NCBI GenBank assembly: GCA_027487385.1 | Contig: JAIYDS010000182.1 | Coordinates: 1 to 52,251, forward strand | Direction of reading: 5' to 3' | Source: Acetobacteraceae bacterium | Lineage (GTDB): Bacteria; Pseudomonadota; Alphaproteobacteria; Acetobacterales; Acetobacteraceae | DNA length: 52,251 nt | Shown here: piece by piece, positions 1 to 52,251 of the stretch | Layout of the letters: the number at the start of each line of letters is the position of its first letter | Position numbering within the stretch: the stretch's first letter is position 1 | Made by a program: the position numbers and the translations under genes | The notes under the pieces: model-generated | The model's database searches: none | Told to the model about the DNA's origin: nothing | Seen by the model: the letters and a program-made list of their open reading frames with translations, nothing else

Positions 1-1839
1 ATAGGGCGGGCGGCGAATGTAGGTGCTGGGCGCGCGCCAATCATAGAGCGGGCTGACCTTCTTGCGGGCGCCCTGGTTGCCGAACATCGGCGCATAGACC
101 TGGCGGAACATCTCGGGCTTCACGGCGGCGGCGACCACCGCATCCACCTCCGCGTCGGAGGGCCAGAGATCCTTCAGGCGGATTTCCTTGCCATTCGCAT
201 CCACGCCCAGCACGTCACGCTCGATGTCGAAGCGTATGGTACCGGCGATGGCATAGGCCACGACAAGCGGCGGCGAAGCGAGGAAGGCCTGCTTCGCATA
301 GGGGTGGATGCGGCCGTCGAAATTGCGATTCCCGGAGAGCACCGCCGTCGCGTAGAGGTCGCGGTCAATGATCTCCTGCTGGATCTTCTGATCGAGCTCG
401 CCGGACATGCCATTGCAGGTGGTGCAGGCGAAGGCGACCACGCCGAAGCCCAGCTTCTCCAGCTCCGTCGTCAGCCCCGCCTCATCCAGGTAGAGCGCCA
501 CCGTCTTGGAGCCCGGCGCCAGCGAGGATTTCACCCAGGGCTTGCGCGTGAGGCCCGCGCGGTTCGCGTTGCGCGCCAAAAGCCCGGCCGCGATGACGTT
601 GCGCGGGTTGGAGGTGTTGGTGCAGCTGGTGATGGCCGCGATGATGACCGCGCCATCCGGCATCAGGTCGCCATCATTTTCCACGACCCCGGAAATGCCC
701 CGCGCCGCCAGGTCCGAGACCGGCAGGCGGCGATGCGGGTTGGACGGTCCCGCCATGGTCCGCACCACGGTGGAAAGGTCGAAGCGCAGCACGCGCTCGT
801 ATTCCACCTTCGTCAGTGCGTCCGACCACAGGCCCGCGGTCTTCGCATAGGTCTCCACCAGCCTGATCTGCGCTTCCTCGCGCCCGGTCAGACGCAGATA
901 GTCGATGGTCTGCTGGTCGAGCGAGAACATGGCGGCCGTCGCGCCATAGTCGGGGGCCATGTTGGAGATGGTGGCGCGGTCGCCCAGCGTCAGGCTCGCG
1001 GCGCCCGCGCCGTAGAATTCGAGCCAGGCGCCGACGACGCGCTCCTTGCGCAGGAACTCCGTCAGCGTCAGCACGATGTCCGTGGCCGTGATGCCAGGCC
1101 CCGCCTTGCCGGTCAGCTCCACGCCGATGATATCCGGCAGCCGCATCCAGGAGGCGCGGCCGAGCATCACATTCTCGGCCTCCAGCCCGCCCACGCCGAT
1201 GGCGATGACGCCCAGCGCATCCACATGCGGCGTGTGGCTGTCCGTGCCGACCAGCGTGTCCGGGAAGGCCACGCCATCCTGCGTGTAGATGACGGGCGAC
1301 ATCCGCTCCAGGTTGATCTGGTGCATGATGCCGTTGCCCGGCGGCACGATCTCCATGTTCTTGAAGGCGTGGCGCGTCCATTCGATGAAGTGGAAGCGGT
1401 CCTCGTTGCGGCGGTCCTCGATGGCGCGGTTCTTGGCGAAGGCATCCTTCTCGAAGCCCGCATGCTCGACGGCGAGCGAGTGGTCCACGATCAGCTGCAC
1501 CGGCACCACCGGGTTCACCTTGGCGGGGTCGCCGCCCTTCTCCGCGATGGCATCACGCAGGCCGGCGAGGTCCACCAGCGCGGTCTGGCCCAGGATGTCG
1601 TGGCAGACGACGCGGGCAGGGTACCAGGGAAAATCAATGTCGCGCTTGCGATGGATGAGCTGCTTCAGCGCGTCCGGCAGCAGGCTCGGGTCGCAGCGGC
1701 GGACCAGATTCTCGGCCAGCACGCGCGAGGTATAGGGAAGGGTGTCATAGGCGCCGGGTGCCAGGGCTTCGACGGCGGCACGCGCGTCGAAGAAGTCCAG
1801 CTCGGTGGCGGGCAGGCGCTTGCGGTATTGCGTGTTCAT
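1..1839 (-). CDS. acnD: Fe/S-dependent 2-methylisocitrate dehydratase AcnD (N-terminal 613 residues)
   Basis: Aconitase-family [4Fe-4S] enzyme, cut by the window edge; the family is about 860 residues long, so roughly 250 C-terminal residues (most of the swivel domain) lie outside. The N-terminus MNTQYRKRLPATELDFFDAR and the stretch around PWYPARVVCHDILGQTALVD are typical of AcnD rather than ordinary AcnA. The cluster cysteines are visible at about C406 (TSCTN) and C472/C475 (ACTTCNG). AcnD acts in the methylcitrate route of propionate breakdown, usually with PrpF, which is not in this window. The ATG at 1839 fits the family N-terminus. The gene lies 243 bp downstream of the asparaginase-family gene on the same strand, so it probably has its own promoter. 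A general aconitase role remains possible. Confidence 0.88.
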   Translation of the reverse strand, partial: MNTQYRKRLPATELDFFDARAAVEALAPGAYDTLPYTSRVLAENLVRRCDPSLLPDALKQLIHRKRDIDFPWYPARVVCHDILGQTALVDLAGLRDAIAEKGGDPAKVNPVVPVQLIVDHSLAVEHAGFEKDAFAKNRAIEDRRNEDRFHFIEWTRHAFKNMEIVPPGNGIMHQINLERMSPVIYTQDGVAFPDTLVGTDSHTPHVDALGVIAIGVGGLEAENVMLGRASWMRLPDIIGVELTGKAGPGITATDIVLTLTEFLRKERVVGAWLEFYGAGAASLTLGDRATISNMAPDYGATAAMFSLDQQTIDYLRLTGREEAQIRLVETYAKTAGLWSDALTKVEYERVLRFDLSTVVRTMAGPSNPHRRLPVSDLAARGISGVVENDGDLMPDGAVIIAAITSCTNTSNPRNVIAAGLLARNANRAGLTRKPWVKSSLAPGSKTVALYLDEAGLTTELEKLGFGVVAFACTTCNGMSGELDQKIQQEIIDRDLYATAVLSGNRNFDGRIHPYAKQAFLASPPLVVAYAIAGTIRFDIERDVLGVDANGKEIRLKDLWPSDAEVDAVVAAAVKPEMFRQVYAPMFGNQGARKKVSPLYDWRAPSTYIRRPPY

Positions 1840-2038
1840 CACTTTGCTCCCTGCCGGGTTCGGCCCAGCGATCTTCCTTCGATGTCACGGCCGCGGAAAC
1901 CACTGCGCCGTCACTTCCGGTCGCTATTCTGCGCGCCCCGGGCCGGGGCCGCCAGATGTGGCGGGGCGGAAGCCGGGATGCAATGCGCGCAGGTGGGGTG
2001 ATGGCGAGAGAGCGCCGTCCTCTCGCGTTCTCCCGCCA

Positions 2039-2086
2039 GGAAAGCTGAGTTTCCGGCCGGGGAGCTTGAGGGGCAGCGCCCCTCAA
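2039..2086. repeat. Two-hairpin intergenic repeat, family A copy 1
   Basis: This holds a 9-bp stem with loop AGC (arms 2066-2074 and 2078-2086, TTGAGGGGC/GCCCCTCAA) and a second stem GGAAA-N6-TTTCC (2039-2054), joined by a GGCCGGGGAGC linker. The first hairpin covers the stop codon of the asparaginase-family gene on the minus strand. It is the same element as those near 24043, 32252 and 32351, in reverse orientation. A further dyad GCGAGAG-N9-CTCTCGC lies at 2004-2026. The rest of the gap to acnD (1840-2003) shows no gene and must hold any acnD promoter. Confidence 0.65.
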
Positions 2087-3093
2087 TACTCCGCGAAGAT
2101 CCGGTTCAGCTCGGCCCTGTCCTGCGTCACGGTCAGGCCCAGCATCAGCAGGATGCGCGCCTTCTGCGGATTGAGGTTGTCGGCATTCAGGAAGCCCGCC
2201 TCCTGCATCCGCGTCGTGTAGAACATCCGCCCCGAGCCCGCCCGCGTGCTGGCGGCGATCGGCGTGCCGGCGGCCATGGCGGCCGTCATCGCCTCGCCGA
2301 GGGTCGGAGTCACGAAACTAGGTGCGAAGCCGGCCGAGACCAGGCCCTTGGCGCCGGCGGCGATGAAGGCCTCCACCGCCGCGCCATCGGCGCCGGCATA
2401 GCAATAGACGATATCCACGCGTGGCAGGGCACTCAGCCCGCGCACATCGAACTCCGTCTCCCGCCCCAGCTTGCGCAGCGGGCGGCGATACCAGGCGATG
2501 CCATCCGCATCGGCATGCGCCAGGCAGCCGAAATCCGGGCTGCGGAAGGTCTGCAGGCGGGAGGTGCTGGTCTTCGTCACCTCGCGCGCCGCATGCACCT
2601 CGTCATTCAGCAGCACCAGGGCACCGAGGCCGCGCGCGCGCGGGTCGCCCGCCACGCGGCAGGCATTGGCCAGGTTCATGCCGGCATCGGAGGACAGGCC
2701 GGAGGAAGGCCGCTGCGCGCCGACCAGCACCACCGGCACCTCCACCTTCACCGTGAGCGAGAGGAAATAGGCCGTCTCCTCCAGCGTCGCGGTGCCATGG
2801 GTGATGACGATGCCGTCCAGGCCCGGGATCTCGGCCACCACCTGGTCGCACAGCCGCACCAGCTCCAGCCATTGCTGCGGACCCAGCGCGGTGGAGGGGA
2901 TGGCGGCGTATTTCACCGCGACCACCTCGGCCACCTCATGCACCTGCGGCCAATAGGCCAGCAGCTGCTCGGCATCCATGACCTTTCCGAGCGTGGCGTA
3001 GTCCGCGATGTCCATGGGCCCGCGGCCGAGCGAGCCGATGGTGCCGCCGGTGCCGATCAGGGCGATCTTGGGCCTCCCTTGGGGCTTGCTCAT
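2083..3093 (-). CDS. L-asparaginase-family protein with altered catalytic motif
   Basis: A 336-residue type I/II asparaginase-fold protein. The nucleophile motif GTGGTIGS is at residues 14-21 (nucleophile T18). The second active-site loop reads ITHGTATLEETAYF around T101. In characterised asparaginases the corresponding motif is HGTDTxEE, with the aspartate holding the substrate amino group; here it is Ala102 (codon GCG). Activity on asparagine is therefore doubtful, and another amide or a lost activity is possible. The start was placed at the ATG at 3093 because it overlaps the upstream thioesterase stop as ATGA and begins a few residues before the conserved strand. The coding region ends inside a family A hairpin. 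Confidence 0.8.
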   Translation of the reverse strand: MSKPQGRPKIALIGTGGTIGSLGRGPMDIADYATLGKVMDAEQLLAYWPQVHEVAEVVAVKYAAIPSTALGPQQWLELVRLCDQVVAEIPGLDGIVITHGTATLEETAYFLSLTVKVEVPVVLVGAQRPSSGLSSDAGMNLANACRVAGDPRARGLGALVLLNDEVHAAREVTKTSTSRLQTFRSPDFGCLAHADADGIAWYRRPLRKLGRETEFDVRGLSALPRVDIVYCYAGADGAAVEAFIAAGAKGLVSAGFAPSFVTPTLGEAMTAAMAAGTPIAASTRAGSGRMFYTTRMQEAGFLNADNLNPQKARILLMLGLTVTQDRAELNRIFAEY

Positions 3094-3524
3094 GCGGCGG
3101 ATTTCCTCTCGATGATGGCGGTGGTGAGGCGGGAGACGCAGAACATCTCCCCGTCCTCCCGCCGCAATTCGATGTTCCAGACATGCACGCTGCGGCCGAT
3201 CCGCACCGGCGTGCAAAGACCGAAGGCGCGGCCACCCTTGGGCAGGGGGCGCAGATGGTTGGCGTTGATCTCGAGACCCACGGCGTGGAAGCCGGGCTCG
3301 CAGGCCATCATGGAAGCGACGCTGCCCAGCGTTTCGGCCAGCACGACGGAAATACCGCCATGGATGATGCCGAAGGGCTGCACATGCCGCTCATCCACCG
3401 GCATTTCGCCGCGCAGGAAATCCGGCCCGATCTCGGTGATGCGGATGCCGAGCAAGCCGTTCACCGTGCCCTCCGAACGGACATGGATCTCGTCGGGCGT
3501 GGTGGTCTGGCGCCAGATGCTCAA
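3090..3524 (-). CDS. PaaI/YdiI-like hotdog-fold thioesterase
   Basis: A 144-residue single hotdog domain with the HGG...E signature (FGIIHGGISVVLAETLGS), as in acyl-CoA thioesterases of the PaaI/YdiI group. The start is a TTG at 3524, with GAGGAG about 11 nt upstream and no better in-frame choice. It overlaps the asparaginase-family gene by 4 bp and follows the CDP-alcohol phosphotransferase by 30 bp, so it may be the distal part of the oxoamine synthase transcript. It could hydrolyse acyl-CoA or acyl-ACP intermediates of that lipid pathway, but this is inference from position; members of the family also act in phenylacetate and menaquinone metabolism. Confidence 0.8.
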   Translation of the reverse strand: MSIWRQTTTPDEIHVRSEGTVNGLLGIRITEIGPDFLRGEMPVDERHVQPFGIIHGGISVVLAETLGSVASMMACEPGFHAVGLEINANHLRPLPKGGRAFGLCTPVRIGRSVHVWNIELRREDGEMFCVSRLTTAIIERKSAA

Positions 3525-3554
3525 GGGGTTGGCCTCTCCTCAGGGGCGGGCAGT

Positions 3555-4217
3555 TCAGCCCTCATCCGCCTGACGCGCAAGCCGGATGTCGCGGCGCAGC
3601 ACGAGGACGAAGTTCAACATCATCACCGAAGCCCAGAACAGCGAGAGGAAGTCGAGGACGGAAAGCTCCAGCAGCGGGATGATCGCGCGGAACAGGTCGG
3701 GCAGCAGGAAGAGCAGGACCGCCAGCACCAGGAAGGCCACGCGCAGTTCGGTGGTGCCGATGGAGTCGATGGCCAAATCATGCACGCCGGTGATGATCAG
3801 CCGCGCCAGCGCGAGATTGCTGAGCAGCATGTAAAGCGACAGCAGCAGGAAGGGCACCGGCAAGGAGACCAGGCCCGAGACCGCGAAGCCGAGCGCCAGC
3901 AGGAGATAGGCGATGAGGTCCACGCCATTGTCGAGGATGAAGCCCTGGACCTTGCGCTCGATGCGGCGATGCCGGGCCAGCCGGCCATCCAGCGAATCGC
4001 CCAGCCAGTTCAGGGTGAAGCCGGCGAAGACGAGCCCCAGCGACAGCCAGGAGGTGAGGGCAAGGGCGAAGCCGACGCTGCCCAGAACGGCGCCGAAAAT
4101 TCCAAGCCCGGTCAATTGATCAGGCTTGACCCATCCTGGGAGGCGGGTGACGAGAAAATCGAGGATCCTTGCCTCTGGTCCCGCCAGCAGGCCGCGATTG
4201 GCGCGCCTTGGAATCAC
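3555..4217 (-). CDS. CDP-alcohol phosphatidyltransferase family membrane protein
   Basis: 220 residues with several hydrophobic segments. The family active site is complete: D74, D77-G78-x2-A81-R82, then G92, D96 and D100, i.e. the DxxDGxxAR...GxxxDxxxD metal-binding motif with a 9-residue spacer. Such enzymes move a phospho-alcohol between a CDP-activated molecule and a hydroxyl group; known products include phosphatidylglycerol phosphate, phosphatidylinositol and inositol phosphoryl ceramide. The GTG start overlaps the oxoamine synthase stop as GTGA, so the two proteins are translationally coupled. That suggests it adds a phospho-headgroup to the lipid made by this locus. The substrate cannot be read from sequence; a phosphatidylglycerol- or cardiolipin-type role is the alternative. 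Confidence 0.85.
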   Translation of the reverse strand: MIPRRANRGLLAGPEARILDFLVTRLPGWVKPDQLTGLGIFGAVLGSVGFALALTSWLSLGLVFAGFTLNWLGDSLDGRLARHRRIERKVQGFILDNGVDLIAYLLLALGFAVSGLVSLPVPFLLLSLYMLLSNLALARLIITGVHDLAIDSIGTTELRVAFLVLAVLLFLLPDLFRAIIPLLELSVLDFLSLFWASVMMLNFVLVLRRDIRLARQADEG

Positions 4218-5551
4218 GAGGGATCGAGAACCGCCACCATCGCATCCAACGCTGCATCGATCTGGGCCGGCTCATGCGCCGCGGAGAGGAAGAAGCGGAG
4301 CCGCGACGTGCCCTGCGGAACCCCCGGGGCGATGACGGGGAAGACGTAGATGCCCTGCTGCTCCAGATCCTGCGCGGCCCGGAAGGTCTTGATGTCGGTG
4401 CCGAGGATAATGGGGGTGACGCCAAAGCCCCAGCTGGAACCGACATCGAGTCCCCGCGCCCGGGCGCCTGCGATGAAATGCTGCCCGTTGGCGCGCAGCG
4501 CGGCCACCCGCTCGGGCTCGCGGCGCATGATCTCCAACGCCTTCAGCGATGCCGCCGCCACCGGGGCCGGCATGCCGACGCTGAAGACCAGGCCGGGCGC
4601 GCGCGCCTTGAGGATATCAATCAGAACCTGGCTGCCGCAGACATAGCCGCCGCAACCCACCAGCGCCTTGGAGAGGGTGCCGAACCAGATATCCACCCGG
4701 CTGGGATCCATGCCGCAATGCTCGGCGATGCCGCGGCCCGTCTCGCCGATGACGCCCAGCGCGTGCGCCTCGTCCATCATCAGCCAGGCCTGGAAGCGTT
4801 CCTTGATCTCGACAAGGCGGAAGAGGTCGGGCCCGTCCCCATCCATCGAGAACAGCCCCTCGCTCACGATCAGCACGCGCTCAAAGAGATGGCGCGTCAG
4901 GGTGAGATAGGCTTCCAGATCGTCGAGGTCGTTGTGGCGGAAGGATTTGCGCTGACAGCGCGCACCCTGGGCGCCGACCACCACGCAATTGTGGATCAGC
5001 GAATCATGGATCAACAGATCCTTGGGGCCCAGGATCGTCTCGATCACCGAGGCGGCGGTCGCATGGCCACTGACAAAGAGCGCGCCGGCCTCGGCCTCAT
5101 ACACATCGGCCAGGGCAGCTTCCAATTCCTGGTGCACCGGACGCTCGCCCGCCGTGATCCGGCTCGCGGAAACGCTGGTGCCGTAGCGCAATGCCGCTTC
5201 CTGGTGGGCGGCGAGCACCTCGGGATGACCGTTCAGGGCGAGGTAGTCATAGCTGGCGAAATTCAGCAGCTCCCGGCCATTGATGCGGGTGGTGACGCCC
5301 GCGCGGACGTCATGCGTCCGGTAATAGGGATTCTCGAAGCCGAGCGCCGGGCCGACCTGCCGATCCATCAGGATCTCGCGATAGGCGGGCAACGTCTCAA
5401 AGGACGCGTCGTGCTTCAGGGCGTCGCGACGGAGGGTCCGGGCCCGTGGCTGCCGGCGATCCGGCGTGAGGCCGGGAACAGCCGGAGCCGCCTCATCGGT
5501 GCGGCCGAGATTGCCGAAATCAAGGCCCGTTGTGGGAGACCGGAAATTCAA
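4214..5551 (-). CDS. Alpha-oxoamine synthase (serine palmitoyltransferase-like; RkpG/WcbT type)
   Basis: A 445-residue PLP fold type I enzyme that condenses an amino acid with an acyl thioester, with loss of CO2. Visible residues are the D260-E-A-H263 cofactor motif and the Schiff-base lysine K295 in GTLSKALVG followed by a GG turn. About 90 residues precede the core, as in proteins annotated RkpG/WcbT that accompany capsule-lipid PKSs. Its likely acyl donor is the ACP-bound product of the upstream thioesterase-less PKS, so it would release the chain as a 3-keto amino lipid. The start is TTG, supported by GAGGAGG five bases upstream. A 285-bp gap separates it from the PKS, so it may have its own promoter. 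The amino acid (Ser, Ala or Gly) is not predictable here; AONS or KBL function is less likely given the context. Confidence 0.88.
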   Translation of the reverse strand: MNFRSPTTGLDFGNLGRTDEAAPAVPGLTPDRRQPRARTLRRDALKHDASFETLPAYREILMDRQVGPALGFENPYYRTHDVRAGVTTRINGRELLNFASYDYLALNGHPEVLAAHQEAALRYGTSVSASRITAGERPVHQELEAALADVYEAEAGALFVSGHATAASVIETILGPKDLLIHDSLIHNCVVVGAQGARCQRKSFRHNDLDDLEAYLTLTRHLFERVLIVSEGLFSMDGDGPDLFRLVEIKERFQAWLMMDEAHALGVIGETGRGIAEHCGMDPSRVDIWFGTLSKALVGCGGYVCGSQVLIDILKARAPGLVFSVGMPAPVAAASLKALEIMRREPERVAALRANGQHFIAGARARGLDVGSSWGFGVTPIILGTDIKTFRAAQDLEQQGIYVFPVIAPGVPQGTSRLRFFLSAAHEPAQIDAALDAMVAVLDPS

Positions 5552-5836
5552 ATCAGCCTCCTCACGTCTGGCTGTGGATCCTGAACACCTTACCGCAAAT
5601 TGGTCGTAAAGCGAAACGGATCATCACGCCATCCGCCCGAAATTCCGATTGGAGGTTAGCTACTTAATGAGACGTCGCCAAGGCCTTCGCTAGGGTACTC
5701 CGAGAAAAAGCCCGCCTGTTCCGCAACACCGTCCTGGTGCGATGCAGCATAACCGGCGCCGCTGCCCGCCACAACCAGCTTCTTGCACCCGCGTCCCTGC
5801 CTTTTGGCCAAGTCACTGATCTACAAAGTGAAATGA
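5552..5836 (-). promoter_or_regulatory. PKS to oxoamine synthase intergenic region
   Basis: 285 bp between two genes on the same strand, clearly poorer in GC between about 5570 and 5700 than the flanks. It ends with a strong Shine-Dalgarno GAGGAGG for the TTG start at 5551. I see no convincing coding region and no clear -35/-10 pair. The base composition suggests a separate promoter for the oxoamine synthase gene. Confidence 0.35.
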
Positions 5837-8800
5837 TTAGTGAGACGGCGGAGAGGCCAGGCTGGCGACGATCCGACCCGCCAGATCCCGCACCGAGCGG
5901 CTGCCGCCGATCATCGTCATCGTCATTTCCAACCCGGTTCTTTTCTCAACGGCCAAGCGCAATTCCAGCGCCATGAGAGAATCCAGCCCCAGATCCATCA
6001 GGGGCCGATCCGTCTCCACCGCCTCGGGCGGCAGGCGCAGGATGCGGGCCACCTCGTCCCGCACCAGGCCGAGCAGGGTTTCGGCCGCCGCCTCCGGGCT
6101 CAGGCTGGACAGATCCAGCGCCTCCTCGCCCGGCGCGGCCGTCCCCTGGCCCGCCTCGGCGAAGACCTCGGCGAAATACGGAGAGCGCAGCACGGCCAGC
6201 TTGGTCGCCGCCGGCGACCAACGGATCACCGAATAGGCGCTGACCGGCGCCACCGCCCAGGGCTCGGCCAGCAGGCCGCCCAGATGCCGCAAAGCCTCGG
6301 CCGAAGTCACGCCCGAAACGCCAGTGGCCGCGCGCAGCCGCTCGCCCAGGCCGCGCGTGCGGGCGATGACGCCAACATCGGAAATGGCGCCCCAGCCCAC
6401 CGCCAGCGCCGGCACGCCGCGCTCCCGCAGGCCCAGCACCGCGCCCTCCAGGAAGGCATTGCCCACCACATAGGCCGATTGCCCCGGGCTGCCGACAAAG
6501 GTCGTCGCCGAGGAATAGGCGACCAGGTATTGCAGCCGGTCCCCGGCGATCGCCGCCTCCAACGCCCGCATGCCCTGGATCTTGGGCGCCAGCACGCGAT
6601 GGATCTTCTCCGCCGTCAGGCCAAGGATCATGCCATCCTCCAGCACCATCGCGCAGTGGATGACGCCGGCGATGGGCCCGAATTCCGCCCGCCAGCCGGC
6701 AAAGGCGGCGGCGACGGCGGCCGCATCGGTGACATCCAGCGTCGCCTCGACCAGCGCGCAGCCTTCCGCCCGCAGCCGCTCCAGCCGCTCGGCCTGCTCC
6801 GGCGCCACGCGGCCGGTGCGAGAGGCCAGGATGACGCAGCGCGCGCCCTGCGCGGCCAGCCAGAGGCCGGTTTCCAGCCCGAACCCACCGGTCCCGCCGA
6901 GCACGACATGCACGCCCGGTGCGGGGGTGAAGGCGGCCGCGGCCTCGGCCGGCGGCTCGCCGCGCAGGCTCGGCCGCACCAGGATCTTGCCGATATGGCC
7001 CGAGGCCTGCATCAGCCGGAAGGCATCGGTCACGCGCTCGCCCGGCAGGGCCAGGCAGGGAATGGGCGCAAGCCGCCCCGCCTCGAACAGCGCCATCAGC
7101 GCGCCCAGCATGCGGCGGATCAGCGCCGGATCATGCGCCAGGAGCTGGTCGATATCGGCGCCGATATAGGTCACGTTGCGCACGAAGGGCCGCAGGCCCA
7201 GCCGCGTGTTCTCCAGGAAATCCCGCTTCCCCAGCTCGACGAAGCGGCCGAAGGGGCGCACCAGGCGCAGCGCGGCGCGCATGGCATCGCCTGCCACCGA
7301 GTTCAGCACCACATCCACCCCGCCCACCGCCGCGCGGATCGCGTCCTCCAGGTCCGGCGCGCGGGAATCCACCACATGGTCCGCGCCCAGGCGCCGCAGC
7401 AGGGCGCGCTTTTCGGCCGTGCCGGCCGCCGCCACCACGATGGCGCCATGGGCGCGGGCAATCTGCAGCGCGGCCAGGCCCACGCCACCGGCGGCGCCCT
7501 CGATCAGCACCGTCTCGCCGCGCTTCAGCCCGGCGCGCTCGATCAGCCCATACCAGGCGGTCACGAAGGCGACAGGGATGGCCGCGCCAGCCTCGGCCGG
7601 GATGTCCTGGCCGAGCTGGAACAATTGCGCCGCCGGCAGCGTCAGATGCGACGCGAAGGCCCCGGCGGCGAAGCCCATCACCGGATCGCCCGGCTGGAAG
7701 CCCGCCACACCCGGCCCCACGCCCAGCACCTTCCCGGCGAATTCGAAGCCGAGCGAGGCGCCGGTCAGCCCCTCGCCCAGGATTTCGGAGTCCAGCACGT
7801 TCAGGCCCAGCATCACGTCACGGAAATTCAGCCCGGTCGCGGTGACCGCCACCTCCACCTCGTCCGGCCCGGGGGTGGCACGCGGGGCCAGAATCCAGGC
7901 CAATTCGTCGAGCCCGCGCGGGCCGATGCGCAGCAGGCTGCGCTCGCCCGCGCCCGGGGCACGCGGGGTCGCGGCGGCGAGGCGCGCGGCACGCGGCACC
8001 TCGGCCCCCGTCTCGGTGACGCGGATTTCGCGCTCCTGCAGGGCCTCGGCCAGATGGCGCCGCAGCGCGGGCTCCAGCGTCGCCGCCGTGGCGCCGGGCG
8101 CCAGGACCAGCAGGCAGGTCTCCAGCGTCGGGAACTCGTTCATCAGGCAGCGCGCATAGGCCGAGAGAGCTTGCGCCACAGCGCCGTCCGCCTCGCGCAC
8201 CACCACGTAGAGGCGGCAGGGCGCCTCGCCCTCGCTGAGAGCCAGCGCCAGATTGCGCAGGCGCAGCATGCGGGCGCCAAGCGCTTCCATCTCCTCCGCC
8301 GGCGCGCTGTCGCCCAGTTCGAGCACCACGGCGAAGCCCTCGGGCAGGAGGGCCTGGGCCGCCATCTCCGCCACCTCGGCGGCGGTGACCGCGCCGCGCA
8401 GCTCGAAGCCGGGCAGCATGTCGCGGAAGGCGGCCGCTTCCGCCGCATCGCCCACCGCCAGGCAAAGCGGGCTGCGCGGCGGCGCCACCTCCATCGGCCG
8501 GCGGCGCGGCATGACGGCGCTGACCAGCCGCGCGCCCGAGCCGCCGACCGGCACGGCGCGCAGGATGGTGAAGCCGCGCGAGGCCAGCGCCTCATCCGCC
8601 TCGGAGGGATAGGGCCAGGCGCCCACCGGCAGCTCCGGCGTCGGCGAGAAGCGGAACCAGCCAGGCATGGCCGCGTGCAGCACGTCGATCGCCGGATCAT
8701 GCCCGGGGATGGCCGCCAGCAGGACGGGTGCCTTGGCGCCGAGGCTCGCCAGCATGTCGAGCGGGCTGGGCTCGCCGCCATCCAGCGGCGTGGTGGCGGC

Positions 8801-11800
8801 GCAAAGGGCCAGGTCGAAGACCGCGCCCTCCAGGGCGGAATCCGGCCCCAGGATGGGCACCAGCCGGGCGGCGCCGAGCCGGGCCAGCAGCCGCTCCGCC
8901 GCCGCCACATCGCCAGCCAGGATGGAGAGGGTGATCTCGCCGCCGCGCAGGCGCGGCAGCAGCCGGGCCAGCAACCCCCCCAACCCGGGCTCGAGCAGCA
9001 CGAGGCGCAGCCGGTGCGGCGCGGCGCCACGGATCACCCGGTCCAGCGCTTCCACCAGCGCATCCTGGCTGGGGGCCGAGAAGACCGAGCTGGTCATCAG
9101 CGCATCCAGCAGGTCGGGCTGGGGCGGGATCTCGCCCTCGCCCAGCAGCAGCGGGGGCAGGGCCTCCAGCGCGTGCAGCGCGAGCCGCAGATCGGCGCTG
9201 GCCAGCGGGTGGCGCCGGGCGAAGGCGACCAGCCGCTCATTCGCTTCGGGCGGCGGGGCGGCCATGAGGAACTGCTCCTCGCGCTCCGTCATCCGGCCGG
9301 CATCGCAGAGCGCATCCATCAGCGCCCGCCAGACCACCTGGGCGGCGGGAATGATCCGCCCCCCCAGGGCAGGATCCTGCGCGGCGATCCGGGTGCCGCC
9401 CAGGGCGCCCACCACATGGGCCGCGACATCGAGGCCGAGTTCGACCAGAGCGGCGCGATGGCCGGCGGCCTCCGGCGCCTCGGCAAGGGGGTGGGACAGC
9501 GCCTCGGCCAGCTCCGCCGCCATGTCGCGCGCGCCGGAATCCCAGGGGATCAGCCTGGCGCGCACGATCCGGTCCGCCTCGCGCCAGGTGGAGATGATCA
9601 GGCGCCGCATCACCACGCCCTGGCCCTCGGCCACCACCTCGCCCTCGGCCGAGAGCATGGTGATGTCAAAGACCCGCGCATCGGCCGCCTGCCGCACCAG
9701 GCGGGTCACCGCCCGATGCACCGGGGTGCCGGGCCGATAGAGCGAGAGCCGCGCCATGCGCACCGGCAATTCGCCCAGCACCTGGCCCGGCATCTCCGGG
9801 ATGCCCAGGAAGATGGCGTGGAAGGCGGCGTCATAGCTGGGCGGATCGAGCAGCTGGACATCGCTGAAGAAGCCGAGATCGGCCGGTTCCGGCGCCAGTT
9901 CCGTGATGATCACATCGCCGCAGATGCGCGCCGAGCGGGCCACGCGGAAGGCACCCTCATAGCCCATGCGGCAGCGCTGGGTGGCGGCGTAGATCGCCGC
10001 CTCGTCCCGCACCACGCCCTCCGTGGGCCAATCCTCCGGTGCGGGCGTCGTCGACATTTCGGGCAGCACCACGCCCCTGGCGTGCAGCACCAGGCTGTTC
10101 GCCGGTTCCAACCGCCCGCGCGAGCGGATTTCCACCAGCCGGTCCGCCTCATGCCACAGCAGGCTGACCTCGCGCCCGGCCCCGGGCTCGAAATTCATGG
10201 GGCGGAGGATATCGAGGTCCAGGATGCGCAGCCGCCCCGTGCCATGCACCTCGCGCCCCACCGCCGCGACCATTTCCATATAGGCGGTGGCGGGCAGGAT
10301 GGCCTCGCCATCCACCTTGTGGCCGGCCAGGTGGGGATGCGTCTCCAGGCTCAGGATCTGCCGCCATTCCGCGCCGCCCGGCGCCAGCCTGGTGCCGATG
10401 AGCGGGTGCAGCGGCGCTCCGCCGAAGGAGGGGCCGTAGATGCCATAGGCCTCGCTGGTCTGGCCGATCAGGTAGAATTGCCGGTCCCAGCGCATCTGCG
10501 GCAGGATCCGGGCCGGCGCCAGCGGTGCGGGGCCGGGCTCGGCCAGGCGTGCGCCGCGCGCCATGGCTTCGAGCGGGATGCGCGCCACCGGGTCTTCTTC
10601 GTCCGGCCGCACCGCCTGGGTCAGGGTGGGCAGGGCCACGGCCCGCGCCCCGGCCTGGCGGGCGATCTCCGCGACCAGCGAGCCGAGGATGGGGCGCGGG
10701 CTGATCTCGATGAACAGCTCCGCATCGGCCAGCGCCGCCTCCACCGCCGCCTGGAAGAGGATGGGCGCGCGGATGTTGGACCACCAATAGCCGCCATCCA
10801 GCTCATCCCCGCGCACCGCGGCACCGGTGACGGAGGAGATCATCGGGGTGCGCGTGGCGCCCGGGCGCAGCCCGGCCAGCGAGGCGATGGTGCCCTCGCG
10901 CTCGGGGTCCAGCGCCTGGCTGTGGAAGGGATAGGCGATGTCCAGCGTGACGGTGGCCACGCGCAGGCGGCGCGCCACGCGCAGCACCTCGGCCAGGCCC
11001 TCGGTGGTGCCGGAGATGGTGGTGGAATTGGGCGCGTTGCGGGCGGCGACCTCGACCGTCGCCGCCGCACCGGCCTCGGCGATCAACTCCGCCGCGCGGG
11101 TGGCGTCGCAGGCGAGAACGGCCATGCTGCCCATGCCGCGCACGGATTCCTGGTGCGCGCTGCGCTGCACGATGAGGTGGACGGAATCCTCCAGCGTCAG
11201 CGCGCCCGAGGCGGCTGCCGCCGCAACCTCGCCCACGGAATGGCCCAGCACGAGGTCCGGCCGCAGCCCCTCGGCCTCCAGCGCGGCGCAGAGGGCGAGC
11301 TGGATGGTGAAGAGCAGCGGCTGCATGGCGCTGGTGGCGGCGAGCCGCGCGGCCACATCGGCGGCCTGCATGGTCTCCAGCGGGCAGGCGCCCCCGGCTG
11401 CGCGGATCAGCGCCGCGATCTCGTCGAAGCGGGCGCGAAAGACGGCATTGCCCTGATAGGCGGCGCGGCCCATCCCGGGCCACTGGCTGCCATTGCCGGC
11501 AAAGACGAAGGCGATGCGCGCGCGCCGCGCCACCGCCTCGGCCAGGGCCACGCCGGGGCGGGGGGTATCCAGGTCGCTCAAGGCCAGGGCGGCATCGGGC
11601 TGCTGCGCCAGATCCACCACCAGGCGATGCGGCAGCGCCTCGCGCGTCACGTGCAGTTCATGCGCCACCGCCGCCGCGCCATGCGCCAGCACCGGGTCCA
11701 GATGGGCGCTGGCCAGGGCGCGCAGCGCGGCCTTGCTGTGCGCCGAGATCATCAGGAAGCGCGGGTTCGCGGCCGGCTCCGAAGGGGGCGGGGGGACTGG

Positions 11801-13090
11801 GGCGCTGCCCAGGATGGCGTGCGCATTGGTGCCGCCAAAGCCGTAATTGCACAGGCCGGCGAGCAATTCGCCCTCGCCCGGCAATTCCACCGCCTCGGCC
11901 GCCGGCGCGAGTTGCAGGCCGGCCACGTCAATGTCGGGGTTCAGCTCTTCCAAATAGAGCGTGGCCGGATAGCGCCGCCGGTCCAGGGAGAGGACCAGCT
12001 TGGCCAGCCCCGCCATGCCCGAGGCGGATTCCAGATGCCCGATATTGGACTTCACCGAACCGATGGGCAGCGGCGCCCGGCGATGCCGGCCGAGCGATTC
12101 CCCGATGGCACGAGCCTCGATCGGATCGCCCACGCGGGTGCCGGTGCCATGCGCCTCGACGAAGGAGAGCGCGTCGGGCGAGATGCCGGAGGTGCGGTAG
12201 AGCGCTTCCAGCAAATCCCGCTGGCCGGTCAGCGAGGGCAGGGAGATGCCATTGGTGCGGCCATCCGAATTCACGCCGATGGCGTGCAGGCGGGCGCGCG
12301 GCCGGGCGCCGCCAGGCGTCAGCCCTGCATCGGCGCGGGCCAGCACGATCACCACCGCGCCCTCGGCCCGCACATAGCCATCGCCCTGGGCCGAGAAGGG
12401 CCGGCACCGCCCGGTGGGTGAGAGCATGCCAGCACGCGAAAACCCGATGAAGGGCGCCGGCGAGGAGAGCATATTCACCCCGCCGACAATGGCGCATTCG
12501 ATCCGCCCCTCGGCCAGCGCCGCCGCCGCCTGGGCCAGCGCCACCACGGAGGAGGAACAGGCGGTATCAATCGTCAGGCTCGGGCCCTTGAGGTCGAAGG
12601 CGTAGGAGATGCGGTTCGACACCATGGCCAGGCTGTTGCCCGTCATGAAATGCGCGTCGATGGAGGCAAGGTCGAGCAGCGGCACATCGGCATAGTCGGT
12701 GGCCGAGGCGCCGACATAGACACCCACCTGCCGCCCGGCGAGGCGGGAGGGGGCGATGCCGGCATCCTCCAGCGCCTCCCAGGTCACTTCCAGGAGAACA
12801 CGCTGCTGCGGGTCCATCTGCTCGGCCTCGCGCCGCGACATGCCGAAGGCCGCGGCGTCAAAGCTCAGCCCGTCGCGCAGGTACCCACCCGCAAAGGTGT
12901 AGGTGGTGCCGCGCGCCTTGGCATCGCGGCTGAGGAAGCGTTCCGCGCGCCAGCGTTCGGGCGGGGAGACGTCCTGCACGGCGGAACCGCCGCTCTCCAG
13001 CAGGCTCCACAGGGCCTCCAGATCATCGGCGCCGGGCAGGCGAAGGCTCAGGCCGAGGATTTCGAGGGGGATTGGCAGCGAGAGAAGCAA
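5837..13090 (-). CDS. Highly reducing type I polyketide/fatty acid synthase (RkpA/WcbR-like), no thioesterase
   Basis: 2417 residues. Domains in order: KS 1-430 (Cys178 in DTACSSS, His314, His352); AT about 525-830 (GHSVG, Ser618; YPFHSQ suggests malonyl); DH about 895-1165 (His924 in HxxxGxxxxP, Asp1087); a degenerate methyltransferase-like/structural stretch about 1350-1540; ER about 1720-2040 (GAAGGVG near 1865); KR about 2060-2290 (GGTGGFG near 2065, Tyr2207, Asn2211); ACP about 2330-2417 (LDSL, Ser2371). With every reductive step present, an iterating module would yield a saturated chain. No releasing domain exists, and an oxoamine synthase lies next downstream. Length and domain order match RkpA of Sinorhizobium K-antigen loci from memory. 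The start is TTG at 13090 with GGAA upstream; the KS begins at once. Confidence 0.93.
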   Translation of the reverse strand: MLLSLPIPLEILGLSLRLPGADDLEALWSLLESGGSAVQDVSPPERWRAERFLSRDAKARGTTYTFAGGYLRDGLSFDAAAFGMSRREAEQMDPQQRVLLEVTWEALEDAGIAPSRLAGRQVGVYVGASATDYADVPLLDLASIDAHFMTGNSLAMVSNRISYAFDLKGPSLTIDTACSSSVVALAQAAAALAEGRIECAIVGGVNMLSSPAPFIGFSRAGMLSPTGRCRPFSAQGDGYVRAEGAVVIVLARADAGLTPGGARPRARLHAIGVNSDGRTNGISLPSLTGQRDLLEALYRTSGISPDALSFVEAHGTGTRVGDPIEARAIGESLGRHRRAPLPIGSVKSNIGHLESASGMAGLAKLVLSLDRRRYPATLYLEELNPDIDVAGLQLAPAAEAVELPGEGELLAGLCNYGFGGTNAHAILGSAPVPPPPSEPAANPRFLMISAHSKAALRALASAHLDPVLAHGAAAVAHELHVTREALPHRLVVDLAQQPDAALALSDLDTPRPGVALAEAVARRARIAFVFAGNGSQWPGMGRAAYQGNAVFRARFDEIAALIRAAGGACPLETMQAADVAARLAATSAMQPLLFTIQLALCAALEAEGLRPDLVLGHSVGEVAAAAASGALTLEDSVHLIVQRSAHQESVRGMGSMAVLACDATRAAELIAEAGAAATVEVAARNAPNSTTISGTTEGLAEVLRVARRLRVATVTLDIAYPFHSQALDPEREGTIASLAGLRPGATRTPMISSVTGAAVRGDELDGGYWWSNIRAPILFQAAVEAALADAELFIEISPRPILGSLVAEIARQAGARAVALPTLTQAVRPDEEDPVARIPLEAMARGARLAEPGPAPLAPARILPQMRWDRQFYLIGQTSEAYGIYGPSFGGAPLHPLIGTRLAPGGAEWRQILSLETHPHLAGHKVDGEAILPATAYMEMVAAVGREVHGTGRLRILDLDILRPMNFEPGAGREVSLLWHEADRLVEIRSRGRLEPANSLVLHARGVVLPEMSTTPAPEDWPTEGVVRDEAAIYAATQRCRMGYEGAFRVARSARICGDVIITELAPEPADLGFFSDVQLLDPPSYDAAFHAIFLGIPEMPGQVLGELPVRMARLSLYRPGTPVHRAVTRLVRQAADARVFDITMLSAEGEVVAEGQGVVMRRLIISTWREADRIVRARLIPWDSGARDMAAELAEALSHPLAEAPEAAGHRAALVELGLDVAAHVVGALGGTRIAAQDPALGGRIIPAAQVVWRALMDALCDAGRMTEREEQFLMAAPPPEANERLVAFARRHPLASADLRLALHALEALPPLLLGEGEIPPQPDLLDALMTSSVFSAPSQDALVEALDRVIRGAAPHRLRLVLLEPGLGGLLARLLPRLRGGEITLSILAGDVAAAERLLARLGAARLVPILGPDSALEGAVFDLALCAATTPLDGGEPSPLDMLASLGAKAPVLLAAIPGHDPAIDVLHAAMPGWFRFSPTPELPVGAWPYPSEADEALASRGFTILRAVPVGGSGARLVSAVMPRRRPMEVAPPRSPLCLAVGDAAEAAAFRDMLPGFELRGAVTAAEVAEMAAQALLPEGFAVVLELGDSAPAEEMEALGARMLRLRNLALALSEGEAPCRLYVVVREADGAVAQALSAYARCLMNEFPTLETCLLVLAPGATAATLEPALRRHLAEALQEREIRVTETGAEVPRAARLAAATPRAPGAGERSLLRIGPRGLDELAWILAPRATPGPDEVEVAVTATGLNFRDVMLGLNVLDSEILGEGLTGASLGFEFAGKVLGVGPGVAGFQPGDPVMGFAAGAFASHLTLPAAQLFQLGQDIPAEAGAAIPVAFVTAWYGLIERAGLKRGETVLIEGAAGGVGLAALQIARAHGAIVVAAAGTAEKRALLRRLGADHVVDSRAPDLEDAIRAAVGGVDVVLNSVAGDAMRAALRLVRPFGRFVELGKRDFLENTRLGLRPFVRNVTYIGADIDQLLAHDPALIRRMLGALMALFEAGRLAPIPCLALPGERVTDAFRLMQASGHIGKILVRPSLRGEPPAEAAAAFTPAPGVHVVLGGTGGFGLETGLWLAAQGARCVILASRTGRVAPEQAERLERLRAEGCALVEATLDVTDAAAVAAAFAGWRAEFGPIAGVIHCAMVLEDGMILGLTAEKIHRVLAPKIQGMRALEAAIAGDRLQYLVAYSSATTFVGSPGQSAYVVGNAFLEGAVLGLRERGVPALAVGWGAISDVGVIARTRGLGERLRAATGVSGVTSAEALRHLGGLLAEPWAVAPVSAYSVIRWSPAATKLAVLRSPYFAEVFAEAGQGTAAPGEEALDLSSLSPEAAAETLLGLVRDEVARILRLPPEAVETDRPLMDLGLDSLMALELRLAVEKRTGLEMTMTMIGGSRSVRDLAGRIVASLASPPSH

Positions 13091-13299
13091 GACATGTTTC
13101 CACGAGGGTTGGGGCGAGAGGCCTGCCGCCAGCCTCGTTCAGCGGCAGCCCCGATCCGTCATTCCAGTGATGGCAAATCCGACGGGTGAGGTCGGTCCAC
13201 TTGACGAACAAGGGTCAACCGGCTCGGGATACACGGAATGTACGGCCGTATCCAGCGCCTGCCCGCCTGGGTTGTCCCGCCCCCGCCCGGCGGCGGGCC
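13091..13299. promoter_or_regulatory. Divergent promoter region between PKS and SDR operons, with two dyads
   Basis: 209 bp separate the two divergent halves of the lipid locus. Two inverted repeats lie close together: TTGAC-N8-GTCAA at 13201-13218 and GGATAC-N15-GTATCC at 13227-13253. Both are exact in the arms and of operator size. No confident sigma-70 -35/-10 pair is visible. A shared regulator acting on both operons is inferred, not shown. Confidence 0.45.
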
Positions 13300-14124
13300 A
13301 TGATCCCCCCTTTCGCCCCCCCCGTGGCTCTGGTCACCGGGGGCTCCAGCGGCATCGGCCTGGCCTTGGCCGAGGCGCTGCAGGCGCGCGGTTGCCGTGT
13401 GGTCCTGGTGGCGCGCGATGCTGGCCGGCTGGCGGCCGCCGCGGCCCGCCTCGCGCCGCTCGGCCCCGTCCCGCCCGAGACGCTGGCGCTGGATGTGGGG
13501 GATGCGGCGGCGGTCCGCACCACCATGGAAGCGCTGCTGGCCCGGCACGGCGCGCCCGCCTGGGTGGTCACCAGCGCCGGCATCGCCCGGCCCGGCCGCT
13601 TCCTGGACCAGCCGCTCGCCGAGCATGAGGCGCAGTGGCGCACCAATTACCTCGGCACGCTGCATGTGCTGCATGCGCTGGCGCCAGCCATGGCGCGGGC
13701 CGCGCGCGGGCAGGTGATCCTGATTTCCTCCGCCGCCGCGCTGGGCGGGTTTGCCGGCTACGGCGCCTATGCCCCGTCCAAATGGGCGCTGCGGGGGCTG
13801 GGTGACATCCTGTCCATCGAGCTCGGCGCACACGGGGTGCGGGTGCTGACGGCCTTCCCGCCCGACACCGACACGCCGCAACTGACCGAGGAGCGCGCCC
13901 GCCGCCCCGCCTTCACCGCCCGCTTCGCCGCCGGCAACACGGCCCTGAGCCCCGGCTCGGTCGCCGCCAGCATCCTGCGCGCGGCGGATCGCGGGCGCCG
14001 CCACGTCGCGCCCGGCTTCGGCGCCAGCCTGCTGCTGCTGGCGGGCCCGCCCTTCGCGCGCTATCTGGAGGCACTGCAACGGCGCCTCCTGCGCCGCCAC
14101 CCTGAGGATTCCCGCCCGCCGTGA
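13300..14124 (+). CDS. Short-chain dehydrogenase, 3-ketodihydrosphingosine reductase-like (RkpH/WcbP type)
   Basis: 274-residue classical SDR. The NAD(P) motif TGGSSGIG is at 13-20, with Asn117, Ser143/144, Tyr157 and Lys161 (YxxxK) as catalytic residues. After the active site it reads AFPPDTDTP (185-193); PPDTDTP is characteristic of eukaryotic 3-ketodihydrosphingosine reductases (KDSR/Tsc10). This matches a role in reducing the 3-keto group of the amino lipid released by the oxoamine synthase. The ATG at 13300 places the Rossmann motif about 13 residues in; longer in-frame starts would add a sequence unlike the family and run through the putative operators. It is the first gene of a six-gene overlapping operon. 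Confidence 0.88.
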   Translation: MIPPFAPPVALVTGGSSGIGLALAEALQARGCRVVLVARDAGRLAAAAARLAPLGPVPPETLALDVGDAAAVRTTMEALLARHGAPAWVVTSAGIARPGRFLDQPLAEHEAQWRTNYLGTLHVLHALAPAMARAARGQVILISSAAALGGFAGYGAYAPSKWALRGLGDILSIELGAHGVRVLTAFPPDTDTPQLTEERARRPAFTARFAAGNTALSPGSVAASILRAADRGRRHVAPGFGASLLLLAGPPFARYLEALQRRLLRRHPEDSRPP

Positions 14125-15518
14125 ATCCCTTCTCACTCGATCCGCCCATCCTCGAGGAAGCCGGTGAGGGCTGGCTGATCCCGGCCCATCCGCGCCCGCT
14201 CGACACGCCACCCGGCGCGCTGCGCCTCGCGCTGATGGCCCGGCGCAGCCTGATCGCGCCCTGGACGGCGGACACCTATGCGGCGCGTGACTTCGCCTAT
14301 CCCCTGCTGCGCCGCCAGGTCTGCGTCTTCAACGACCCGGCCTCGATCAAGACGGTCTTCGTCACCCAGGCGGAGCGGTTCGAGCGCAAGGGGGCGATGA
14401 TGCGCCGCGCCCTCTCGCCGCTGCTCGGCGATGGGCTGTTCATCTCGGATGGGGAGACCTGGCGGCGCCGCCGCCCGCTGGTGGCGGATATCGCCCACAA
14501 GACCCAGGTGCCCTTTTATGCCCCGATGATGACCGGCGCGGTGGGCGAGATGCTCGCCAGCTGGCGGGATGGGACGGAGATCAGCCTGCTGCCGGCGATG
14601 GCGGAGCTGACGGCGCAGATCATCGCGCGCTCCATCTTCGGCACCCGCCTGGGGGCGGAGGCGCTGAGTGGGATCGTGCATGGCTTCGGCCGCTACCAGG
14701 CGCGGATCGACAGTTTCAACCTGCCCTTCTTCCTGGGTGCCGCCGAGGGCTGGCCGGTCGGCCGCGGTGCCGCCCTGCGCGCGGCCATCGCCGAGGTGCA
14801 TGGCGTGGTGGAGCATGTCATCACCGAGCATATCGCCGGCCGCGGCGAGCATGGCTCGATGGTGGACCTCCTCGTGCGCCGCATGCAGCGCAGCCCGGCG
14901 CTGGGCCTGAACCTCCAGGCGCTGCGGAACGAGGCCGCCACCATCTTCATGGCGGGCCATGAAACCACGGCCGCGACCCTCGCTTGGGCCTTCTATCTCC
15001 TGGCCAAGGCGCCCTGGGCCGAGGCCGCCCTGCATGCCGAGCTGGATGGGGTTCTGGGGGCGCGCGAACCGACCGCCGAGGATGTGCCGAACCTTCCCTA
15101 TGCGCGGGCCGTGATCGAGGAGACATTGCGCCTTTACCCCCCCGTCCCCATCCTCCCTCGCCAAGCGCGGGAAGCGACGCAAGTGGGGGAAATCATGGTG
15201 GAAAAGGATGCGCTGGTGCTGGTGGTGCCGTGGCTGCTGCACCGCTCGCCCGATCTCTGGGCCGAGCCCACGCAGTTCCGGCCCGAGCGCTTCCTGGGCG
15301 ATGCGGCGCCCGCGCCCTACAGCTACATCCCCTTCTCGGCCGGGCCGCGCATCTGCGCCGGGCTGAATTTCGGGCTGACCGAGGCGATCCTCTGCCTGGC
15401 CATGATCGCCCGCGCCTTCCGGCTGCGGCTCAGGCCGGGCTTCCGCGCCACGCCGGTCTGCCGGCTTTCGCTGCGGCCCCTGCACCCCATCCTGGCCCGG
15501 CTGGAGGCGCGCGCGTGA
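14121..15518 (+). CDS. Cytochrome P450
   Basis: 465 residues with the full P450 signature set: I-helix oxygen-binding motif AGHETT, K-helix ExxR in EETLRLYPP, and the heme loop PFSAGPRICAGLNFG with Cys412 as thiolate ligand. No reductase is fused or encoded nearby, so electrons must come from a ferredoxin/reductase elsewhere. The GTG start overlaps the SDR stop as GTGA, so it is translationally coupled. In this setting the likely substrate is the long alkyl chain of the lipid or its precursor (chain hydroxylation), by analogy with the P450s of sphingofungin and fumonisin-type pathways. Regiochemistry is unknown. Confidence 0.93.
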   Translation: MNPFSLDPPILEEAGEGWLIPAHPRPLDTPPGALRLALMARRSLIAPWTADTYAARDFAYPLLRRQVCVFNDPASIKTVFVTQAERFERKGAMMRRALSPLLGDGLFISDGETWRRRRPLVADIAHKTQVPFYAPMMTGAVGEMLASWRDGTEISLLPAMAELTAQIIARSIFGTRLGAEALSGIVHGFGRYQARIDSFNLPFFLGAAEGWPVGRGAALRAAIAEVHGVVEHVITEHIAGRGEHGSMVDLLVRRMQRSPALGLNLQALRNEAATIFMAGHETTAATLAWAFYLLAKAPWAEAALHAELDGVLGAREPTAEDVPNLPYARAVIEETLRLYPPVPILPRQAREATQVGEIMVEKDALVLVVPWLLHRSPDLWAEPTQFRPERFLGDAAPAPYSYIPFSAGPRICAGLNFGLTEAILCLAMIARAFRLRLRPGFRATPVCRLSLRPLHPILARLEARA

Positions 15519-16408
15519 GCGAGACGCCCCCCCTGCCGGATCGCCGCGCGCCAGGCTGGCGGAACAAGCTGCTCGATGCCTGGGAAATCCTGCAATATCA
15601 GGTGTTCCGCCGCCTGCCGATTGATCTCGGCCCGCGCCTCGCCGCGCCCGGGATCGTCGCCTACATCAAGCGCGAGCGGCCCTGGGTGGTGGAGCGTGCC
15701 CGGGCCAACCTCAAGCGCCACCGCCCTTGGGCCAGCGAGGCGCAGATCGAGGCCTGGGTGGAGACCTTCCTCGACAATATCGGCCGCTATGTGGGCGAGA
15801 CGGCCAGCGTGGGCCGCTACTGGGATGCCGGCCGGATCGAGCTGCCCGACCCGGAGCGTGCCAAGGCGATCCGCCAGCGCGGCGGCGTGCTGGCCCTCTG
15901 CCTGCACACCGGCAATTGGGAGGTGATGCTGGAGGGGCTGAAGGCGGTGGGGATGAGCGCCGCCTGCGCGCCCATCGAATGGGAGACCCGCGGCCAGACC
16001 TGGATCATCAATGATCTGCGCCGGCGGAACGGGCTGCGCTACCTCAGCATGGACCATGGCGGCGTGCGCGCCGCCTACAAGGAGGTGAAGGAGGATGGCC
16101 TGCTGGCCATCTTCGTGGATGAGGCGCGCGAGGGGAAGCTCATGGCCCCCCTCTTCGGCCGGCCGCCGCATGCGGAGGGCAACCTGGCCGTGGCGGCCAA
16201 GCTGGCGCGGCGCAGCGGCTGCACGATCGTGCTCTGCTACGTCACCCGCCTGCCGGAGCAGCGCTTCCGCGTGACCTTCAGCGACGTGATCGAGATGCCG
16301 AAGGAGCCCAAGGGGCTGCTGGAGGATGTCGCCTTCCTCAACAGCGTGATCGAGCCAGTGATCCTGGAGCATCTGGAACAATGGTTCTGGCTCGATGACA
16401 GCTTCTGA
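15515..16408 (+). CDS. LpxL/HtrB-family lysophospholipid acyltransferase-like protein
   Basis: 297 residues of the lipid A acyltransferase superfamily. The HxxxxE/D catalytic motif is HTGNWE (His131, Glu136). A later stretch (FVDEAREGKLMAPLFG) resembles the conserved D-Q-x-piece of LpxL-type enzymes, with the usual DQ altered. The start is GTG at 15515, overlapping the P450 stop as GTGA. It probably puts an acyl chain on the amine or a hydroxyl of the amino lipid, i.e. a ceramide-like acylation. This is inferred from context; a role in lipid A is the alternative, but no lpx genes are near. Confidence 0.82.
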   Translation: MSETPPLPDRRAPGWRNKLLDAWEILQYQVFRRLPIDLGPRLAAPGIVAYIKRERPWVVERARANLKRHRPWASEAQIEAWVETFLDNIGRYVGETASVGRYWDAGRIELPDPERAKAIRQRGGVLALCLHTGNWEVMLEGLKAVGMSAACAPIEWETRGQTWIINDLRRRNGLRYLSMDHGGVRAAYKEVKEDGLLAIFVDEAREGKLMAPLFGRPPHAEGNLAVAAKLARRSGCTIVLCYVTRLPEQRFRVTFSDVIEMPKEPKGLLEDVAFLNSVIEPVILEHLEQWFWLDDSF

Positions 16409-17039
16409 CCCCCCGATCGTCGTCGGCCCGCTGCCGGCGGGGCCGCTGGGCGAGCAAGTGCTGGACCTGGCGGCGACGGGCCGCGCGGGCCTGGCCGCCC
16501 TGCTGGGCGATGCCGCGCAACGCCATGCGCTCTTCCGCCGCGGCATGCGGGCGGATCGTTTCCTGGCGGCCACGGTGGGCGGCGAGCTGGCAGGGTATGT
16601 GAGCCTGAAACATGCCGGAAAAGGGCCCTTCGCGCCGAGCCTGGGCGACTTCATCCGCTGCCAGGGCTGGTGGCGGGGGCTGCATGCCTGGGCCGTGTTC
16701 TCCGCGATCGAGGCGCGCTCCAGGCCCAGCCCGGGCGGCGCCTACCTCTACGGCATTGACGTGCTGGAGAGGTTTCGCGGCCGCTCGCGCCATCCGCCGC
16801 ACGGGGTGGGCGGCGAATTGATCCGCGCGGCGATCAGCCAGACGGGCCGGCTTGGCCTCGCCCGGCTCGACATGGAAACGCGCAACCCCGCCGCCCGCGC
16901 GCTGATGACGCGAATGGGGGCGCAGCCGGTGGTGGCGCCGTTCCTCTCGTTGACCCGCCTGCTGATGGCCACCGCCGGCGATTACGAGCGATTGACCATC
17001 ACCATTCCCTGCGGAGGTCAGGCGGGGCATGTTGGATAG
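16395..17039 (+). CDS. GNAT-family N-acyltransferase
   Basis: A 214-residue protein whose middle part (about 120-180) shows a GNAT core: a strand ending in YGIDVLERFRGR, a basic acyl-CoA pyrophosphate loop (RGRSRHPPHGVGGELI), then the strand and helix in ARLDMETRNPAARALMTRMGA, typical of family C-terminal motifs. It overlaps the acyltransferase by 14 bp and the Rieske gene by 11 bp. The operon thus encodes two different acyltransferases, and this one could acylate the free amine of the lipid or of a sugar. Acceptor and donor are unknown. Confidence 0.78.
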   Translation: MTASDPPIVVGPLPAGPLGEQVLDLAATGRAGLAALLGDAAQRHALFRRGMRADRFLAATVGGELAGYVSLKHAGKGPFAPSLGDFIRCQGWWRGLHAWAVFSAIEARSRPSPGGAYLYGIDVLERFRGRSRHPPHGVGGELIRAAISQTGRLGLARLDMETRNPAARALMTRMGAQPVVAPFLSLTRLLMATAGDYERLTITIPCGGQAGHVG

Positions 17040-18159
17040 CGCGCTGCTTCGGCCGATCCACGACGCGGAGGCCTTCGCCGCCGAGCAGGAGCGGCTGGGC
17101 CAAGTCTGGACGCTGCTCGGCCTCGCCTCCGATGTGCCGCGCGAGAATGACTGGTTCCGCACCCGGCTGGGCGGGCGCTCGGTCTTCGTGCAGCGCTTCC
17201 CCGAGGGGCTGCGCGGCTTCGAGAATCGCTGCGCCCACCGTGGCTTTCCGCTGCGCCAGGCGGAGCACGGCCATGGGCCGATCCTCTGCGCCTTTCATCA
17301 CTGGCGCTATGATTCCGAAGGCCGGGCGGTGGGCATCCCGAATTGCCAGGACGGCTTCGGCGCCACCCCGCGCGAGATGAACCGCAGCCTCCAGCCATTG
17401 GATCTGGCCTGCTGCGGTGACCTGGTCTTCGGCCGCTTTCCGGGTGCGGGCCCCACGCTCGAAGCCTTTCTTGGCCCGGCCTTCGCGGTGCTTGCGGCAC
17501 TTTGCGGGGAATGGCGCGGCGCGCTGCGTGGCGGCCTGCCGGTCCGGGCCAATTGGCGCCTGCTGCAATGGATCAGCCTGGATGAATACCATCTGGCGGC
17601 GGTGCATCCGCGCAGCTTCGGCACCAAGGCCCGCTACCTGCCGCGCCGGGCCCTGAACTACACCCGCTTCGGCCCGCACAGCGCCTATTTCATCGGGGAG
17701 CATTCCGGCAGCATCGAGGATTGGGCCGCCAGCCTCGCCCGCGGCGGGCGGGATCCGGTCCCCTACCGGATCCTGCACCTGTTCCCCGACACCGCCATCC
17801 TGCTGCCGCCCGGCATTTCGGCCTTCGGGCAACACTTCCGCTACCTGGCGGTCCTGCGCAGCATTCCGCTGGCCCATGACCGGAGCGAGATCACGATCCG
17901 CATCCACCGCCACCGCGCCAGCGCCGAGGTCCATACGCCGCTGAGCCGTGCCTTCGACCTCTTCGAGCCGGTGCGCCTGCGGCTGGTGCGGTATCTCACC
18001 CTGCGGGTCCTGCGGGAGGATCGCGCCATTTGCGAGACGCTGCAGGCCGAAGCCCGGCAGATCCCGCCCGACCCGCCTCTCAGCGCCGCCGAGACCCGCA
18101 TCGCCTGGTTCAACACCGCCTATGCCGAAGCCATGGGCCGGGCGGATGCCGCGCCGTGA
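17029..18159 (+). CDS. Rieske non-heme iron oxygenase, alpha-subunit type
   Basis: 376 residues. The N-terminal Rieske domain binds [2Fe-2S] through Cys68/His70 (CAHRGFPL) and Cys87/His90 (CAFHHW). The C-terminal catalytic domain carries the mononuclear iron motif DEYHLAAVH (Asp185, His188, His193). No beta subunit, ferredoxin or reductase gene adjoins it. Such enzymes add hydroxyls to aromatic, steroid or aliphatic substrates. Beside a P450 and a sphingoid-type core, hydroxylation or desaturation of the lipid is plausible. It starts at an ATG with GGAGG upstream, inside the end of the GNAT gene, and ends in a GTGA overlap with the glycosyltransferase. Confidence 0.9.
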   Translation: MLDSALLRPIHDAEAFAAEQERLGQVWTLLGLASDVPRENDWFRTRLGGRSVFVQRFPEGLRGFENRCAHRGFPLRQAEHGHGPILCAFHHWRYDSEGRAVGIPNCQDGFGATPREMNRSLQPLDLACCGDLVFGRFPGAGPTLEAFLGPAFAVLAALCGEWRGALRGGLPVRANWRLLQWISLDEYHLAAVHPRSFGTKARYLPRRALNYTRFGPHSAYFIGEHSGSIEDWAASLARGGRDPVPYRILHLFPDTAILLPPGISAFGQHFRYLAVLRSIPLAHDRSEITIRIHRHRASAEVHTPLSRAFDLFEPVRLRLVRYLTLRVLREDRAICETLQAEARQIPPDPPLSAAETRIAWFNTAYAEAMGRADAAP

Positions 18160-19415
18160 CGCCCCTCGCCCTCGATATTTCGCGCCTGTTGTGGCGCGCC
18201 GTGCGCTCGGCCCCCGGCGGGATTGACCGGCTGGAACTCGCCATGGCGCGGCACCTGCTGGAGAACGAGCCCGGCACGCGCTTCGTCTTCACCGATGGCG
18301 GCGTGCTCCGCACGCTCAAGCCCGGCCTGGCCCGCCGGCTGATCGAAGGCGCGGCCCAGCGCTGGGCCGGCGATCCGCGTGATTCCGGCTGCCAGCGCGC
18401 CAGCGCCTATCTGGCCGGGCAGGAGGACGCCTTCCCGGCGGCGCGCTCCCGCCTCACCGACCGCCAGGTGCCGCTGGTGGATCTCGGGCGCAACCTGCTG
18501 GCCGGGCTGCTCTACCGGCGGGGTGGGCTCCGGGCGGAGGAGGCTGAAACCCTGGCCGGCACCGCCTATCTCAACCTGTCGCACCGCAACCTCGACAATG
18601 CGAAGCTCTTTGCCGCGCTGTCCCGTGCGGCGCATCTGCTCTGCTACCTGCATGACGACATCCCGCTGCGCACGCCGGGCCTGGCCGCGCCGGGGAGTGA
18701 CCAGCGCTTCCGCCGCATGCTGCGCCATCTGGGCGAGCGGCCGGTGCGGGTCGTCACCAATTCCGCCGCCTCGCGCGCGCGCATCCTGGAAAGCGCGGCG
18801 GCGCATGGTCTCCGGCTGGCGCGGGTGGAGATCGTGCCGCCGCCGGTCGGTTCCATCTTCACCGAGCGGAGCGGCCAGAGCCCCTCGGCCCAGCGCTTCT
18901 TCCTGGTGCCGGGGCTGCTGACCACCCGGAAGAACCTCGCCGTGCTGGCCGAGGCCTGCCGGCAGATGCCCCATTCCCATGGCTTCGACATCGTCTTCGC
19001 CGGCGCGCCGGGCCTGGATGCGGCCGAGGTGCTGGCCCTGCTGGACAACATCCCCCCTGGCATCCGCCTGCTGCGCGCCGAAAGGTTGAGCGACCACGCG
19101 ATGGCGCGGCTGATGCGCGCCAGTGTCGCGGTGCTGGCGCCTTCGCTGGAGGAGGGTTTCGACTATCCGGTGCATGAGGCGCTGGCGATGGGCGTGCCCG
19201 TCATCGCCTCGGACATCCCGGCGCATCGGGAATATGTGGCGGATTTCGCCGAATTGCTCGACCCGCGCGACGCGGCGGCCTGGAGCGCGGCGCTGGCGGC
19301 CTTTCTGTCCGGGGGCGCGCGCCATGCCGCTGCCCTGGCCGCGGCGCGGCGCTTCGCCACGCCCGCACCCGCCAGATTGCTGCGGAGCCTGACGGAACTG
19401 GCGCGCGCGCCCTGA
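18156..19415 (+). CDS. GT4-type (family 1) glycosyltransferase
   Basis: 419 residues with a GT-B fold signature: the C-terminal EGFDYPVHEALAMGVPVIASD segment contains the E-x7-E nucleotide-sugar motif of GT4 enzymes. The N-terminal half is less conserved. The GTG start at 18156 overlaps the Rieske stop (GTGA). It is the last gene of the operon; a hairpin follows three bases after its stop. Its place suggests that the final lipid is glycosylated, which would make it a glycolipid or the anchor of a longer glycan. The sugar cannot be deduced. Confidence 0.87.
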   Translation: MTPLALDISRLLWRAVRSAPGGIDRLELAMARHLLENEPGTRFVFTDGGVLRTLKPGLARRLIEGAAQRWAGDPRDSGCQRASAYLAGQEDAFPAARSRLTDRQVPLVDLGRNLLAGLLYRRGGLRAEEAETLAGTAYLNLSHRNLDNAKLFAALSRAAHLLCYLHDDIPLRTPGLAAPGSDQRFRRMLRHLGERPVRVVTNSAASRARILESAAAHGLRLARVEIVPPPVGSIFTERSGQSPSAQRFFLVPGLLTTRKNLAVLAEACRQMPHSHGFDIVFAGAPGLDAAEVLALLDNIPPGIRLLRAERLSDHAMARLMRASVAVLAPSLEEGFDYPVHEALAMGVPVIASDIPAHREYVADFAELLDPRDAAAWSAALAAFLSGGARHAAALAAARRFATPAPARLLRSLTELARAP

Positions 19416-19417
19416 CC

Positions 19418-19433
19418 GGCGCGGCATCGCGCC
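19418..19433 (+). terminator. Hairpin after glycosyltransferase operon
   Basis: GGCGCG-GCAT-CGCGCC, a perfect 6-bp stem two bases after the glycosyltransferase stop, followed about 35 nt later by a run of eight T. The T-run is too far away for a classic intrinsic terminator, so function is uncertain. The rest of the gap to 19662 is AT-rich and also holds a dyad CGATAG-N7-CTATCG at 19541-19559, but no gene. Confidence 0.4.
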
Positions 19434-19662
19434 TGAGAGAATCATTCAATGGATTGTTTTCAGACATTTTTTTTGGTTGCCTGGCAGGGTTGCCGGGTTG
19501 AGGGTGGGTCATCCGGCTGTGTAGCCTGTCAGCCGCTACCCGATAGACTTTCCCTATCGAAAACAGAGGAAGCGCGGATTGGTGCCAATGGCCAACCCCC
19601 GATAGCTTCCCAGTATCAGGACGGAATGAGCCGGACCTGAAATCCTCCGAGGAGACCATCCC

Positions 19663-20061
19663 ATGTCCAAGCGCCTCGCCCTCGCCGCCTTCGCCGCCCT
19701 CCCCATGGCTTTCGCCGCCGCCAGTGCCCAGGCCCAGCAGGCCCGCTTCTGCGACGGCCGCATCGTCGCCAATGCCTTTTACAGCAATGTGAACAGCACC
19801 AACCGGACCTCGGTGGTGACCTATTTCGTCCAGCTGCAAAGCACCGGCGATGCGATCCGCTATGCGGTGACCTTCGATCAGCGCCGGCAACTGCGCCCGC
19901 TGGCCACGGAAGCGCAGAGCGGCACGCCGGTGGCGACACTGGCCAGCTACCAGCAGGTGACCATCACGCTGGGCAAGCAGAGCTTCAACAACCCGGCCGG
20001 CACCGGCCAGCTGAGCCAGGCGGATATCGCCCGCTACACCACCGTCACCTGCCCGCGCTGA
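19663..20061 (+). CDS. Small secreted protein, paralogue A (unknown function)
   Basis: 132 residues with a clear Sec signal peptide (hydrophobic core, cleavage after about AQA at residue 24). The mature part begins QQARFCDGRI and ends in TVTCPR, with one cysteine near each end that could form a disulfide linking the termini. The body is rich in Thr, Val, Gln and Asn and looks beta-rich. The same layout occurs in the proteins at 22827-23189 and 51597-52004. It has a good SD (GAGGAG) before the ATG. I do not recognise a named family; an exported periplasmic or surface protein is as far as the sequence goes. Confidence 0.75.
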   Translation: MSKRLALAAFAALPMAFAAASAQAQQARFCDGRIVANAFYSNVNSTNRTSVVTYFVQLQSTGDAIRYAVTFDQRRQLRPLATEAQSGTPVATLASYQQVTITLGKQSFNNPAGTGQLSQADIARYTTVTCPR

Positions 20062-20091
20062 TGCGGGTGGCGCCGGGCCGCCTCCGGCGCC

Positions 20092-21267
20092 TCATGCCTT
20101 CTGCCAGCGCAGGAAGAGGGCGCAGCCCATCACCAGTGCTGCGGCGAAGGTGAGCAGCGCCGCGGCCACGCCCCCCAGGGCGGCGGCCGCGCCACTCAAC
20201 CCCTGCAACACCGCCGCCCCGCCAAAGAAGAAGATGTTCTGGGCGGAGAGCGCCCGCCCCGCTTCCTCCGGCCGCACCAGGCTGCGCAGCAGGGCGAAGC
20301 AGAGAATCTGGAAGGAGATGGTGGCGCCGAAGGCCACCAGCAGCAGCCCATCCGCCCAGGCCGGGAAGCCAAGCGGCCCGCCCAGCACGAGGAGGGTGAT
20401 ACAGCCCGCCGCGGCGAAATGCCCGCCCAGCAGCAGGCGCCGCAAATGCCCGAAGCGCCCGGCGAGCCACCCCGCAAAGGCCGGCCCCGCCACCAGGGTG
20501 AGGGTGCAGAGCAGCAGGAGATGCCCCGCCTCGATCCGCCCCATGGCCTTGATGTCCATCAGCCAGGGCCCGCCCCAAAGGCCGCGCACGCCCAGCACCG
20601 CGCCGAAGGAGACGAAGGCCAGCGCCATCAGCCCGCGCAGCCGGGGCGAGAGCGCGAAGCCCATCACCTCCCGCGCATTCTGCCAGATGCTGACCCGCGC
20701 GGCCTCGGCGGGTTTTTCATGCCGGACCGTCAGGAAGATCGCGAGCATGGCGCCGAGCGCCAGCGCGCCGCAGGCCCAGAAGCCCGCGCGCCAGCCCGAG
20801 ACCTCGACCAGCCAGGCCAGCGGCGAGGCGGAGAGGATCATCCCCGAATTGCCGAAGCCCTGGACCAGCCCGGCCCACAAGCCGAATTGCGCCTGCGGCA
20901 CGCCGCGCGCGGCATAGGTCATCGGGCACATCATCATCCCCGAACACGCCACGCCAAGGACGATCTGCGCCAGCAGCAGCGTCGCTGCGGAAGGCGCCAG
21001 CGCCGCCATGGCTGAGCCGATGACCGCGATGGCCATGAGCACCAGCGCCACCGGCTTCACCCCATAGCGGTCCAGCCCGACGCCGACCGGGATCATCGCG
21101 GCCGCAAAGGCCGCCGGGAAGGCGCTGGTGATGGCGGCCAGCGTCTCGGGGCTGATCGCGAGGTCGCGCGTCAGCACATCGGTCGCCACCGCCGGCAGGG
21201 TGCGCACCGCGTTGGAAAACACATGGCCCAGCGTCAGGGCCAGCAGCGGAACCGCGATGGGGTTCAA
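20092..21267 (-). CDS. MFS transporter
   Basis: 391 residues with about 12 hydrophobic segments in two halves. The loop between segments 2 and 3 reads GVGLDRYGVKP, the MFS motif A region. The TTG start overlaps the stop of the upstream D-lactate dehydrogenase-like gene as TTGA, so the two are translationally coupled. That suggests transport of the hydroxy acid that the dehydrogenase oxidises, such as lactate or glycolate, but this is inferred. The N-terminus is close to the first membrane segment, which supports this start. Confidence 0.85.
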   Translation of the reverse strand: MNPIAVPLLALTLGHVFSNAVRTLPAVATDVLTRDLAISPETLAAITSAFPAAFAAAMIPVGVGLDRYGVKPVALVLMAIAVIGSAMAALAPSAATLLLAQIVLGVACSGMMMCPMTYAARGVPQAQFGLWAGLVQGFGNSGMILSASPLAWLVEVSGWRAGFWACGALALGAMLAIFLTVRHEKPAEAARVSIWQNAREVMGFALSPRLRGLMALAFVSFGAVLGVRGLWGGPWLMDIKAMGRIEAGHLLLLCTLTLVAGPAFAGWLAGRFGHLRRLLLGGHFAAAGCITLLVLGGPLGFPAWADGLLLVAFGATISFQILCFALLRSLVRPEEAGRALSAQNIFFFGGAAVLQGLSGAAAALGGVAAALLTFAAALVMGCALFLRWQKA

Positions 21268-22658
21268 TTGCGGAACATCTTGCCCGGATTGAGGATGCCC
21301 TTGGGGTCCATCGTGGCCTTCAGGCTGCGCATCACGGCGATGGCCTCCATCCCGTGCTCCGTTTCCAGGAATTCGCGCTTGCCGATGCCGATGCCATGCT
21401 CGCCCGAGCAGGTGCCGCCGAGATCCAGCGCGCGCTGCACGATCTGCCGGTCCAGCGCCCAGGCGCGCTCCATCTCCTCGGGATTGCCCTCCTCGACCAG
21501 GATGATGGTGTGGAAATTGCCGTCACCCACATGGCCGACGATGGGCGCCTCGAAGCCGCTCGCCTCGATATCGGCCTTGGCGCCGAGCAGCGCTTCCGCC
21601 AGGCGCGAGATGGGGACGCAGACATCGGTGGTGATGCCGCGCTTGCCGGGCCGGTAGGCGATGCCGGCCCAATAGGCGTCATGCCGCGCCTTCCAGAGCT
21701 TGTTGCGCGTCTCGGCCTCACGCGCCCAGGCGAAGCCGGAGCCGTTGTGATCGGCGGTGATCGCCTCCACCGCCTCGGCCTGCTCGGTCACGCCGGCCTC
21801 GGTGCCGTGGAATTCGAGGAAGAGCGTGGGGACGGGCGCATAGCCCTCCAGCTTGGAATAGGCGATGCAGGCGGCCATCTGGACCTCGTCCAGCAGCTCG
21901 ATCCGCGCCACGGGAATGCCGAGCTGCATGACGGTGATGACGCTGTTCACGGCATCGGCGAGCGTCGGGAATTGGCAGACGGCGGCGCTCGTCGCCTCGG
22001 GGATGCCATGCAGGCGCAGGCGGATCTTCGTGATGATGCCGAGCGTGCCCTCGCTGCCGATGAAAAGCCGCGTCAGGTCATAGCCATTGGCGCCCTTGCG
22101 CGTGCGGCCGCCGGTGGTGATCACGCGGCCATCGGCCAGGACCACTTCGAGGCCCAGCACATTCTCCCGGATGGTGCAGTAGCGCACCGCATTGGTGCCG
22201 CTGGCGCGCGTGGCGCACATGCCGCCGATGGTGCAGACCGAACCTGGGTCCACCGGGAAGAACAGGCCCTGGTCGCGCAGGAATTCGTTGAGCTGCTGCC
22301 GGGTCACACCCGGCTCGATCAGGCAGTCCATGTCCTCGGCGTTCACTTCGAGGATCCCGGTCATGCGGCTGAGATCCAGCGTGATGCCGGCGCGCACCGG
22401 GTTGACATGCCCCTCCAGCGAAGTGCCGGCGCCAAACGGCGTCACCGGCACGTCATGCTGGTGGCAGAGCTTCAGGATCTCGCTGACCTCGGCCGTGGTT
22501 TCCACGAAGGCCACGGCATCGGGCAGGGTCGGCGTGGTCGTGTCCTCGCCGCGGCTGTGCTGCTGGCGGATGGCGTCATTGGTGCTCAGGCGGTCGCCCA
22601 GCAGGGTGCGCAGGGCGGCGATGACGGCATCCACAGGCCGGGGCGAGAGCGAGTTCAT
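21264..22658 (-). CDS. FAD-linked D-2-hydroxyacid dehydrogenase (D-lactate dehydrogenase/GlcD family)
   Basis: 464 residues. The PCMH-type FAD domain contains PFGAGTSLEGHVNP and GTNAVRYCTIRENVLGLEVV. The C-terminal oxidase domain has the HVGDGNFH metal-site motif and ends in GILNPGKMF. Length and motifs match cytochrome-linked D-lactate dehydrogenases; the FAD subunit of glycolate oxidase is close, but no GlcE/GlcF genes adjoin. The ATG at 22658 has GGAAGGAAG upstream; longer in-frame extensions run antisense to another gene and look non-coding. It forms a two-gene unit with the MFS transporter. Confidence 0.85.
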   Translation of the reverse strand: MNSLSPRPVDAVIAALRTLLGDRLSTNDAIRQQHSRGEDTTTPTLPDAVAFVETTAEVSEILKLCHQHDVPVTPFGAGTSLEGHVNPVRAGITLDLSRMTGILEVNAEDMDCLIEPGVTRQQLNEFLRDQGLFFPVDPGSVCTIGGMCATRASGTNAVRYCTIRENVLGLEVVLADGRVITTGGRTRKGANGYDLTRLFIGSEGTLGIITKIRLRLHGIPEATSAAVCQFPTLADAVNSVITVMQLGIPVARIELLDEVQMAACIAYSKLEGYAPVPTLFLEFHGTEAGVTEQAEAVEAITADHNGSGFAWAREAETRNKLWKARHDAYWAGIAYRPGKRGITTDVCVPISRLAEALLGAKADIEASGFEAPIVGHVGDGNFHTIILVEEGNPEEMERAWALDRQIVQRALDLGGTCSGEHGIGIGKREFLETEHGMEAIAVMRSLKATMDPKGILNPGKMFRN

Positions 22659-22723
22659 GGCACTTCCTTCCACACTCTCCGCATCATGCCCGGTTCCGTG
22701 CGGCAGGGCGATGCCCTGGCGTG

Positions 22724-22742
22724 CCATCGGCCGCGCCGATGG
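22724..22742. promoter_or_regulatory. Inverted repeat between divergent genes
   Basis: CCATCGGC-CGC-GCCGATGG, a perfect 8-bp stem in the 168-bp gap between the D-lactate dehydrogenase-like gene and a small secreted protein gene. The genes diverge, so an operator or leader structure is more likely than a terminator. Nothing else indicates a function. Confidence 0.3.
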
Positions 22743-22826
22743 CGGCGATGGAGGGCAAGCTGTTGCCGGGCCGGGCGGCGCCCGCGATGATCCCATCAGG
22801 CACCGCCCCCATGAAAGCCCCGCCCC

Positions 22827-23189
22827 ATGCGAATCCTCCCCCTTCTCACTCTCGGCCTCGCGCTTTCCGCCGGCACCGCCCAGGCGCAACTCGCGCAGTT
22901 CTGTGACGGGCGGATCAGCCTGGTGAATGTCACGCTCGATCCGCGCTCGGTGAGCGATGAGCGGCGGCCCTGGCTCTATTCCGGCAGCTTCACCAACGGC
23001 TCGGGCGGGGCGATCAACACGGTGCTGACCTTCACCGGGCCCTTCGGCACGATCAGCCAGGCCAATGCGCGCCAGCTCTCCATGACGAGCGGCTTCGTGA
23101 CCCAGACGCCCCTGGTGCAATGGCCGAAATCCATGGGCCAGCCCAATCTGAGCAACGTCGCGGCCGGCGTGCGCGTGGAGTGCCCCTGA
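22827..23189 (+). CDS. Small secreted protein, paralogue B (unknown function)
   Basis: 120 residues with a signal peptide ending near TAQAQ (about residue 20). The mature protein begins LAQFCDGRISLVNVTL and ends RVECP. The FCDGRI motif and the two terminal cysteines match the protein at 19663-20061, so the two are paralogues only 3 kb apart. The middle is rich in Thr, Ser, Gly and Asn. It begins 168 bp from the divergent D-lactate dehydrogenase-like gene. Function is unknown; a disulfide-closed beta domain in the periplasm or outside is inferred. Confidence 0.72.
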   Translation: MRILPLLTLGLALSAGTAQAQLAQFCDGRISLVNVTLDPRSVSDERRPWLYSGSFTNGSGGAINTVLTFTGPFGTISQANARQLSMTSGFVTQTPLVQWPKSMGQPNLSNVAAGVRVECP

Positions 23190-23266
23190 GGCGCGGCGCA
23201 GGTCTTACCAGCGCGGCACTTCCGTCCTAGCCTTCCCGCCTCGCATGCAACGCAGGAGGAAACGCG

Positions 23267-24031
23267 ATGGCGAACAAGGTCAAGGAAGCCTGGAAAGCGG
23301 GCAAGGCCGTGGTGAATGGGTGGCTCGCCATCCCCAATGCCTTCAGCGCCGAGATGTACAGCCAATGCGGCTGGGATTCCGTCACGGTGGACATGCAGCA
23401 TGGCGTGCAGGACTACCTCTCCTGCGTGGCCTGCTTCCAGGGCATCGCCGCCTCGGGCTCCGGTGCCACGCCGATGGTGCGCGTGCCGTGGAACGAGCCG
23501 GGGATCATCGGCAAGGTGCTGGATGCCGGCGCCTATGGCGTGATCTGCCCCATGGTGAACACGCCGCAGGAAGCCGCCAACCTGGTGCAGTTCAGCAAGT
23601 ATCCGCCCGGCGGCACGCGCTCCAACGGCCCGATCCGCGCCGGCGCCTATGGCTCCTCCGGCAATTACCAGGCGACGGCGAATGACGAGATCCTCGTCAT
23701 CCCGATGATCGAGACCAAGCAGGCGATCGAGAACATCGAAGCCATCCTCGATGTGCCCGGCATTGACGGCATCTATATCGGCCCCTCGGATCTCTCCTTC
23801 AGCTATGGCCTGACGCCGAAGCTGGATGTGGAGGACCCCTTCATCCTCGGCATCTACGAGAAGCTGCTGAAGGAGACCTCCAAGCGCGGCATCGCGGCCG
23901 GCCTGCACAATGGCACGCCGGAATACGCGAACCGCATGATCAAGATGGGCTTCAAGCTCGTCACCATCGCCAATGAAGTCGGCCTGATGGTGGGCGCGGC
24001 GAAGAACGCGGTGAAGGTCGCGCGCGGCTAG
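23267..24031 (+). CDS. HpcH/HpaI-type class II aldolase
   Basis: 254-residue TIM-barrel aldolase of the 4-hydroxy-2-oxoheptanedioate / 2-dehydro-3-deoxyglucarate aldolase family. Visible family motifs are GWDSVTVDMQHG near residue 36, PGGTRSNGP, the metal-site region IPMIETKQAIENI and the GIYIGPSDLSFSYG barrel strand. It would cleave or form a pyruvate aldol with a divalent metal. An AGGAGGAAA site precedes the ATG. It stands alone between a secreted protein gene and a family A repeat, so the natural substrate cannot be inferred from its neighbours. Confidence 0.88.
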   Translation: MANKVKEAWKAGKAVVNGWLAIPNAFSAEMYSQCGWDSVTVDMQHGVQDYLSCVACFQGIAASGSGATPMVRVPWNEPGIIGKVLDAGAYGVICPMVNTPQEAANLVQFSKYPPGGTRSNGPIRAGAYGSSGNYQATANDEILVIPMIETKQAIENIEAILDVPGIDGIYIGPSDLSFSYGLTPKLDVEDPFILGIYEKLLKETSKRGIAAGLHNGTPEYANRMIKMGFKLVTIANEVGLMVGAAKNAVKVARG

Positions 24032-24042
24032 GCCAACGGGCT

Positions 24043-24098
24043 GCGAGGGGCGCTGCCCCTCGCGCTCCCCGGCAAGAACCTCAGGTTCTTGCATCTCC
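24043..24098 (+). repeat. Two-hairpin intergenic repeat, family A copy 2
   Basis: Hairpin 1 is GCGAGGGGC-GCT-GCCCCTCGC (24043-24063). Hairpin 2 is AAGAACCT-C-AGGTTCTT (24074-24090), after the linker GCTCCCCGGC. It begins 12 bp after the aldolase stop and ends just before wecB. The stretch from the linker to GCATCTCCG is repeated almost exactly, inverted, at 32314-32350. It probably terminates the aldolase transcript. Confidence 0.7.
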
Positions 24099-24103
24099 GT
24101 TCC

Positions 24104-25246
24104 ATGGGATCACAGAAACCACTGGCCACGCCAAAGCACATCCTGTGCGTCCTGGGGACGCGGCCGGAAGCGGTGAAGATGGCGCCCGTCATCACCGCGC
24201 TGCGCCAGGAGCCCTGGGCGCGCGTGAGCGTGCTCAGCACGGGCCAGCATCGCGACATGATCGGCCAGATGCTGGGCATCTTCGGCATCACACCAGACCA
24301 CGCGCTGGATGTGATGCAGCCGGGCCAAAGCCTCGCCGAACTCACCGCACGGCTGCTGCAAGGGCTTGATCCGCTGCTGGCCGCGGCCCCGCCGGAGCTG
24401 GTGCTGGCCCAGGGGGACACCACCACGGTCCTCGCCACCGCCATGGCGTGCTTCTACCGGCAGGTCCCCTTCGGCCATGTCGAGGCCGGGCTGCGCACGC
24501 AGGACCTGGCCTACCCCTTCCCCGAGGAATTCAACCGCGTGGTCGCTGCCCGTATTGCCGCGCTCCATTTCGCGCCAAGCGAGGGCGCCCGCGCCAATCT
24601 GCTGCGCGAAGGCGTTGCGGCCGAGCGCATCCATGTCACCGGCAATCCCGTGATGGACGCGCTGCGCGAGGTGGCGAGCCGCCCCGATCTGCCGCCACCC
24701 GATCCGGCCAGCAGCGAGGCGCGCATGATCCTCGTCACTGTCCATCGGCGCGAGAATGCCGGCGACAAGCTGCGCCAGATCTGCGCGGCGATCGCAGCGC
24801 TGCACGCCGAATTCCCCGATGTGGAATTCGTCTGGCCGCTGCATCCCAACCCCGCCCTGCGCGCGGTGGTGCAACCCCTCCTGGGTACCCTGCCCCGCCT
24901 GCATCTGATCGGTGCGGTGGATTATCCGCGCATGGCCGCCTTGTTGAAGCATTGCCACCTGGTCCTCAGCGACAGCGGCGGGTTGCAGGAGGAAGCGCCG
25001 GCGCTGGGCAAGCCCATCTTCGTGCTGCGCGCGGAGACCGAGCGGCCCGAATTGGTCGAGGCTGGCTTTGCCCGCCTGGTCGGCCATGACACCGCGACGA
25101 TCCACACGGAAGTCGCCCGCTACCTGCGCGACCCCATGGCGGATGGCGGCTTTGCCAGCGGCCCTTCCCCTTATGGCGATGGGCAGGCGGCATCGCGGAT
25201 CGTGCGGCTCTGCGGCCTCTTCCTGGGCGCGGTTGCGCCGGGCTGA
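24104..25246 (+). CDS. wecB: Non-hydrolysing UDP-N-acetylglucosamine 2-epimerase
   Basis: 380 residues. It interconverts UDP-GlcNAc and UDP-ManNAc for surface polysaccharide. Family motifs: GTRPEAVKMAPVI at the N-terminus, STGQHRDM, QGDTTTVLA, HVEAGLRT, PFPEEFNR, TVHRRENAGD and SDSGGLQEEAPALGKP. The ATG at 24104 was preferred over an in-frame TTG five codons upstream, because that codon falls in the tail of the family A repeat. No other polysaccharide genes adjoin, though a glycolipid/capsule-type locus lies about 5 kb upstream; a link is speculative. Confidence 0.93.
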   Translation: MGSQKPLATPKHILCVLGTRPEAVKMAPVITALRQEPWARVSVLSTGQHRDMIGQMLGIFGITPDHALDVMQPGQSLAELTARLLQGLDPLLAAAPPELVLAQGDTTTVLATAMACFYRQVPFGHVEAGLRTQDLAYPFPEEFNRVVAARIAALHFAPSEGARANLLREGVAAERIHVTGNPVMDALREVASRPDLPPPDPASSEARMILVTVHRRENAGDKLRQICAAIAALHAEFPDVEFVWPLHPNPALRAVVQPLLGTLPRLHLIGAVDYPRMAALLKHCHLVLSDSGGLQEEAPALGKPIFVLRAETERPELVEAGFARLVGHDTATIHTEVARYLRDPMADGGFASGPSPYGDGQAASRIVRLCGLFLGAVAPG

Positions 25247-25291
25247 GAGCCTGTCCATCCTGGCCGCCCCGCACAGATGCAAGGTTTCCGC

Positions 25292-26470
25292 ATGACGGTC
25301 TCGCCCCTCGCTTCCCTGAAGGTCGTCGAGTTCACGCATATGGTCATGGGCCCCACGGCGGGGATGGTGCTGGCCGATCTCGGCGCCGATGTGGTGAAGG
25401 TGGAACCTGCGCCGAAGGGCGATTCCACCCGCGCCCTCACCGGCTCGGGCACCGGCTTCTACGCCAGCTTCCAGCGCAACCGCCGCTCGCTCTGCGTGGA
25501 CATCAAGGCGCCGGAAGGCCTGGCCCTGGTGCGCAAGCTGCTGGCAGAGAGCGACGTGCTGATCGAGAATTTCCGGCCTGGCGCCATGGAGAAGCTCGGC
25601 CTCGGCTATGCCGCGCTGAGCGCCGAGAATCCGCGGCTGATCTATTGCTCCTGCAAGGGCTTCCTGAACGGCCCGTACCAGCACCGCACCGCACTGGATG
25701 AGGTGGTGCAGATGATGGGCGGGCTGGCCTACATGACCGGCCCCGAAGGGCGGCCGATGCGCGCGGGCTCCTCCGTCATTGACATCATGGGCGGGCTGTC
25801 CGCTGCCATCGCCATCCTCTCCGTCGTCACCGAGCGGGCGCAGACCGGGCGCGGCCGTTACGTGGAAGCCGCGCTCTTCGAGACGGTGGCGCTGCTCATG
25901 TCCCAGCACATGGCGCAGACGGCCATCACCGGCACCGCGCCGCCGCCCATGAGCACGCGCACGCCGGCCTGGCCGGTCTATGACGTCTTTGACACCTCGG
26001 ATGGGGGGCAGGTCTTTGTCGGTGTGGTCACCGACACCGCCTGGCCAGCCTTCTGCGCCGCCTTCGGGCTGGATGAGTTGGGCGCCGACCCTTCGCTGGC
26101 CACCAAGCAGCAGCGCGTGGCGCAGCGGGCACGGACCATTCCGGTGATCGCCGAGGCGCTGCGCCACTACACCAAGCCGGCGCTGATGGAGAAGTGCGAG
26201 GCGCTGGGGCTGCCCTATGCGCCGATCGGCAAGCCGGCGGATTTGTTCGATGACCCGCATCTGAACGCCAGCGGTGGGCTGGTGCCCCTGACGCTGCCGG
26301 ATGGGCGCAGCGTGAAGCTGCCGGCGCTGCCCATCACGCTGGATGGGGAAAGGCCGGGGCTGCGGCATGATCTGGCGCCGCCAGGAGCGCATAATGACGC
26401 GATCTGTGCGGAGTTGGGGGTGGCGCCGGAAGAGGTGGCGCAGCTCCGTGAAAAGGGAATCATCTTGTAA
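25292..26470 (+). CDS. Class III CoA-transferase (CaiB/BaiF family)
   Basis: 392 residues. The N-terminus (VVEFTHMVMGPTAGMVLADLGADVVKVEP) and RRSLCVDIKAPEG are typical of the family. The catalytic aspartate is expected in TALDEVVQMMGG. These enzymes move CoA between carboxylic acids (formyl-CoA, carnitine, succinyl-CoA donors). The ATG at 25292 has AAGG at a suitable distance; an ATG five codons earlier is possible. Transcription runs straight into a large palindrome that begins three bases after the stop. The substrate is not predictable. Confidence 0.88.
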   Translation: MTVSPLASLKVVEFTHMVMGPTAGMVLADLGADVVKVEPAPKGDSTRALTGSGTGFYASFQRNRRSLCVDIKAPEGLALVRKLLAESDVLIENFRPGAMEKLGLGYAALSAENPRLIYCSCKGFLNGPYQHRTALDEVVQMMGGLAYMTGPEGRPMRAGSSVIDIMGGLSAAIAILSVVTERAQTGRGRYVEAALFETVALLMSQHMAQTAITGTAPPPMSTRTPAWPVYDVFDTSDGGQVFVGVVTDTAWPAFCAAFGLDELGADPSLATKQQRVAQRARTIPVIAEALRHYTKPALMEKCEALGLPYAPIGKPADLFDDPHLNASGGLVPLTLPDGRSVKLPALPITLDGERPGLRHDLAPPGAHNDAICAELGVAPEEVAQLREKGIIL

Positions 26471-26472
26471 GT

Positions 26473-26572
26473 AAAAAGGGCCTCCGGCGGCTGGGGCCGG
26501 GGCCCCAGACCCCATTCCTTAAGTATTGGGGTCTGGGGCCTCTCGGCCCCAGCCGCCGGAGGCCTCTTTTTT
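26473..26572. terminator. Long palindromic bidirectional terminator, family B copy 1
   Basis: A nearly perfect inverted repeat fills the gap between the convergent CoA-transferase and maf genes. The left arm begins AAAAAGGGCCTCCGGCGGC and the right arm ends GCCGCCGGAGGCCTCTTTTT, with arms of about 45 nt and an AT-rich centre (ATTCCTTAAGTATT). The T-run on each strand fits intrinsic termination in both directions. Related copies lie at 40858-40985 and 48850-48887. Its right end covers the maf stop codon. Confidence 0.8.
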
Positions 26573-27164
26573 ACGTCTTTACGACACCAGAATCCCGCAA
26601 ATAGGCCAACAATGGCAGCAAGGGCAGCCCCAGGATCGCCGTGTGCTCGCCGCGGATATCCCGCATCAGCTGGATCCCCATGCCTTCCAGCCGATAGGCG
26701 CCCACGCTCTGCGTCACAAAGCCCCCTTCGCGCGCCAGATATTCATCCAGGAAGGCATCCGAGAAATCCCGCATCGCCAGGCGCGGCGTCGCCAGATGGT
26801 GCCAGGCGCGCTGGCCATTGCGCCAGACCACCACGGCGGTGACGAGCTCATGCGCGCGGTTGCGCAGCCGCTCCAGATGGCGGCGCGCGGCGGCCAGGTC
26901 TTCGGGCTTGTCGAACCAATCCCCCTCGCAGACCAGCAACTGGTCCGCGCCGATGATGGTTGCTTCCGGATGGCGGCGGGCGATGCGCGCGGCCTTCGCA
27001 TCGGCCAGCAGGATGGCGGTGTCGGCCGCGGAAACGCCCTCGGCCTTGGCGCTTTCCTTGATGGCGCTTTCATCCACCGCGGCCGGCATGGCCTCGAACT
27101 CCAGCCCCGCTCCTTCCAGAAGGGCACGGCGGGAAAGGCTTTGCGAAGCGAGGATCAGCCTCAC
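26571..27164 (-). CDS. maf: Maf-family nucleoside triphosphate pyrophosphatase
   Basis: 197 residues. The N-terminus (V/M)[20 protein letters not shown] and the motifs [18 protein letters not shown] and the C-terminal [11 protein letters not shown] match Maf/YceF/YhdE house-cleaning nucleotide pyrophosphatases. The GTG start at 27164 overlaps the ppsR stop (GTGA); longer versions are translations of ppsR in another frame. The ppsR-maf order is common beside alphaproteobacterial origins. aroE, coaE and dnaQ, which often follow, are absent here. Confidence 0.9.
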
Positions 27165-28051
27165 GTGCCAGAGCCCAGGATCTTCGCCGCCGGGTCTTCC
27201 GGGGCGGGGGCCGCGTGGTTGCCCCGGCGCTGATGCCAGAGCTCCACCTGCTGCATCACGGTCGCGGCGGTTTCCTCGATGCTCCGGCGGGTCACGTCGA
27301 TCACCGGCCAGCCATGGGCGGCACAAAGGCGGCGCGCGGCGAGGATTTCCTGCTTCACCGCCTCGGGATCCACATACTCGTTTTCACCCACACGCACGCC
27401 GCCGGCGCCAATGATCTTCAGCCGGTGGCGGCGAATATCAATCAGCGAGACGGGATCAATGGTCAGCCCCACCACCGGGCAGGGCGGATTTTCCAGCTCG
27501 GGCGGGAGCGGCGCGCCGGGGACGAGCGGGACATTCGCGGCCTTCACGCCGCGATTGGCCAGATAGAAGCAGGTGGGCGTCTTGGAGGAGCGCGAGACGC
27601 CGACCAGCACCACATCGGCATTCATGATGCCGGCCGTCCCCTGGCCATCATCATGGCTGAGGACGTAATGCATGGCGTCGATGCGGCGGAAGTAATCGGC
27701 ATCCATGACATGCTGCGCGGCGCGCTTTTCGGTGGCGCGCAGGCCGATCTCGCCCTGCAGCAACTCCATCACCGAATCCAGCACGGAAAGGCAGGGCACG
27801 CCGACCCGGCCGCAGGTTTCCTCCAGCGTGTGGCGCAGGCTGCTATCGGCCAGGGTGAAGATGACGGGGCCGGGTTCCTGCTCGATGCCCTCGATCACGC
27901 GGTCCAGGTTCATCCGGCTGCGCACCAGGAACCAGCGATGCTGGATCACGCCCGGATTGTCGAAGCGCGCCAGCACGGCGCGGGCGATGCTGTTCAGCGT
28001 CTCGCCCGTGCTGTCGGAAACAAGGTGCAGATTGGTGTTGCGAACGGGCAT
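27161..28051 (-). CDS. ppsR: Pyruvate phosphate dikinase regulatory protein (DUF299 kinase/pyrophosphorylase)
   Basis: 296 residues. The N-terminal [24 protein letters not shown] and the P-loop-like [10 protein letters not shown] are family hallmarks. The family phosphorylates and dephosphorylates PPDK or PEP synthase and so controls the pyruvate/PEP step. It is the homologue of Rickettsia RP001, which flanks the replication origin opposite hemE in several alphaproteobacteria; here too it diverges from hemE. The ATG at 28051 gives a family-like N-terminus. It is coupled to maf by a 4-bp overlap. Confidence 0.93.
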
Positions 28052-28356
28052 GGGGGCTGTGGATCAATCTGTTCGAGGCTGGGCAAAGCGGGGATGAAAT
28101 GCCTCGGGAGAAGATAGGCCGGCTGGTAGCGGGGACAAACCGAACATTTTGCTCACCCATGTATGAATCCCTGGTGAAGCTGTGCCCGGGCTGGAGAAAA
28201 CGCATCGGCCCTTGTGGCGATTGGGCTGCGGCCGCTGTCAATCCGGGGAACAAGCCTGTGGATGAATGCGGGACAGGAAGGCTCCCCGTGATTCACACCC
28301 CCTACCACCAACCACAACCTCTTCTTCTTTTCCTTTTTTCCTGAGATGGTCCGGGC
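28052..28356. other. Candidate chromosomal replication origin (oriC) and hemE/ppsR divergent promoters
   Basis: 305 bp between divergent ppsR and hemE, lower in GC than its flanks and with no gene. It contains TGTGGATCA (28058-28066), whose reverse complement TGATCCACA is the Caulobacter Cori G-box type of DnaA site. TGTGGATGA (28257-28265) and TGATTCACA (28289-28297) are one-base variants. GANTC sites are at 28165 and 28290, and a polypyrimidine tract runs from about 28319 to 28342. The oriC of Caulobacter, Rickettsia and Sinorhizobium is known to lie in this hemE/RP001 interval. Assignment rests on synteny plus these boxes. Confidence 0.6.
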
Positions 28357-29394
28357 ATGACAGACAAGCCCATTCTCCGAGTGCTCTCAGGCGAGAGCGT
28401 CTGGCCCCCTCCGGTCTGGCTGATGCGCCAGGCGGGGCGGCATCTGCCCGAATACCGGGCCACGCGCGGCGTGGCCGGCAGCTTCATGGATCTCTGCCTC
28501 AATCCGGAGCTGGCGGCCGAGGTCACCATTCAGCCGGTGCGGCGCTATGGCATGGATGCGGCCATCCTGTTTTCCGACATCCTGATCGTTCCCTGGGCCA
28601 TGGGCCAGGGCCTGACCTTTGCCGAGGGCGAGGGCCCCCGCCTGCCGCCCATCACCGACCAGGCCGGCCTGGACAAGCTTGATGTGGCCGGCGCCGCCGC
28701 GCGGGCCGAGCCGATCATGGAGACGGTGCGCCGCGTGCGGGCCGGCCTGGCCAAGGATCACCCGGGCACCACGCTGATCGGCTTCGCCGGGTCGCCCTGG
28801 ACGGTCGCCTGCTACATGGTGGAGGGCAAGGGCGGCGGCGAGTTCAAGCATGCCCGTCGAATGATCCATGAAAACCCGGCCCTCTTCGGCGCGCTGGTGG
28901 AAAAGCTGGAGGCGGCGACGCTCGCCTATCTGCTGGCCCAGGCCGATGCGGGGGCCGAAGCCCTGATGCTGTTCGATTCCTGGGCTGGGCAACTGGCGCC
29001 CAATGCCTTCCGCAAATGGGTGATCGAGCCGAACCGGCGCCTGCGTGCGGCCATCCGGGCAGCGCGGCCCGGCCTGCCGATGATCGGCTTTCCGCGCCTG
29101 GCCGGCCCCATGCTGGCCGAATATGCGGCGGTGACGGGCATGCAGGCGGTCGGCATGGACACGGCCATGAACCCGGCCTGGGCCGCGGCCAACGTGCCTT
29201 CCAACGTGGCCTTGCAGGGCAATCTGGACCCCGAGGTGCTGATTTCCGGTGGCGCCGCCCTGAAGGGCGAGGTGAACAGCATCCTCGCCGCCATGAAGGG
29301 CCGCCCCTTCATTTTCAATCTTGGTCATGGGGTGGAGATCGCAACACCCCCGGAACATGTCGTGGAACTGCTTCGGATCCTCCGCACGGCTTGA
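28357..29394 (+). CDS. hemE: Uroporphyrinogen decarboxylase
   Basis: 345 residues, the usual length. It converts uroporphyrinogen III to coproporphyrinogen III in heme synthesis. Diagnostic motifs: PPVWLMRQAGRHLPEYR at the N-terminus, ILFSDILIVPWAMG (substrate-binding Asp), FAGSPWTVACYMVEG, LFDSWAG, and LGHGVEIATPPEHV at the C-terminus. It is the first gene right of the putative origin and is followed by hemH after 51 bp, giving a short heme operon. The SD is weak, and the promoter should lie in the origin region, as in Caulobacter. Confidence 0.96.
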   Translation: MTDKPILRVLSGESVWPPPVWLMRQAGRHLPEYRATRGVAGSFMDLCLNPELAAEVTIQPVRRYGMDAAILFSDILIVPWAMGQGLTFAEGEGPRLPPITDQAGLDKLDVAGAAARAEPIMETVRRVRAGLAKDHPGTTLIGFAGSPWTVACYMVEGKGGGEFKHARRMIHENPALFGALVEKLEAATLAYLLAQADAGAEALMLFDSWAGQLAPNAFRKWVIEPNRRLRAAIRAARPGLPMIGFPRLAGPMLAEYAAVTGMQAVGMDTAMNPAWAAANVPSNVALQGNLDPEVLISGGAALKGEVNSILAAMKGRPFIFNLGHGVEIATPPEHVVELLRILRTA

Positions 29395-29445
29395 AACCCC
29401 GCCCGGAGTGGGTATGTGCGGGGTTGATTTCGGGGGTTGGTCTGC

Positions 29446-30531
29446 ATGGCGCGGCGCGTTGCGGTGGTTTTGTTCAATCTGGGCGGTCCGGACGCCCCGG
29501 AGAGCGTCAGGCCCTTCCTGGTGAATTTGTTCAGCGACCCCGCCATCCTGCGGGTTCCTGGCTTCATCCGGCCCTGGCTGGCCAAGCTGATCGCCTGGCG
29601 GCGCACCAAGCCGGCGCAGGAAAACTACGCCGTGCTGGGGGGCAAATCGCCGCTGCGCGAATTGACCGAGGAACAGGGCCGCCATCTGGAAGCCCTGTTG
29701 CGCGAGCGTGAGCCGGGAACGGATTACCGCTGCTTCGTCGCCATGCGCTACTGGCACCCGATGAGCGACGAGACGGTGAGCGCCGTGCAGTCCTGGGGCG
29801 CCGAGGAAGTGCTGCTCATCCCGCTTTATCCCCAATTCTCGACGACGACGACCGGATCCTCCATCACCGCCTGGAACGACGCCTGCGAGACGGCGGGGCT
29901 GCGGGTGCCCACCACCGTGCTCTGCTGTTTCCACTCGGATGAGGGCTATGCCCGCGCCACCGCCCGCATGGTGCAGGAGGCCTATGACAAGGCCCGCGCG
30001 GAATTGCCGCCTGAAGTGCCGCTGCGCATCCTGTTCTCAGCCCATGGCCTGCCCGAGAGCATCATCAAGGCGGGCGACCCCTATCAGTGGCAGGTGGAAA
30101 GCAGCGTCGCTGCCGTGATTTCCCATCTGAACATCCCGGATCTGGATAGGGTCGTCTGCTTCCAGTCGCGCGTGACGCCGCAGAAATGGATCGGGCCCTC
30201 GACCGAGGATGAGATCGAGCGCGCGGCCAAGGAAAAGGTCGCCATCCTCATCAGCCCCATCGCCTTCGTCTCCGAGCATTCGGAAACCCTGGTGGAGCTG
30301 GATGTGGAATATCGCGAGGAAGCCGATCACCTGGGCATCCCTGGCTATTTCCGTGTGCCCGCGCAGAACAGCGATGCGGGCTTCATCGCCTCCATGGCTG
30401 ATCTCGTGCAGCGGACCCGCGGCTCGGGCCGCGCCCTGTGCAGCTTCGCCGGCGCCCGGCAATGCCCCAAGCAGCATGGCGATTGCCCGCATGCCCGCGC
30501 CCGCAACGCGGATCTGGCGAAGGCGGCGTGA
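29446..30531 (+). CDS. hemH: Ferrochelatase
   Basis: 361 residues. It inserts Fe2+ into protoporphyrin IX, the last heme step. Motifs include NLGGPDAPESVRPFL, PQFSTTTTGS and FSAHGLPESIIKAGDPY (catalytic His). The C-terminal tail LCSFAGARQCPKQHGDC contains three cysteines; some alphaproteobacterial and eukaryotic ferrochelatases bind a [2Fe-2S] cluster through such a tail, which is inferred here. The ATG at 29446 is preferred over a TTG three codons upstream. It overlaps the next gene as GTGA. Confidence 0.95.
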   Translation: MARRVAVVLFNLGGPDAPESVRPFLVNLFSDPAILRVPGFIRPWLAKLIAWRRTKPAQENYAVLGGKSPLRELTEEQGRHLEALLREREPGTDYRCFVAMRYWHPMSDETVSAVQSWGAEEVLLIPLYPQFSTTTTGSSITAWNDACETAGLRVPTTVLCCFHSDEGYARATARMVQEAYDKARAELPPEVPLRILFSAHGLPESIIKAGDPYQWQVESSVAAVISHLNIPDLDRVVCFQSRVTPQKWIGPSTEDEIERAAKEKVAILISPIAFVSEHSETLVELDVEYREEADHLGIPGYFRVPAQNSDAGFIASMADLVQRTRGSGRALCSFAGARQCPKQHGDCPHARARNADLAKAA

Positions 30532-31160
30532 TCCGCGCCGTCCTCTTCGATTGCGACGGCGTGCTGGCGGATAGCGAGAGCATCGCCAACCGCATCGCGG
30601 CCGAGGAATTGACGGCCCTGGGCTGGGCGCTGGATGCCCATGGCGCGCAGCAGGAATTCCTGGGCCTCTCCCTGCCCGACATGTGCCCGCTGATCGAGCG
30701 CCGCGTGGGCCGGCTGCCGGCCGGCTGGGGCATCGCCCTGAGCGAGCGGATCGCCCAGGCCATGGCCGAGGAGGTCCAGCCCATGCCGGGCGCGGCCGCG
30801 GCGCTGCACAGCGTGGCCGCGGCCGGGCTGCCCATGGCGGTCTGCTCGAATTCCGCGCGGGCGGAACTCGCCATGAAGATGCGGGTGCTGGGCTTCGCCA
30901 CATTCTTCGGCCCGCGCATCTTCAGCTTCCAGGACGTGCCGCGCCCCAAGCCCGCGCCTGATCTCTACACCACCGCCGCCCAGGCCTGTGGCGCGCCGCC
31001 CGCGCATTGCCTGGTGGTGGAGGACAGCGCCACGGGTGTTGCCGCCGGGCTCGCCGCGGGTTGCCGGGTGGTGAGCCTGGTGCCCGGGCTTGGCGTGCCG
31101 CATCTGCCGGATCTCGCTGGTCTTCTGGGCTTTGCCATGGAAGCCCACCCGGCCGGCTGA
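30528..31160 (+). CDS. HAD-superfamily phosphatase (phosphoglycolate/sugar-phosphate type)
   Basis: 210 residues with all four HAD motifs: FDCDGVLADSE (nucleophile Asp at about residue 8), CSNS, RPKPAPD and VVEDSATG. The cap lies between motifs I and II, as in subclass IA beta-phosphoglucomutase or phosphoglycolate-type enzymes. The GTG start at 30528 overlaps the hemH stop (GTGA), so it is co-translated with heme synthesis genes without an obvious functional link. The substrate is not predictable from sequence. Confidence 0.87.
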   Translation: MIRAVLFDCDGVLADSESIANRIAAEELTALGWALDAHGAQQEFLGLSLPDMCPLIERRVGRLPAGWGIALSERIAQAMAEEVQPMPGAAAALHSVAAAGLPMAVCSNSARAELAMKMRVLGFATFFGPRIFSFQDVPRPKPAPDLYTTAAQACGAPPAHCLVVEDSATGVAAGLAAGCRVVSLVPGLGVPHLPDLAGLLGFAMEAHPAG

Positions 31161-31191
31161 TAGCCTTCCGCGCCAGCGGAGGAACCCAGCC

Positions 31192-32247
31192 ATGCCCAGC
31201 CACCCCATCCCGAGGCGCCTGATGCTGCTCACCCCCATCCTGGCGGCCCCCGCCCTGGCCGAGGCCCAGACCCTGCCAACCCCGCGCGAGGTCACCTGGA
31301 CGGCGCGGGATTTCCGCTTCCACACCGGCCAGGTGATGCCGGAATTGCGGCTGCATGCGGTGACACTCGGCGCGCCATCGGGTGAGCCGGTGCTGATCCT
31401 GCACGGCACGGGCGGGACCGGTCAGGGGCTGCTCTCGCCGCAATTCGGTGGTCCATTGTTTGGGCCGGGCCAGCCGCTGGATGCGGCGCGGTATTTCATC
31501 ATCCTGCCGGATGCGCTGGGGGCGGGGCGCTCCGCCAAGCCCTCGGATGGGCTGCGCGCCGCCTTCCCGCGCTACAACTACGCCGACATGGTGGCCGCCC
31601 AGCATCGCCTGGTGACGGAGGGTCTCGGCCTCTCCCGGCTGCGGCTGGTGCTGGGCAACTCCATGGGGGGCATGCATGCCTGGCTCTGGGCGGTGACGCA
31701 TCCGGAGATGATGGCCGCCGTGGTGCCCATGGCCGCCCAGCCCACGGAAATGGCCAGCCGCAACTGGATGCTGCGCCGCCTGATGATCGAGAGCATCCAG
31801 CGCGACCCCGCCTACAACCAGGGCAACTACACCCAGCAGCCGCCCTCGCTGCGCATGGCGAGCGTCTTCTACGCCACGGCGACCAATGGCGGCACGCTGG
31901 CCTATCAGTCGCTGGCCCCCAGCCGCGCCGCGGCGGATCGGATGGTGGAAGAAAGGCTGGCCGCGCCCATGCCGGCCGATGCCAATGACTTCATCTACCA
32001 GTGGGATTCCTCGCGCGACTACAATCCCGAGCCACTGCTGGACCGCATCCGCGCCCGGGTGCTGGCGATCAATTCGGCGGATGACGAGCGCAACCCGCCG
32101 GAGACCGGCATCACCCAGGCGGCCATTGCACGGATTCCGGGGGCACGCCTGCATCTGATCCCGGCGAGCACCGAGACGCGCGGGCATGGGACCACGGGAA
32201 ATGCGCGGTTCTGGGCGGAAGAGTTGCGGGGGTTTTTGGCGGGGTGA
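31192..32247 (+). CDS. Exported alpha/beta hydrolase, homoserine O-acetyltransferase (MetX)-like
   Basis: 351 residues with a signal peptide (RRLMLLTPILAAPALAEAQ). The fold resembles MetX: oxyanion region ILHGTGGTGQGLL, nucleophile GNSMGG, a candidate Asp in INSADDERNPPETG and a candidate His in ETRGHGTTG. MetX itself is cytoplasmic, so the signal peptide argues against methionine synthesis and for a periplasmic esterase or acyltransferase. GGAGGA precedes the ATG. The gene ends four bases before a family A repeat. Confidence 0.8.
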   Translation: MPSHPIPRRLMLLTPILAAPALAEAQTLPTPREVTWTARDFRFHTGQVMPELRLHAVTLGAPSGEPVLILHGTGGTGQGLLSPQFGGPLFGPGQPLDAARYFIILPDALGAGRSAKPSDGLRAAFPRYNYADMVAAQHRLVTEGLGLSRLRLVLGNSMGGMHAWLWAVTHPEMMAAVVPMAAQPTEMASRNWMLRRLMIESIQRDPAYNQGNYTQQPPSLRMASVFYATATNGGTLAYQSLAPSRAAADRMVEERLAAPMPADANDFIYQWDSSRDYNPEPLLDRIRARVLAINSADDERNPPETGITQAAIARIPGARLHLIPASTETRGHGTTGNARFWAEELRGFLAG

Positions 32248-32251
32248 CACA

Positions 32252-32297
32252 TTGAGGGGCGCTGCCCCTCAAACACCCCGGCAGGAAACCAGTTTCC
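32252..32297 (+). repeat. Two-hairpin intergenic repeat, family A copy 3
   Basis: Hairpin 1 has arms TTGAGGGGC and GCCCCTCAA with loop GCT (32252-32272). Hairpin 2 is GGAAAC-CA-GTTTCC (32284-32297). It follows the alpha/beta hydrolase stop at once and faces copy 4 in opposite orientation, so each would serve one of the two convergent genes. The second stem differs in sequence from copies 2 and 4 but keeps the pairing. Confidence 0.65.
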
Positions 32298-32313
32298 CGC
32301 ACCTTCATGTCAT

Positions 32314-32369
32314 CGGAGATGCAAGAACCTGAGGTTCTTGCCGGGGAGTCCGAGGGGCAGAGCCCCTCG
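32314..32369 (-). repeat. Two-hairpin intergenic repeat, family A copy 4
   Basis: Inverted relative to copy 2. Hairpin 2 is AAGAACCT-G-AGGTTCTT (32323-32339), then the GCCGGGGAGTC linker, then hairpin 1 CGAGGGGC-AGA-GCCCCTCG (32351-32369). It lies just downstream of the antiporter stop on the minus strand. Outside the loops it is nearly identical to 24045-24098. Confidence 0.68.
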
Positions 32370-32374
32370 GCCTT

Positions 32375-33589
32375 TCACGTCTTGAGCTGCGCTGCCAATC
32401 GGTCCGCCAGCCGAAACATGAAGGGGTTCACCGCGATGGTGATAATCGCCGCCGCCAGGATCAGGTCCCTTCCCGCCTCTGGCAGCACCCCCTCCGTCAC
32501 GGCCAGCCCGGCCAGGATGAAGCTGAACTCCCCCACTTGGGCGAGGGCCGCGGCGATGCTCAGCGCCGCCTTCGGCTCCAGGCCCCGCAGCCGGGCGATG
32601 GCATAGGCGGCCAGCGTCTTCCCGATCAGCACCACCAGCACGGTCGCCAGCAAGGCCAGCGGCTCGCGCAGCACGATGCCCGGGTCGAACAACATGCCCA
32701 CGGCCACGAAGAACAGCACGGCAAAGGCATCGCGCAGCGGCAGGGTCTGTTCGGCCGCCTTCTGGGAAAGGGCGGATTGCCCCAGCACCAGCCCGGCCAG
32801 GAAGGCGCCCAGCGCGAAGGAGACGCCGAAGAGCACATAGGCCAGGTAGGCAATGCCCAGCGCGGTGACGAGCGCCGCCAGCGAAAACAACTCGCGCGAG
32901 CGCAGCCTGCCGACCCAGGAGAGCGCCCAGGGCAGCACCCGCGCCCCCACCAGCAGCATCAGCGCCACGAAGATGGCAACCTTGCCCAGGGTGATGACCA
33001 GGGTCAGCGCCACGCCCTCCGCACCGCCCAGCCCGATCATCAGGCCCGCCGGGGCGCGGTCCTGCGTCACCGCGGCCAGCACGGGCACGAGGACGAGGGC
33101 GATGACCATTGCCATGTCCTCCACCACCAGCCAGCCCACGGCGGTGTGGCCCTGGGTGGTGGCCAACTCGCCACGCTCGGTCAGCGCGCGGAGCAGCACG
33201 ACAGTGGAGGCGACGGAGAGCGAAAAGCCAAAGATGATGCCCGCCGCATCGCCCCAACCCAGCAGCCGCGCCAGGCCCCAGCCCAGCGCCGTGGCGGTGG
33301 CCATCTGCAACAAGGCGCCAGGCACGGCGACGCCCCGCGCATCCGCCAGCTCGCGCGGCGAGAAATGCAGGCCGACGCCGAACATCAGCAGGATCACGCC
33401 GATCTCGGCCAGCTGCTGCGCCGCGGCCAGGTCGCCCACGAAGCCCGGCGTGTGCGGGCCGATCACCATCCCGGCCACCAGATAGCCGACGATGGTGGGC
33501 AGGCGCAGCGCGCGCGCGGCGAGACCCAGGAACAGCGCGAAGGTCAGGCCCAGCGCGATGGTGGCGATCAGCCCGGTTTCATGCGGCAT
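32375..33589 (-). CDS. CPA2-family cation:proton antiporter (KefB/YbaL-like, membrane part only)
   Basis: 404 residues with 12-13 hydrophobic segments. The sequence RLPTIVGYLVAGMVIGPHTPG and the GVILLMFGVGLHFSPREL stretch are typical of KefB/YbaL exchangers, and FSLSVASTVVLLRAL follows. There is no C-terminal TrkA-N nucleotide-binding domain, so the protein is shorter than KefB/KefC and lacks that form of control. It would move K+ or Na+ against H+. A 39-bp gap separates it from the carboxypeptidase gene upstream. Confidence 0.9.
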   Translation of the reverse strand: MPHETGLIATIALGLTFALFLGLAARALRLPTIVGYLVAGMVIGPHTPGFVGDLAAAQQLAEIGVILLMFGVGLHFSPRELADARGVAVPGALLQMATATALGWGLARLLGWGDAAGIIFGFSLSVASTVVLLRALTERGELATTQGHTAVGWLVVEDMAMVIALVLVPVLAAVTQDRAPAGLMIGLGGAEGVALTLVITLGKVAIFVALMLLVGARVLPWALSWVGRLRSRELFSLAALVTALGIAYLAYVLFGVSFALGAFLAGLVLGQSALSQKAAEQTLPLRDAFAVLFFVAVGMLFDPGIVLREPLALLATVLVVLIGKTLAAYAIARLRGLEPKAALSIAAALAQVGEFSFILAGLAVTEGVLPEAGRDLILAAAIITIAVNPFMFRLADRLAAQLKT

Positions 33590-33628
33590 GGCTCGCGGAT
33601 CAGCCCTGGCCGGGGAGGAAGGCCGGCG

Positions 33629-35128
33629 TCATGGCGCGGCATCCCCCTCCAGGTAGCGTGCCCGCAGATGCGCCTGGAAATCCATCGGATCGAGCGGCTT
33701 TCCGGTGGCCGCGCGCAGCAGATCCTGGAAGCCGAGGCTTGCGCCATACCCATGCACATTGGCGCGCAGCCAGGTGACCAGGGGCTTGAGATTGCCCTTG
33801 CCCAGCGCGGTCTCCATATTGGGAATGGCCGCGCGCGCCGCCTTCATCATCTGCGCCGCCGCCATGGCCCCCAGCGTGTAGCTGGGGAAATAGCCGAATC
33901 CCCCATCATACCAATGGATGTCCTGAAGGCAGCCGCGCGCATCGTCGGGCGGGGTGATGCCCAGCAGGTATTGCATGCCTTCCGCCCAGGCGCCGGGCAG
34001 GTCCGCGATGGCCAATTCCCCCGCGATCATCGCCTGTTCCAGGCGGAACCGGACGATGACATGCGCCGGATAGGTCAACTCATCCGCATCCACGCGGATG
34101 AAGCCGCGCTCCACCCGGCGCCAGAGGCGGCTCAGATTCTGCGGGGCATAGGCGGCGGGATCACCGCCGAAGTTCCGCTCCAGCAGCGGGCCCAGGAAAC
34201 CGAGGAAGGCATCGCTGCGGCAGGCCTGCATCTCGATGATGAGGCTTTGCGATTCATGCGCCGCCATGCCGGCGGATTGGCCGACCGGCTGCCGCGCATA
34301 TTCCAGCGGCAGGCCGCGCTCATACAGCGCATGGCCGGTCTCGTGCAGCACGCCGAGCAGTGCCTTGGCGGGGTCCGTCTCACTGTAGAATGTGGTGATC
34401 CGCACATCGCTGGGCGTGCCGCCGCAAAAGGGATGCAGGCTCTCATCCAGCCGGGAATGCTCCTCCTCCAGCCCGAGCCGGACCGAGAGGTTGCGGCAGA
34501 GCCGCCTTTGCTTGCCGGTCGGGAAGGGGCCGGGCAGCGGAATGGGCGGGCCGCGCCGGGCCTGGATCTCCTCGGCCCGTGGCAGGGCCTCGCGCAGGAA
34601 GCTCTCATAGGCGGTAAAGACGGGCTCCACCTCAGCCGCGGTGACGCCGCGCTGATAGCCATCCATCAGCGCGTCATAGGGGGTGAGGCCGGTGGCGGCG
34701 GAGAGCGCCTGGGCCGTTTCGCGCTGCAGCAACAGCACCTCCTCCAGGAAGGGGCGCACCAGGGCGAAGTCCGACTTGGCCTTGGCCTCGCGCCAGACCT
34801 TCTCGCAGGCGGAATTGGCGCGGGCCGTGGCCTCGACCAGCGCGGTGGGCAGCGCCGTGGCGCGCAGATGGGCGCGGCGCATCAGCTCCAGATTGGCCGC
34901 CTCCCAGGCCGTCTCGGTGGTGGCGATGTGCAGGTCCGCCGCCATGTCGGCCGCGGTCATCATCTCATGCGCCAGGCCCGCGAGCGTGGCGAGCTGCTCG
35001 GCCCGCGCCGCACCGCCGCCCTTGGGCATCATGGTGCTGGCATCCCAATGCAGGATGGCCGCGGCCTCGCCCAGGGCGCCGAGGCGGGCGGTGCGTTGCG
35101 TCAGGCGGTCATAGGCGGCTTGGCTCAT
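33629..35128 (-). CDS. M32-family metallocarboxypeptidase (Taq-type)
   Basis: 499 residues, the usual M32 length. The zinc motif is HETGH (His262, Glu263, His266). The family-specific DVRITT (DxRxT) lies just N-terminal to it, and ELTYPAHVIVRFRLE holds the C-terminal conserved segment. It removes C-terminal amino acids in the cytoplasm. The ATG at 35128 overlaps the SURF1 stop as ATGA; longer in-frame starts lie in the SURF1 gene. Confidence 0.94.
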   Translation of the reverse strand: MSQAAYDRLTQRTARLGALGEAAAILHWDASTMMPKGGGAARAEQLATLAGLAHEMMTAADMAADLHIATTETAWEAANLELMRRAHLRATALPTALVEATARANSACEKVWREAKAKSDFALVRPFLEEVLLLQRETAQALSAATGLTPYDALMDGYQRGVTAAEVEPVFTAYESFLREALPRAEEIQARRGPPIPLPGPFPTGKQRRLCRNLSVRLGLEEEHSRLDESLHPFCGGTPSDVRITTFYSETDPAKALLGVLHETGHALYERGLPLEYARQPVGQSAGMAAHESQSLIIEMQACRSDAFLGFLGPLLERNFGGDPAAYAPQNLSRLWRRVERGFIRVDADELTYPAHVIVRFRLEQAMIAGELAIADLPGAWAEGMQYLLGITPPDDARGCLQDIHWYDGGFGYFPSYTLGAMAAAQMMKAARAAIPNMETALGKGNLKPLVTWLRANVHGYGASLGFQDLLRAATGKPLDPMDFQAHLRARYLEGDAAP

Positions 35129-35865
35129 GTGTCGCGGATCCGTCGTCGGGCCCAAAGCAGGAAGATGGCGGTCCAGGCCAGGGCCAGGCCGAACCATGTG
35201 ACCGCATAACCCAAATGTGGGTTGTTGGGAGTGGGAAAGCTGTGCGCCGCATCGGGCAAGGGCCCGCGCTGGGGGGGTGGTGCGGCGCCGAAGCCCGAGG
35301 GGGCCAACGGCGGCGCCGGCACCACCACCACCAGCGCATAGGGCAGGGCTTCGGGCGCGCCGAGGGCGGCGGCGATGGTCCGTGCATCGAAATGGTAGAA
35401 GCGCCGGGCGGTCGGGTCATCGCGCGCGGCCAGCGGGTTCCGCCGGTCGGAGAAGCGGGCATAGCCGGTCAGGGTCACCTCGCCCGCGGGACGGTTCACC
35501 TGGCCGCCTTCCAGCGGCGCCCAGCCGCGCTCCACCAGCAAGGGCGGCGCGCCGGGCCGGTCCAGCACGGCGATGAGGCTGCCGCCCAGGGTGGTGCCCC
35601 GCACTTCAAGGCCAAGCATGGCCTCCACACCCGGCCGGAACCGGCCCGTGGCGGAGATATGGGCATAAGGGGGCGGGCTCTCGGGCGCGGGGATGGGCGG
35701 CTGCGCCTGGGCCGCGGCGAGTTCGGCCAGCACGCCCTGCTTCCAGGCCAGCCGCTGCACCTGCCAACTGCCGAGGCCCAGCAACAGGGCGAGCACAGGC
35801 AGCGCCAGAAAGCTCGGCAGGATCAGGCGTTGCCAAGGGGTGGGGCGTCGGAGGGAGGCGCTCAT
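35125..35865 (-). CDS. SURF1-family cytochrome oxidase assembly protein
   Basis: 246 residues. A membrane segment near the N-terminus (LALPVLALLLGLGSWQVQRL) and one at the C-terminus (GYAVTWFGLALAWTAIFLLW) flank a periplasmic domain with LGLEVRGTTLGG and LVERGWAP, the typical SURF1 layout. It assists heme a insertion or assembly of aa3-type oxidase. No cox genes adjoin, though SURF1 often sits beside ctaG/coxC. It is coupled to the M32 peptidase gene by a 4-bp overlap. Confidence 0.93.
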   Translation of the reverse strand: MSASLRRPTPWQRLILPSFLALPVLALLLGLGSWQVQRLAWKQGVLAELAAAQAQPPIPAPESPPPYAHISATGRFRPGVEAMLGLEVRGTTLGGSLIAVLDRPGAPPLLVERGWAPLEGGQVNRPAGEVTLTGYARFSDRRNPLAARDDPTARRFYHFDARTIAAALGAPEALPYALVVVVPAPPLAPSGFGAAPPPQRGPLPDAAHSFPTPNNPHLGYAVTWFGLALAWTAIFLLWARRRIRDT

Positions 35866-35904
35866 GCCCCCCTCATGTGGACCATGCGGCCCGGATTGTC
35901 AGTC

Positions 35905-36636
35905 TCAGTTCTTCACTTCGACCAGGGTGAAGAGCGCCAGCGGCGGGCAGGCTTCCATTCGCTCGATCTCCGTCTCGCCCTCGCCCAGCAGGTCGCTGAG
36001 CTTGAAATCCGGATGCCAGCCCAGGATGCGGGCGAGTGGCGCCGTGCTGCGCTCCAGCCACCAGCGGAAGCCGCGATCGGCGGCGAAATGGTTCACGAAG
36101 AGCAGATGACCACCGGGCCGCACCACGCGCGACATCTCGGCATAGAGCTTGCGGGCATCGGGCACGACGGAGGCGGTGAACATGGCCACCGCGATGTCGA
36201 AGCTGTCATCGGCGAAGGCGGTGTTCTCCGCATCCATCTCCAGCAGGCCGTGGCAGGCGGTGATCCGCTCGGCGGCCACACGCTCCTGCGCCTTCAGCAG
36301 CATCTCGCGCGAGAGATCAATGCCGACGACATCGAGGTCCGGCCGGTAATGTGGCAAAGCGAGGCCGGTGCCGACGCCCACTTCCAGCACGCGGCGGCCG
36401 GCGGTCTGCGAGATGCGGTTGACGGCGGCCACGGCGCTGCGCCGACCGAAGGCCGAAACCCCGCCAAAGACGAGGTCATAGACGCCCGCCCAACGGCGAT
36501 AGGCGTCCCGGACGGAGGCGGCGTCGAGCGCGGCGCGGGGATGGGCGCGGTCGCCCTCCGAAAGGCCGAAGGTTGGAATGTGACAAATCCCTTGCGATCG
36601 GGATGAGGGGTTAGCGCGCTGCCTGCCGGGGCGCAA
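35905..36636 (-). CDS. Class I SAM methyltransferase, PmtA-like
   Basis: About 243 residues as drawn. Motif I is LEVGVGTGLALPHY, followed by DVVGIDLSREMLLKAQER, and RVVRPGGHLLFVNHF in the later fold, resembling alphaproteobacterial phosphatidylethanolamine N-methyltransferase PmtA (phosphatidylcholine synthesis). The only in-frame start before the domain is a TTG at 36636; its first 28 residues do not look family-like, so the true start is uncertain and could be a rarer codon downstream. Ubiquinone or menaquinone methyltransferases are the alternative. Confidence 0.8.
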   Translation of the reverse strand: MRPGRQRANPSSRSQGICHIPTFGLSEGDRAHPRAALDAASVRDAYRRWAGVYDLVFGGVSAFGRRSAVAAVNRISQTAGRRVLEVGVGTGLALPHYRPDLDVVGIDLSREMLLKAQERVAAERITACHGLLEMDAENTAFADDSFDIAVAMFTASVVPDARKLYAEMSRVVRPGGHLLFVNHFAADRGFRWWLERSTAPLARILGWHPDFKLSDLLGEGETEIERMEACPPLALFTLVEVKN

Positions 36637-36651
36637 GCCGGGTCGTGAAAA

Positions 36652-37515
36652 TTACGTTTCGCTTCGATGGCGGGCTGGTTGCGGCAGCAGGGTCATGAGC
36701 CCGCCGGCGGCGATGATCACGGCGCCCAGGAGGGTGATGCCATCCGGCCAGTCGCTGAAGACCAGGATGCCCGCCAGGCTCGCCCAGATGAGCTGGGTGT
36801 AGGACAGGGGCGCGAGCAGGCTGGCCGGGGCGCGGGCATAGGCCAGCACCAGCAGCCCATGGCTGAGGGCGCCCAGGACGCCCACTGCGATCATCAGCCC
36901 CCATTCGATGGGCATGGGCGGCACGAAGACCAGCGGCTGCGCCAGGCTGGTGGCGAGCGAGGCGGCCAGCCCGGTGTGGAAGATGGTCACCCGGCTGTCA
37001 TCCAGGGCGGCCAGCCGGCGGGTCAGGATGGCATAGAAGGCGAACATGAAGGCGGTGCCAAGCGGCAGCAGATAGGCCCAATGCAGCGGCTGCCCCGTCA
37101 GGAAGGGCGGGCGCAGCGCCACCATGACGCCGATGAAGCCGAGCGCCACGCCGCACCAGCGCCGCGGGCTGACATGCTCGCGCAGCAGGATGGCGGCCAG
37201 GGCGACGGTGATGAGGGGCGAGGCGAAGCCCACCGCCGTGGCATCCGCCAGGGGAATATGCGCCAGCGCCCCGGTGAAGAGAATGCTGCATCCGGCCAGC
37301 AGCAACGAGCGCAGCGCCTGCAACCCCGGCGCGCGGGAGCGCCAGGGGATGCGCCCCATGCTGATCCGCAGGGCGATCGCGACGGCGAGGAAGGCAAAGA
37401 AGAAGCGTGCCCAGATGATTTGCAGGACCGGCAGGTCCGCCGCCATCAGCTTCAGCAGGGTGTCCATCAGGACGAAGAGCAGCAGGGCGGAGATTTGCAG
37501 CAGGATGCCCGTCAT
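36652..37515 (-). CDS. EamA/DMT-family transporter
   Basis: 287 residues with ten hydrophobic segments arranged as two five-helix EamA repeats (IIWARFFFAFLAVAIAL in the first; APLSYTQLIWASLAGILVFSDWP in the second). The family exports metabolites or amino acids across the inner membrane. The ATG at 37515 starts right at the first helix. It lies 15 bp upstream of the methyltransferase, so they may share a transcript, though no functional link is evident. Confidence 0.87.
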   Translation of the reverse strand: MTGILLQISALLLFVLMDTLLKLMAADLPVLQIIWARFFFAFLAVAIALRISMGRIPWRSRAPGLQALRSLLLAGCSILFTGALAHIPLADATAVGFASPLITVALAAILLREHVSPRRWCGVALGFIGVMVALRPPFLTGQPLHWAYLLPLGTAFMFAFYAILTRRLAALDDSRVTIFHTGLAASLATSLAQPLVFVPPMPIEWGLMIAVGVLGALSHGLLVLAYARAPASLLAPLSYTQLIWASLAGILVFSDWPDGITLLGAVIIAAGGLMTLLPQPARHRSET

Positions 37516-37572
37516 GCGGTGCGATCCTGCGGTGACGCCTGAAGTGATGGCCAGGCGCTCACACCCGGACCT

Positions 37573-37710
37573 GCATCTCTGAACCCATGATGTTCAGAAT
37601 GCCCGCCAGGCTGTGGAAAGACCAGCCTTGGCTTGTTTTCGCGCGCTTCTCATGGAATGCGAGCTTCACGCCCGAATTCCATGATTCTGCGGCTTCGCCT
37701 GAGTTCAGGC
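37573..37710 (-). other. Region rich in exact dyads downstream of gcrA (possible structured RNA)
   Basis: Three perfect inverted repeats lie in a row: GCCTGA-GT-TCAGGC (37697-37710, covering the gcrA stop), CATGGAAT-N17-ATTCCATG (37651-37683) and TCTGAAC-N7-GTTCAGA (37578-37598, extendable to 37573-37602 with a bulge). Base composition is less GC-rich than coding DNA nearby. This could be a gcrA 3' UTR or terminator set, a small RNA, or operators for the EamA gene. A short GTG-started minus-strand frame of about 37 codons ending at 37559 also crosses it and is unproven. Confidence 0.4.
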
Positions 37711-38187
37711 GGCGTCTTCGCGGCGATCCTTCACGCGGACATAGGCGAGGGCCGCGTGCTCGGTGCAATAGGGTTTGCCGGCCATGGCGGCGGCGCCGCA
37801 GAAGCGGAACCCCTTGGTGCCGGGCTCGCCGATCGGCCAGCAGCAGGATTTCGCGCTCACCCGCGGGAAGGCGCGCACGATGGCGGCCGGCTTGGGCGGG
37901 GCAGCGACGATTTCGGCCGCCGGCAAGGGCTTGGGCTCCTCGCGCCGCGGCGCGATGGGCAGGGCGGCGCGCAAGGGCGGCAGGGTCGGCCGGCGTCCCG
38001 TGGCGACCGGGCGCGGCGCGGCCGGATCGCGGCGAATGGGGCTGGGCCGCGCCGGCAGATCCAGGCGATGCGCCTTGCCCACGACGGCATTCTTCGAAAT
38101 GCCCATGCGGCGGCCGATCTCGGCGGTCGAATGGCCCTCGGCCCAAAAGGCGCGCAGGCGATCAATGGCCTCTTCTGTCCAGTCCAT
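37705..38187 (-). CDS. gcrA: GcrA cell-cycle regulator
   Basis: 160 residues. The N-terminal helix-turn-helix MDWTEEAIDRLRAFWAEG...STAEIGRRMG and the KNAVVGKAHRLDLPARPSP motif are diagnostic. A Pro/Arg-rich linker follows, then the C-terminal cysteine-containing segment CCWPIGEPGTKGFRFCG...YCTEHAALAY. GcrA binds sigma-70 and activates promoters with CcrM-methylated GANTC. The ATG at 38187 gives the canonical N-terminus. Four GANTC sites lie 77-155 bp upstream, suggesting methylation-linked or self control. Confidence 0.96.
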   Translation of the reverse strand: MDWTEEAIDRLRAFWAEGHSTAEIGRRMGISKNAVVGKAHRLDLPARPSPIRRDPAAPRPVATGRRPTLPPLRAALPIAPRREEPKPLPAAEIVAAPPKPAAIVRAFPRVSAKSCCWPIGEPGTKGFRFCGAAAMAGKPYCTEHAALAYVRVKDRREDAA

Positions 38188-38263
38188 AGGATACAATCCC
38201 CCGTCCCCGATACCATATAGAGTAGCGAAATAGGAGGTTGACACACAAGGTCTGGATTGCTTC

Positions 38264-38342
38264 GATTCGCCAGAAACTTGTGGAAAACCCCTGCGCTCCG
38301 GCTTTCGGATTCAGAAACAGGGACTTGTGACTCAAGCGAATC
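38264..38342. promoter_or_regulatory. Cluster of four GANTC (CcrM/GcrA) sites upstream of gcrA
   Basis: GANTC occurs at 38264, 38308, 38329 and 38338, four times in 79 bp, where about 0.2 would be expected at roughly 69% GC. The sites lie between the divergent-end of the tonB-like gene and gcrA, in the region that should hold the gcrA promoter. CcrM methylates GANTC, and GcrA recognises methylated sites in Caulobacter. Regulation here is inferred. Confidence 0.5.
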
Positions 38343-39582
38343 ACCGACGGATGAGAATGTAGTTCACCGTCAGCTCGATGGTCACGCCATTGGGGTCCGC
38401 CCCAGGCGGGAAGGCGGGCAACCTGGCCCCCTGGAAAGGGAAGGTCGTCCCGAAATTCAGCGAGGGCGAGCTCGAGGGGCCAACCAGCCGGACATTGCGC
38501 ACCGTGCCATCCGGGGCGGCCGTCACCACCACCCGCACCGTGCCATCCTCACCCAGCGCCACCGCGCGCTCGGGGTAGCTGAGGTTCTGATCCAGCCAGC
38601 GGCGGAAGGCGGCACGCCAATCGGCGCCGACCTGCGCGCCCGTCACCCTGACCGAGGGGTCGGTGCGCGGGCGGCCTTCCAGGAACCGGGGATCCACCGT
38701 GGTGTCCGTGCCGCGCGCCTGGGGCCGGCCGCTGGGCGGGGTCGCGGGGCGGCCGAGCTGCACGCCGCCCGGCACCCAGATGCCCGGCAGATTGGGTTGT
38801 GGCCTTTGGGCCGGCTGGGCTTGCTGCGCGGGTTGGCGCGGCTGCGGCTGCGGCTGGGGGGGCGGGGGCGGCGGAGGGGGCGGTGGCAGGCGTTCGGTCA
38901 GCCGGTCCGGCAGGCGCAGCTCCGTCTGGGGGGTGAAAAGCTCCACCGCGCCGGGCAGGGGCGGCAGCGGGGGCGGCTCCGGTGCCTGGGCCATGGTCGG
39001 GGCCGGCGGGCGCGGCGGCTCCGGCGGCTGGGCGATGGTTGGGGTTGGCGGCTCCGGGATGGGCGGCGGCGGAATCGGCAGGGGTGGCAGCGCCTGCGGC
39101 ACGGGCGGGCTGGGCGGCGGAGGCAGCGGCAGGGCCTGCTGGATGGGGGGTGCCGGCGGCTGGCCGGGCAGCGGCGGGGCCGAGGGCGGCGGCGGGACCG
39201 GTGCCTGGTTCGGCGGCGCGGGCGGCTGGGGAGGGGTTTCGATCCCTTCCACAGGCTCCGCCATGGGGCGTTCGGGCTGGCCGCCTTCGAACACGATATC
39301 GATGCTGGGCGGAACCGGGGCCTCGGAGGGGCGGGACCGGGGCTCGGGCCAGAAGAGGAGCAGCGCCGCAATCAGCAGATGCGCCGCGATGGACCCCATC
39401 CAATAGGCTGCAAACCCCAGCGCCGGCCTGGCCGGCGCTGGCGAGCGCCACCGGGTGCGCGCGGGCGCAGGCCGCCAGCTTGGCGGCTGCGGCTCACGGC
39501 GCTGCGCCAGGCGGCGCCGCGCACCAGGGCGGGGGCGGCTGCGCAGGCGGGGAGGGCTTGGATTCGCGCGGCTCATGCGCAT
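38341..39582 (-). CDS. TonB-family energy transducer with long proline-rich linker
   Basis: 413 residues. A basic cytoplasmic N-terminus of about 60 residues precedes one membrane helix (MGSIAAHLLIAALLLFW). About 200 Pro/Gln-rich residues that can span the periplasm follow, then a C-terminal TonB-type domain (WRAAFRRWLDQNLSYPERAVALGEDGTV...). It should pass proton-motive energy to outer-membrane receptors with ExbB/ExbD, which are not nearby. The start could also be the ATG two codons later; further upstream in-frame sequence is unlikely. TolA-like function is the alternative. Confidence 0.83.
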   Translation of the reverse strand: MRMSRANPSPPRLRSRPRPGARRRLAQRREPQPPSWRPAPARTRWRSPAPARPALGFAAYWMGSIAAHLLIAALLLFWPEPRSRPSEAPVPPSIDIVFEGGQPERPMAEPVEGIETPPQPPAPPNQAPVPPPPSAPPLPGQPPAPPIQQALPLPPPPSPPVPQALPPLPIPPPPIPEPPTPTIAQPPEPPRPPAPTMAQAPEPPPLPPLPGAVELFTPQTELRLPDRLTERLPPPPPPPPPPQPQPQPRQPAQQAQPAQRPQPNLPGIWVPGGVQLGRPATPPSGRPQARGTDTTVDPRFLEGRPRTDPSVRVTGAQVGADWRAAFRRWLDQNLSYPERAVALGEDGTVRVVVTAAPDGTVRNVRLVGPSSSPSLNFGTTFPFQGARLPAFPPGADPNGVTIELTVNYILIRR

Positions 39583-39685
39583 CGGCCGGACATGCGGGTG
39601 GCTTAGACCAACTTCCCCGCGTCGGGAAACGCTGCCGCGTGACAAAACGTGCCTATCTGAAGCGCAATCCTTTGGAGCCCGCACC

Positions 39686-40834
39686 ATGCCGATCCGCCGT
39701 CGTCATCTCCTGCCGCTCACCCTCCTGCCCGGCCTGGCGCTTCCGCGCCTGGCCCGCGCCCAGGCCCCGGCCGAGCTGGAGCGCACGGCCCGCGGTGCCT
39801 TCCGCTGGCGCGTGCTGGCCAGTGGCCTGGAGAACCCCTGGGGCGGCGGCTTCCTGCCCGATGGCCGGCTGCTGCTGAGCGAAAGGCCCGGCCGTGCCCG
39901 GCTGATGGCGCCGGATGGCAGTCTCTCCCCGCCTCTGGCGGGCCTGCCGGAGGTGGTGGCGGAGGGCCAGGGCGGGCTTCTGGACCTGCAGCCCGCCCCG
40001 GATTTCGCCCAGAGCGCGGAGGTGTTCTTTGCGTCCGCCACGCTGATCGAGGGCGGGGTGGTGACGCGCCTCTCCCGCGCGCGCCTGACGGCCCGCGGCT
40101 TCGAGGCGGTGCGCCCGGTGCTGGATGCCACCCCCGCCCAGGCGCGCGGGCGGCTGCATTATGGCGGGCGCATCGCCTTTTCGCCCGATGGCGCACATCT
40201 CTTCCTCACCACCGGTGACCGCAATGACCAGCGCGAGCGGGCGCAGAAGCTGAACGACCTGGCCGGGAAGGTGATCCGGCTGACGCGCCAGGGCGAAATC
40301 CCGCGCGACAACCCTTTCTTCGGCCGGGCCGGGCTGCGCGGCGAGATCTTCACCTATGGCCATCGAAACCCCCAGGGCATCGCCTTCAACCCGGCGACGG
40401 GCAGCCTCTTCGCCGCGGAATTCGGCCCGCGCGGGGGCGATGAGCTGAACATCCTGCGCGCCGGGCTGAATTTCGGCTGGCCCGAGGTCTCCTATGGGCG
40501 GGAATATTCGGGGCGGCAGATCGCGGGCGGCCGCACCTCCGGCCCCGACATCGCCGAGCCGCTGCGCCATTGGGTGCCGTCGATCAGCCCCTCGGGCATG
40601 AATTTCGCCCCGCCCCAGGCGCAGCCGCTTTGGCGCCGGGGGCTTTACCTCGCCTGCCTGAACACGCCCGGACTGTTGCGGCTGGAGATGCAGGGCGATG
40701 CGGTGCTGAGCGAGGAAAGGCTGCTCTGGGGCCGTGCCAGGATGCGCCAGGTGCTCTTCGCGCCGGATGGCGGGCTGCTGCTGCTGACGGATGAAAGCCG
40801 CGGGCGTGTGCTGCGGCTGGATGCGGAGGGGTGA
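39686..40834 (+). CDS. PQQ-dependent soluble aldose/sugar dehydrogenase (YliI/Asd-like)
   Basis: 382 residues with an export signal containing RRR (possible Tat) ending near ARAQA. The six-bladed propeller family motifs are LENPWGGGFLPDGRLLLSERPG, LHYGGRIAFSPDGAHLFLTTGDR, FTYGHRNPQGIAFNP and GDELN. Such enzymes oxidise aldose sugars in the periplasm with PQQ. The start codon follows a GGAG site. Transcription ends at a family B palindrome. It stands alone as a unit, divergent from the TonB-like gene. Confidence 0.88.
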   Translation: MPIRRRHLLPLTLLPGLALPRLARAQAPAELERTARGAFRWRVLASGLENPWGGGFLPDGRLLLSERPGRARLMAPDGSLSPPLAGLPEVVAEGQGGLLDLQPAPDFAQSAEVFFASATLIEGGVVTRLSRARLTARGFEAVRPVLDATPAQARGRLHYGGRIAFSPDGAHLFLTTGDRNDQRERAQKLNDLAGKVIRLTRQGEIPRDNPFFGRAGLRGEIFTYGHRNPQGIAFNPATGSLFAAEFGPRGGDELNILRAGLNFGWPEVSYGREYSGRQIAGGRTSGPDIAEPLRHWVPSISPSGMNFAPPQAQPLWRRGLYLACLNTPGLLRLEMQGDAVLSEERLLWGRARMRQVLFAPDGGLLLLTDESRGRVLRLDAEG

Positions 40835-40857
40835 TACGGGAACGGCCTGACTAAGGG

Positions 40858-40985
40858 AAAAAGGGCCTCCGGCGGCTGGGGCCGGGGCCCCAGACCCCTT
40901 TCCATGTAGGGAACGAAACCAGGAGCTTGCGAGAGCCCGAACGAGGATTTGGGGCCTTTCGGCCCCAGCCGCCGGAGGCCCCTTT
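40858..40985. terminator. Long palindromic terminator, family B copy 2 with extended loop
   Basis: The left arm (40858-40898) begins AAAAAGGGCCTCCGGCGGC. The right arm (about 40948-40985) ends GCCGCCGGAGGCCCCTTT. Between them is a 49-nt loop absent from the copy at 26473. It lies between the sugar dehydrogenase and the convergent amidohydrolase gene and would terminate both. The loop shows no gene. Confidence 0.7.
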
Positions 40986-41045
40986 CACTGCCTGCGCACC
41001 CCGTGGTGTCACCGGCCGCCCGGCTCGCCCGGGGTTGGACAGCCC

Positions 41046-42203
41046 TCAACCCCCCGCGAGGATTCCGTCGCGCGCCACCACGCGTCCCGCCGAGACCACC
41101 AGCTTTGGCGCCCGGCGCATGACGACGGCCTCGGCCAGGCTCTCCGCTTCCACCATCACCAGATCCGCCCGCGCGCCGACCGCCAGGCCGTAATCGGCGA
41201 AGCCGCAGGCCTGGGCGCCCAGCACCGTCACCGCATCCAGCGCCAGCGCCACATCCTCATCGCGCCGCAGCTCGTATTTCAGCGCGACCATCGCGGCTCG
41301 CGCCAGCATGTCCGGCGCATTGTGCGGGCTCCAGGTGTCGCGGATATTGTCATTGCCGGCGAAGAGCGTGACGCCCAGCTCCCGCGCCCGCTTCAAGGGT
41401 GGCACGGCGCGTGAGGGCGGCACCGAGGTGCAGAGCGCCACCCCCGCCTCGGCCAGCTGCGCCAGCAACGCATCAGCCCGCGCGCCGGTCACATCGCCCA
41501 GCGCGAAGCCGTGGCTGATCACCACCCGCCCCTGCATGCCCAGGGCGCGCGCGCGTTCCGCGATCAGCTCCATGCTGAAGGCGCCGAGTTCTCCCGCTTC
41601 ATGCAGATGGATGTCCACCGGCTTGCCGTGCCGCTCGGCCAGCTTGAACACGATGTCCAGGTGCCGCACCGGGTCGCGGTCAATCAGCGAGGGATCGAGC
41701 CCTCCCACCGCATCGCAGCCGAGGCGCAGCGCCGCATCCAGCCATTCCTCCACGCCCGGCGTGCGCAGGATGCCCGATTGCGGAAAGGCGACGAGCTGGA
41801 TCTCGATGCGGCTGGCCATCTCCTCACGCAGCGCCAGCAGCTTCTCGACATGGGTGAGACGGCTTTCCTCATCCACATCCACATGGCTGCGCAGCCGCGT
41901 GGTGCCGGCCGCCAGATGCGCCTCGCACAGCGCGCGCCCCTCGCGCGCCGCATCCATGCCGATGGCGCGCCGCGTGGCCTTCTCGTTGTTGATGCGGTCC
42001 ATCAGTGAGGGCCCGACCTCGTTCCGCCACCAGGGCCGGCCCCAGAGCGTCTTGTCCAGGTGGCAATGCCCCTCCACCAGGCCCGGCAGCAGCAGGCGCG
42101 GCGTGCCCTCGCGGGTGCTCGGCGTCAGCGCCGCGATGCGGCCTTCGGCCACATGCACATCCACCGCGGCCCCGCCCAGCGGGCTCACATGCTCCAGGAT
42201 CAT
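41046..42203 (-). CDS. Amidohydrolase, cytosine deaminase-like
   Basis: 385 residues. Metal-ligand motifs match the cytosine deaminase group: GHCHLDKT, HLHEAGELGA, SHGFALGD and AGNDNIRDTWSP. Substrates in this group include cytosine, isocytosine, ammelide-type triazines and other cyclic amides. The start was set at the ATG (42203) that overlaps the stop of the upstream PLP enzyme as ATGA; a four-codon-longer ATG exists. The coupling with a dehydratase-like enzyme suggests a small catabolic unit of unknown substrate. Confidence 0.82.
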   Translation of the reverse strand: MILEHVSPLGGAAVDVHVAEGRIAALTPSTREGTPRLLLPGLVEGHCHLDKTLWGRPWWRNEVGPSLMDRINNEKATRRAIGMDAAREGRALCEAHLAAGTTRLRSHVDVDEESRLTHVEKLLALREEMASRIEIQLVAFPQSGILRTPGVEEWLDAALRLGCDAVGGLDPSLIDRDPVRHLDIVFKLAERHGKPVDIHLHEAGELGAFSMELIAERARALGMQGRVVISHGFALGDVTGARADALLAQLAEAGVALCTSVPPSRAVPPLKRARELGVTLFAGNDNIRDTWSPHNAPDMLARAAMVALKYELRRDEDVALALDAVTVLGAQACGFADYGLAVGARADLVMVEAESLAEAVVMRRAPKLVVSAGRVVARDGILAGG

Positions 42204-43138
42204 GCCAGCACCCATTCATGGAACAGCTGAAGGTCAATATTGCCGCCGCAGAGGATGGTCGCCACGCGCTTGCCCTGCATCGCCGCGCGCTCCTGCATCA
42301 GGGCGGCGAAGGGGGCGGCGCCGGCGCCCTCGGCCAGGTTGTGCGTGTCCGTCCAATAGGCGCGGATCGCGTCGCGCACCTCGTCATCCGTGACGGTGAC
42401 GATGCGCGCGGCACCCTTCAGGATCATCTCCAGCGCGGCGGGGTCGGGGATGCGGGTCGCCATGCCATCGGCGCGCGTGATGGCCTGCGGCGTCTCGATC
42501 ACGCGGCCCGCGGCGAAGCTCTGCGCATAGGCATCGGCGCCGGTGGATTGCACGCCGATGATCTCGGTCTTCAGCCCCAGAAGGTCCCGCGCCATGATGC
42601 AGCCGCAGATGCCCGAGCCGAGGCCGACCGGCACATAAAGCGCATCCAGCGGCGGCGCGGCGCGGAACAGCTCCAGCGCATAGGTGGCCACACCGCGCAC
42701 CAGGTCCGGCGCGAAGGAGGGGGCGAAATCGAGGCCATGCTCGGCCGCGTAATCGCGCGCGAATTGCCGCGCCACGTCGAAATCCGCGCCATGCTCGATC
42801 AGCGTCGCGCCTTGCGCCCGCATGGCCGCGTTCTTCTCGGTGGAATTGCCGATCGGCACCACGATGGTGACGGGAATGCCCGCCTTCGCCCCGGCATAGG
42901 CCAGCGACTGCCCGTGATTGCCGCGCGTGGCGCTGACCACCCCGGGTGAGCGCAGATGCTCGAAATAGGTGAGGCCGCCGCGCACCTTGAAGGCGCCGGT
43001 GGGGGTGTGGTTCTCATGCTTCACCCAGACCTCGCAGCCGGCGCGCTGCGCCAACAGGGGCCAGGCATATTGCGGCGTGGCGGGGAAATGCCGCCGGATC
43101 AGGGCTTCGGCGGCTTCAAGCGCGGGGAGGGTGAACAT
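42200..43138 (-). CDS. PLP-dependent threonine/serine dehydratase-like enzyme
   Basis: 312 residues of fold type II. The Schiff-base lysine is in ENHTPTGAFKVRGG and the phosphate-binding glycine loop is VGLGSGICG. SATRGNHGQSLAYAGAK is typical of threonine/serine dehydratases and racemases. There is no regulatory ACT domain, so a catabolic rather than IlvA role is likely. It is translationally coupled to the amidohydrolase and follows the ABC exporter by 32 bp. The exact substrate is open. Confidence 0.85.
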   Translation of the reverse strand: MFTLPALEAAEALIRRHFPATPQYAWPLLAQRAGCEVWVKHENHTPTGAFKVRGGLTYFEHLRSPGVVSATRGNHGQSLAYAGAKAGIPVTIVVPIGNSTEKNAAMRAQGATLIEHGADFDVARQFARDYAAEHGLDFAPSFAPDLVRGVATYALELFRAAPPLDALYVPVGLGSGICGCIMARDLLGLKTEIIGVQSTGADAYAQSFAAGRVIETPQAITRADGMATRIPDPAALEMILKGAARIVTVTDDEVRDAIRAYWTDTHNLAEGAGAAPFAALMQERAAMQGKRVATILCGGNIDLQLFHEWVLA

Positions 43139-43170
43139 CCCCCCACGCTATCCAGGAACGCGCCCGGCCG

Positions 43171-44928
43171 CTACTCGCTGCTGCCGGTGAGCTGCGTCTT
43201 CACCAGATCGGCGAAGCGCCCGCCCTGCGCCAGCAGCGCCTGGAAGCTGCCGCGCTCCACGATGCGGCCCTGGTCGAAGACCAGGATCTCATCCGCGTCG
43301 CGCACGGTGGAGAGCCGGTGCGCGATGATGAAGGTGGTGCGCCCGGCCATCAGCGCGCGCAGCGCCTTGGCCACCTTCGCCTCCGTCGCGGCGTCCAGCG
43401 CGCTGGTCGCCTCGTCCAGGATCAGCACGGGCGGGTCCTTCAGCAAGGCGCGGGCGATGGCAAGGCGCTGCCGCTGCCCGCCCGAGAGCGAGGCCCCGCG
43501 CTCGCCCACCATCGTGTCATAGCCTTGCGGCTGGCGGATGATGAAGTCATGCGCCTCGGCCATGCGGCAGGCGCGCTCGATCTCCTCCTGCGTCGCATCG
43601 GGGCGGCCGACCAGCAGGTTGTCGCGGATGCTGCGGTTGAACAGCATGCTCTCCTGGAAGACCACGCCGATGTTGCGCCGCAGGCTCTCCAGCCGGATGT
43701 CCCGCAGATCCACGCCATCCAGCGTCACGCGCCCATCCGTCGGGTCCCAGAGGCGTTGCAGCAGCTGCATCGAGGTCGTCTTGCCCGCCCCCGTGGTGCC
43801 GACCAGCGCGATGGTCTGGCCGGGCTGCGAGGCGAGGTCGATGCCGTTCAGGATGCGCCCGCTGGTCGGGTAGGAGAAGCCGACGCCCTCGAAGCGCACA
43901 TGCCCTTCCGCGCGGCCGATCTCCCGCGCATCGGGCCGCTCCGGCACGGTGCTGACGGTGTCCAGCACCTCGAAGAACTGCTTCAGCGCCGGCGCCTGGA
44001 ACAGCATGTGCGAGACGAAGCCGACCGCGCCCTCCAGCCGCGCCACCAGCAGCGTCGCGAAGCCCATGAAGCTGACGATGTCGCCCACGCTCGCCTGGCC
44101 GCGCAGATGCAGCAGCGTGCCTAGCATGAAGATCAGGATCACGGTGATGGTGCTGGCCGCGCGTGTCAGCACATGCACCAGCGCCCACCAGTTCAGTACC
44201 GGGAACTGGTGGTCCAGCACCTGGCGCATGATGTCGCCGAACATCTTCGCTTCGCTGTTCAGCCGGGTGAAGGACTGCACCACCACCACATTGGAGAGCG
44301 CATCCTGCGCCGAGCCGGCGAGCTGGGTGTGGAACTGCTCCACCTTCATCTGCGCCACCTGCGTCTTGCGGATGACCAGCGTGGTGAGGATCGTGAAGAT
44401 GATCACGAGGCCGATCAGCAGCAGCCCGAGCCGCCAGTTCAGCATCATGGTCAGCGGCAGCAGCACCAGGGCGCCGATGAAGGTGATCAGATGCTCGCGG
44501 AAGAAGGCGAGCCAGAGGCCGAAGAGGTTGTCGCACCCCATCAGCATCACCTTCATCAGCCGGCCGGACTGCACATCGCCATGGAATTCCAGCGGCAGCG
44601 CCAGCACATGCTGGAAGTATTTGGACATCATGGTCAGCCGGTTGCGATGCGCCATGCGGTCCGCGAGCAGCGAGACGGCGACATTCGCGCCGATCGCCGA
44701 GAGCCCGACCGCGGCCCAGATCGCCAGCAGGACGAAGGCCTCGGTCCAGACATTGCTCTCGGTCATCCGCTCGGAGCGGGCCAGCAGGTCGATCACCCGG
44801 CCGAAGAGCACGGGCTCCAGGAATTGGAGCCCGGCCAGCGCCACGGCGGCGGCCGTCAGCCCGTAGGCCACCTGGCGGTCGGGCTTCAGTAGCGCCAGCA
44901 CGCGGATGTAGATGCGGATGAAGTCCAT
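43171..44928 (-). CDS. ABC exporter half-transporter, NdvA/cyclic glucan exporter-like
   Basis: 585 residues. A six-helix membrane domain is followed by an ATPase with Walker A GTTGAGKTTS, signature LSGGQRQRLAIA and Walker B VLILDEATSALD. In the membrane part LFGLWLAFFREHLITFIGALVLLP resembles NdvA/ChvA beta-1,2-glucan exporters. No ndvB-like glucan synthase is present, so a lipid or other glycan could be the cargo. The ATG at 44928 gives an NdvA-like N-terminus (MDFIRIYIRVLALLKP). It heads a possible three-gene transcript with the dehydratase and amidohydrolase. Confidence 0.87.
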   Translation of the reverse strand: MDFIRIYIRVLALLKPDRQVAYGLTAAAVALAGLQFLEPVLFGRVIDLLARSERMTESNVWTEAFVLLAIWAAVGLSAIGANVAVSLLADRMAHRNRLTMMSKYFQHVLALPLEFHGDVQSGRLMKVMLMGCDNLFGLWLAFFREHLITFIGALVLLPLTMMLNWRLGLLLIGLVIIFTILTTLVIRKTQVAQMKVEQFHTQLAGSAQDALSNVVVVQSFTRLNSEAKMFGDIMRQVLDHQFPVLNWWALVHVLTRAASTITVILIFMLGTLLHLRGQASVGDIVSFMGFATLLVARLEGAVGFVSHMLFQAPALKQFFEVLDTVSTVPERPDAREIGRAEGHVRFEGVGFSYPTSGRILNGIDLASQPGQTIALVGTTGAGKTTSMQLLQRLWDPTDGRVTLDGVDLRDIRLESLRRNIGVVFQESMLFNRSIRDNLLVGRPDATQEEIERACRMAEAHDFIIRQPQGYDTMVGERGASLSGGQRQRLAIARALLKDPPVLILDEATSALDAATEAKVAKALRALMAGRTTFIIAHRLSTVRDADEILVFDQGRIVERGSFQALLAQGGRFADLVKTQLTGSSE

Positions 44929-45071
44929 CGGCGGGGATCCTGAAGGGCTCTTGGCCCCCGCCTGTAGCAACAGGGTGGCGGCGCGCAAGAGCGAAGGCGG
45001 CGGCGCCCCTTGAAGGCGGTCCGGCGCTGGGCCAGTGTGATGAATAAAGATACATCCAGGGAGACTTCCAA

Positions 45072-46073
45072 ATGCGCTTCACCCGCCGCGCCGTGCTGGC
45101 CACGGGCCTTGCCGCTCCCGGCCTGGCCCTGGCCCAGGCTGCCACCCCGGCCTGGGCGCCGACCCGCCCGATCCGCCTCATCGTCGGCTTCACCCCGGCC
45201 GGCACCACCGACATCGCCGCCCGCATCCTGGCCGAGCCACTCTCCCAGCGCCTGGGCCAACAGGTGGTGATCGAGAACCGCCCAGGCGCCGGCGGCAATG
45301 TCGGCGCCGACGTGGTCGCCAAGGCCGAGCCGGATGGCCACACCATCCTGATGAAGACGGTCAGCTCCGGCGCCATCAACTACCAGCTCTATGGGGCGCG
45401 CATGCCCTACAAGCCCGAGGATTTCTCCGGCATCAGCCTGGTGGTGCGCGTCCCCAACGCGATCTTCGTCAATCCCGGCGTCAGGGCGAATACCCTGGCT
45501 GAGCTGGTGGCCCTGGCGCGCGCCAATCCGGGCCGCATGAACATCGGCAGCAGCGGCGTCGGCACCTCGCTGCACATGACGGGCGAGTTGCTCAAGCTCG
45601 CCGCCGGCATTGACCTGACGCATGTGCCCTTCCGTGGCGCCGGGCCGATGATGCAGGAGATCATCGCCGGGCGCATCGAGGTGGGGGTGGACAACCTCCC
45701 CTCCGTCATCGGCCATCTGCGCGAGGGGCGGCTGCGCCCGCTTGCCGTCACCACCGCGACGCGCAGCCCCTCGCTGCCCGATGTGCCCACCACGGCCGAG
45801 GCGGGCTTCCCCGCCGTCGAGGCCACGGCCTGGTTCGGCCTGGCCGGCCCCTCGCGCATGCCGCGCGCCGCCATCAACCGCATCAATGCCGAGGTGGAGG
45901 CCATCCTGGCCGACCCCGCCATCTGGCGCCGCTTTGACGATCTGGGCGGCATGCGGGCCGATCTCGTGCCGGGCGGCGGCAGCACGCCCGAGACCTTCGA
46001 CAGCTTCATCCGCGCCGAAGTGGCCAAGTGGAGCGAGGCGGTGCGCCGTTCCGGCGCCTCGGTGGAAGGATGA
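45072..46073 (+). CDS. Bug/TctC-family periplasmic solute-binding protein 1
   Basis: 333 residues with a signal peptide ending near LALAQA. The family pattern is clear: APTRPIRLIVGFTPAGTTDIAARILAEPL, VIENRPGAGGNVGADVVAKAEPDG, and the LTHVPFRGAGPMMQEIIAGRIEVG segment. Bug proteins bind carboxylates or other small molecules for tripartite tricarboxylate transporters. No TctA/TctB membrane genes adjoin, which is common for this expanded family. GGGAG precedes the ATG. It is coupled to a second Bug gene by an ATGA overlap. Confidence 0.93.
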   Translation: MRFTRRAVLATGLAAPGLALAQAATPAWAPTRPIRLIVGFTPAGTTDIAARILAEPLSQRLGQQVVIENRPGAGGNVGADVVAKAEPDGHTILMKTVSSGAINYQLYGARMPYKPEDFSGISLVVRVPNAIFVNPGVRANTLAELVALARANPGRMNIGSSGVGTSLHMTGELLKLAAGIDLTHVPFRGAGPMMQEIIAGRIEVGVDNLPSVIGHLREGRLRPLAVTTATRSPSLPDVPTTAEAGFPAVEATAWFGLAGPSRMPRAAINRINAEVEAILADPAIWRRFDDLGGMRADLVPGGGSTPETFDSFIRAEVAKWSEAVRRSGASVEG

Positions 46074-47068
46074 GCGGCTTTCCCCGACGCGCGGTCCTCG
46101 CCGCGCCGCTCTTCGCACCCGCGCTGGCACAAGCACAGGCAACCCTGCCCCCTTGGGCGCCGACGCGCCCCCTGCGCCTCGTCATCCCCTTCCCGCCCGG
46201 CGGCACGACCGACCTGGTCGGCCGCATGGTGGCCGAGCGGCTTTCGCCCAAGCTGGGCCAGCCCGTGATCGTCGAGAACCGGCCGGGCGCCGGCGGCAAT
46301 ATCGCCGGCGAATTCGTCGCCCGCGCCGAGCCGGACGGGCAGACGCTGCTCTTCACCTCCATCGGCACGGGCGCCATCAACTTCGCCGTCTATGGCGCGC
46401 GCATGCCCTGGCGGCCGGAGGAGATGGCGGCCATTGGGCTGGTGACGCGGATGCCGAACGTCCTGATGGTGGCCAACCGCCTGCCAGTCCGCACCATGGC
46501 GGAATTTCTCGATTTCGCGCGCAGCCGGCAGGGCGAGATCACCTATGGCACCGCCGGCATCGGCAGCTCGCCCCATATCTGCATGGAATTGCTGGGCCAG
46601 CTGACGGGCATCCGCTTCGTCCATGTGCCCTTCCGGGGCTCGGGGCCCATGCTGACCGAGCTGATGGCCGAGCGGGTGGATTGCGGGATGGACAATATTC
46701 CCTCGGCCTTGCCCTTCATTCGCGACAATAGGCTGCGCGCCATTGGCATGACGGGCGCCAGCCGCAGCCCGGTGGTGCCGGAGGTGCCCGTCTTCGCCGA
46801 AACCCTCCCCGGCTTCGAGGCGACGGCCTGGTTTGGCATCATCAGCTCGGCCCGCGTGCCGCGCCCGGTGATCGAGCGCCTCGGCGTGGAGGTGGACCTG
46901 ATCGCGCGCGATCCGGCCTTCCGTGCGCGGCTCACGGAATTCGGCGCGGAAGGGCCGGGGCTGACGCCGGAAGGCGGCAGCAGCCCTGCCGCCTTCGAGG
47001 CCTTCATTGCGGCCGAAATCCGCAAATGGGGCGAGGTGGTGCGAAAGGCGCAGGTGCGGGTGGAGTGA
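46070..47068 (+). CDS. Bug/TctC-family periplasmic solute-binding protein 2
   Basis: 332 residues with an N-terminal signal (RRAVLAAPLFAPALAQAQ). It shares the whole layout with its upstream neighbour: PLRLVIPFPPGGTTDLVGRMVAERLSP, ENRPGAGGNIAGEFVARAEPDG and FVHVPFRGSGPMLTELMAERVDCGMDN. It overlaps the first gene by 4 bp and looks like a tandem duplication that has since diverged. The ligand is unknown, and no membrane partner is encoded next to it. Confidence 0.92.
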   Translation: MSGFPRRAVLAAPLFAPALAQAQATLPPWAPTRPLRLVIPFPPGGTTDLVGRMVAERLSPKLGQPVIVENRPGAGGNIAGEFVARAEPDGQTLLFTSIGTGAINFAVYGARMPWRPEEMAAIGLVTRMPNVLMVANRLPVRTMAEFLDFARSRQGEITYGTAGIGSSPHICMELLGQLTGIRFVHVPFRGSGPMLTELMAERVDCGMDNIPSALPFIRDNRLRAIGMTGASRSPVVPEVPVFAETLPGFEATAWFGIISSARVPRPVIERLGVEVDLIARDPAFRARLTEFGAEGPGLTPEGGSSPAAFEAFIAAEIRKWGEVVRKAQVRVE

Positions 47069-47081
47069 TGGCGGGTGGTCC

Positions 47082-47098
47082 GCGGGGGCGTTGCCCGC
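47082..47098 (+). terminator. Weak hairpin after tandem Bug genes
   Basis: GCGGGGGC-GTT-GCCCGC with one bulged G, 14 bp after the second Bug stop and in the 111-bp gap to the convergent GST gene. There is no T-run directly after it, so it is only a tentative terminator. Confidence 0.3.
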
Positions 47099-47179
47099 CC
47101 GGTCTTCCCCCCCTTGGCCTTCCCGGCAGCGTGACAAGCGGCGCGGTTTTCTCGCCTTTCCCGCGCCCCGGCCGGCGGA

Positions 47180-47809
47180 TCAGGGCCTGGGGAAGCGCGC
47201 CCCGGGAAGCAGGTCATAGGGCGGCTTCCACCCTGGCATGGCCCGGAAGCGCGCGATCCAGCCGCTGATATGGGGAAAGGCCGCCATCTCCAGCGGCCAT
47301 TCCTCCTGCGGGAAATGCAGATAGCCCTGCATCGAGATGTCGGCGATGCAGGGCGCATCGCCCAGCAGGAAATCCCGCCCCTGGAGCTGCGCTTCCACCA
47401 CGCGGAAGGCGTTTTCCGCCCGCGCGCGAAAGGCGGCCACCACGGCCGGGTCGGGACTGGCGGTGAAGCTGTGCAGCCAGCGCCAGGTGGCCAGGTAGCT
47501 GGTGAATTTGTGGTTGTCGAAGAAGAGCCAGCGGAGCTGCTCCTCCGCATCCGTTGCGCCGAAACGGCCGAGCTCGCGGCTGAGATAGGTCAGGATCACG
47601 CCCGATTGTGTGCGGCTGCGCCCGGCATGCTCCAGCACCGGAACCTCGCCCATCACGCTGACGCGGGCGCGCCATTCGGGGGTGCGGGTCTCGCCGTGGT
47701 AGTAATCCACGGGAATGCCCTCCCACTCGGCGCCGCACAGCGCAAGCATGAGGGCGACCTTGTAGCAGCCACCGGATTCGGGAAAGCAGTGAAGCCGAAA
47801 CGCCGCCAT
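47180..47809 (-). CDS. Glutathione S-transferase family protein
   Basis: 209 residues. The thioredoxin-like N-terminal domain (RLHCFPESGGCYKVALML, then VPVLEHAGRSRTQSGVILTYL with the cis-Pro and glutathione gamma-glutamyl site) is followed by a helical C-terminal domain with GDAPCIADISMQGYL (GST N-capping box region). It probably conjugates or reduces small electrophiles. The ATG at 47809 gives the normal family N-terminus; it is only 12 bp from the divergent pseudouridine synthase start. Confidence 0.87.
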   Translation of the reverse strand: MAAFRLHCFPESGGCYKVALMLALCGAEWEGIPVDYYHGETRTPEWRARVSVMGEVPVLEHAGRSRTQSGVILTYLSRELGRFGATDAEEQLRWLFFDNHKFTSYLATWRWLHSFTASPDPAVVAAFRARAENAFRVVEAQLQGRDFLLGDAPCIADISMQGYLHFPQEEWPLEMAAFPHISGWIARFRAMPGWKPPYDLLPGARFPRP

Positions 47810-47821
47810 GCGGAACCTCCT

Positions 47822-48487
47822 GTGAAGCGCGGCCAGGATTTGCCGGAGGGCATCCGCGCGCGCATCCTGCATGAGGATACGGCGGTGATCATCCTCGACA
47901 AGCCGGCCGGGTTGGCCGTGCATGCGGGGCCGCGGGGCGGGCCCTCGCTGGAGGATTGGCTGCCGGCGCTGCAGCAGGGCAAGCGGCACCTGCCCCAGCC
48001 GGCGCATCGGCTGGACACGGATACGGCGGGCTGCCTCGCGCTGGGCCGGACCAAGCCCAGCATCGCCGCGCTGAACAAGCTCTTCGCCGAGGGCCAGGCG
48101 CAGAAGACCTATTGGGCCGTGCTCACCGCGCCGCCGCCCACCGAAAGCGGCGTCTGCGAGGCGCCGCTGCTGAAGATCAGCACCCGGGCGCAGGGCTGGC
48201 GCATCGTGGTGGATGCGGCCGGCCAATCGGCACGCACGGAATGGCGCGTGCTGGGGCAGGACGGCGCGCTGACCGCTGTGGAACTTACCCCGCGCACCGG
48301 GCGCACGCATCAGCTGCGCGCCCACATGGCCCATTTGGGCTGCCCCATCCTGGGCGATGAACGCTATGGCGGCGGCACGGGCGCCATGCACCTGCTGGCC
48401 CGGCGCCTGGTGCTGCCCGGCATCGCGGCCGAGGCGCCCATCCCCCCCCATATGCGAAAGGCCCTGGCGCAATGCGGCGTGTCCTGA
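47822..48487 (+). CDS. RluA-family pseudouridine synthase
   Basis: 221 residues. The catalytic motif HRLDTDTAG holds Asp65. ILHEDTAVIILDKPAGLAVHAG at the N-terminus and TPRTGRTHQLRAHMAHLGCPILGDERYGG at the C-terminus are family hallmarks. There is no S4 RNA-binding domain, as in RluA and TruC. The target (23S rRNA or tRNA) cannot be told. The GTG at 47822 was chosen; a downstream TTG is possible. The promoter must lie inside or right against the divergent GST gene. It overlaps the next gene by 16 bp. Confidence 0.9.
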   Translation: MKRGQDLPEGIRARILHEDTAVIILDKPAGLAVHAGPRGGPSLEDWLPALQQGKRHLPQPAHRLDTDTAGCLALGRTKPSIAALNKLFAEGQAQKTYWAVLTAPPPTESGVCEAPLLKISTRAQGWRIVVDAAGQSARTEWRVLGQDGALTAVELTPRTGRTHQLRAHMAHLGCPILGDERYGGGTGAMHLLARRLVLPGIAAEAPIPPHMRKALAQCGVS

Positions 48488-48843
48488 TCCTCGTCGCGGC
48501 CGCGCCGCTGCTGATGGCGCAAGGGCTGCCGCGCCCCTTTTGCGATTTCGGCCAGGGCCTCGCCGCCCTGCGCACGGTGGAGCGCGAGGCGGCCCTGCCC
48601 GTGCCCGGCGTCACCGAAGGCCGTGCGCGCGGCGAGGCGGCCGTGACCGGGCTGGAAACGGCGGCCAGCATCTTTGCGGGCTGCGGCTGCCCGCGCCTGG
48701 CCGAGCTGACGCGCGAGGCGCGGCTGGTGGCGCAAAGCGCGCCCTCGGAGGCGAGCGTGGCGCGGCTCACGCAGGTCTTCGGGCAGATCCGCTTCCGGGC
48801 GCAATTGGCGCGGGAGCATTCGGATCGGCAGGGGTGCCGGTGA
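48472..48843 (+). CDS. Small exported hypothetical protein
   Basis: 123 residues. A short signal peptide (MRRVLILVAAAPLLMAQG) precedes a mainly helical body with four cysteines (PFCDF, GCGCP and a C-terminal GCR). It overlaps the pseudouridine synthase gene by 16 bp and so is probably co-expressed. A family B hairpin follows seven bases after the stop. I do not recognise the family. The cysteine layout differs from the FCDGRI protein group despite the PFCDF start. Confidence 0.6.
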   Translation: MRRVLILVAAAPLLMAQGLPRPFCDFGQGLAALRTVEREAALPVPGVTEGRARGEAAVTGLETAASIFAGCGCPRLAELTREARLVAQSAPSEASVARLTQVFGQIRFRAQLAREHSDRQGCR

Positions 48844-48849
48844 AGAAGG

Positions 48850-48887
48850 AAAAAGGGCCTCCGGCGGCCGGGGCCGAAAGGCCCCGG
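48850..48887. terminator. Partial family B element with GNRA-type hairpin
   Basis: Begins with AAAAAGGGCCTCCGGCGGC like the other family B copies, but then folds back at once as CCGGGGCC-GAAA-GGCCCCGG (48868-48887). The far arm is missing, so it is a truncated or alternative form. It lies between convergent genes and may terminate the pseudouridine synthase transcript. Confidence 0.6.
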
Positions 48888-48918
48888 AACCCAGGAATTG
48901 GGTCCTTGCCCCCACTCC

Positions 48919-49182
48919 TCAATCCCATCCGGCCTGGCGCGAGCATTCCCGCCGCGCACGCGGATTCGTCCGCTCCCATTGCGTGACGGAGCGCGTCTCA
49001 TGGTCGCTCATGCGGTTCACCATGCAGCGGCAATAGGCCGTGACCACCCGGCGGGAGGCACCCTCATCGGCATTGTCGCGGATGCATTGCTCGACCCAGC
49101 GGCGGTCCTCGCTGCTGCTGCCGGTCGTGGCGCAGCCGGTGGCGAGCAGAAAAAGGCCGATCAGCGCGAGGCGCAGGGGCAT
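48919..49182 (-). CDS. Small putative lipoprotein
   Basis: 87 residues. The N-terminus MPLRLALIGLFLLATGCATT is a lipoprotein-type signal with LATGC as lipobox. The rest holds CIRDNADEG...TAYCRCMVNRM with three further cysteines. The protein ends in ECSRQAGWD. It is the last of three genes on this strand after pbpC, with a 17-bp gap. Function is unknown; an outer-membrane or periplasmic anchor protein is likely. Confidence 0.65.
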   Translation of the reverse strand: MPLRLALIGLFLLATGCATTGSSSEDRRWVEQCIRDNADEGASRRVVTAYCRCMVNRMSDHETRSVTQWERTNPRARRECSRQAGWD

Positions 49183-49199
49183 GGATGTCGTCTCCAGGG

Positions 49200-49592
49200 T
49201 CAGGCCGGGCCGCGCGCCCAGCGCGGCAGCAGCGCAAAGATCAGATAGGCCAGCAGGGTGACCAGCCCAGGCGGCGTCGCGAAATCCGTCAGCCAGGCCT
49301 GGAGGTCCCAGCCGCGCAGCGCGACGCCGGTGAAGAATTCCAGGGCGAGCAGGAGGGAGAGTGCGGCGAAGCCCATGCGCAGCCTGGCCTCGCCGGGGGG
49401 CACGCCACAGCGGCGGATGATGCGGGGGGCGATCCACCAGCAGAAGCCGAGCATCACCGGCAGTTCGACCAGCAGCGCGACCAGCCGGCCCATCGCCGGC
49501 ACCAGCAGGAATTCGCGGATCGGCCCCAGGAGAAAGCCCAGGCCAAAGGCGGCCAGCACGTAAAGGATGGCGGCCTTCAGCTCCCGGCTCAT
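49200..49592 (-). CDS. Small integral membrane protein of unknown function
   Basis: 130 residues with four predicted membrane helices (ILYVLAAFGLGFLLG, LVALLVELPVMLGFCWWI, FAALSLLLALEFFTG, LVTLLAYLIFALLP). It overlaps the pbpC stop as ATGA and is therefore translated with it. I do not recognise a named family. The coupling to a peptidoglycan synthase hints at an envelope role only. Confidence 0.65.
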   Translation of the reverse strand: MSRELKAAILYVLAAFGLGFLLGPIREFLLVPAMGRLVALLVELPVMLGFCWWIAPRIIRRCGVPPGEARLRMGFAALSLLLALEFFTGVALRGWDLQAWLTDFATPPGLVTLLAYLIFALLPRWARGPA

Positions 49593-51460
49593 CGCACCCG
49601 CAGCTCCGTTCGCGCGGCCGCGCCTTCGGCATCCAGCACGGTGATGCGGTAGAAGCCCGGCCCGGGCGGCGTCCAGCTCACCTCGCGCCGGGCGGGGTCG
49701 GTGCTGAGCGGCGTGCCATCCACCAGGAAGGTCAGCGGGCGCTGGCCGCCGGCGGCGCGCAGAACCACGCGCCCGGCCTCGGGCAGGGTGGCGCGGGGCG
49801 GGGGGAAGAGCAGGCGCAGCCCGTCGGTTGGCGGTGCGGCGCCAGCGGTGAGCGGGCGTTGCGCGAAGGGCGCGCGCGGCGCGGGGGGCAGGCGCTCAAA
49901 GGCCTGGGCCAGCAGCGGCAAGGCGAGGCGCGCGCCAGTCGCGTTCGGCATGGGCGTGCCATCGGGGCGGCCGACCCAGATGCCGACCACATGGCGCTGG
50001 TCCATGCCCATCGCCCAGGCATCGCGCCCGCCCCAACTCGTGCCGGTCTTCCAGGCGATGCCGGCGGGGCCACCGCCCGGGAAGCCCTGCACCAGGATGG
50101 CGCTGGCCAGGTTGGCGGCGCGCGGCTCGATCAGCCCGCCCCCGCCATCGCCCAGCATCGCATAGAGCGCCATCATCTCCCGCAGCGTGACGCCGACGCC
50201 GCCCAGCGCCAGGGGCAGCGCGGGCTCGGCGCCCGGCGGCAGGCGCGGGGGGCTGCCCGCCGCCTTCATCACACTGGCCAGGCGCAGGGGCCCGATCTCG
50301 TTCAGCAGCGCGACGGCGGGCTGGTTCAGGCTTTGCCGCAGCGCATCGGCGATGCGCAGGCGGCCTTGGAAGGCGCGGTCGAAATTCTCCGGCGCATAGT
50401 CGCCGAAGCGGCGGGGCAAATCCTCCATCACCGTCTCGGGCGTCACCACGCCGGCCTCGAAGGCCAGGGCGTAGATCAGCGGCTTGAGGGTGGAGCCGGG
50501 CGAGCGCACAGCGCGTGTCAGATCCAGCGCGCCGGCGCGGGCGGGGTTCATCCAGTCGCCACCCACCAGGGCGCGGGTTTCGCGCGTGCGCAGATCGGTG
50601 ACCATGAGGGCGAGGGAGACGCGCTCGGGCAGGCGGGCCAGGGCCTCGCGCGCCAGGGCCTCCATGGCGCGTTGCAGGTCGAGGTCGAGGGTGGCGATGC
50701 CCTCCCGCGCGGCGTGTGGCGCGTGGCGCGGCAAAGGGAGGCGCCGCGCGGGCACCGGGCCGGCCAGCGCGATTTCGGCGGGGCTCGCGATGTCGGGCGC
50801 GCGGGCCAGCAGCACGGCGTCGCGGGCGCGGCGGGCGGCCTCGGGGTGGCGGTCGGGGCGCAGCGCCTCGGGGCGGCGGGCCAGGGCGACCAGCAGCGCG
50901 GCCTCGGCGGCGTCGAGGGAGGAGACGGGGCGGCCGAACCAGGCCAGCGCGCCCGCCCGCAGCCCTTCGAGATTGCCGCCCTGCGGCGCCAGCGTCAGCC
51001 AGATCTCCAGCACGCCCCGCTTGCCGTAGCGCCATTCCAATTGGATCGCGCGGGCGATCTCGATGGCCTTGCTGGTGAGGTTGCGCGGGCGCGGTTCCAG
51101 CAGCCGCGCCGCCTGCATGGAGAGGGTCGAGCCACCCGAGATGACACGCCCCGCGCGCGCCCATTGTCCGGCGGCGCGGGCGAGCGCCAGCGGGTCCACG
51201 CCGGGATGGTGGTGGAAGCGGCGATCTTCGGCGGCGATGAGCAAAGCGAGGAGATGGGGCGGCACATCATCCGGCGTGGTCCGTAAGCGCCAGACGCCGC
51301 CTGGCGCGGGCCGGACGGAGAGCAGGCGGCCGTCCCGCGCCGTGACCTCGCGCGCCGCATTCTCGAAGCGGGCCATGGGCGGCGGCAGGGCGCGGTCCAG
51401 CGCCCAGGCGAGGGCGACCAGCAGCACCACCAGCAGGATCGGAACCCTCATCCATCGCAT
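49589..51460 (-). CDS. pbpC: Penicillin-binding protein 1C (bifunctional peptidoglycan synthase)
   Basis: 623 residues, somewhat shorter than E. coli PbpC. One N-terminal membrane helix comes first. The GT51 transglycosylase domain has the catalytic Glu in AAEDRRFHHHPGVDPLALARA. The transpeptidase domain has SxxK as SPGSTLKP (Ser323, Lys326) and KTGTSWGGRDAW. A C-terminal PBP1C-type beta domain (LLFPPPRATLPEAGRVVLRAAGG...) ends the protein. It starts an operon with two small genes. MG2-domain alpha-2-macroglobulin (yfhM), its usual partner, is not in the window. Confidence 0.93.
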   Translation of the reverse strand: MRWMRVPILLVVLLVALAWALDRALPPPMARFENAAREVTARDGRLLSVRPAPGGVWRLRTTPDDVPPHLLALLIAAEDRRFHHHPGVDPLALARAAGQWARAGRVISGGSTLSMQAARLLEPRPRNLTSKAIEIARAIQLEWRYGKRGVLEIWLTLAPQGGNLEGLRAGALAWFGRPVSSLDAAEAALLVALARRPEALRPDRHPEAARRARDAVLLARAPDIASPAEIALAGPVPARRLPLPRHAPHAAREGIATLDLDLQRAMEALAREALARLPERVSLALMVTDLRTRETRALVGGDWMNPARAGALDLTRAVRSPGSTLKPLIYALAFEAGVVTPETVMEDLPRRFGDYAPENFDRAFQGRLRIADALRQSLNQPAVALLNEIGPLRLASVMKAAGSPPRLPPGAEPALPLALGGVGVTLREMMALYAMLGDGGGGLIEPRAANLASAILVQGFPGGGPAGIAWKTGTSWGGRDAWAMGMDQRHVVGIWVGRPDGTPMPNATGARLALPLLAQAFERLPPAPRAPFAQRPLTAGAAPPTDGLRLLFPPPRATLPEAGRVVLRAAGGQRPLTFLVDGTPLSTDPARREVSWTPPGPGFYRITVLDAEGAAARTELRVR

Positions 51461-51596
51461 CGGTGGATGATGCCCCGCCCGAGGGGGCTTGTCGCGGGCG
51501 ATCCTGGGGCGCCGATGGCGGCGAGAGGCGCGGCCGATTGGGCAGGCCCGCCGGGCCGGCTATGCTGCCGCTGCAAGACCCGAAGGGAGAAGCTCC

Positions 51597-52004
51597 ATGC
51601 GCCACGCCATCCTGACCCTGCTCCTCCTGGGGGGCTTTGCCGCCGGGCCGGCTCAGGCCGAGTCCGCGCCGAAATGCGGAGGCTGGGTCGCCATCGCCTC
51701 TGCCTATTCCACGCCGCAGCGCGGGTCGCAGGGTGGGCCCACCTACGATTACTACTTCGTGCTGCAGAACCTCACCCAGCGGAACATGCGGGTGGATGTC
51801 AGCCTGAGCGGCTTTCGCTATGTGACGCTCATCGCGCCCCTCCTCCCGAATCTGGAGGTCCCGGCGGGGGGCCGGACGAACAGCATCCGCTTCGGCCACG
51901 GCACCAACGCGAATATCGGCACCGGCTCGGTGGCCTTCGTCTATGACGAACCGGCGCTCGGCGGGCGATCGACGCTGCGGCTGACGAATTGCCGCGTGGT
52001 GTGA
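51597..52004 (+). CDS. Small secreted protein, paralogue C (unknown function)
   Basis: 135 residues with a signal peptide ending near AQAES (about residue 22). The mature part begins SAPKCGGWVAIASAYSTP and ends LTNCRVV, again one cysteine near each end around a beta-rich, Asn/Thr-rich body. It is more distant from the two FCDGRI proteins (19663 and 22827) but shares size, signal and cysteine layout. It diverges from pbpC across a 136-bp gap, so has its own promoter. Function is unknown. Confidence 0.68.
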   Translation: MRHAILTLLLLGGFAAGPAQAESAPKCGGWVAIASAYSTPQRGSQGGPTYDYYFVLQNLTQRNMRVDVSLSGFRYVTLIAPLLPNLEVPAGGRTNSIRFGHGTNANIGTGSVAFVYDEPALGGRSTLRLTNCRVV

Positions 52005-52038
52005 CGGGCGGGCCGTGGGAGCGGCCCGCCCGCGCCGC

Positions 52039-52251
52039 TCAGAACAAGGCCGCCGGCGAGACGGTGCTGCCCGAGAAGCCCTGGGCGCGCAGCGGCTGCA
52101 TCATGAAGCAGAACTCGTTCTTCCCCGAGGCCACGATCTCCCTCAGGTTCATGTTCTCCAGCAGATGCACGCCATGCACCACCAGCGCGATCTGGTGCAC
52201 CGGCAGCGAGGCACCGGGCATGGTGGCCGAGGGCGCGACCTCCACCGGCCA
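52039..52251 (-). CDS. Cyclase-family metal-dependent hydrolase (C-terminal fragment)
   Basis: The last 70 residues of a protein whose start lies beyond the window. The segment HQIALVVHGVHLLENMNL followed by NEFCFMMQPLRAQGFSGSTVSP resembles the C-terminus of the PF04199 putative cyclase family (kynurenine formamidase-like and isatin hydrolase-like), which usually reads ...G(V)xxxENLxL...F.F...PLk..G..GS.vRP. The metal-binding HxGTHxD motif is outside the window. Identification rests on this short end only. Confidence 0.6.
   Translation of the reverse strand, partial: WPVEVAPSATMPGASLPVHQIALVVHGVHLLENMNLREIVASGKNEFCFMMQPLRAQGFSGSTVSPAALF

What the first reader, a model, noticed from the sequence alone, without database searches (positions are those of the whole stretch)
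3555..19415. A polyketide-based, sphingolipid-like glycolipid pathway in one locus
Seen: a complete reducing PKS without thioesterase, an oxoamine synthase, a KDSR-like SDR, a P450, an LpxL-like acyltransferase, a GNAT, a Rieske oxygenase, a glycosyltransferase and a CDP-alcohol phosphotransferase. They form two divergent units with 4-14 bp gene overlaps. Known: PKS-AOS-SDR trios (RkpA/G/H, WcbR/T/P) make a capsule-associated lipid, and fungal PKS-AOS pairs make sphinganine analogues. Inference: the added tailoring set makes a hydroxylated, N- or O-acylated, headgroup-bearing amino lipid of a type not described to my knowledge.
Basis: partly seen in the sequence, partly recalled or inferred. 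Interest (0 to 1): 0.9.

Follow-up and report, generated by a model that had tools for sequence, protein, structure and literature searches.

The report
Polyketide-derived sphingoid lipid, probable glycan anchor
A bacterium related to Roseococcus carries a gene cluster that probably builds a sphingolipid-like lipid on a polyketide synthase and fits it with a phosphate head and a sugar, perhaps to hold a surface sugar coat, in a variant of a known route that seems to do without the usual Kdo-adding enzymes.

Summary
The nine genes are real and where stated. The core, an iterative reducing PKS plus oxoamine synthase (AOS) plus SDR, is of a kind already shown to make sphinganines (PfSgaAB, PMC12134224), so that part is not new. 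Within the window's own AOS clade, seven genes (CAPT, AOS, PKS, SDR, P450, LpxL-like, GT4) stay together in 7 of 8 loci long enough to show it; the GNAT and Rieske genes are accessories. In 299 Acetobacteraceae genomes the AOS goes with a capsule-type exporter (90 of 99 AOS+, 41 of 200 AOS-) and in 68 of 99 lies within 12 kb of a KpsS/KpsC-like gene. The window type has a CDP-alcohol phosphotransferase and GT4 instead, and mostly lacks strong KpsS/C matches; G005 and G269 are exceptions. One same-genus copy is embedded in exporter genes. Best reading: a hydroxylated, acylated phospho-glyco-sphingoid lipid that anchors an exported glycan, a variant of the Rkp/Wcb/Sga kind. A free membrane glycolipid is not excluded; all chemistry is inferred.

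The parts
3555..4217 (-). CAPT: CDP-alcohol phosphotransferase-like membrane protein (220 aa); proposed to attach a phospho-alcohol head to the sphingoid base
   Evidence: PF01066 25.1 bits, cut-off 22; full DxxDGxxAR...GxxxDxxxD motif; only weak PDB matches, both choline/ethanolamine phosphotransferases, E 2e-4 and 1e-3; in 14 of 299 family genomes, 13 of them in the AOS list and G032 with an AOS fragment
4214..5551 (-). AOS: PLP-dependent alpha-oxoamine synthase (445 aa), candidate serine palmitoyltransferase acting on the PKS chain
   Evidence: PF00155; best PDB matches are serine palmitoyltransferases 3a2b/8guh at E 3e-64, closely followed by KBL at 1.6e-60; below every NCBIfam cut-off listed; lies in the PKS-linked AOS clade
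5837..13090 (-). PKS: single-module reducing type I PKS, KS-AT-DH-ER-KR-ACP (2417 aa), no thioesterase domain found; iterative use inferred
13300..14124 (+). SDR, proposed 3-keto reductase (KDSR role); the open frame runs back to 13186
   Evidence: PF00106, TGxxxGIG and YxxxK; in L031-L037
14121..15518 (+). Cytochrome P450, proposed lipid-chain hydroxylase
   Evidence: PF00067; haem motif; homologues at E<=1e-90 in 46 of 299 genomes, 45 of them AOS+
15515..16408 (+). LpxL/LpxM-family acyltransferase (about 297 aa)
   Evidence: PF03279, HTGNWE; an LpxL-like gene lies beside the P450 homologue in 9 of 16 P450 loci fetched outside the window type, 10 with the L152/L153 pair split over two fetched pieces
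16395..17039 (+). GNAT acetyltransferase, accessory
   Evidence: PF00583; matched in L031-L034 and L050/L129, not in L035-L037
17029..18159 (+). Rieske non-haem iron oxygenase, alpha-subunit type, accessory
   Evidence: PF00355 and PF00848; relatives seen only in L032 (56%) and as a 75-aa remnant in L034
18156..19415 (+). GT4-type glycosyltransferase (about 419 aa); the open frame runs back to 18030
   Evidence: PF00534 and PF13692; in L031-L037; homology begins at residue 38-59 of the long frame in L031, L034, L035, L036 and at 19 in L032
2083..3524 (-). Flank, not counted as part: asparaginase and a 4HBT-type thioesterase
   Evidence: homologues beside PKS-AOS loci of both types

Best explanation
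The locus builds the lipid terminus of an ABC-exported surface glycan. Proposed steps: (1) the PKS, used iteratively, makes a long saturated chain on its own ACP; (2) with no thioesterase domain, the AOS takes the chain off by decarboxylative condensation with an amino acid, most likely serine, giving a 3-keto-sphingoid base; (3) the SDR reduces the ketone; (4) the P450 hydroxylates the chain and the LpxL-like enzyme acylates either that hydroxyl or the amine; the GNAT and the Rieske oxygenase add lineage-specific decoration; (5) the CAPT transfers a phospho-alcohol from a CDP-alcohol to the sphingoid hydroxyl; (6) the GT4 adds the first sugar. The phospho-glyco-sphingoid lipid then takes the place that Kdo-primed phosphatidylglycerol has in classical capsules and is carried by the KpsMTED-like exporter encoded elsewhere in the genome. 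Shown by computation: gene identities and motifs, conservation of the set in its clade, co-occurrence with the exporter, a trend of KpsS/KpsC absence where CAPT is present. Inferred: every chemical step, the order of steps, the head alcohol, the sugar and the cargo.
For: Seven-gene core in 7 of the 8 loci of the window clade long enough to span it (L031-L037; the eighth, L129, is decayed). AOS with the exporter subunit called KpsE-like: 90 of 99 AOS+ against 41 of 200 AOS- genomes (Fisher 4e-33); by genus 29 of 35 against 22 of 67 (P 2e-6); among AOS+ genomes with CAPT 10 of 13. 77 of 99 AOS+ genomes have KpsS/C (PF05159, E<=1e-40), 68 within 12 kb of the AOS. The own genome has a KpsM/T/E/D-like operon at contig C85 (L166:8171-12688). 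In G013 the window-type cluster lies between KpsE-like plus KpsT genes and KpsE-like plus KpsM genes, with KpsD between SDR and PKS. In G213 (L139) PKS, AOS, KpsM/E/T/D, GT4, LpxL, P450, CAPT and GT4 lie within 20 kb. CAPT goes with two separate AOS lineages (13-row clade, support 100; L136/L139/L140 in a 4-row set, support 98). P450: 45 of 46 genomes AOS+. No canonical SPT found in the own genome: its next AOS homologue is ALA synthase.
Against: In 6 of the 7 intact clusters (L031-L034, L036, L037) no exporter gene was seen at the locus. The exporter also occurs in 41 AOS- genomes, so it is not specific to this lipid, and is missing at E<=1e-20 in 9 AOS+ genomes, 3 of them with CAPT. The Fisher tests do not control for phylogeny beyond the genus count, and the family searches scored at most five candidates per genome for AOS, P450 and KpsE-like. 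KpsS/C is not cleanly absent: G269 has a CAPT and a KpsS/C homologue split over two frames; G005, window type, has a near-full-length but weaker PF05159 match (positions 4-295 of 310, E 1.6e-25); G000, G018 and G019 have short weak ones; 9 of 14 CAPT genomes were not tested at a lax threshold. PfSgaAB, the proven relative, makes free sphinganines and phosphoglycerol sphingolipids, and its paper has no word beginning with capsul. The label KpsE-like rests on position beside ABC and Poly_export genes; Pfam gives no family. The KpsM match is just under the Pfam cut-off (26.5 against 26.9 bits).
Confidence: 0.48

Rival explanations
1. A free-standing, PKS-derived phospho- or glyco-sphingolipid of the cell envelope. 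The lipid is an end product in its own right; capsule export in the same genome is unrelated.
For: PfSgaAB makes free sphinganines and phosphoglycerol sphingolipids. Six of seven intact clusters have no exporter gene beside them, and 7 of 11 window-type genomes have no PF05159 match. One GT4 could suffice for a simple glycolipid. No canonical SPT was found in the own genome, so this could be its only sphingolipid route.
Against: Co-occurrence with the exporter, capsule-type PKS-AOS beside an asparaginase homologue in other species of the genus, and embedding in exporter genes in G013 and G213.
Confidence: 0.35
2. Same pathway, but the AOS uses alanine or glycine rather than serine, so the base has no 1-hydroxyl and the CAPT and GT act on another hydroxyl, for example one made by the P450 or the Rieske oxygenase.
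For: Sequence does not settle AOS specificity: SPT and KBL structures score nearly alike, and no NCBIfam cut-off is reached.
Against: The characterised PKS-linked AOS, PfSgaB, almost exclusively prefers serine. A CAPT and a GT fit a 1-hydroxyl acceptor best (inference).
Confidence: 0.12
3. An ordinary Rkp/Wcb-type Kdo-primed capsule anchor, with KpsS/KpsC merely elsewhere in the genome.
For: Type-K loci in the same genus have PKS-AOS with full-length PF05159; exporter present; G005 has a near-full-length weaker PF05159 match (E 1.6e-25) and G000 three short ones.
Against: No PF05159 match at E<=0.001 in 7 of 11 window-type genomes, among them the one- and two-contig genomes G006 and G015.
Confidence: 0.07
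4. Only PKS-AOS-SDR form a pathway and the tailoring genes are chance neighbours.
For: The GNAT and Rieske genes come and go; L129 has lost parts of P450 and LpxL; AOS relatives at 55-62% identity (L038, L131-L135) show none of the set nearby.
Against: Seven genes kept in the same arrangement at 37-88% identity in L031-L037, P450 co-occurrence 45 of 46, CAPT 14 of 14, pN/pS below 1.
Confidence: 0.04

Closest known systems
PfSgaAB(C) of Pseudomonas fluorescens MYb115 (PMC12134224; abstract, sections 7, 8, 9 and discussion read, passages elsewhere)
   Same: Iterative type I PKS, AOS with SPT activity, KDSR-like SDR; products include probable phosphoglycerol sphingolipids
   Different: Described as a two-gene cluster plus an SDR; no P450, LpxL-like, CAPT or GT4 named in what I read; no word beginning with capsul in the text
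RkpA/RkpG/RkpH of Sinorhizobium and WcbR/WcbT/WcbP of Burkholderia (single gene roles recalled; passages seen in PMC3908369 and PMC7902896)
   Same: Mono-modular PKS in gene clusters for capsular polysaccharide synthesis and export; AOS and SDR partners (recalled)
   Different: Those loci carry KpsS/KpsC-type genes (recalled); the window locus has none and carries CAPT, GT4, P450 and LpxL-like genes
ABC-exporter capsule system KpsSC-KpsMTED (PMC11041684, abstract and passages)
   Same: Lipid anchor, ABC exporter with KpsE and KpsD-type partners
   Different: Anchor there is phosphatidylglycerol extended with Kdo by KpsS and KpsC
Fungal PKS-AOS pairs (fumonisin, sphingofungin; search listing only, details recalled)
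   Same: Highly reducing PKS chain released by an AOS, SDR reduction, P450 hydroxylation
   Different: Secreted mycotoxins; no CAPT, LpxL-like or glycan-export context (recalled)

Membership tests
PKS-AOS sphingolipid clusters (SgaAB type) | Single-module PKS KS-AT-DH-ER-KR-ACP without thioesterase | tested here: met
PKS-AOS sphingolipid clusters (SgaAB type) | AOS beside the PKS, related to SPT | tested here: met
   PKS-linked AOS clade. PfSgaB itself was not compared
PKS-AOS sphingolipid clusters (SgaAB type) | AOS condenses serine with a long acyl thioester | not testable with these tools
   no assay; sequence does not settle it
PKS-AOS sphingolipid clusters (SgaAB type) | KDSR-like SDR in the cluster | tested here: inconclusive
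   an SDR is present and conserved; no KDSR-specific family was matched among the 25 of 209 NCBIfam rows shown
Rkp/Wcb Kdo-primed capsule anchor | KpsS/KpsC-type Kdo transferases (PF05159) with the PKS-AOS | tested here: not met
   none in the locus; own genome only three short weak matches and none at 1e-40. 7 of 11 window-type genomes have none; G005 has a near-full-length weaker one
Rkp/Wcb Kdo-primed capsule anchor | ABC exporter with polysaccharide export partners in the genome | tested here: met
   KpsE-like protein in 20 of 20 genomes, 11 of 11 window type; operon in own genome
Canonical bacterial sphingolipid pathway | Stand-alone SPT above the curated family cut-off | tested here: not met
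   best hit to NF047603 in own genome 231 bits against cut-off 670, and it is ALA synthase; genome 88.75% complete; other SPT models not searched genome-wide
CDP-alcohol phosphotransferases | DxxDGxxAR...GxxxDxxxD active site | tested here: met
   PF01066 above cut-off
CDP-alcohol phosphotransferases | Activity on a CDP-alcohol with a sphingoid acceptor | not testable with these tools
   AlphaFold2 model poor (mean pLDDT 57)

The most novel reading that the evidence does not exclude
A second, Kdo-independent way of making the lipid terminus of an ABC-exported polysaccharide: a PKS-derived sphingoid base, hydroxylated by a P450 and acylated by an LpxL-family enzyme, receives its head from a CDP-alcohol phosphotransferase and its first sugar from a GT4, and so replaces phosphatidylglycerol plus KpsS/KpsC. 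Species of both types occur within two genera of Acetobacteraceae (g1 and g126), and the CAPT type in two AOS lineages, so the swap would have happened more than once.
Probability: 0.32. Interest if true: 0.78.

Novelty: new variant of a known kind. Interest (0 to 1): 0.6.

Why it matters
If right, it joins two literatures, PKS-derived bacterial sphingolipids (SgaAB, 2025) and PKS-containing capsule loci (rkp, wcb), and predicts the lipid of those capsules: a sphingoid base where classical systems use phosphatidylglycerol. It would also give a KpsS/KpsC-free priming route, and a P450-LpxL pair as a hydroxylate-then-acylate unit. The prediction is testable by lipidomics in cultured Roseococcus.

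Tried and rejected
AlphaFold2 of the CAPT with six relatives gave mean pLDDT 57; no fold search was made on it. AOS substrate by sequence: SPT and KBL structures too close to tell. NCBIfam gave no family above cut-off among the rows shown for the cluster proteins (SDR 25 of 209 and PKS 25 of 93 rows shown). The nine-gene set as a unit was rejected. Strict mutual exclusion of CAPT and KpsS/C (0 of 13 against 77 of 86) was weakened after the G269 copy was seen and on rereading (G005); for this I lowered the main reading from 0.50 to 0.48 and the novel case from 0.35 to 0.32, and raised the Kdo rival from 0.05 to 0.07. Chance-neighbour reading rejected. First NCBIfam scan of the C93 gene used the wrong frame and found nothing; repeated in the right frame. 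A first clustering script stopped with an error and was finished; gene calls there are home-made (base composition), not a gene finder's. Paper searches: rkpA+rkpG+rkpH, none; Roseococcus lipids, two papers, not read; others (12 of 368 listed; 12 of 19; 10 of 14; 12 of 22; 10 of 27) showed in titles and abstract starts no sphingoid capsule anchor and no CAPT-containing PKS-AOS cluster. A 2025 review of capsule attachment (PMC12220298, word search and passages) has no word beginning with sphing or polyketide. PMC4245539 and PMC9386255: passages only. Only open-licence papers are held. Rows dropped: tree left out duplicates of loci already in, AOS matches under 330 aa, and L082 (stop in the matched stretch); 73 of its 108 rows carry no type label. 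Maps show only matches over 60 aa at E under 1e-8.
Full report
What is there. The window is contig C301 (bases 1-52,251) of a 5.49-Mb, 313-contig draft genome, 88.75% complete. Leftward unit: PKS, AOS, CAPT. Rightward unit: SDR, P450, LpxL-like, GNAT, Rieske oxygenase, GT4. The expected active-site motifs were found in the proteins examined for them, except the AT extender motif. Overlaps of 4 to 14 bases join the rightward genes and CAPT/AOS (likely starts of LpxL and GT4: GTG at 15515 and 18156); AOS and PKS are 285 bp apart. All nine genes show pN/pS below 1 against up to four relatives.

Conservation. tblastn of window proteins on 100 fetched loci (L029-L128) shows CAPT-AOS-PKS divergent from SDR-P450-LpxL-GT4 in L031 to L037 (AOS identity 60-84%; lowest for any core gene 37%, LpxL in L035). 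One more locus of that clade that spans the cluster, L129 (G244), has lost most of P450 and LpxL, whose remaining ends abut, and shows no GT4 match. L029, L030, L049 and L130 are cut by contig or locus ends. The GNAT is in L031-L034 and L129, the Rieske gene in L032 and as a 75-residue remnant in L034. So seven genes are core and two are accessories. Against a wider unit: Acetobacteraceae loci of a neighbouring AOS clade at 55-62% identity (L038, L131-L135) have an SDR by the AOS (and the PKS, except in the 3.7-kb L135), but no CAPT, P450, LpxL or GT4 match in the stretch fetched.

Two types in one genus. Other species of the genus have a PKS-AOS locus whose AOS is only 47-50% identical; in L042-L044, L047 and L048 it lies near an asparaginase homologue (62-81%), with the 4HBT gene seen in L042-L044. 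L047 carries a formyltransferase and a PF05159 (KpsS/KpsC) gene. In the AOS tree (quick method) the window clade (13 rows, support 100) groups with Rhizobiales, Beijerinckiaceae and the L131-L135 rows (33-row set, support 99), away from the same-genus type-K rows; I infer replacement in place with horizontal transfer. L063 (Beijerinckiaceae) is a bridge: SDR, PKS, AOS, a PF05159-family homologue (by clustering), LpxL and P450 in one locus.

Co-occurrence in 299 Acetobacteraceae genomes. AOS (E<=1e-80): 99. CAPT (E<=1e-15): 14; 13 are among those 99, and G032 has an AOS fragment at a contig end. P450 (E<=1e-90): 46, of which 45 AOS+. PF05159 (E<=1e-40): 112, of which 77 AOS+, 68 within 12 kb of the AOS. 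None of the 13 CAPT+AOS+ genomes reached that PF05159 threshold, against 77 of 86 other AOS+ genomes (Fisher 8e-11). Against this: G269, one of the 13, has a PF05159 homologue (48%) in two frames, so interrupted, and nine of the 14 CAPT genomes were never tested at a lax threshold. At E<=0.001, 7 of 11 window-type genomes have no PF05159 match; G000, G018 and G019 have short weak ones; G005 has a near-full-length one at 1.6e-25. Six type-K genomes of the genus have full-length ones at 5e-61 or better; G020, with no close AOS, has one too.

Link to export. A KpsE-like protein, so called because it lies between ABC-transporter and Poly_export genes (Pfam gives no family), is found in 90 of 99 AOS+ and 41 of 200 AOS- genomes (Fisher 4e-33); by genus in 29 of 35 against 22 of 67 (P 2e-6). 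By type: 76 of 77 with KpsS/C, 10 of 13 with CAPT, 4 of 9 with neither. Thirty-four of the 41 AOS- carriers have PF05159, so probably ordinary capsules. The own genome has this operon on contig C85 (ABC membrane protein just under its Pfam cut-off, ATPase, KpsE-like, Poly_export protein). In G013, same genus, the window-type cluster is surrounded by exporter genes: KpsE-like at 521486, KpsT next to it, KpsD between SDR and PKS at 531462, a second KpsE-like at 542041, a KpsM match following. That KpsD type was found in 4 of 20 genomes (G013, G213, G154, G086). In G213 the exporter, GT4, LpxL, P450 and CAPT follow PKS-AOS within 20 kb (L139).

P450 and LpxL as a pair. Of 16 P450 loci fetched outside the window type, 9 have an LpxL-like gene within 4 kb and a tenth, G008, has it across the edge of two fetched pieces; six have none. 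In many of these genomes the pair is on another contig or tens of kb from PKS-AOS, yet the genomes are AOS+. I infer that the pair acts on the PKS-AOS lipid in trans: hydroxylation, then acylation of the new hydroxyl, as LpxL-family enzymes do on lipid A (recalled). N-acylation of the amine is the alternative. One genome, G331, has the P450 without the AOS.

What it most likely does. Steps proposed: iterative chain assembly; release by the AOS with an amino acid, most likely serine; ketoreduction; P450 hydroxylation and acylation; phospho-head from a CDP-alcohol; first sugar; use as glycan anchor. The first steps rest on PfSgaAB, where PfSgaB was shown to condense serine with acyl-CoAs, phosphoglycerol sphingolipids were proposed from exact mass, and the SDR step is itself only proposed (PMC12134224, sections 7 and 8). 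A phosphoglycerol sphinganine resembles lyso-phosphatidylglycerol; in classical capsules a phosphatidylglycerol anchor is extended with Kdo by KpsS and KpsC (PMC11041684, passages). The SgaAB paper has no word beginning with capsul. The bridge between the two is my inference. No canonical SPT was found in the own genome; its next AOS homologue is ALA synthase.

Novelty. The core is known; the seven-gene variant and its apparent use of CAPT plus GT4 where others have KpsS/KpsC was not seen in the listings of searches, which show parts of their results and cover open-licence papers only. I rate it a new variant of a known kind. Confidence is high that a PKS-derived amino lipid is made, moderate that it anchors a glycan.

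Noticed in passing
3090-3524 (-): 4HBT-type thioesterase (PF03061) next to asparaginase (2083-3216), beside PKS-AOS loci of both types in several genomes; it could edit or release PKS chains, or be a mere landmark.
   Followed up: partly
L047:10694-11749 and L147, L155, L174, L175, L176: A formyltransferase (PF00551 in L047; tblastn relatives) sits with AOS and KpsS/C in type-K loci and beside the CAPT in L147, L174 and L175, about 3.6 kb from it in L176, near P450/LpxL in L155; it might N-formylate the sphingoid amine, where the window group has a GNAT.
   Followed up: no
L129:12505-13035: In G244 the first 94 residues of the P450 and the last 100 of the LpxL-like protein lie next to each other, as after an internal deletion; GT4 not matched. 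L049, at similar AOS identity, keeps a P450 matching residues 1-457, to the locus edge.
   Followed up: partly
L166:8171-17146 (own genome, contig C85): Capsule-type export operon followed directly by an HlyD-like adaptor and an AcrB-family RND pump; the same order of homologues in L165 and L168.
   Followed up: no
24089-25246 (+): UDP-GlcNAc 2-epimerase (PF02350) about 4.7 kb right of the cluster; possible supplier of a ManNAc-type sugar, link untested.
   Followed up: no
L171:3869-5027 (G269): PF05159 homologue in two frames in a genome that also has a CAPT: an exception to, or a dying trace of, the KpsS/C type.
   Followed up: partly
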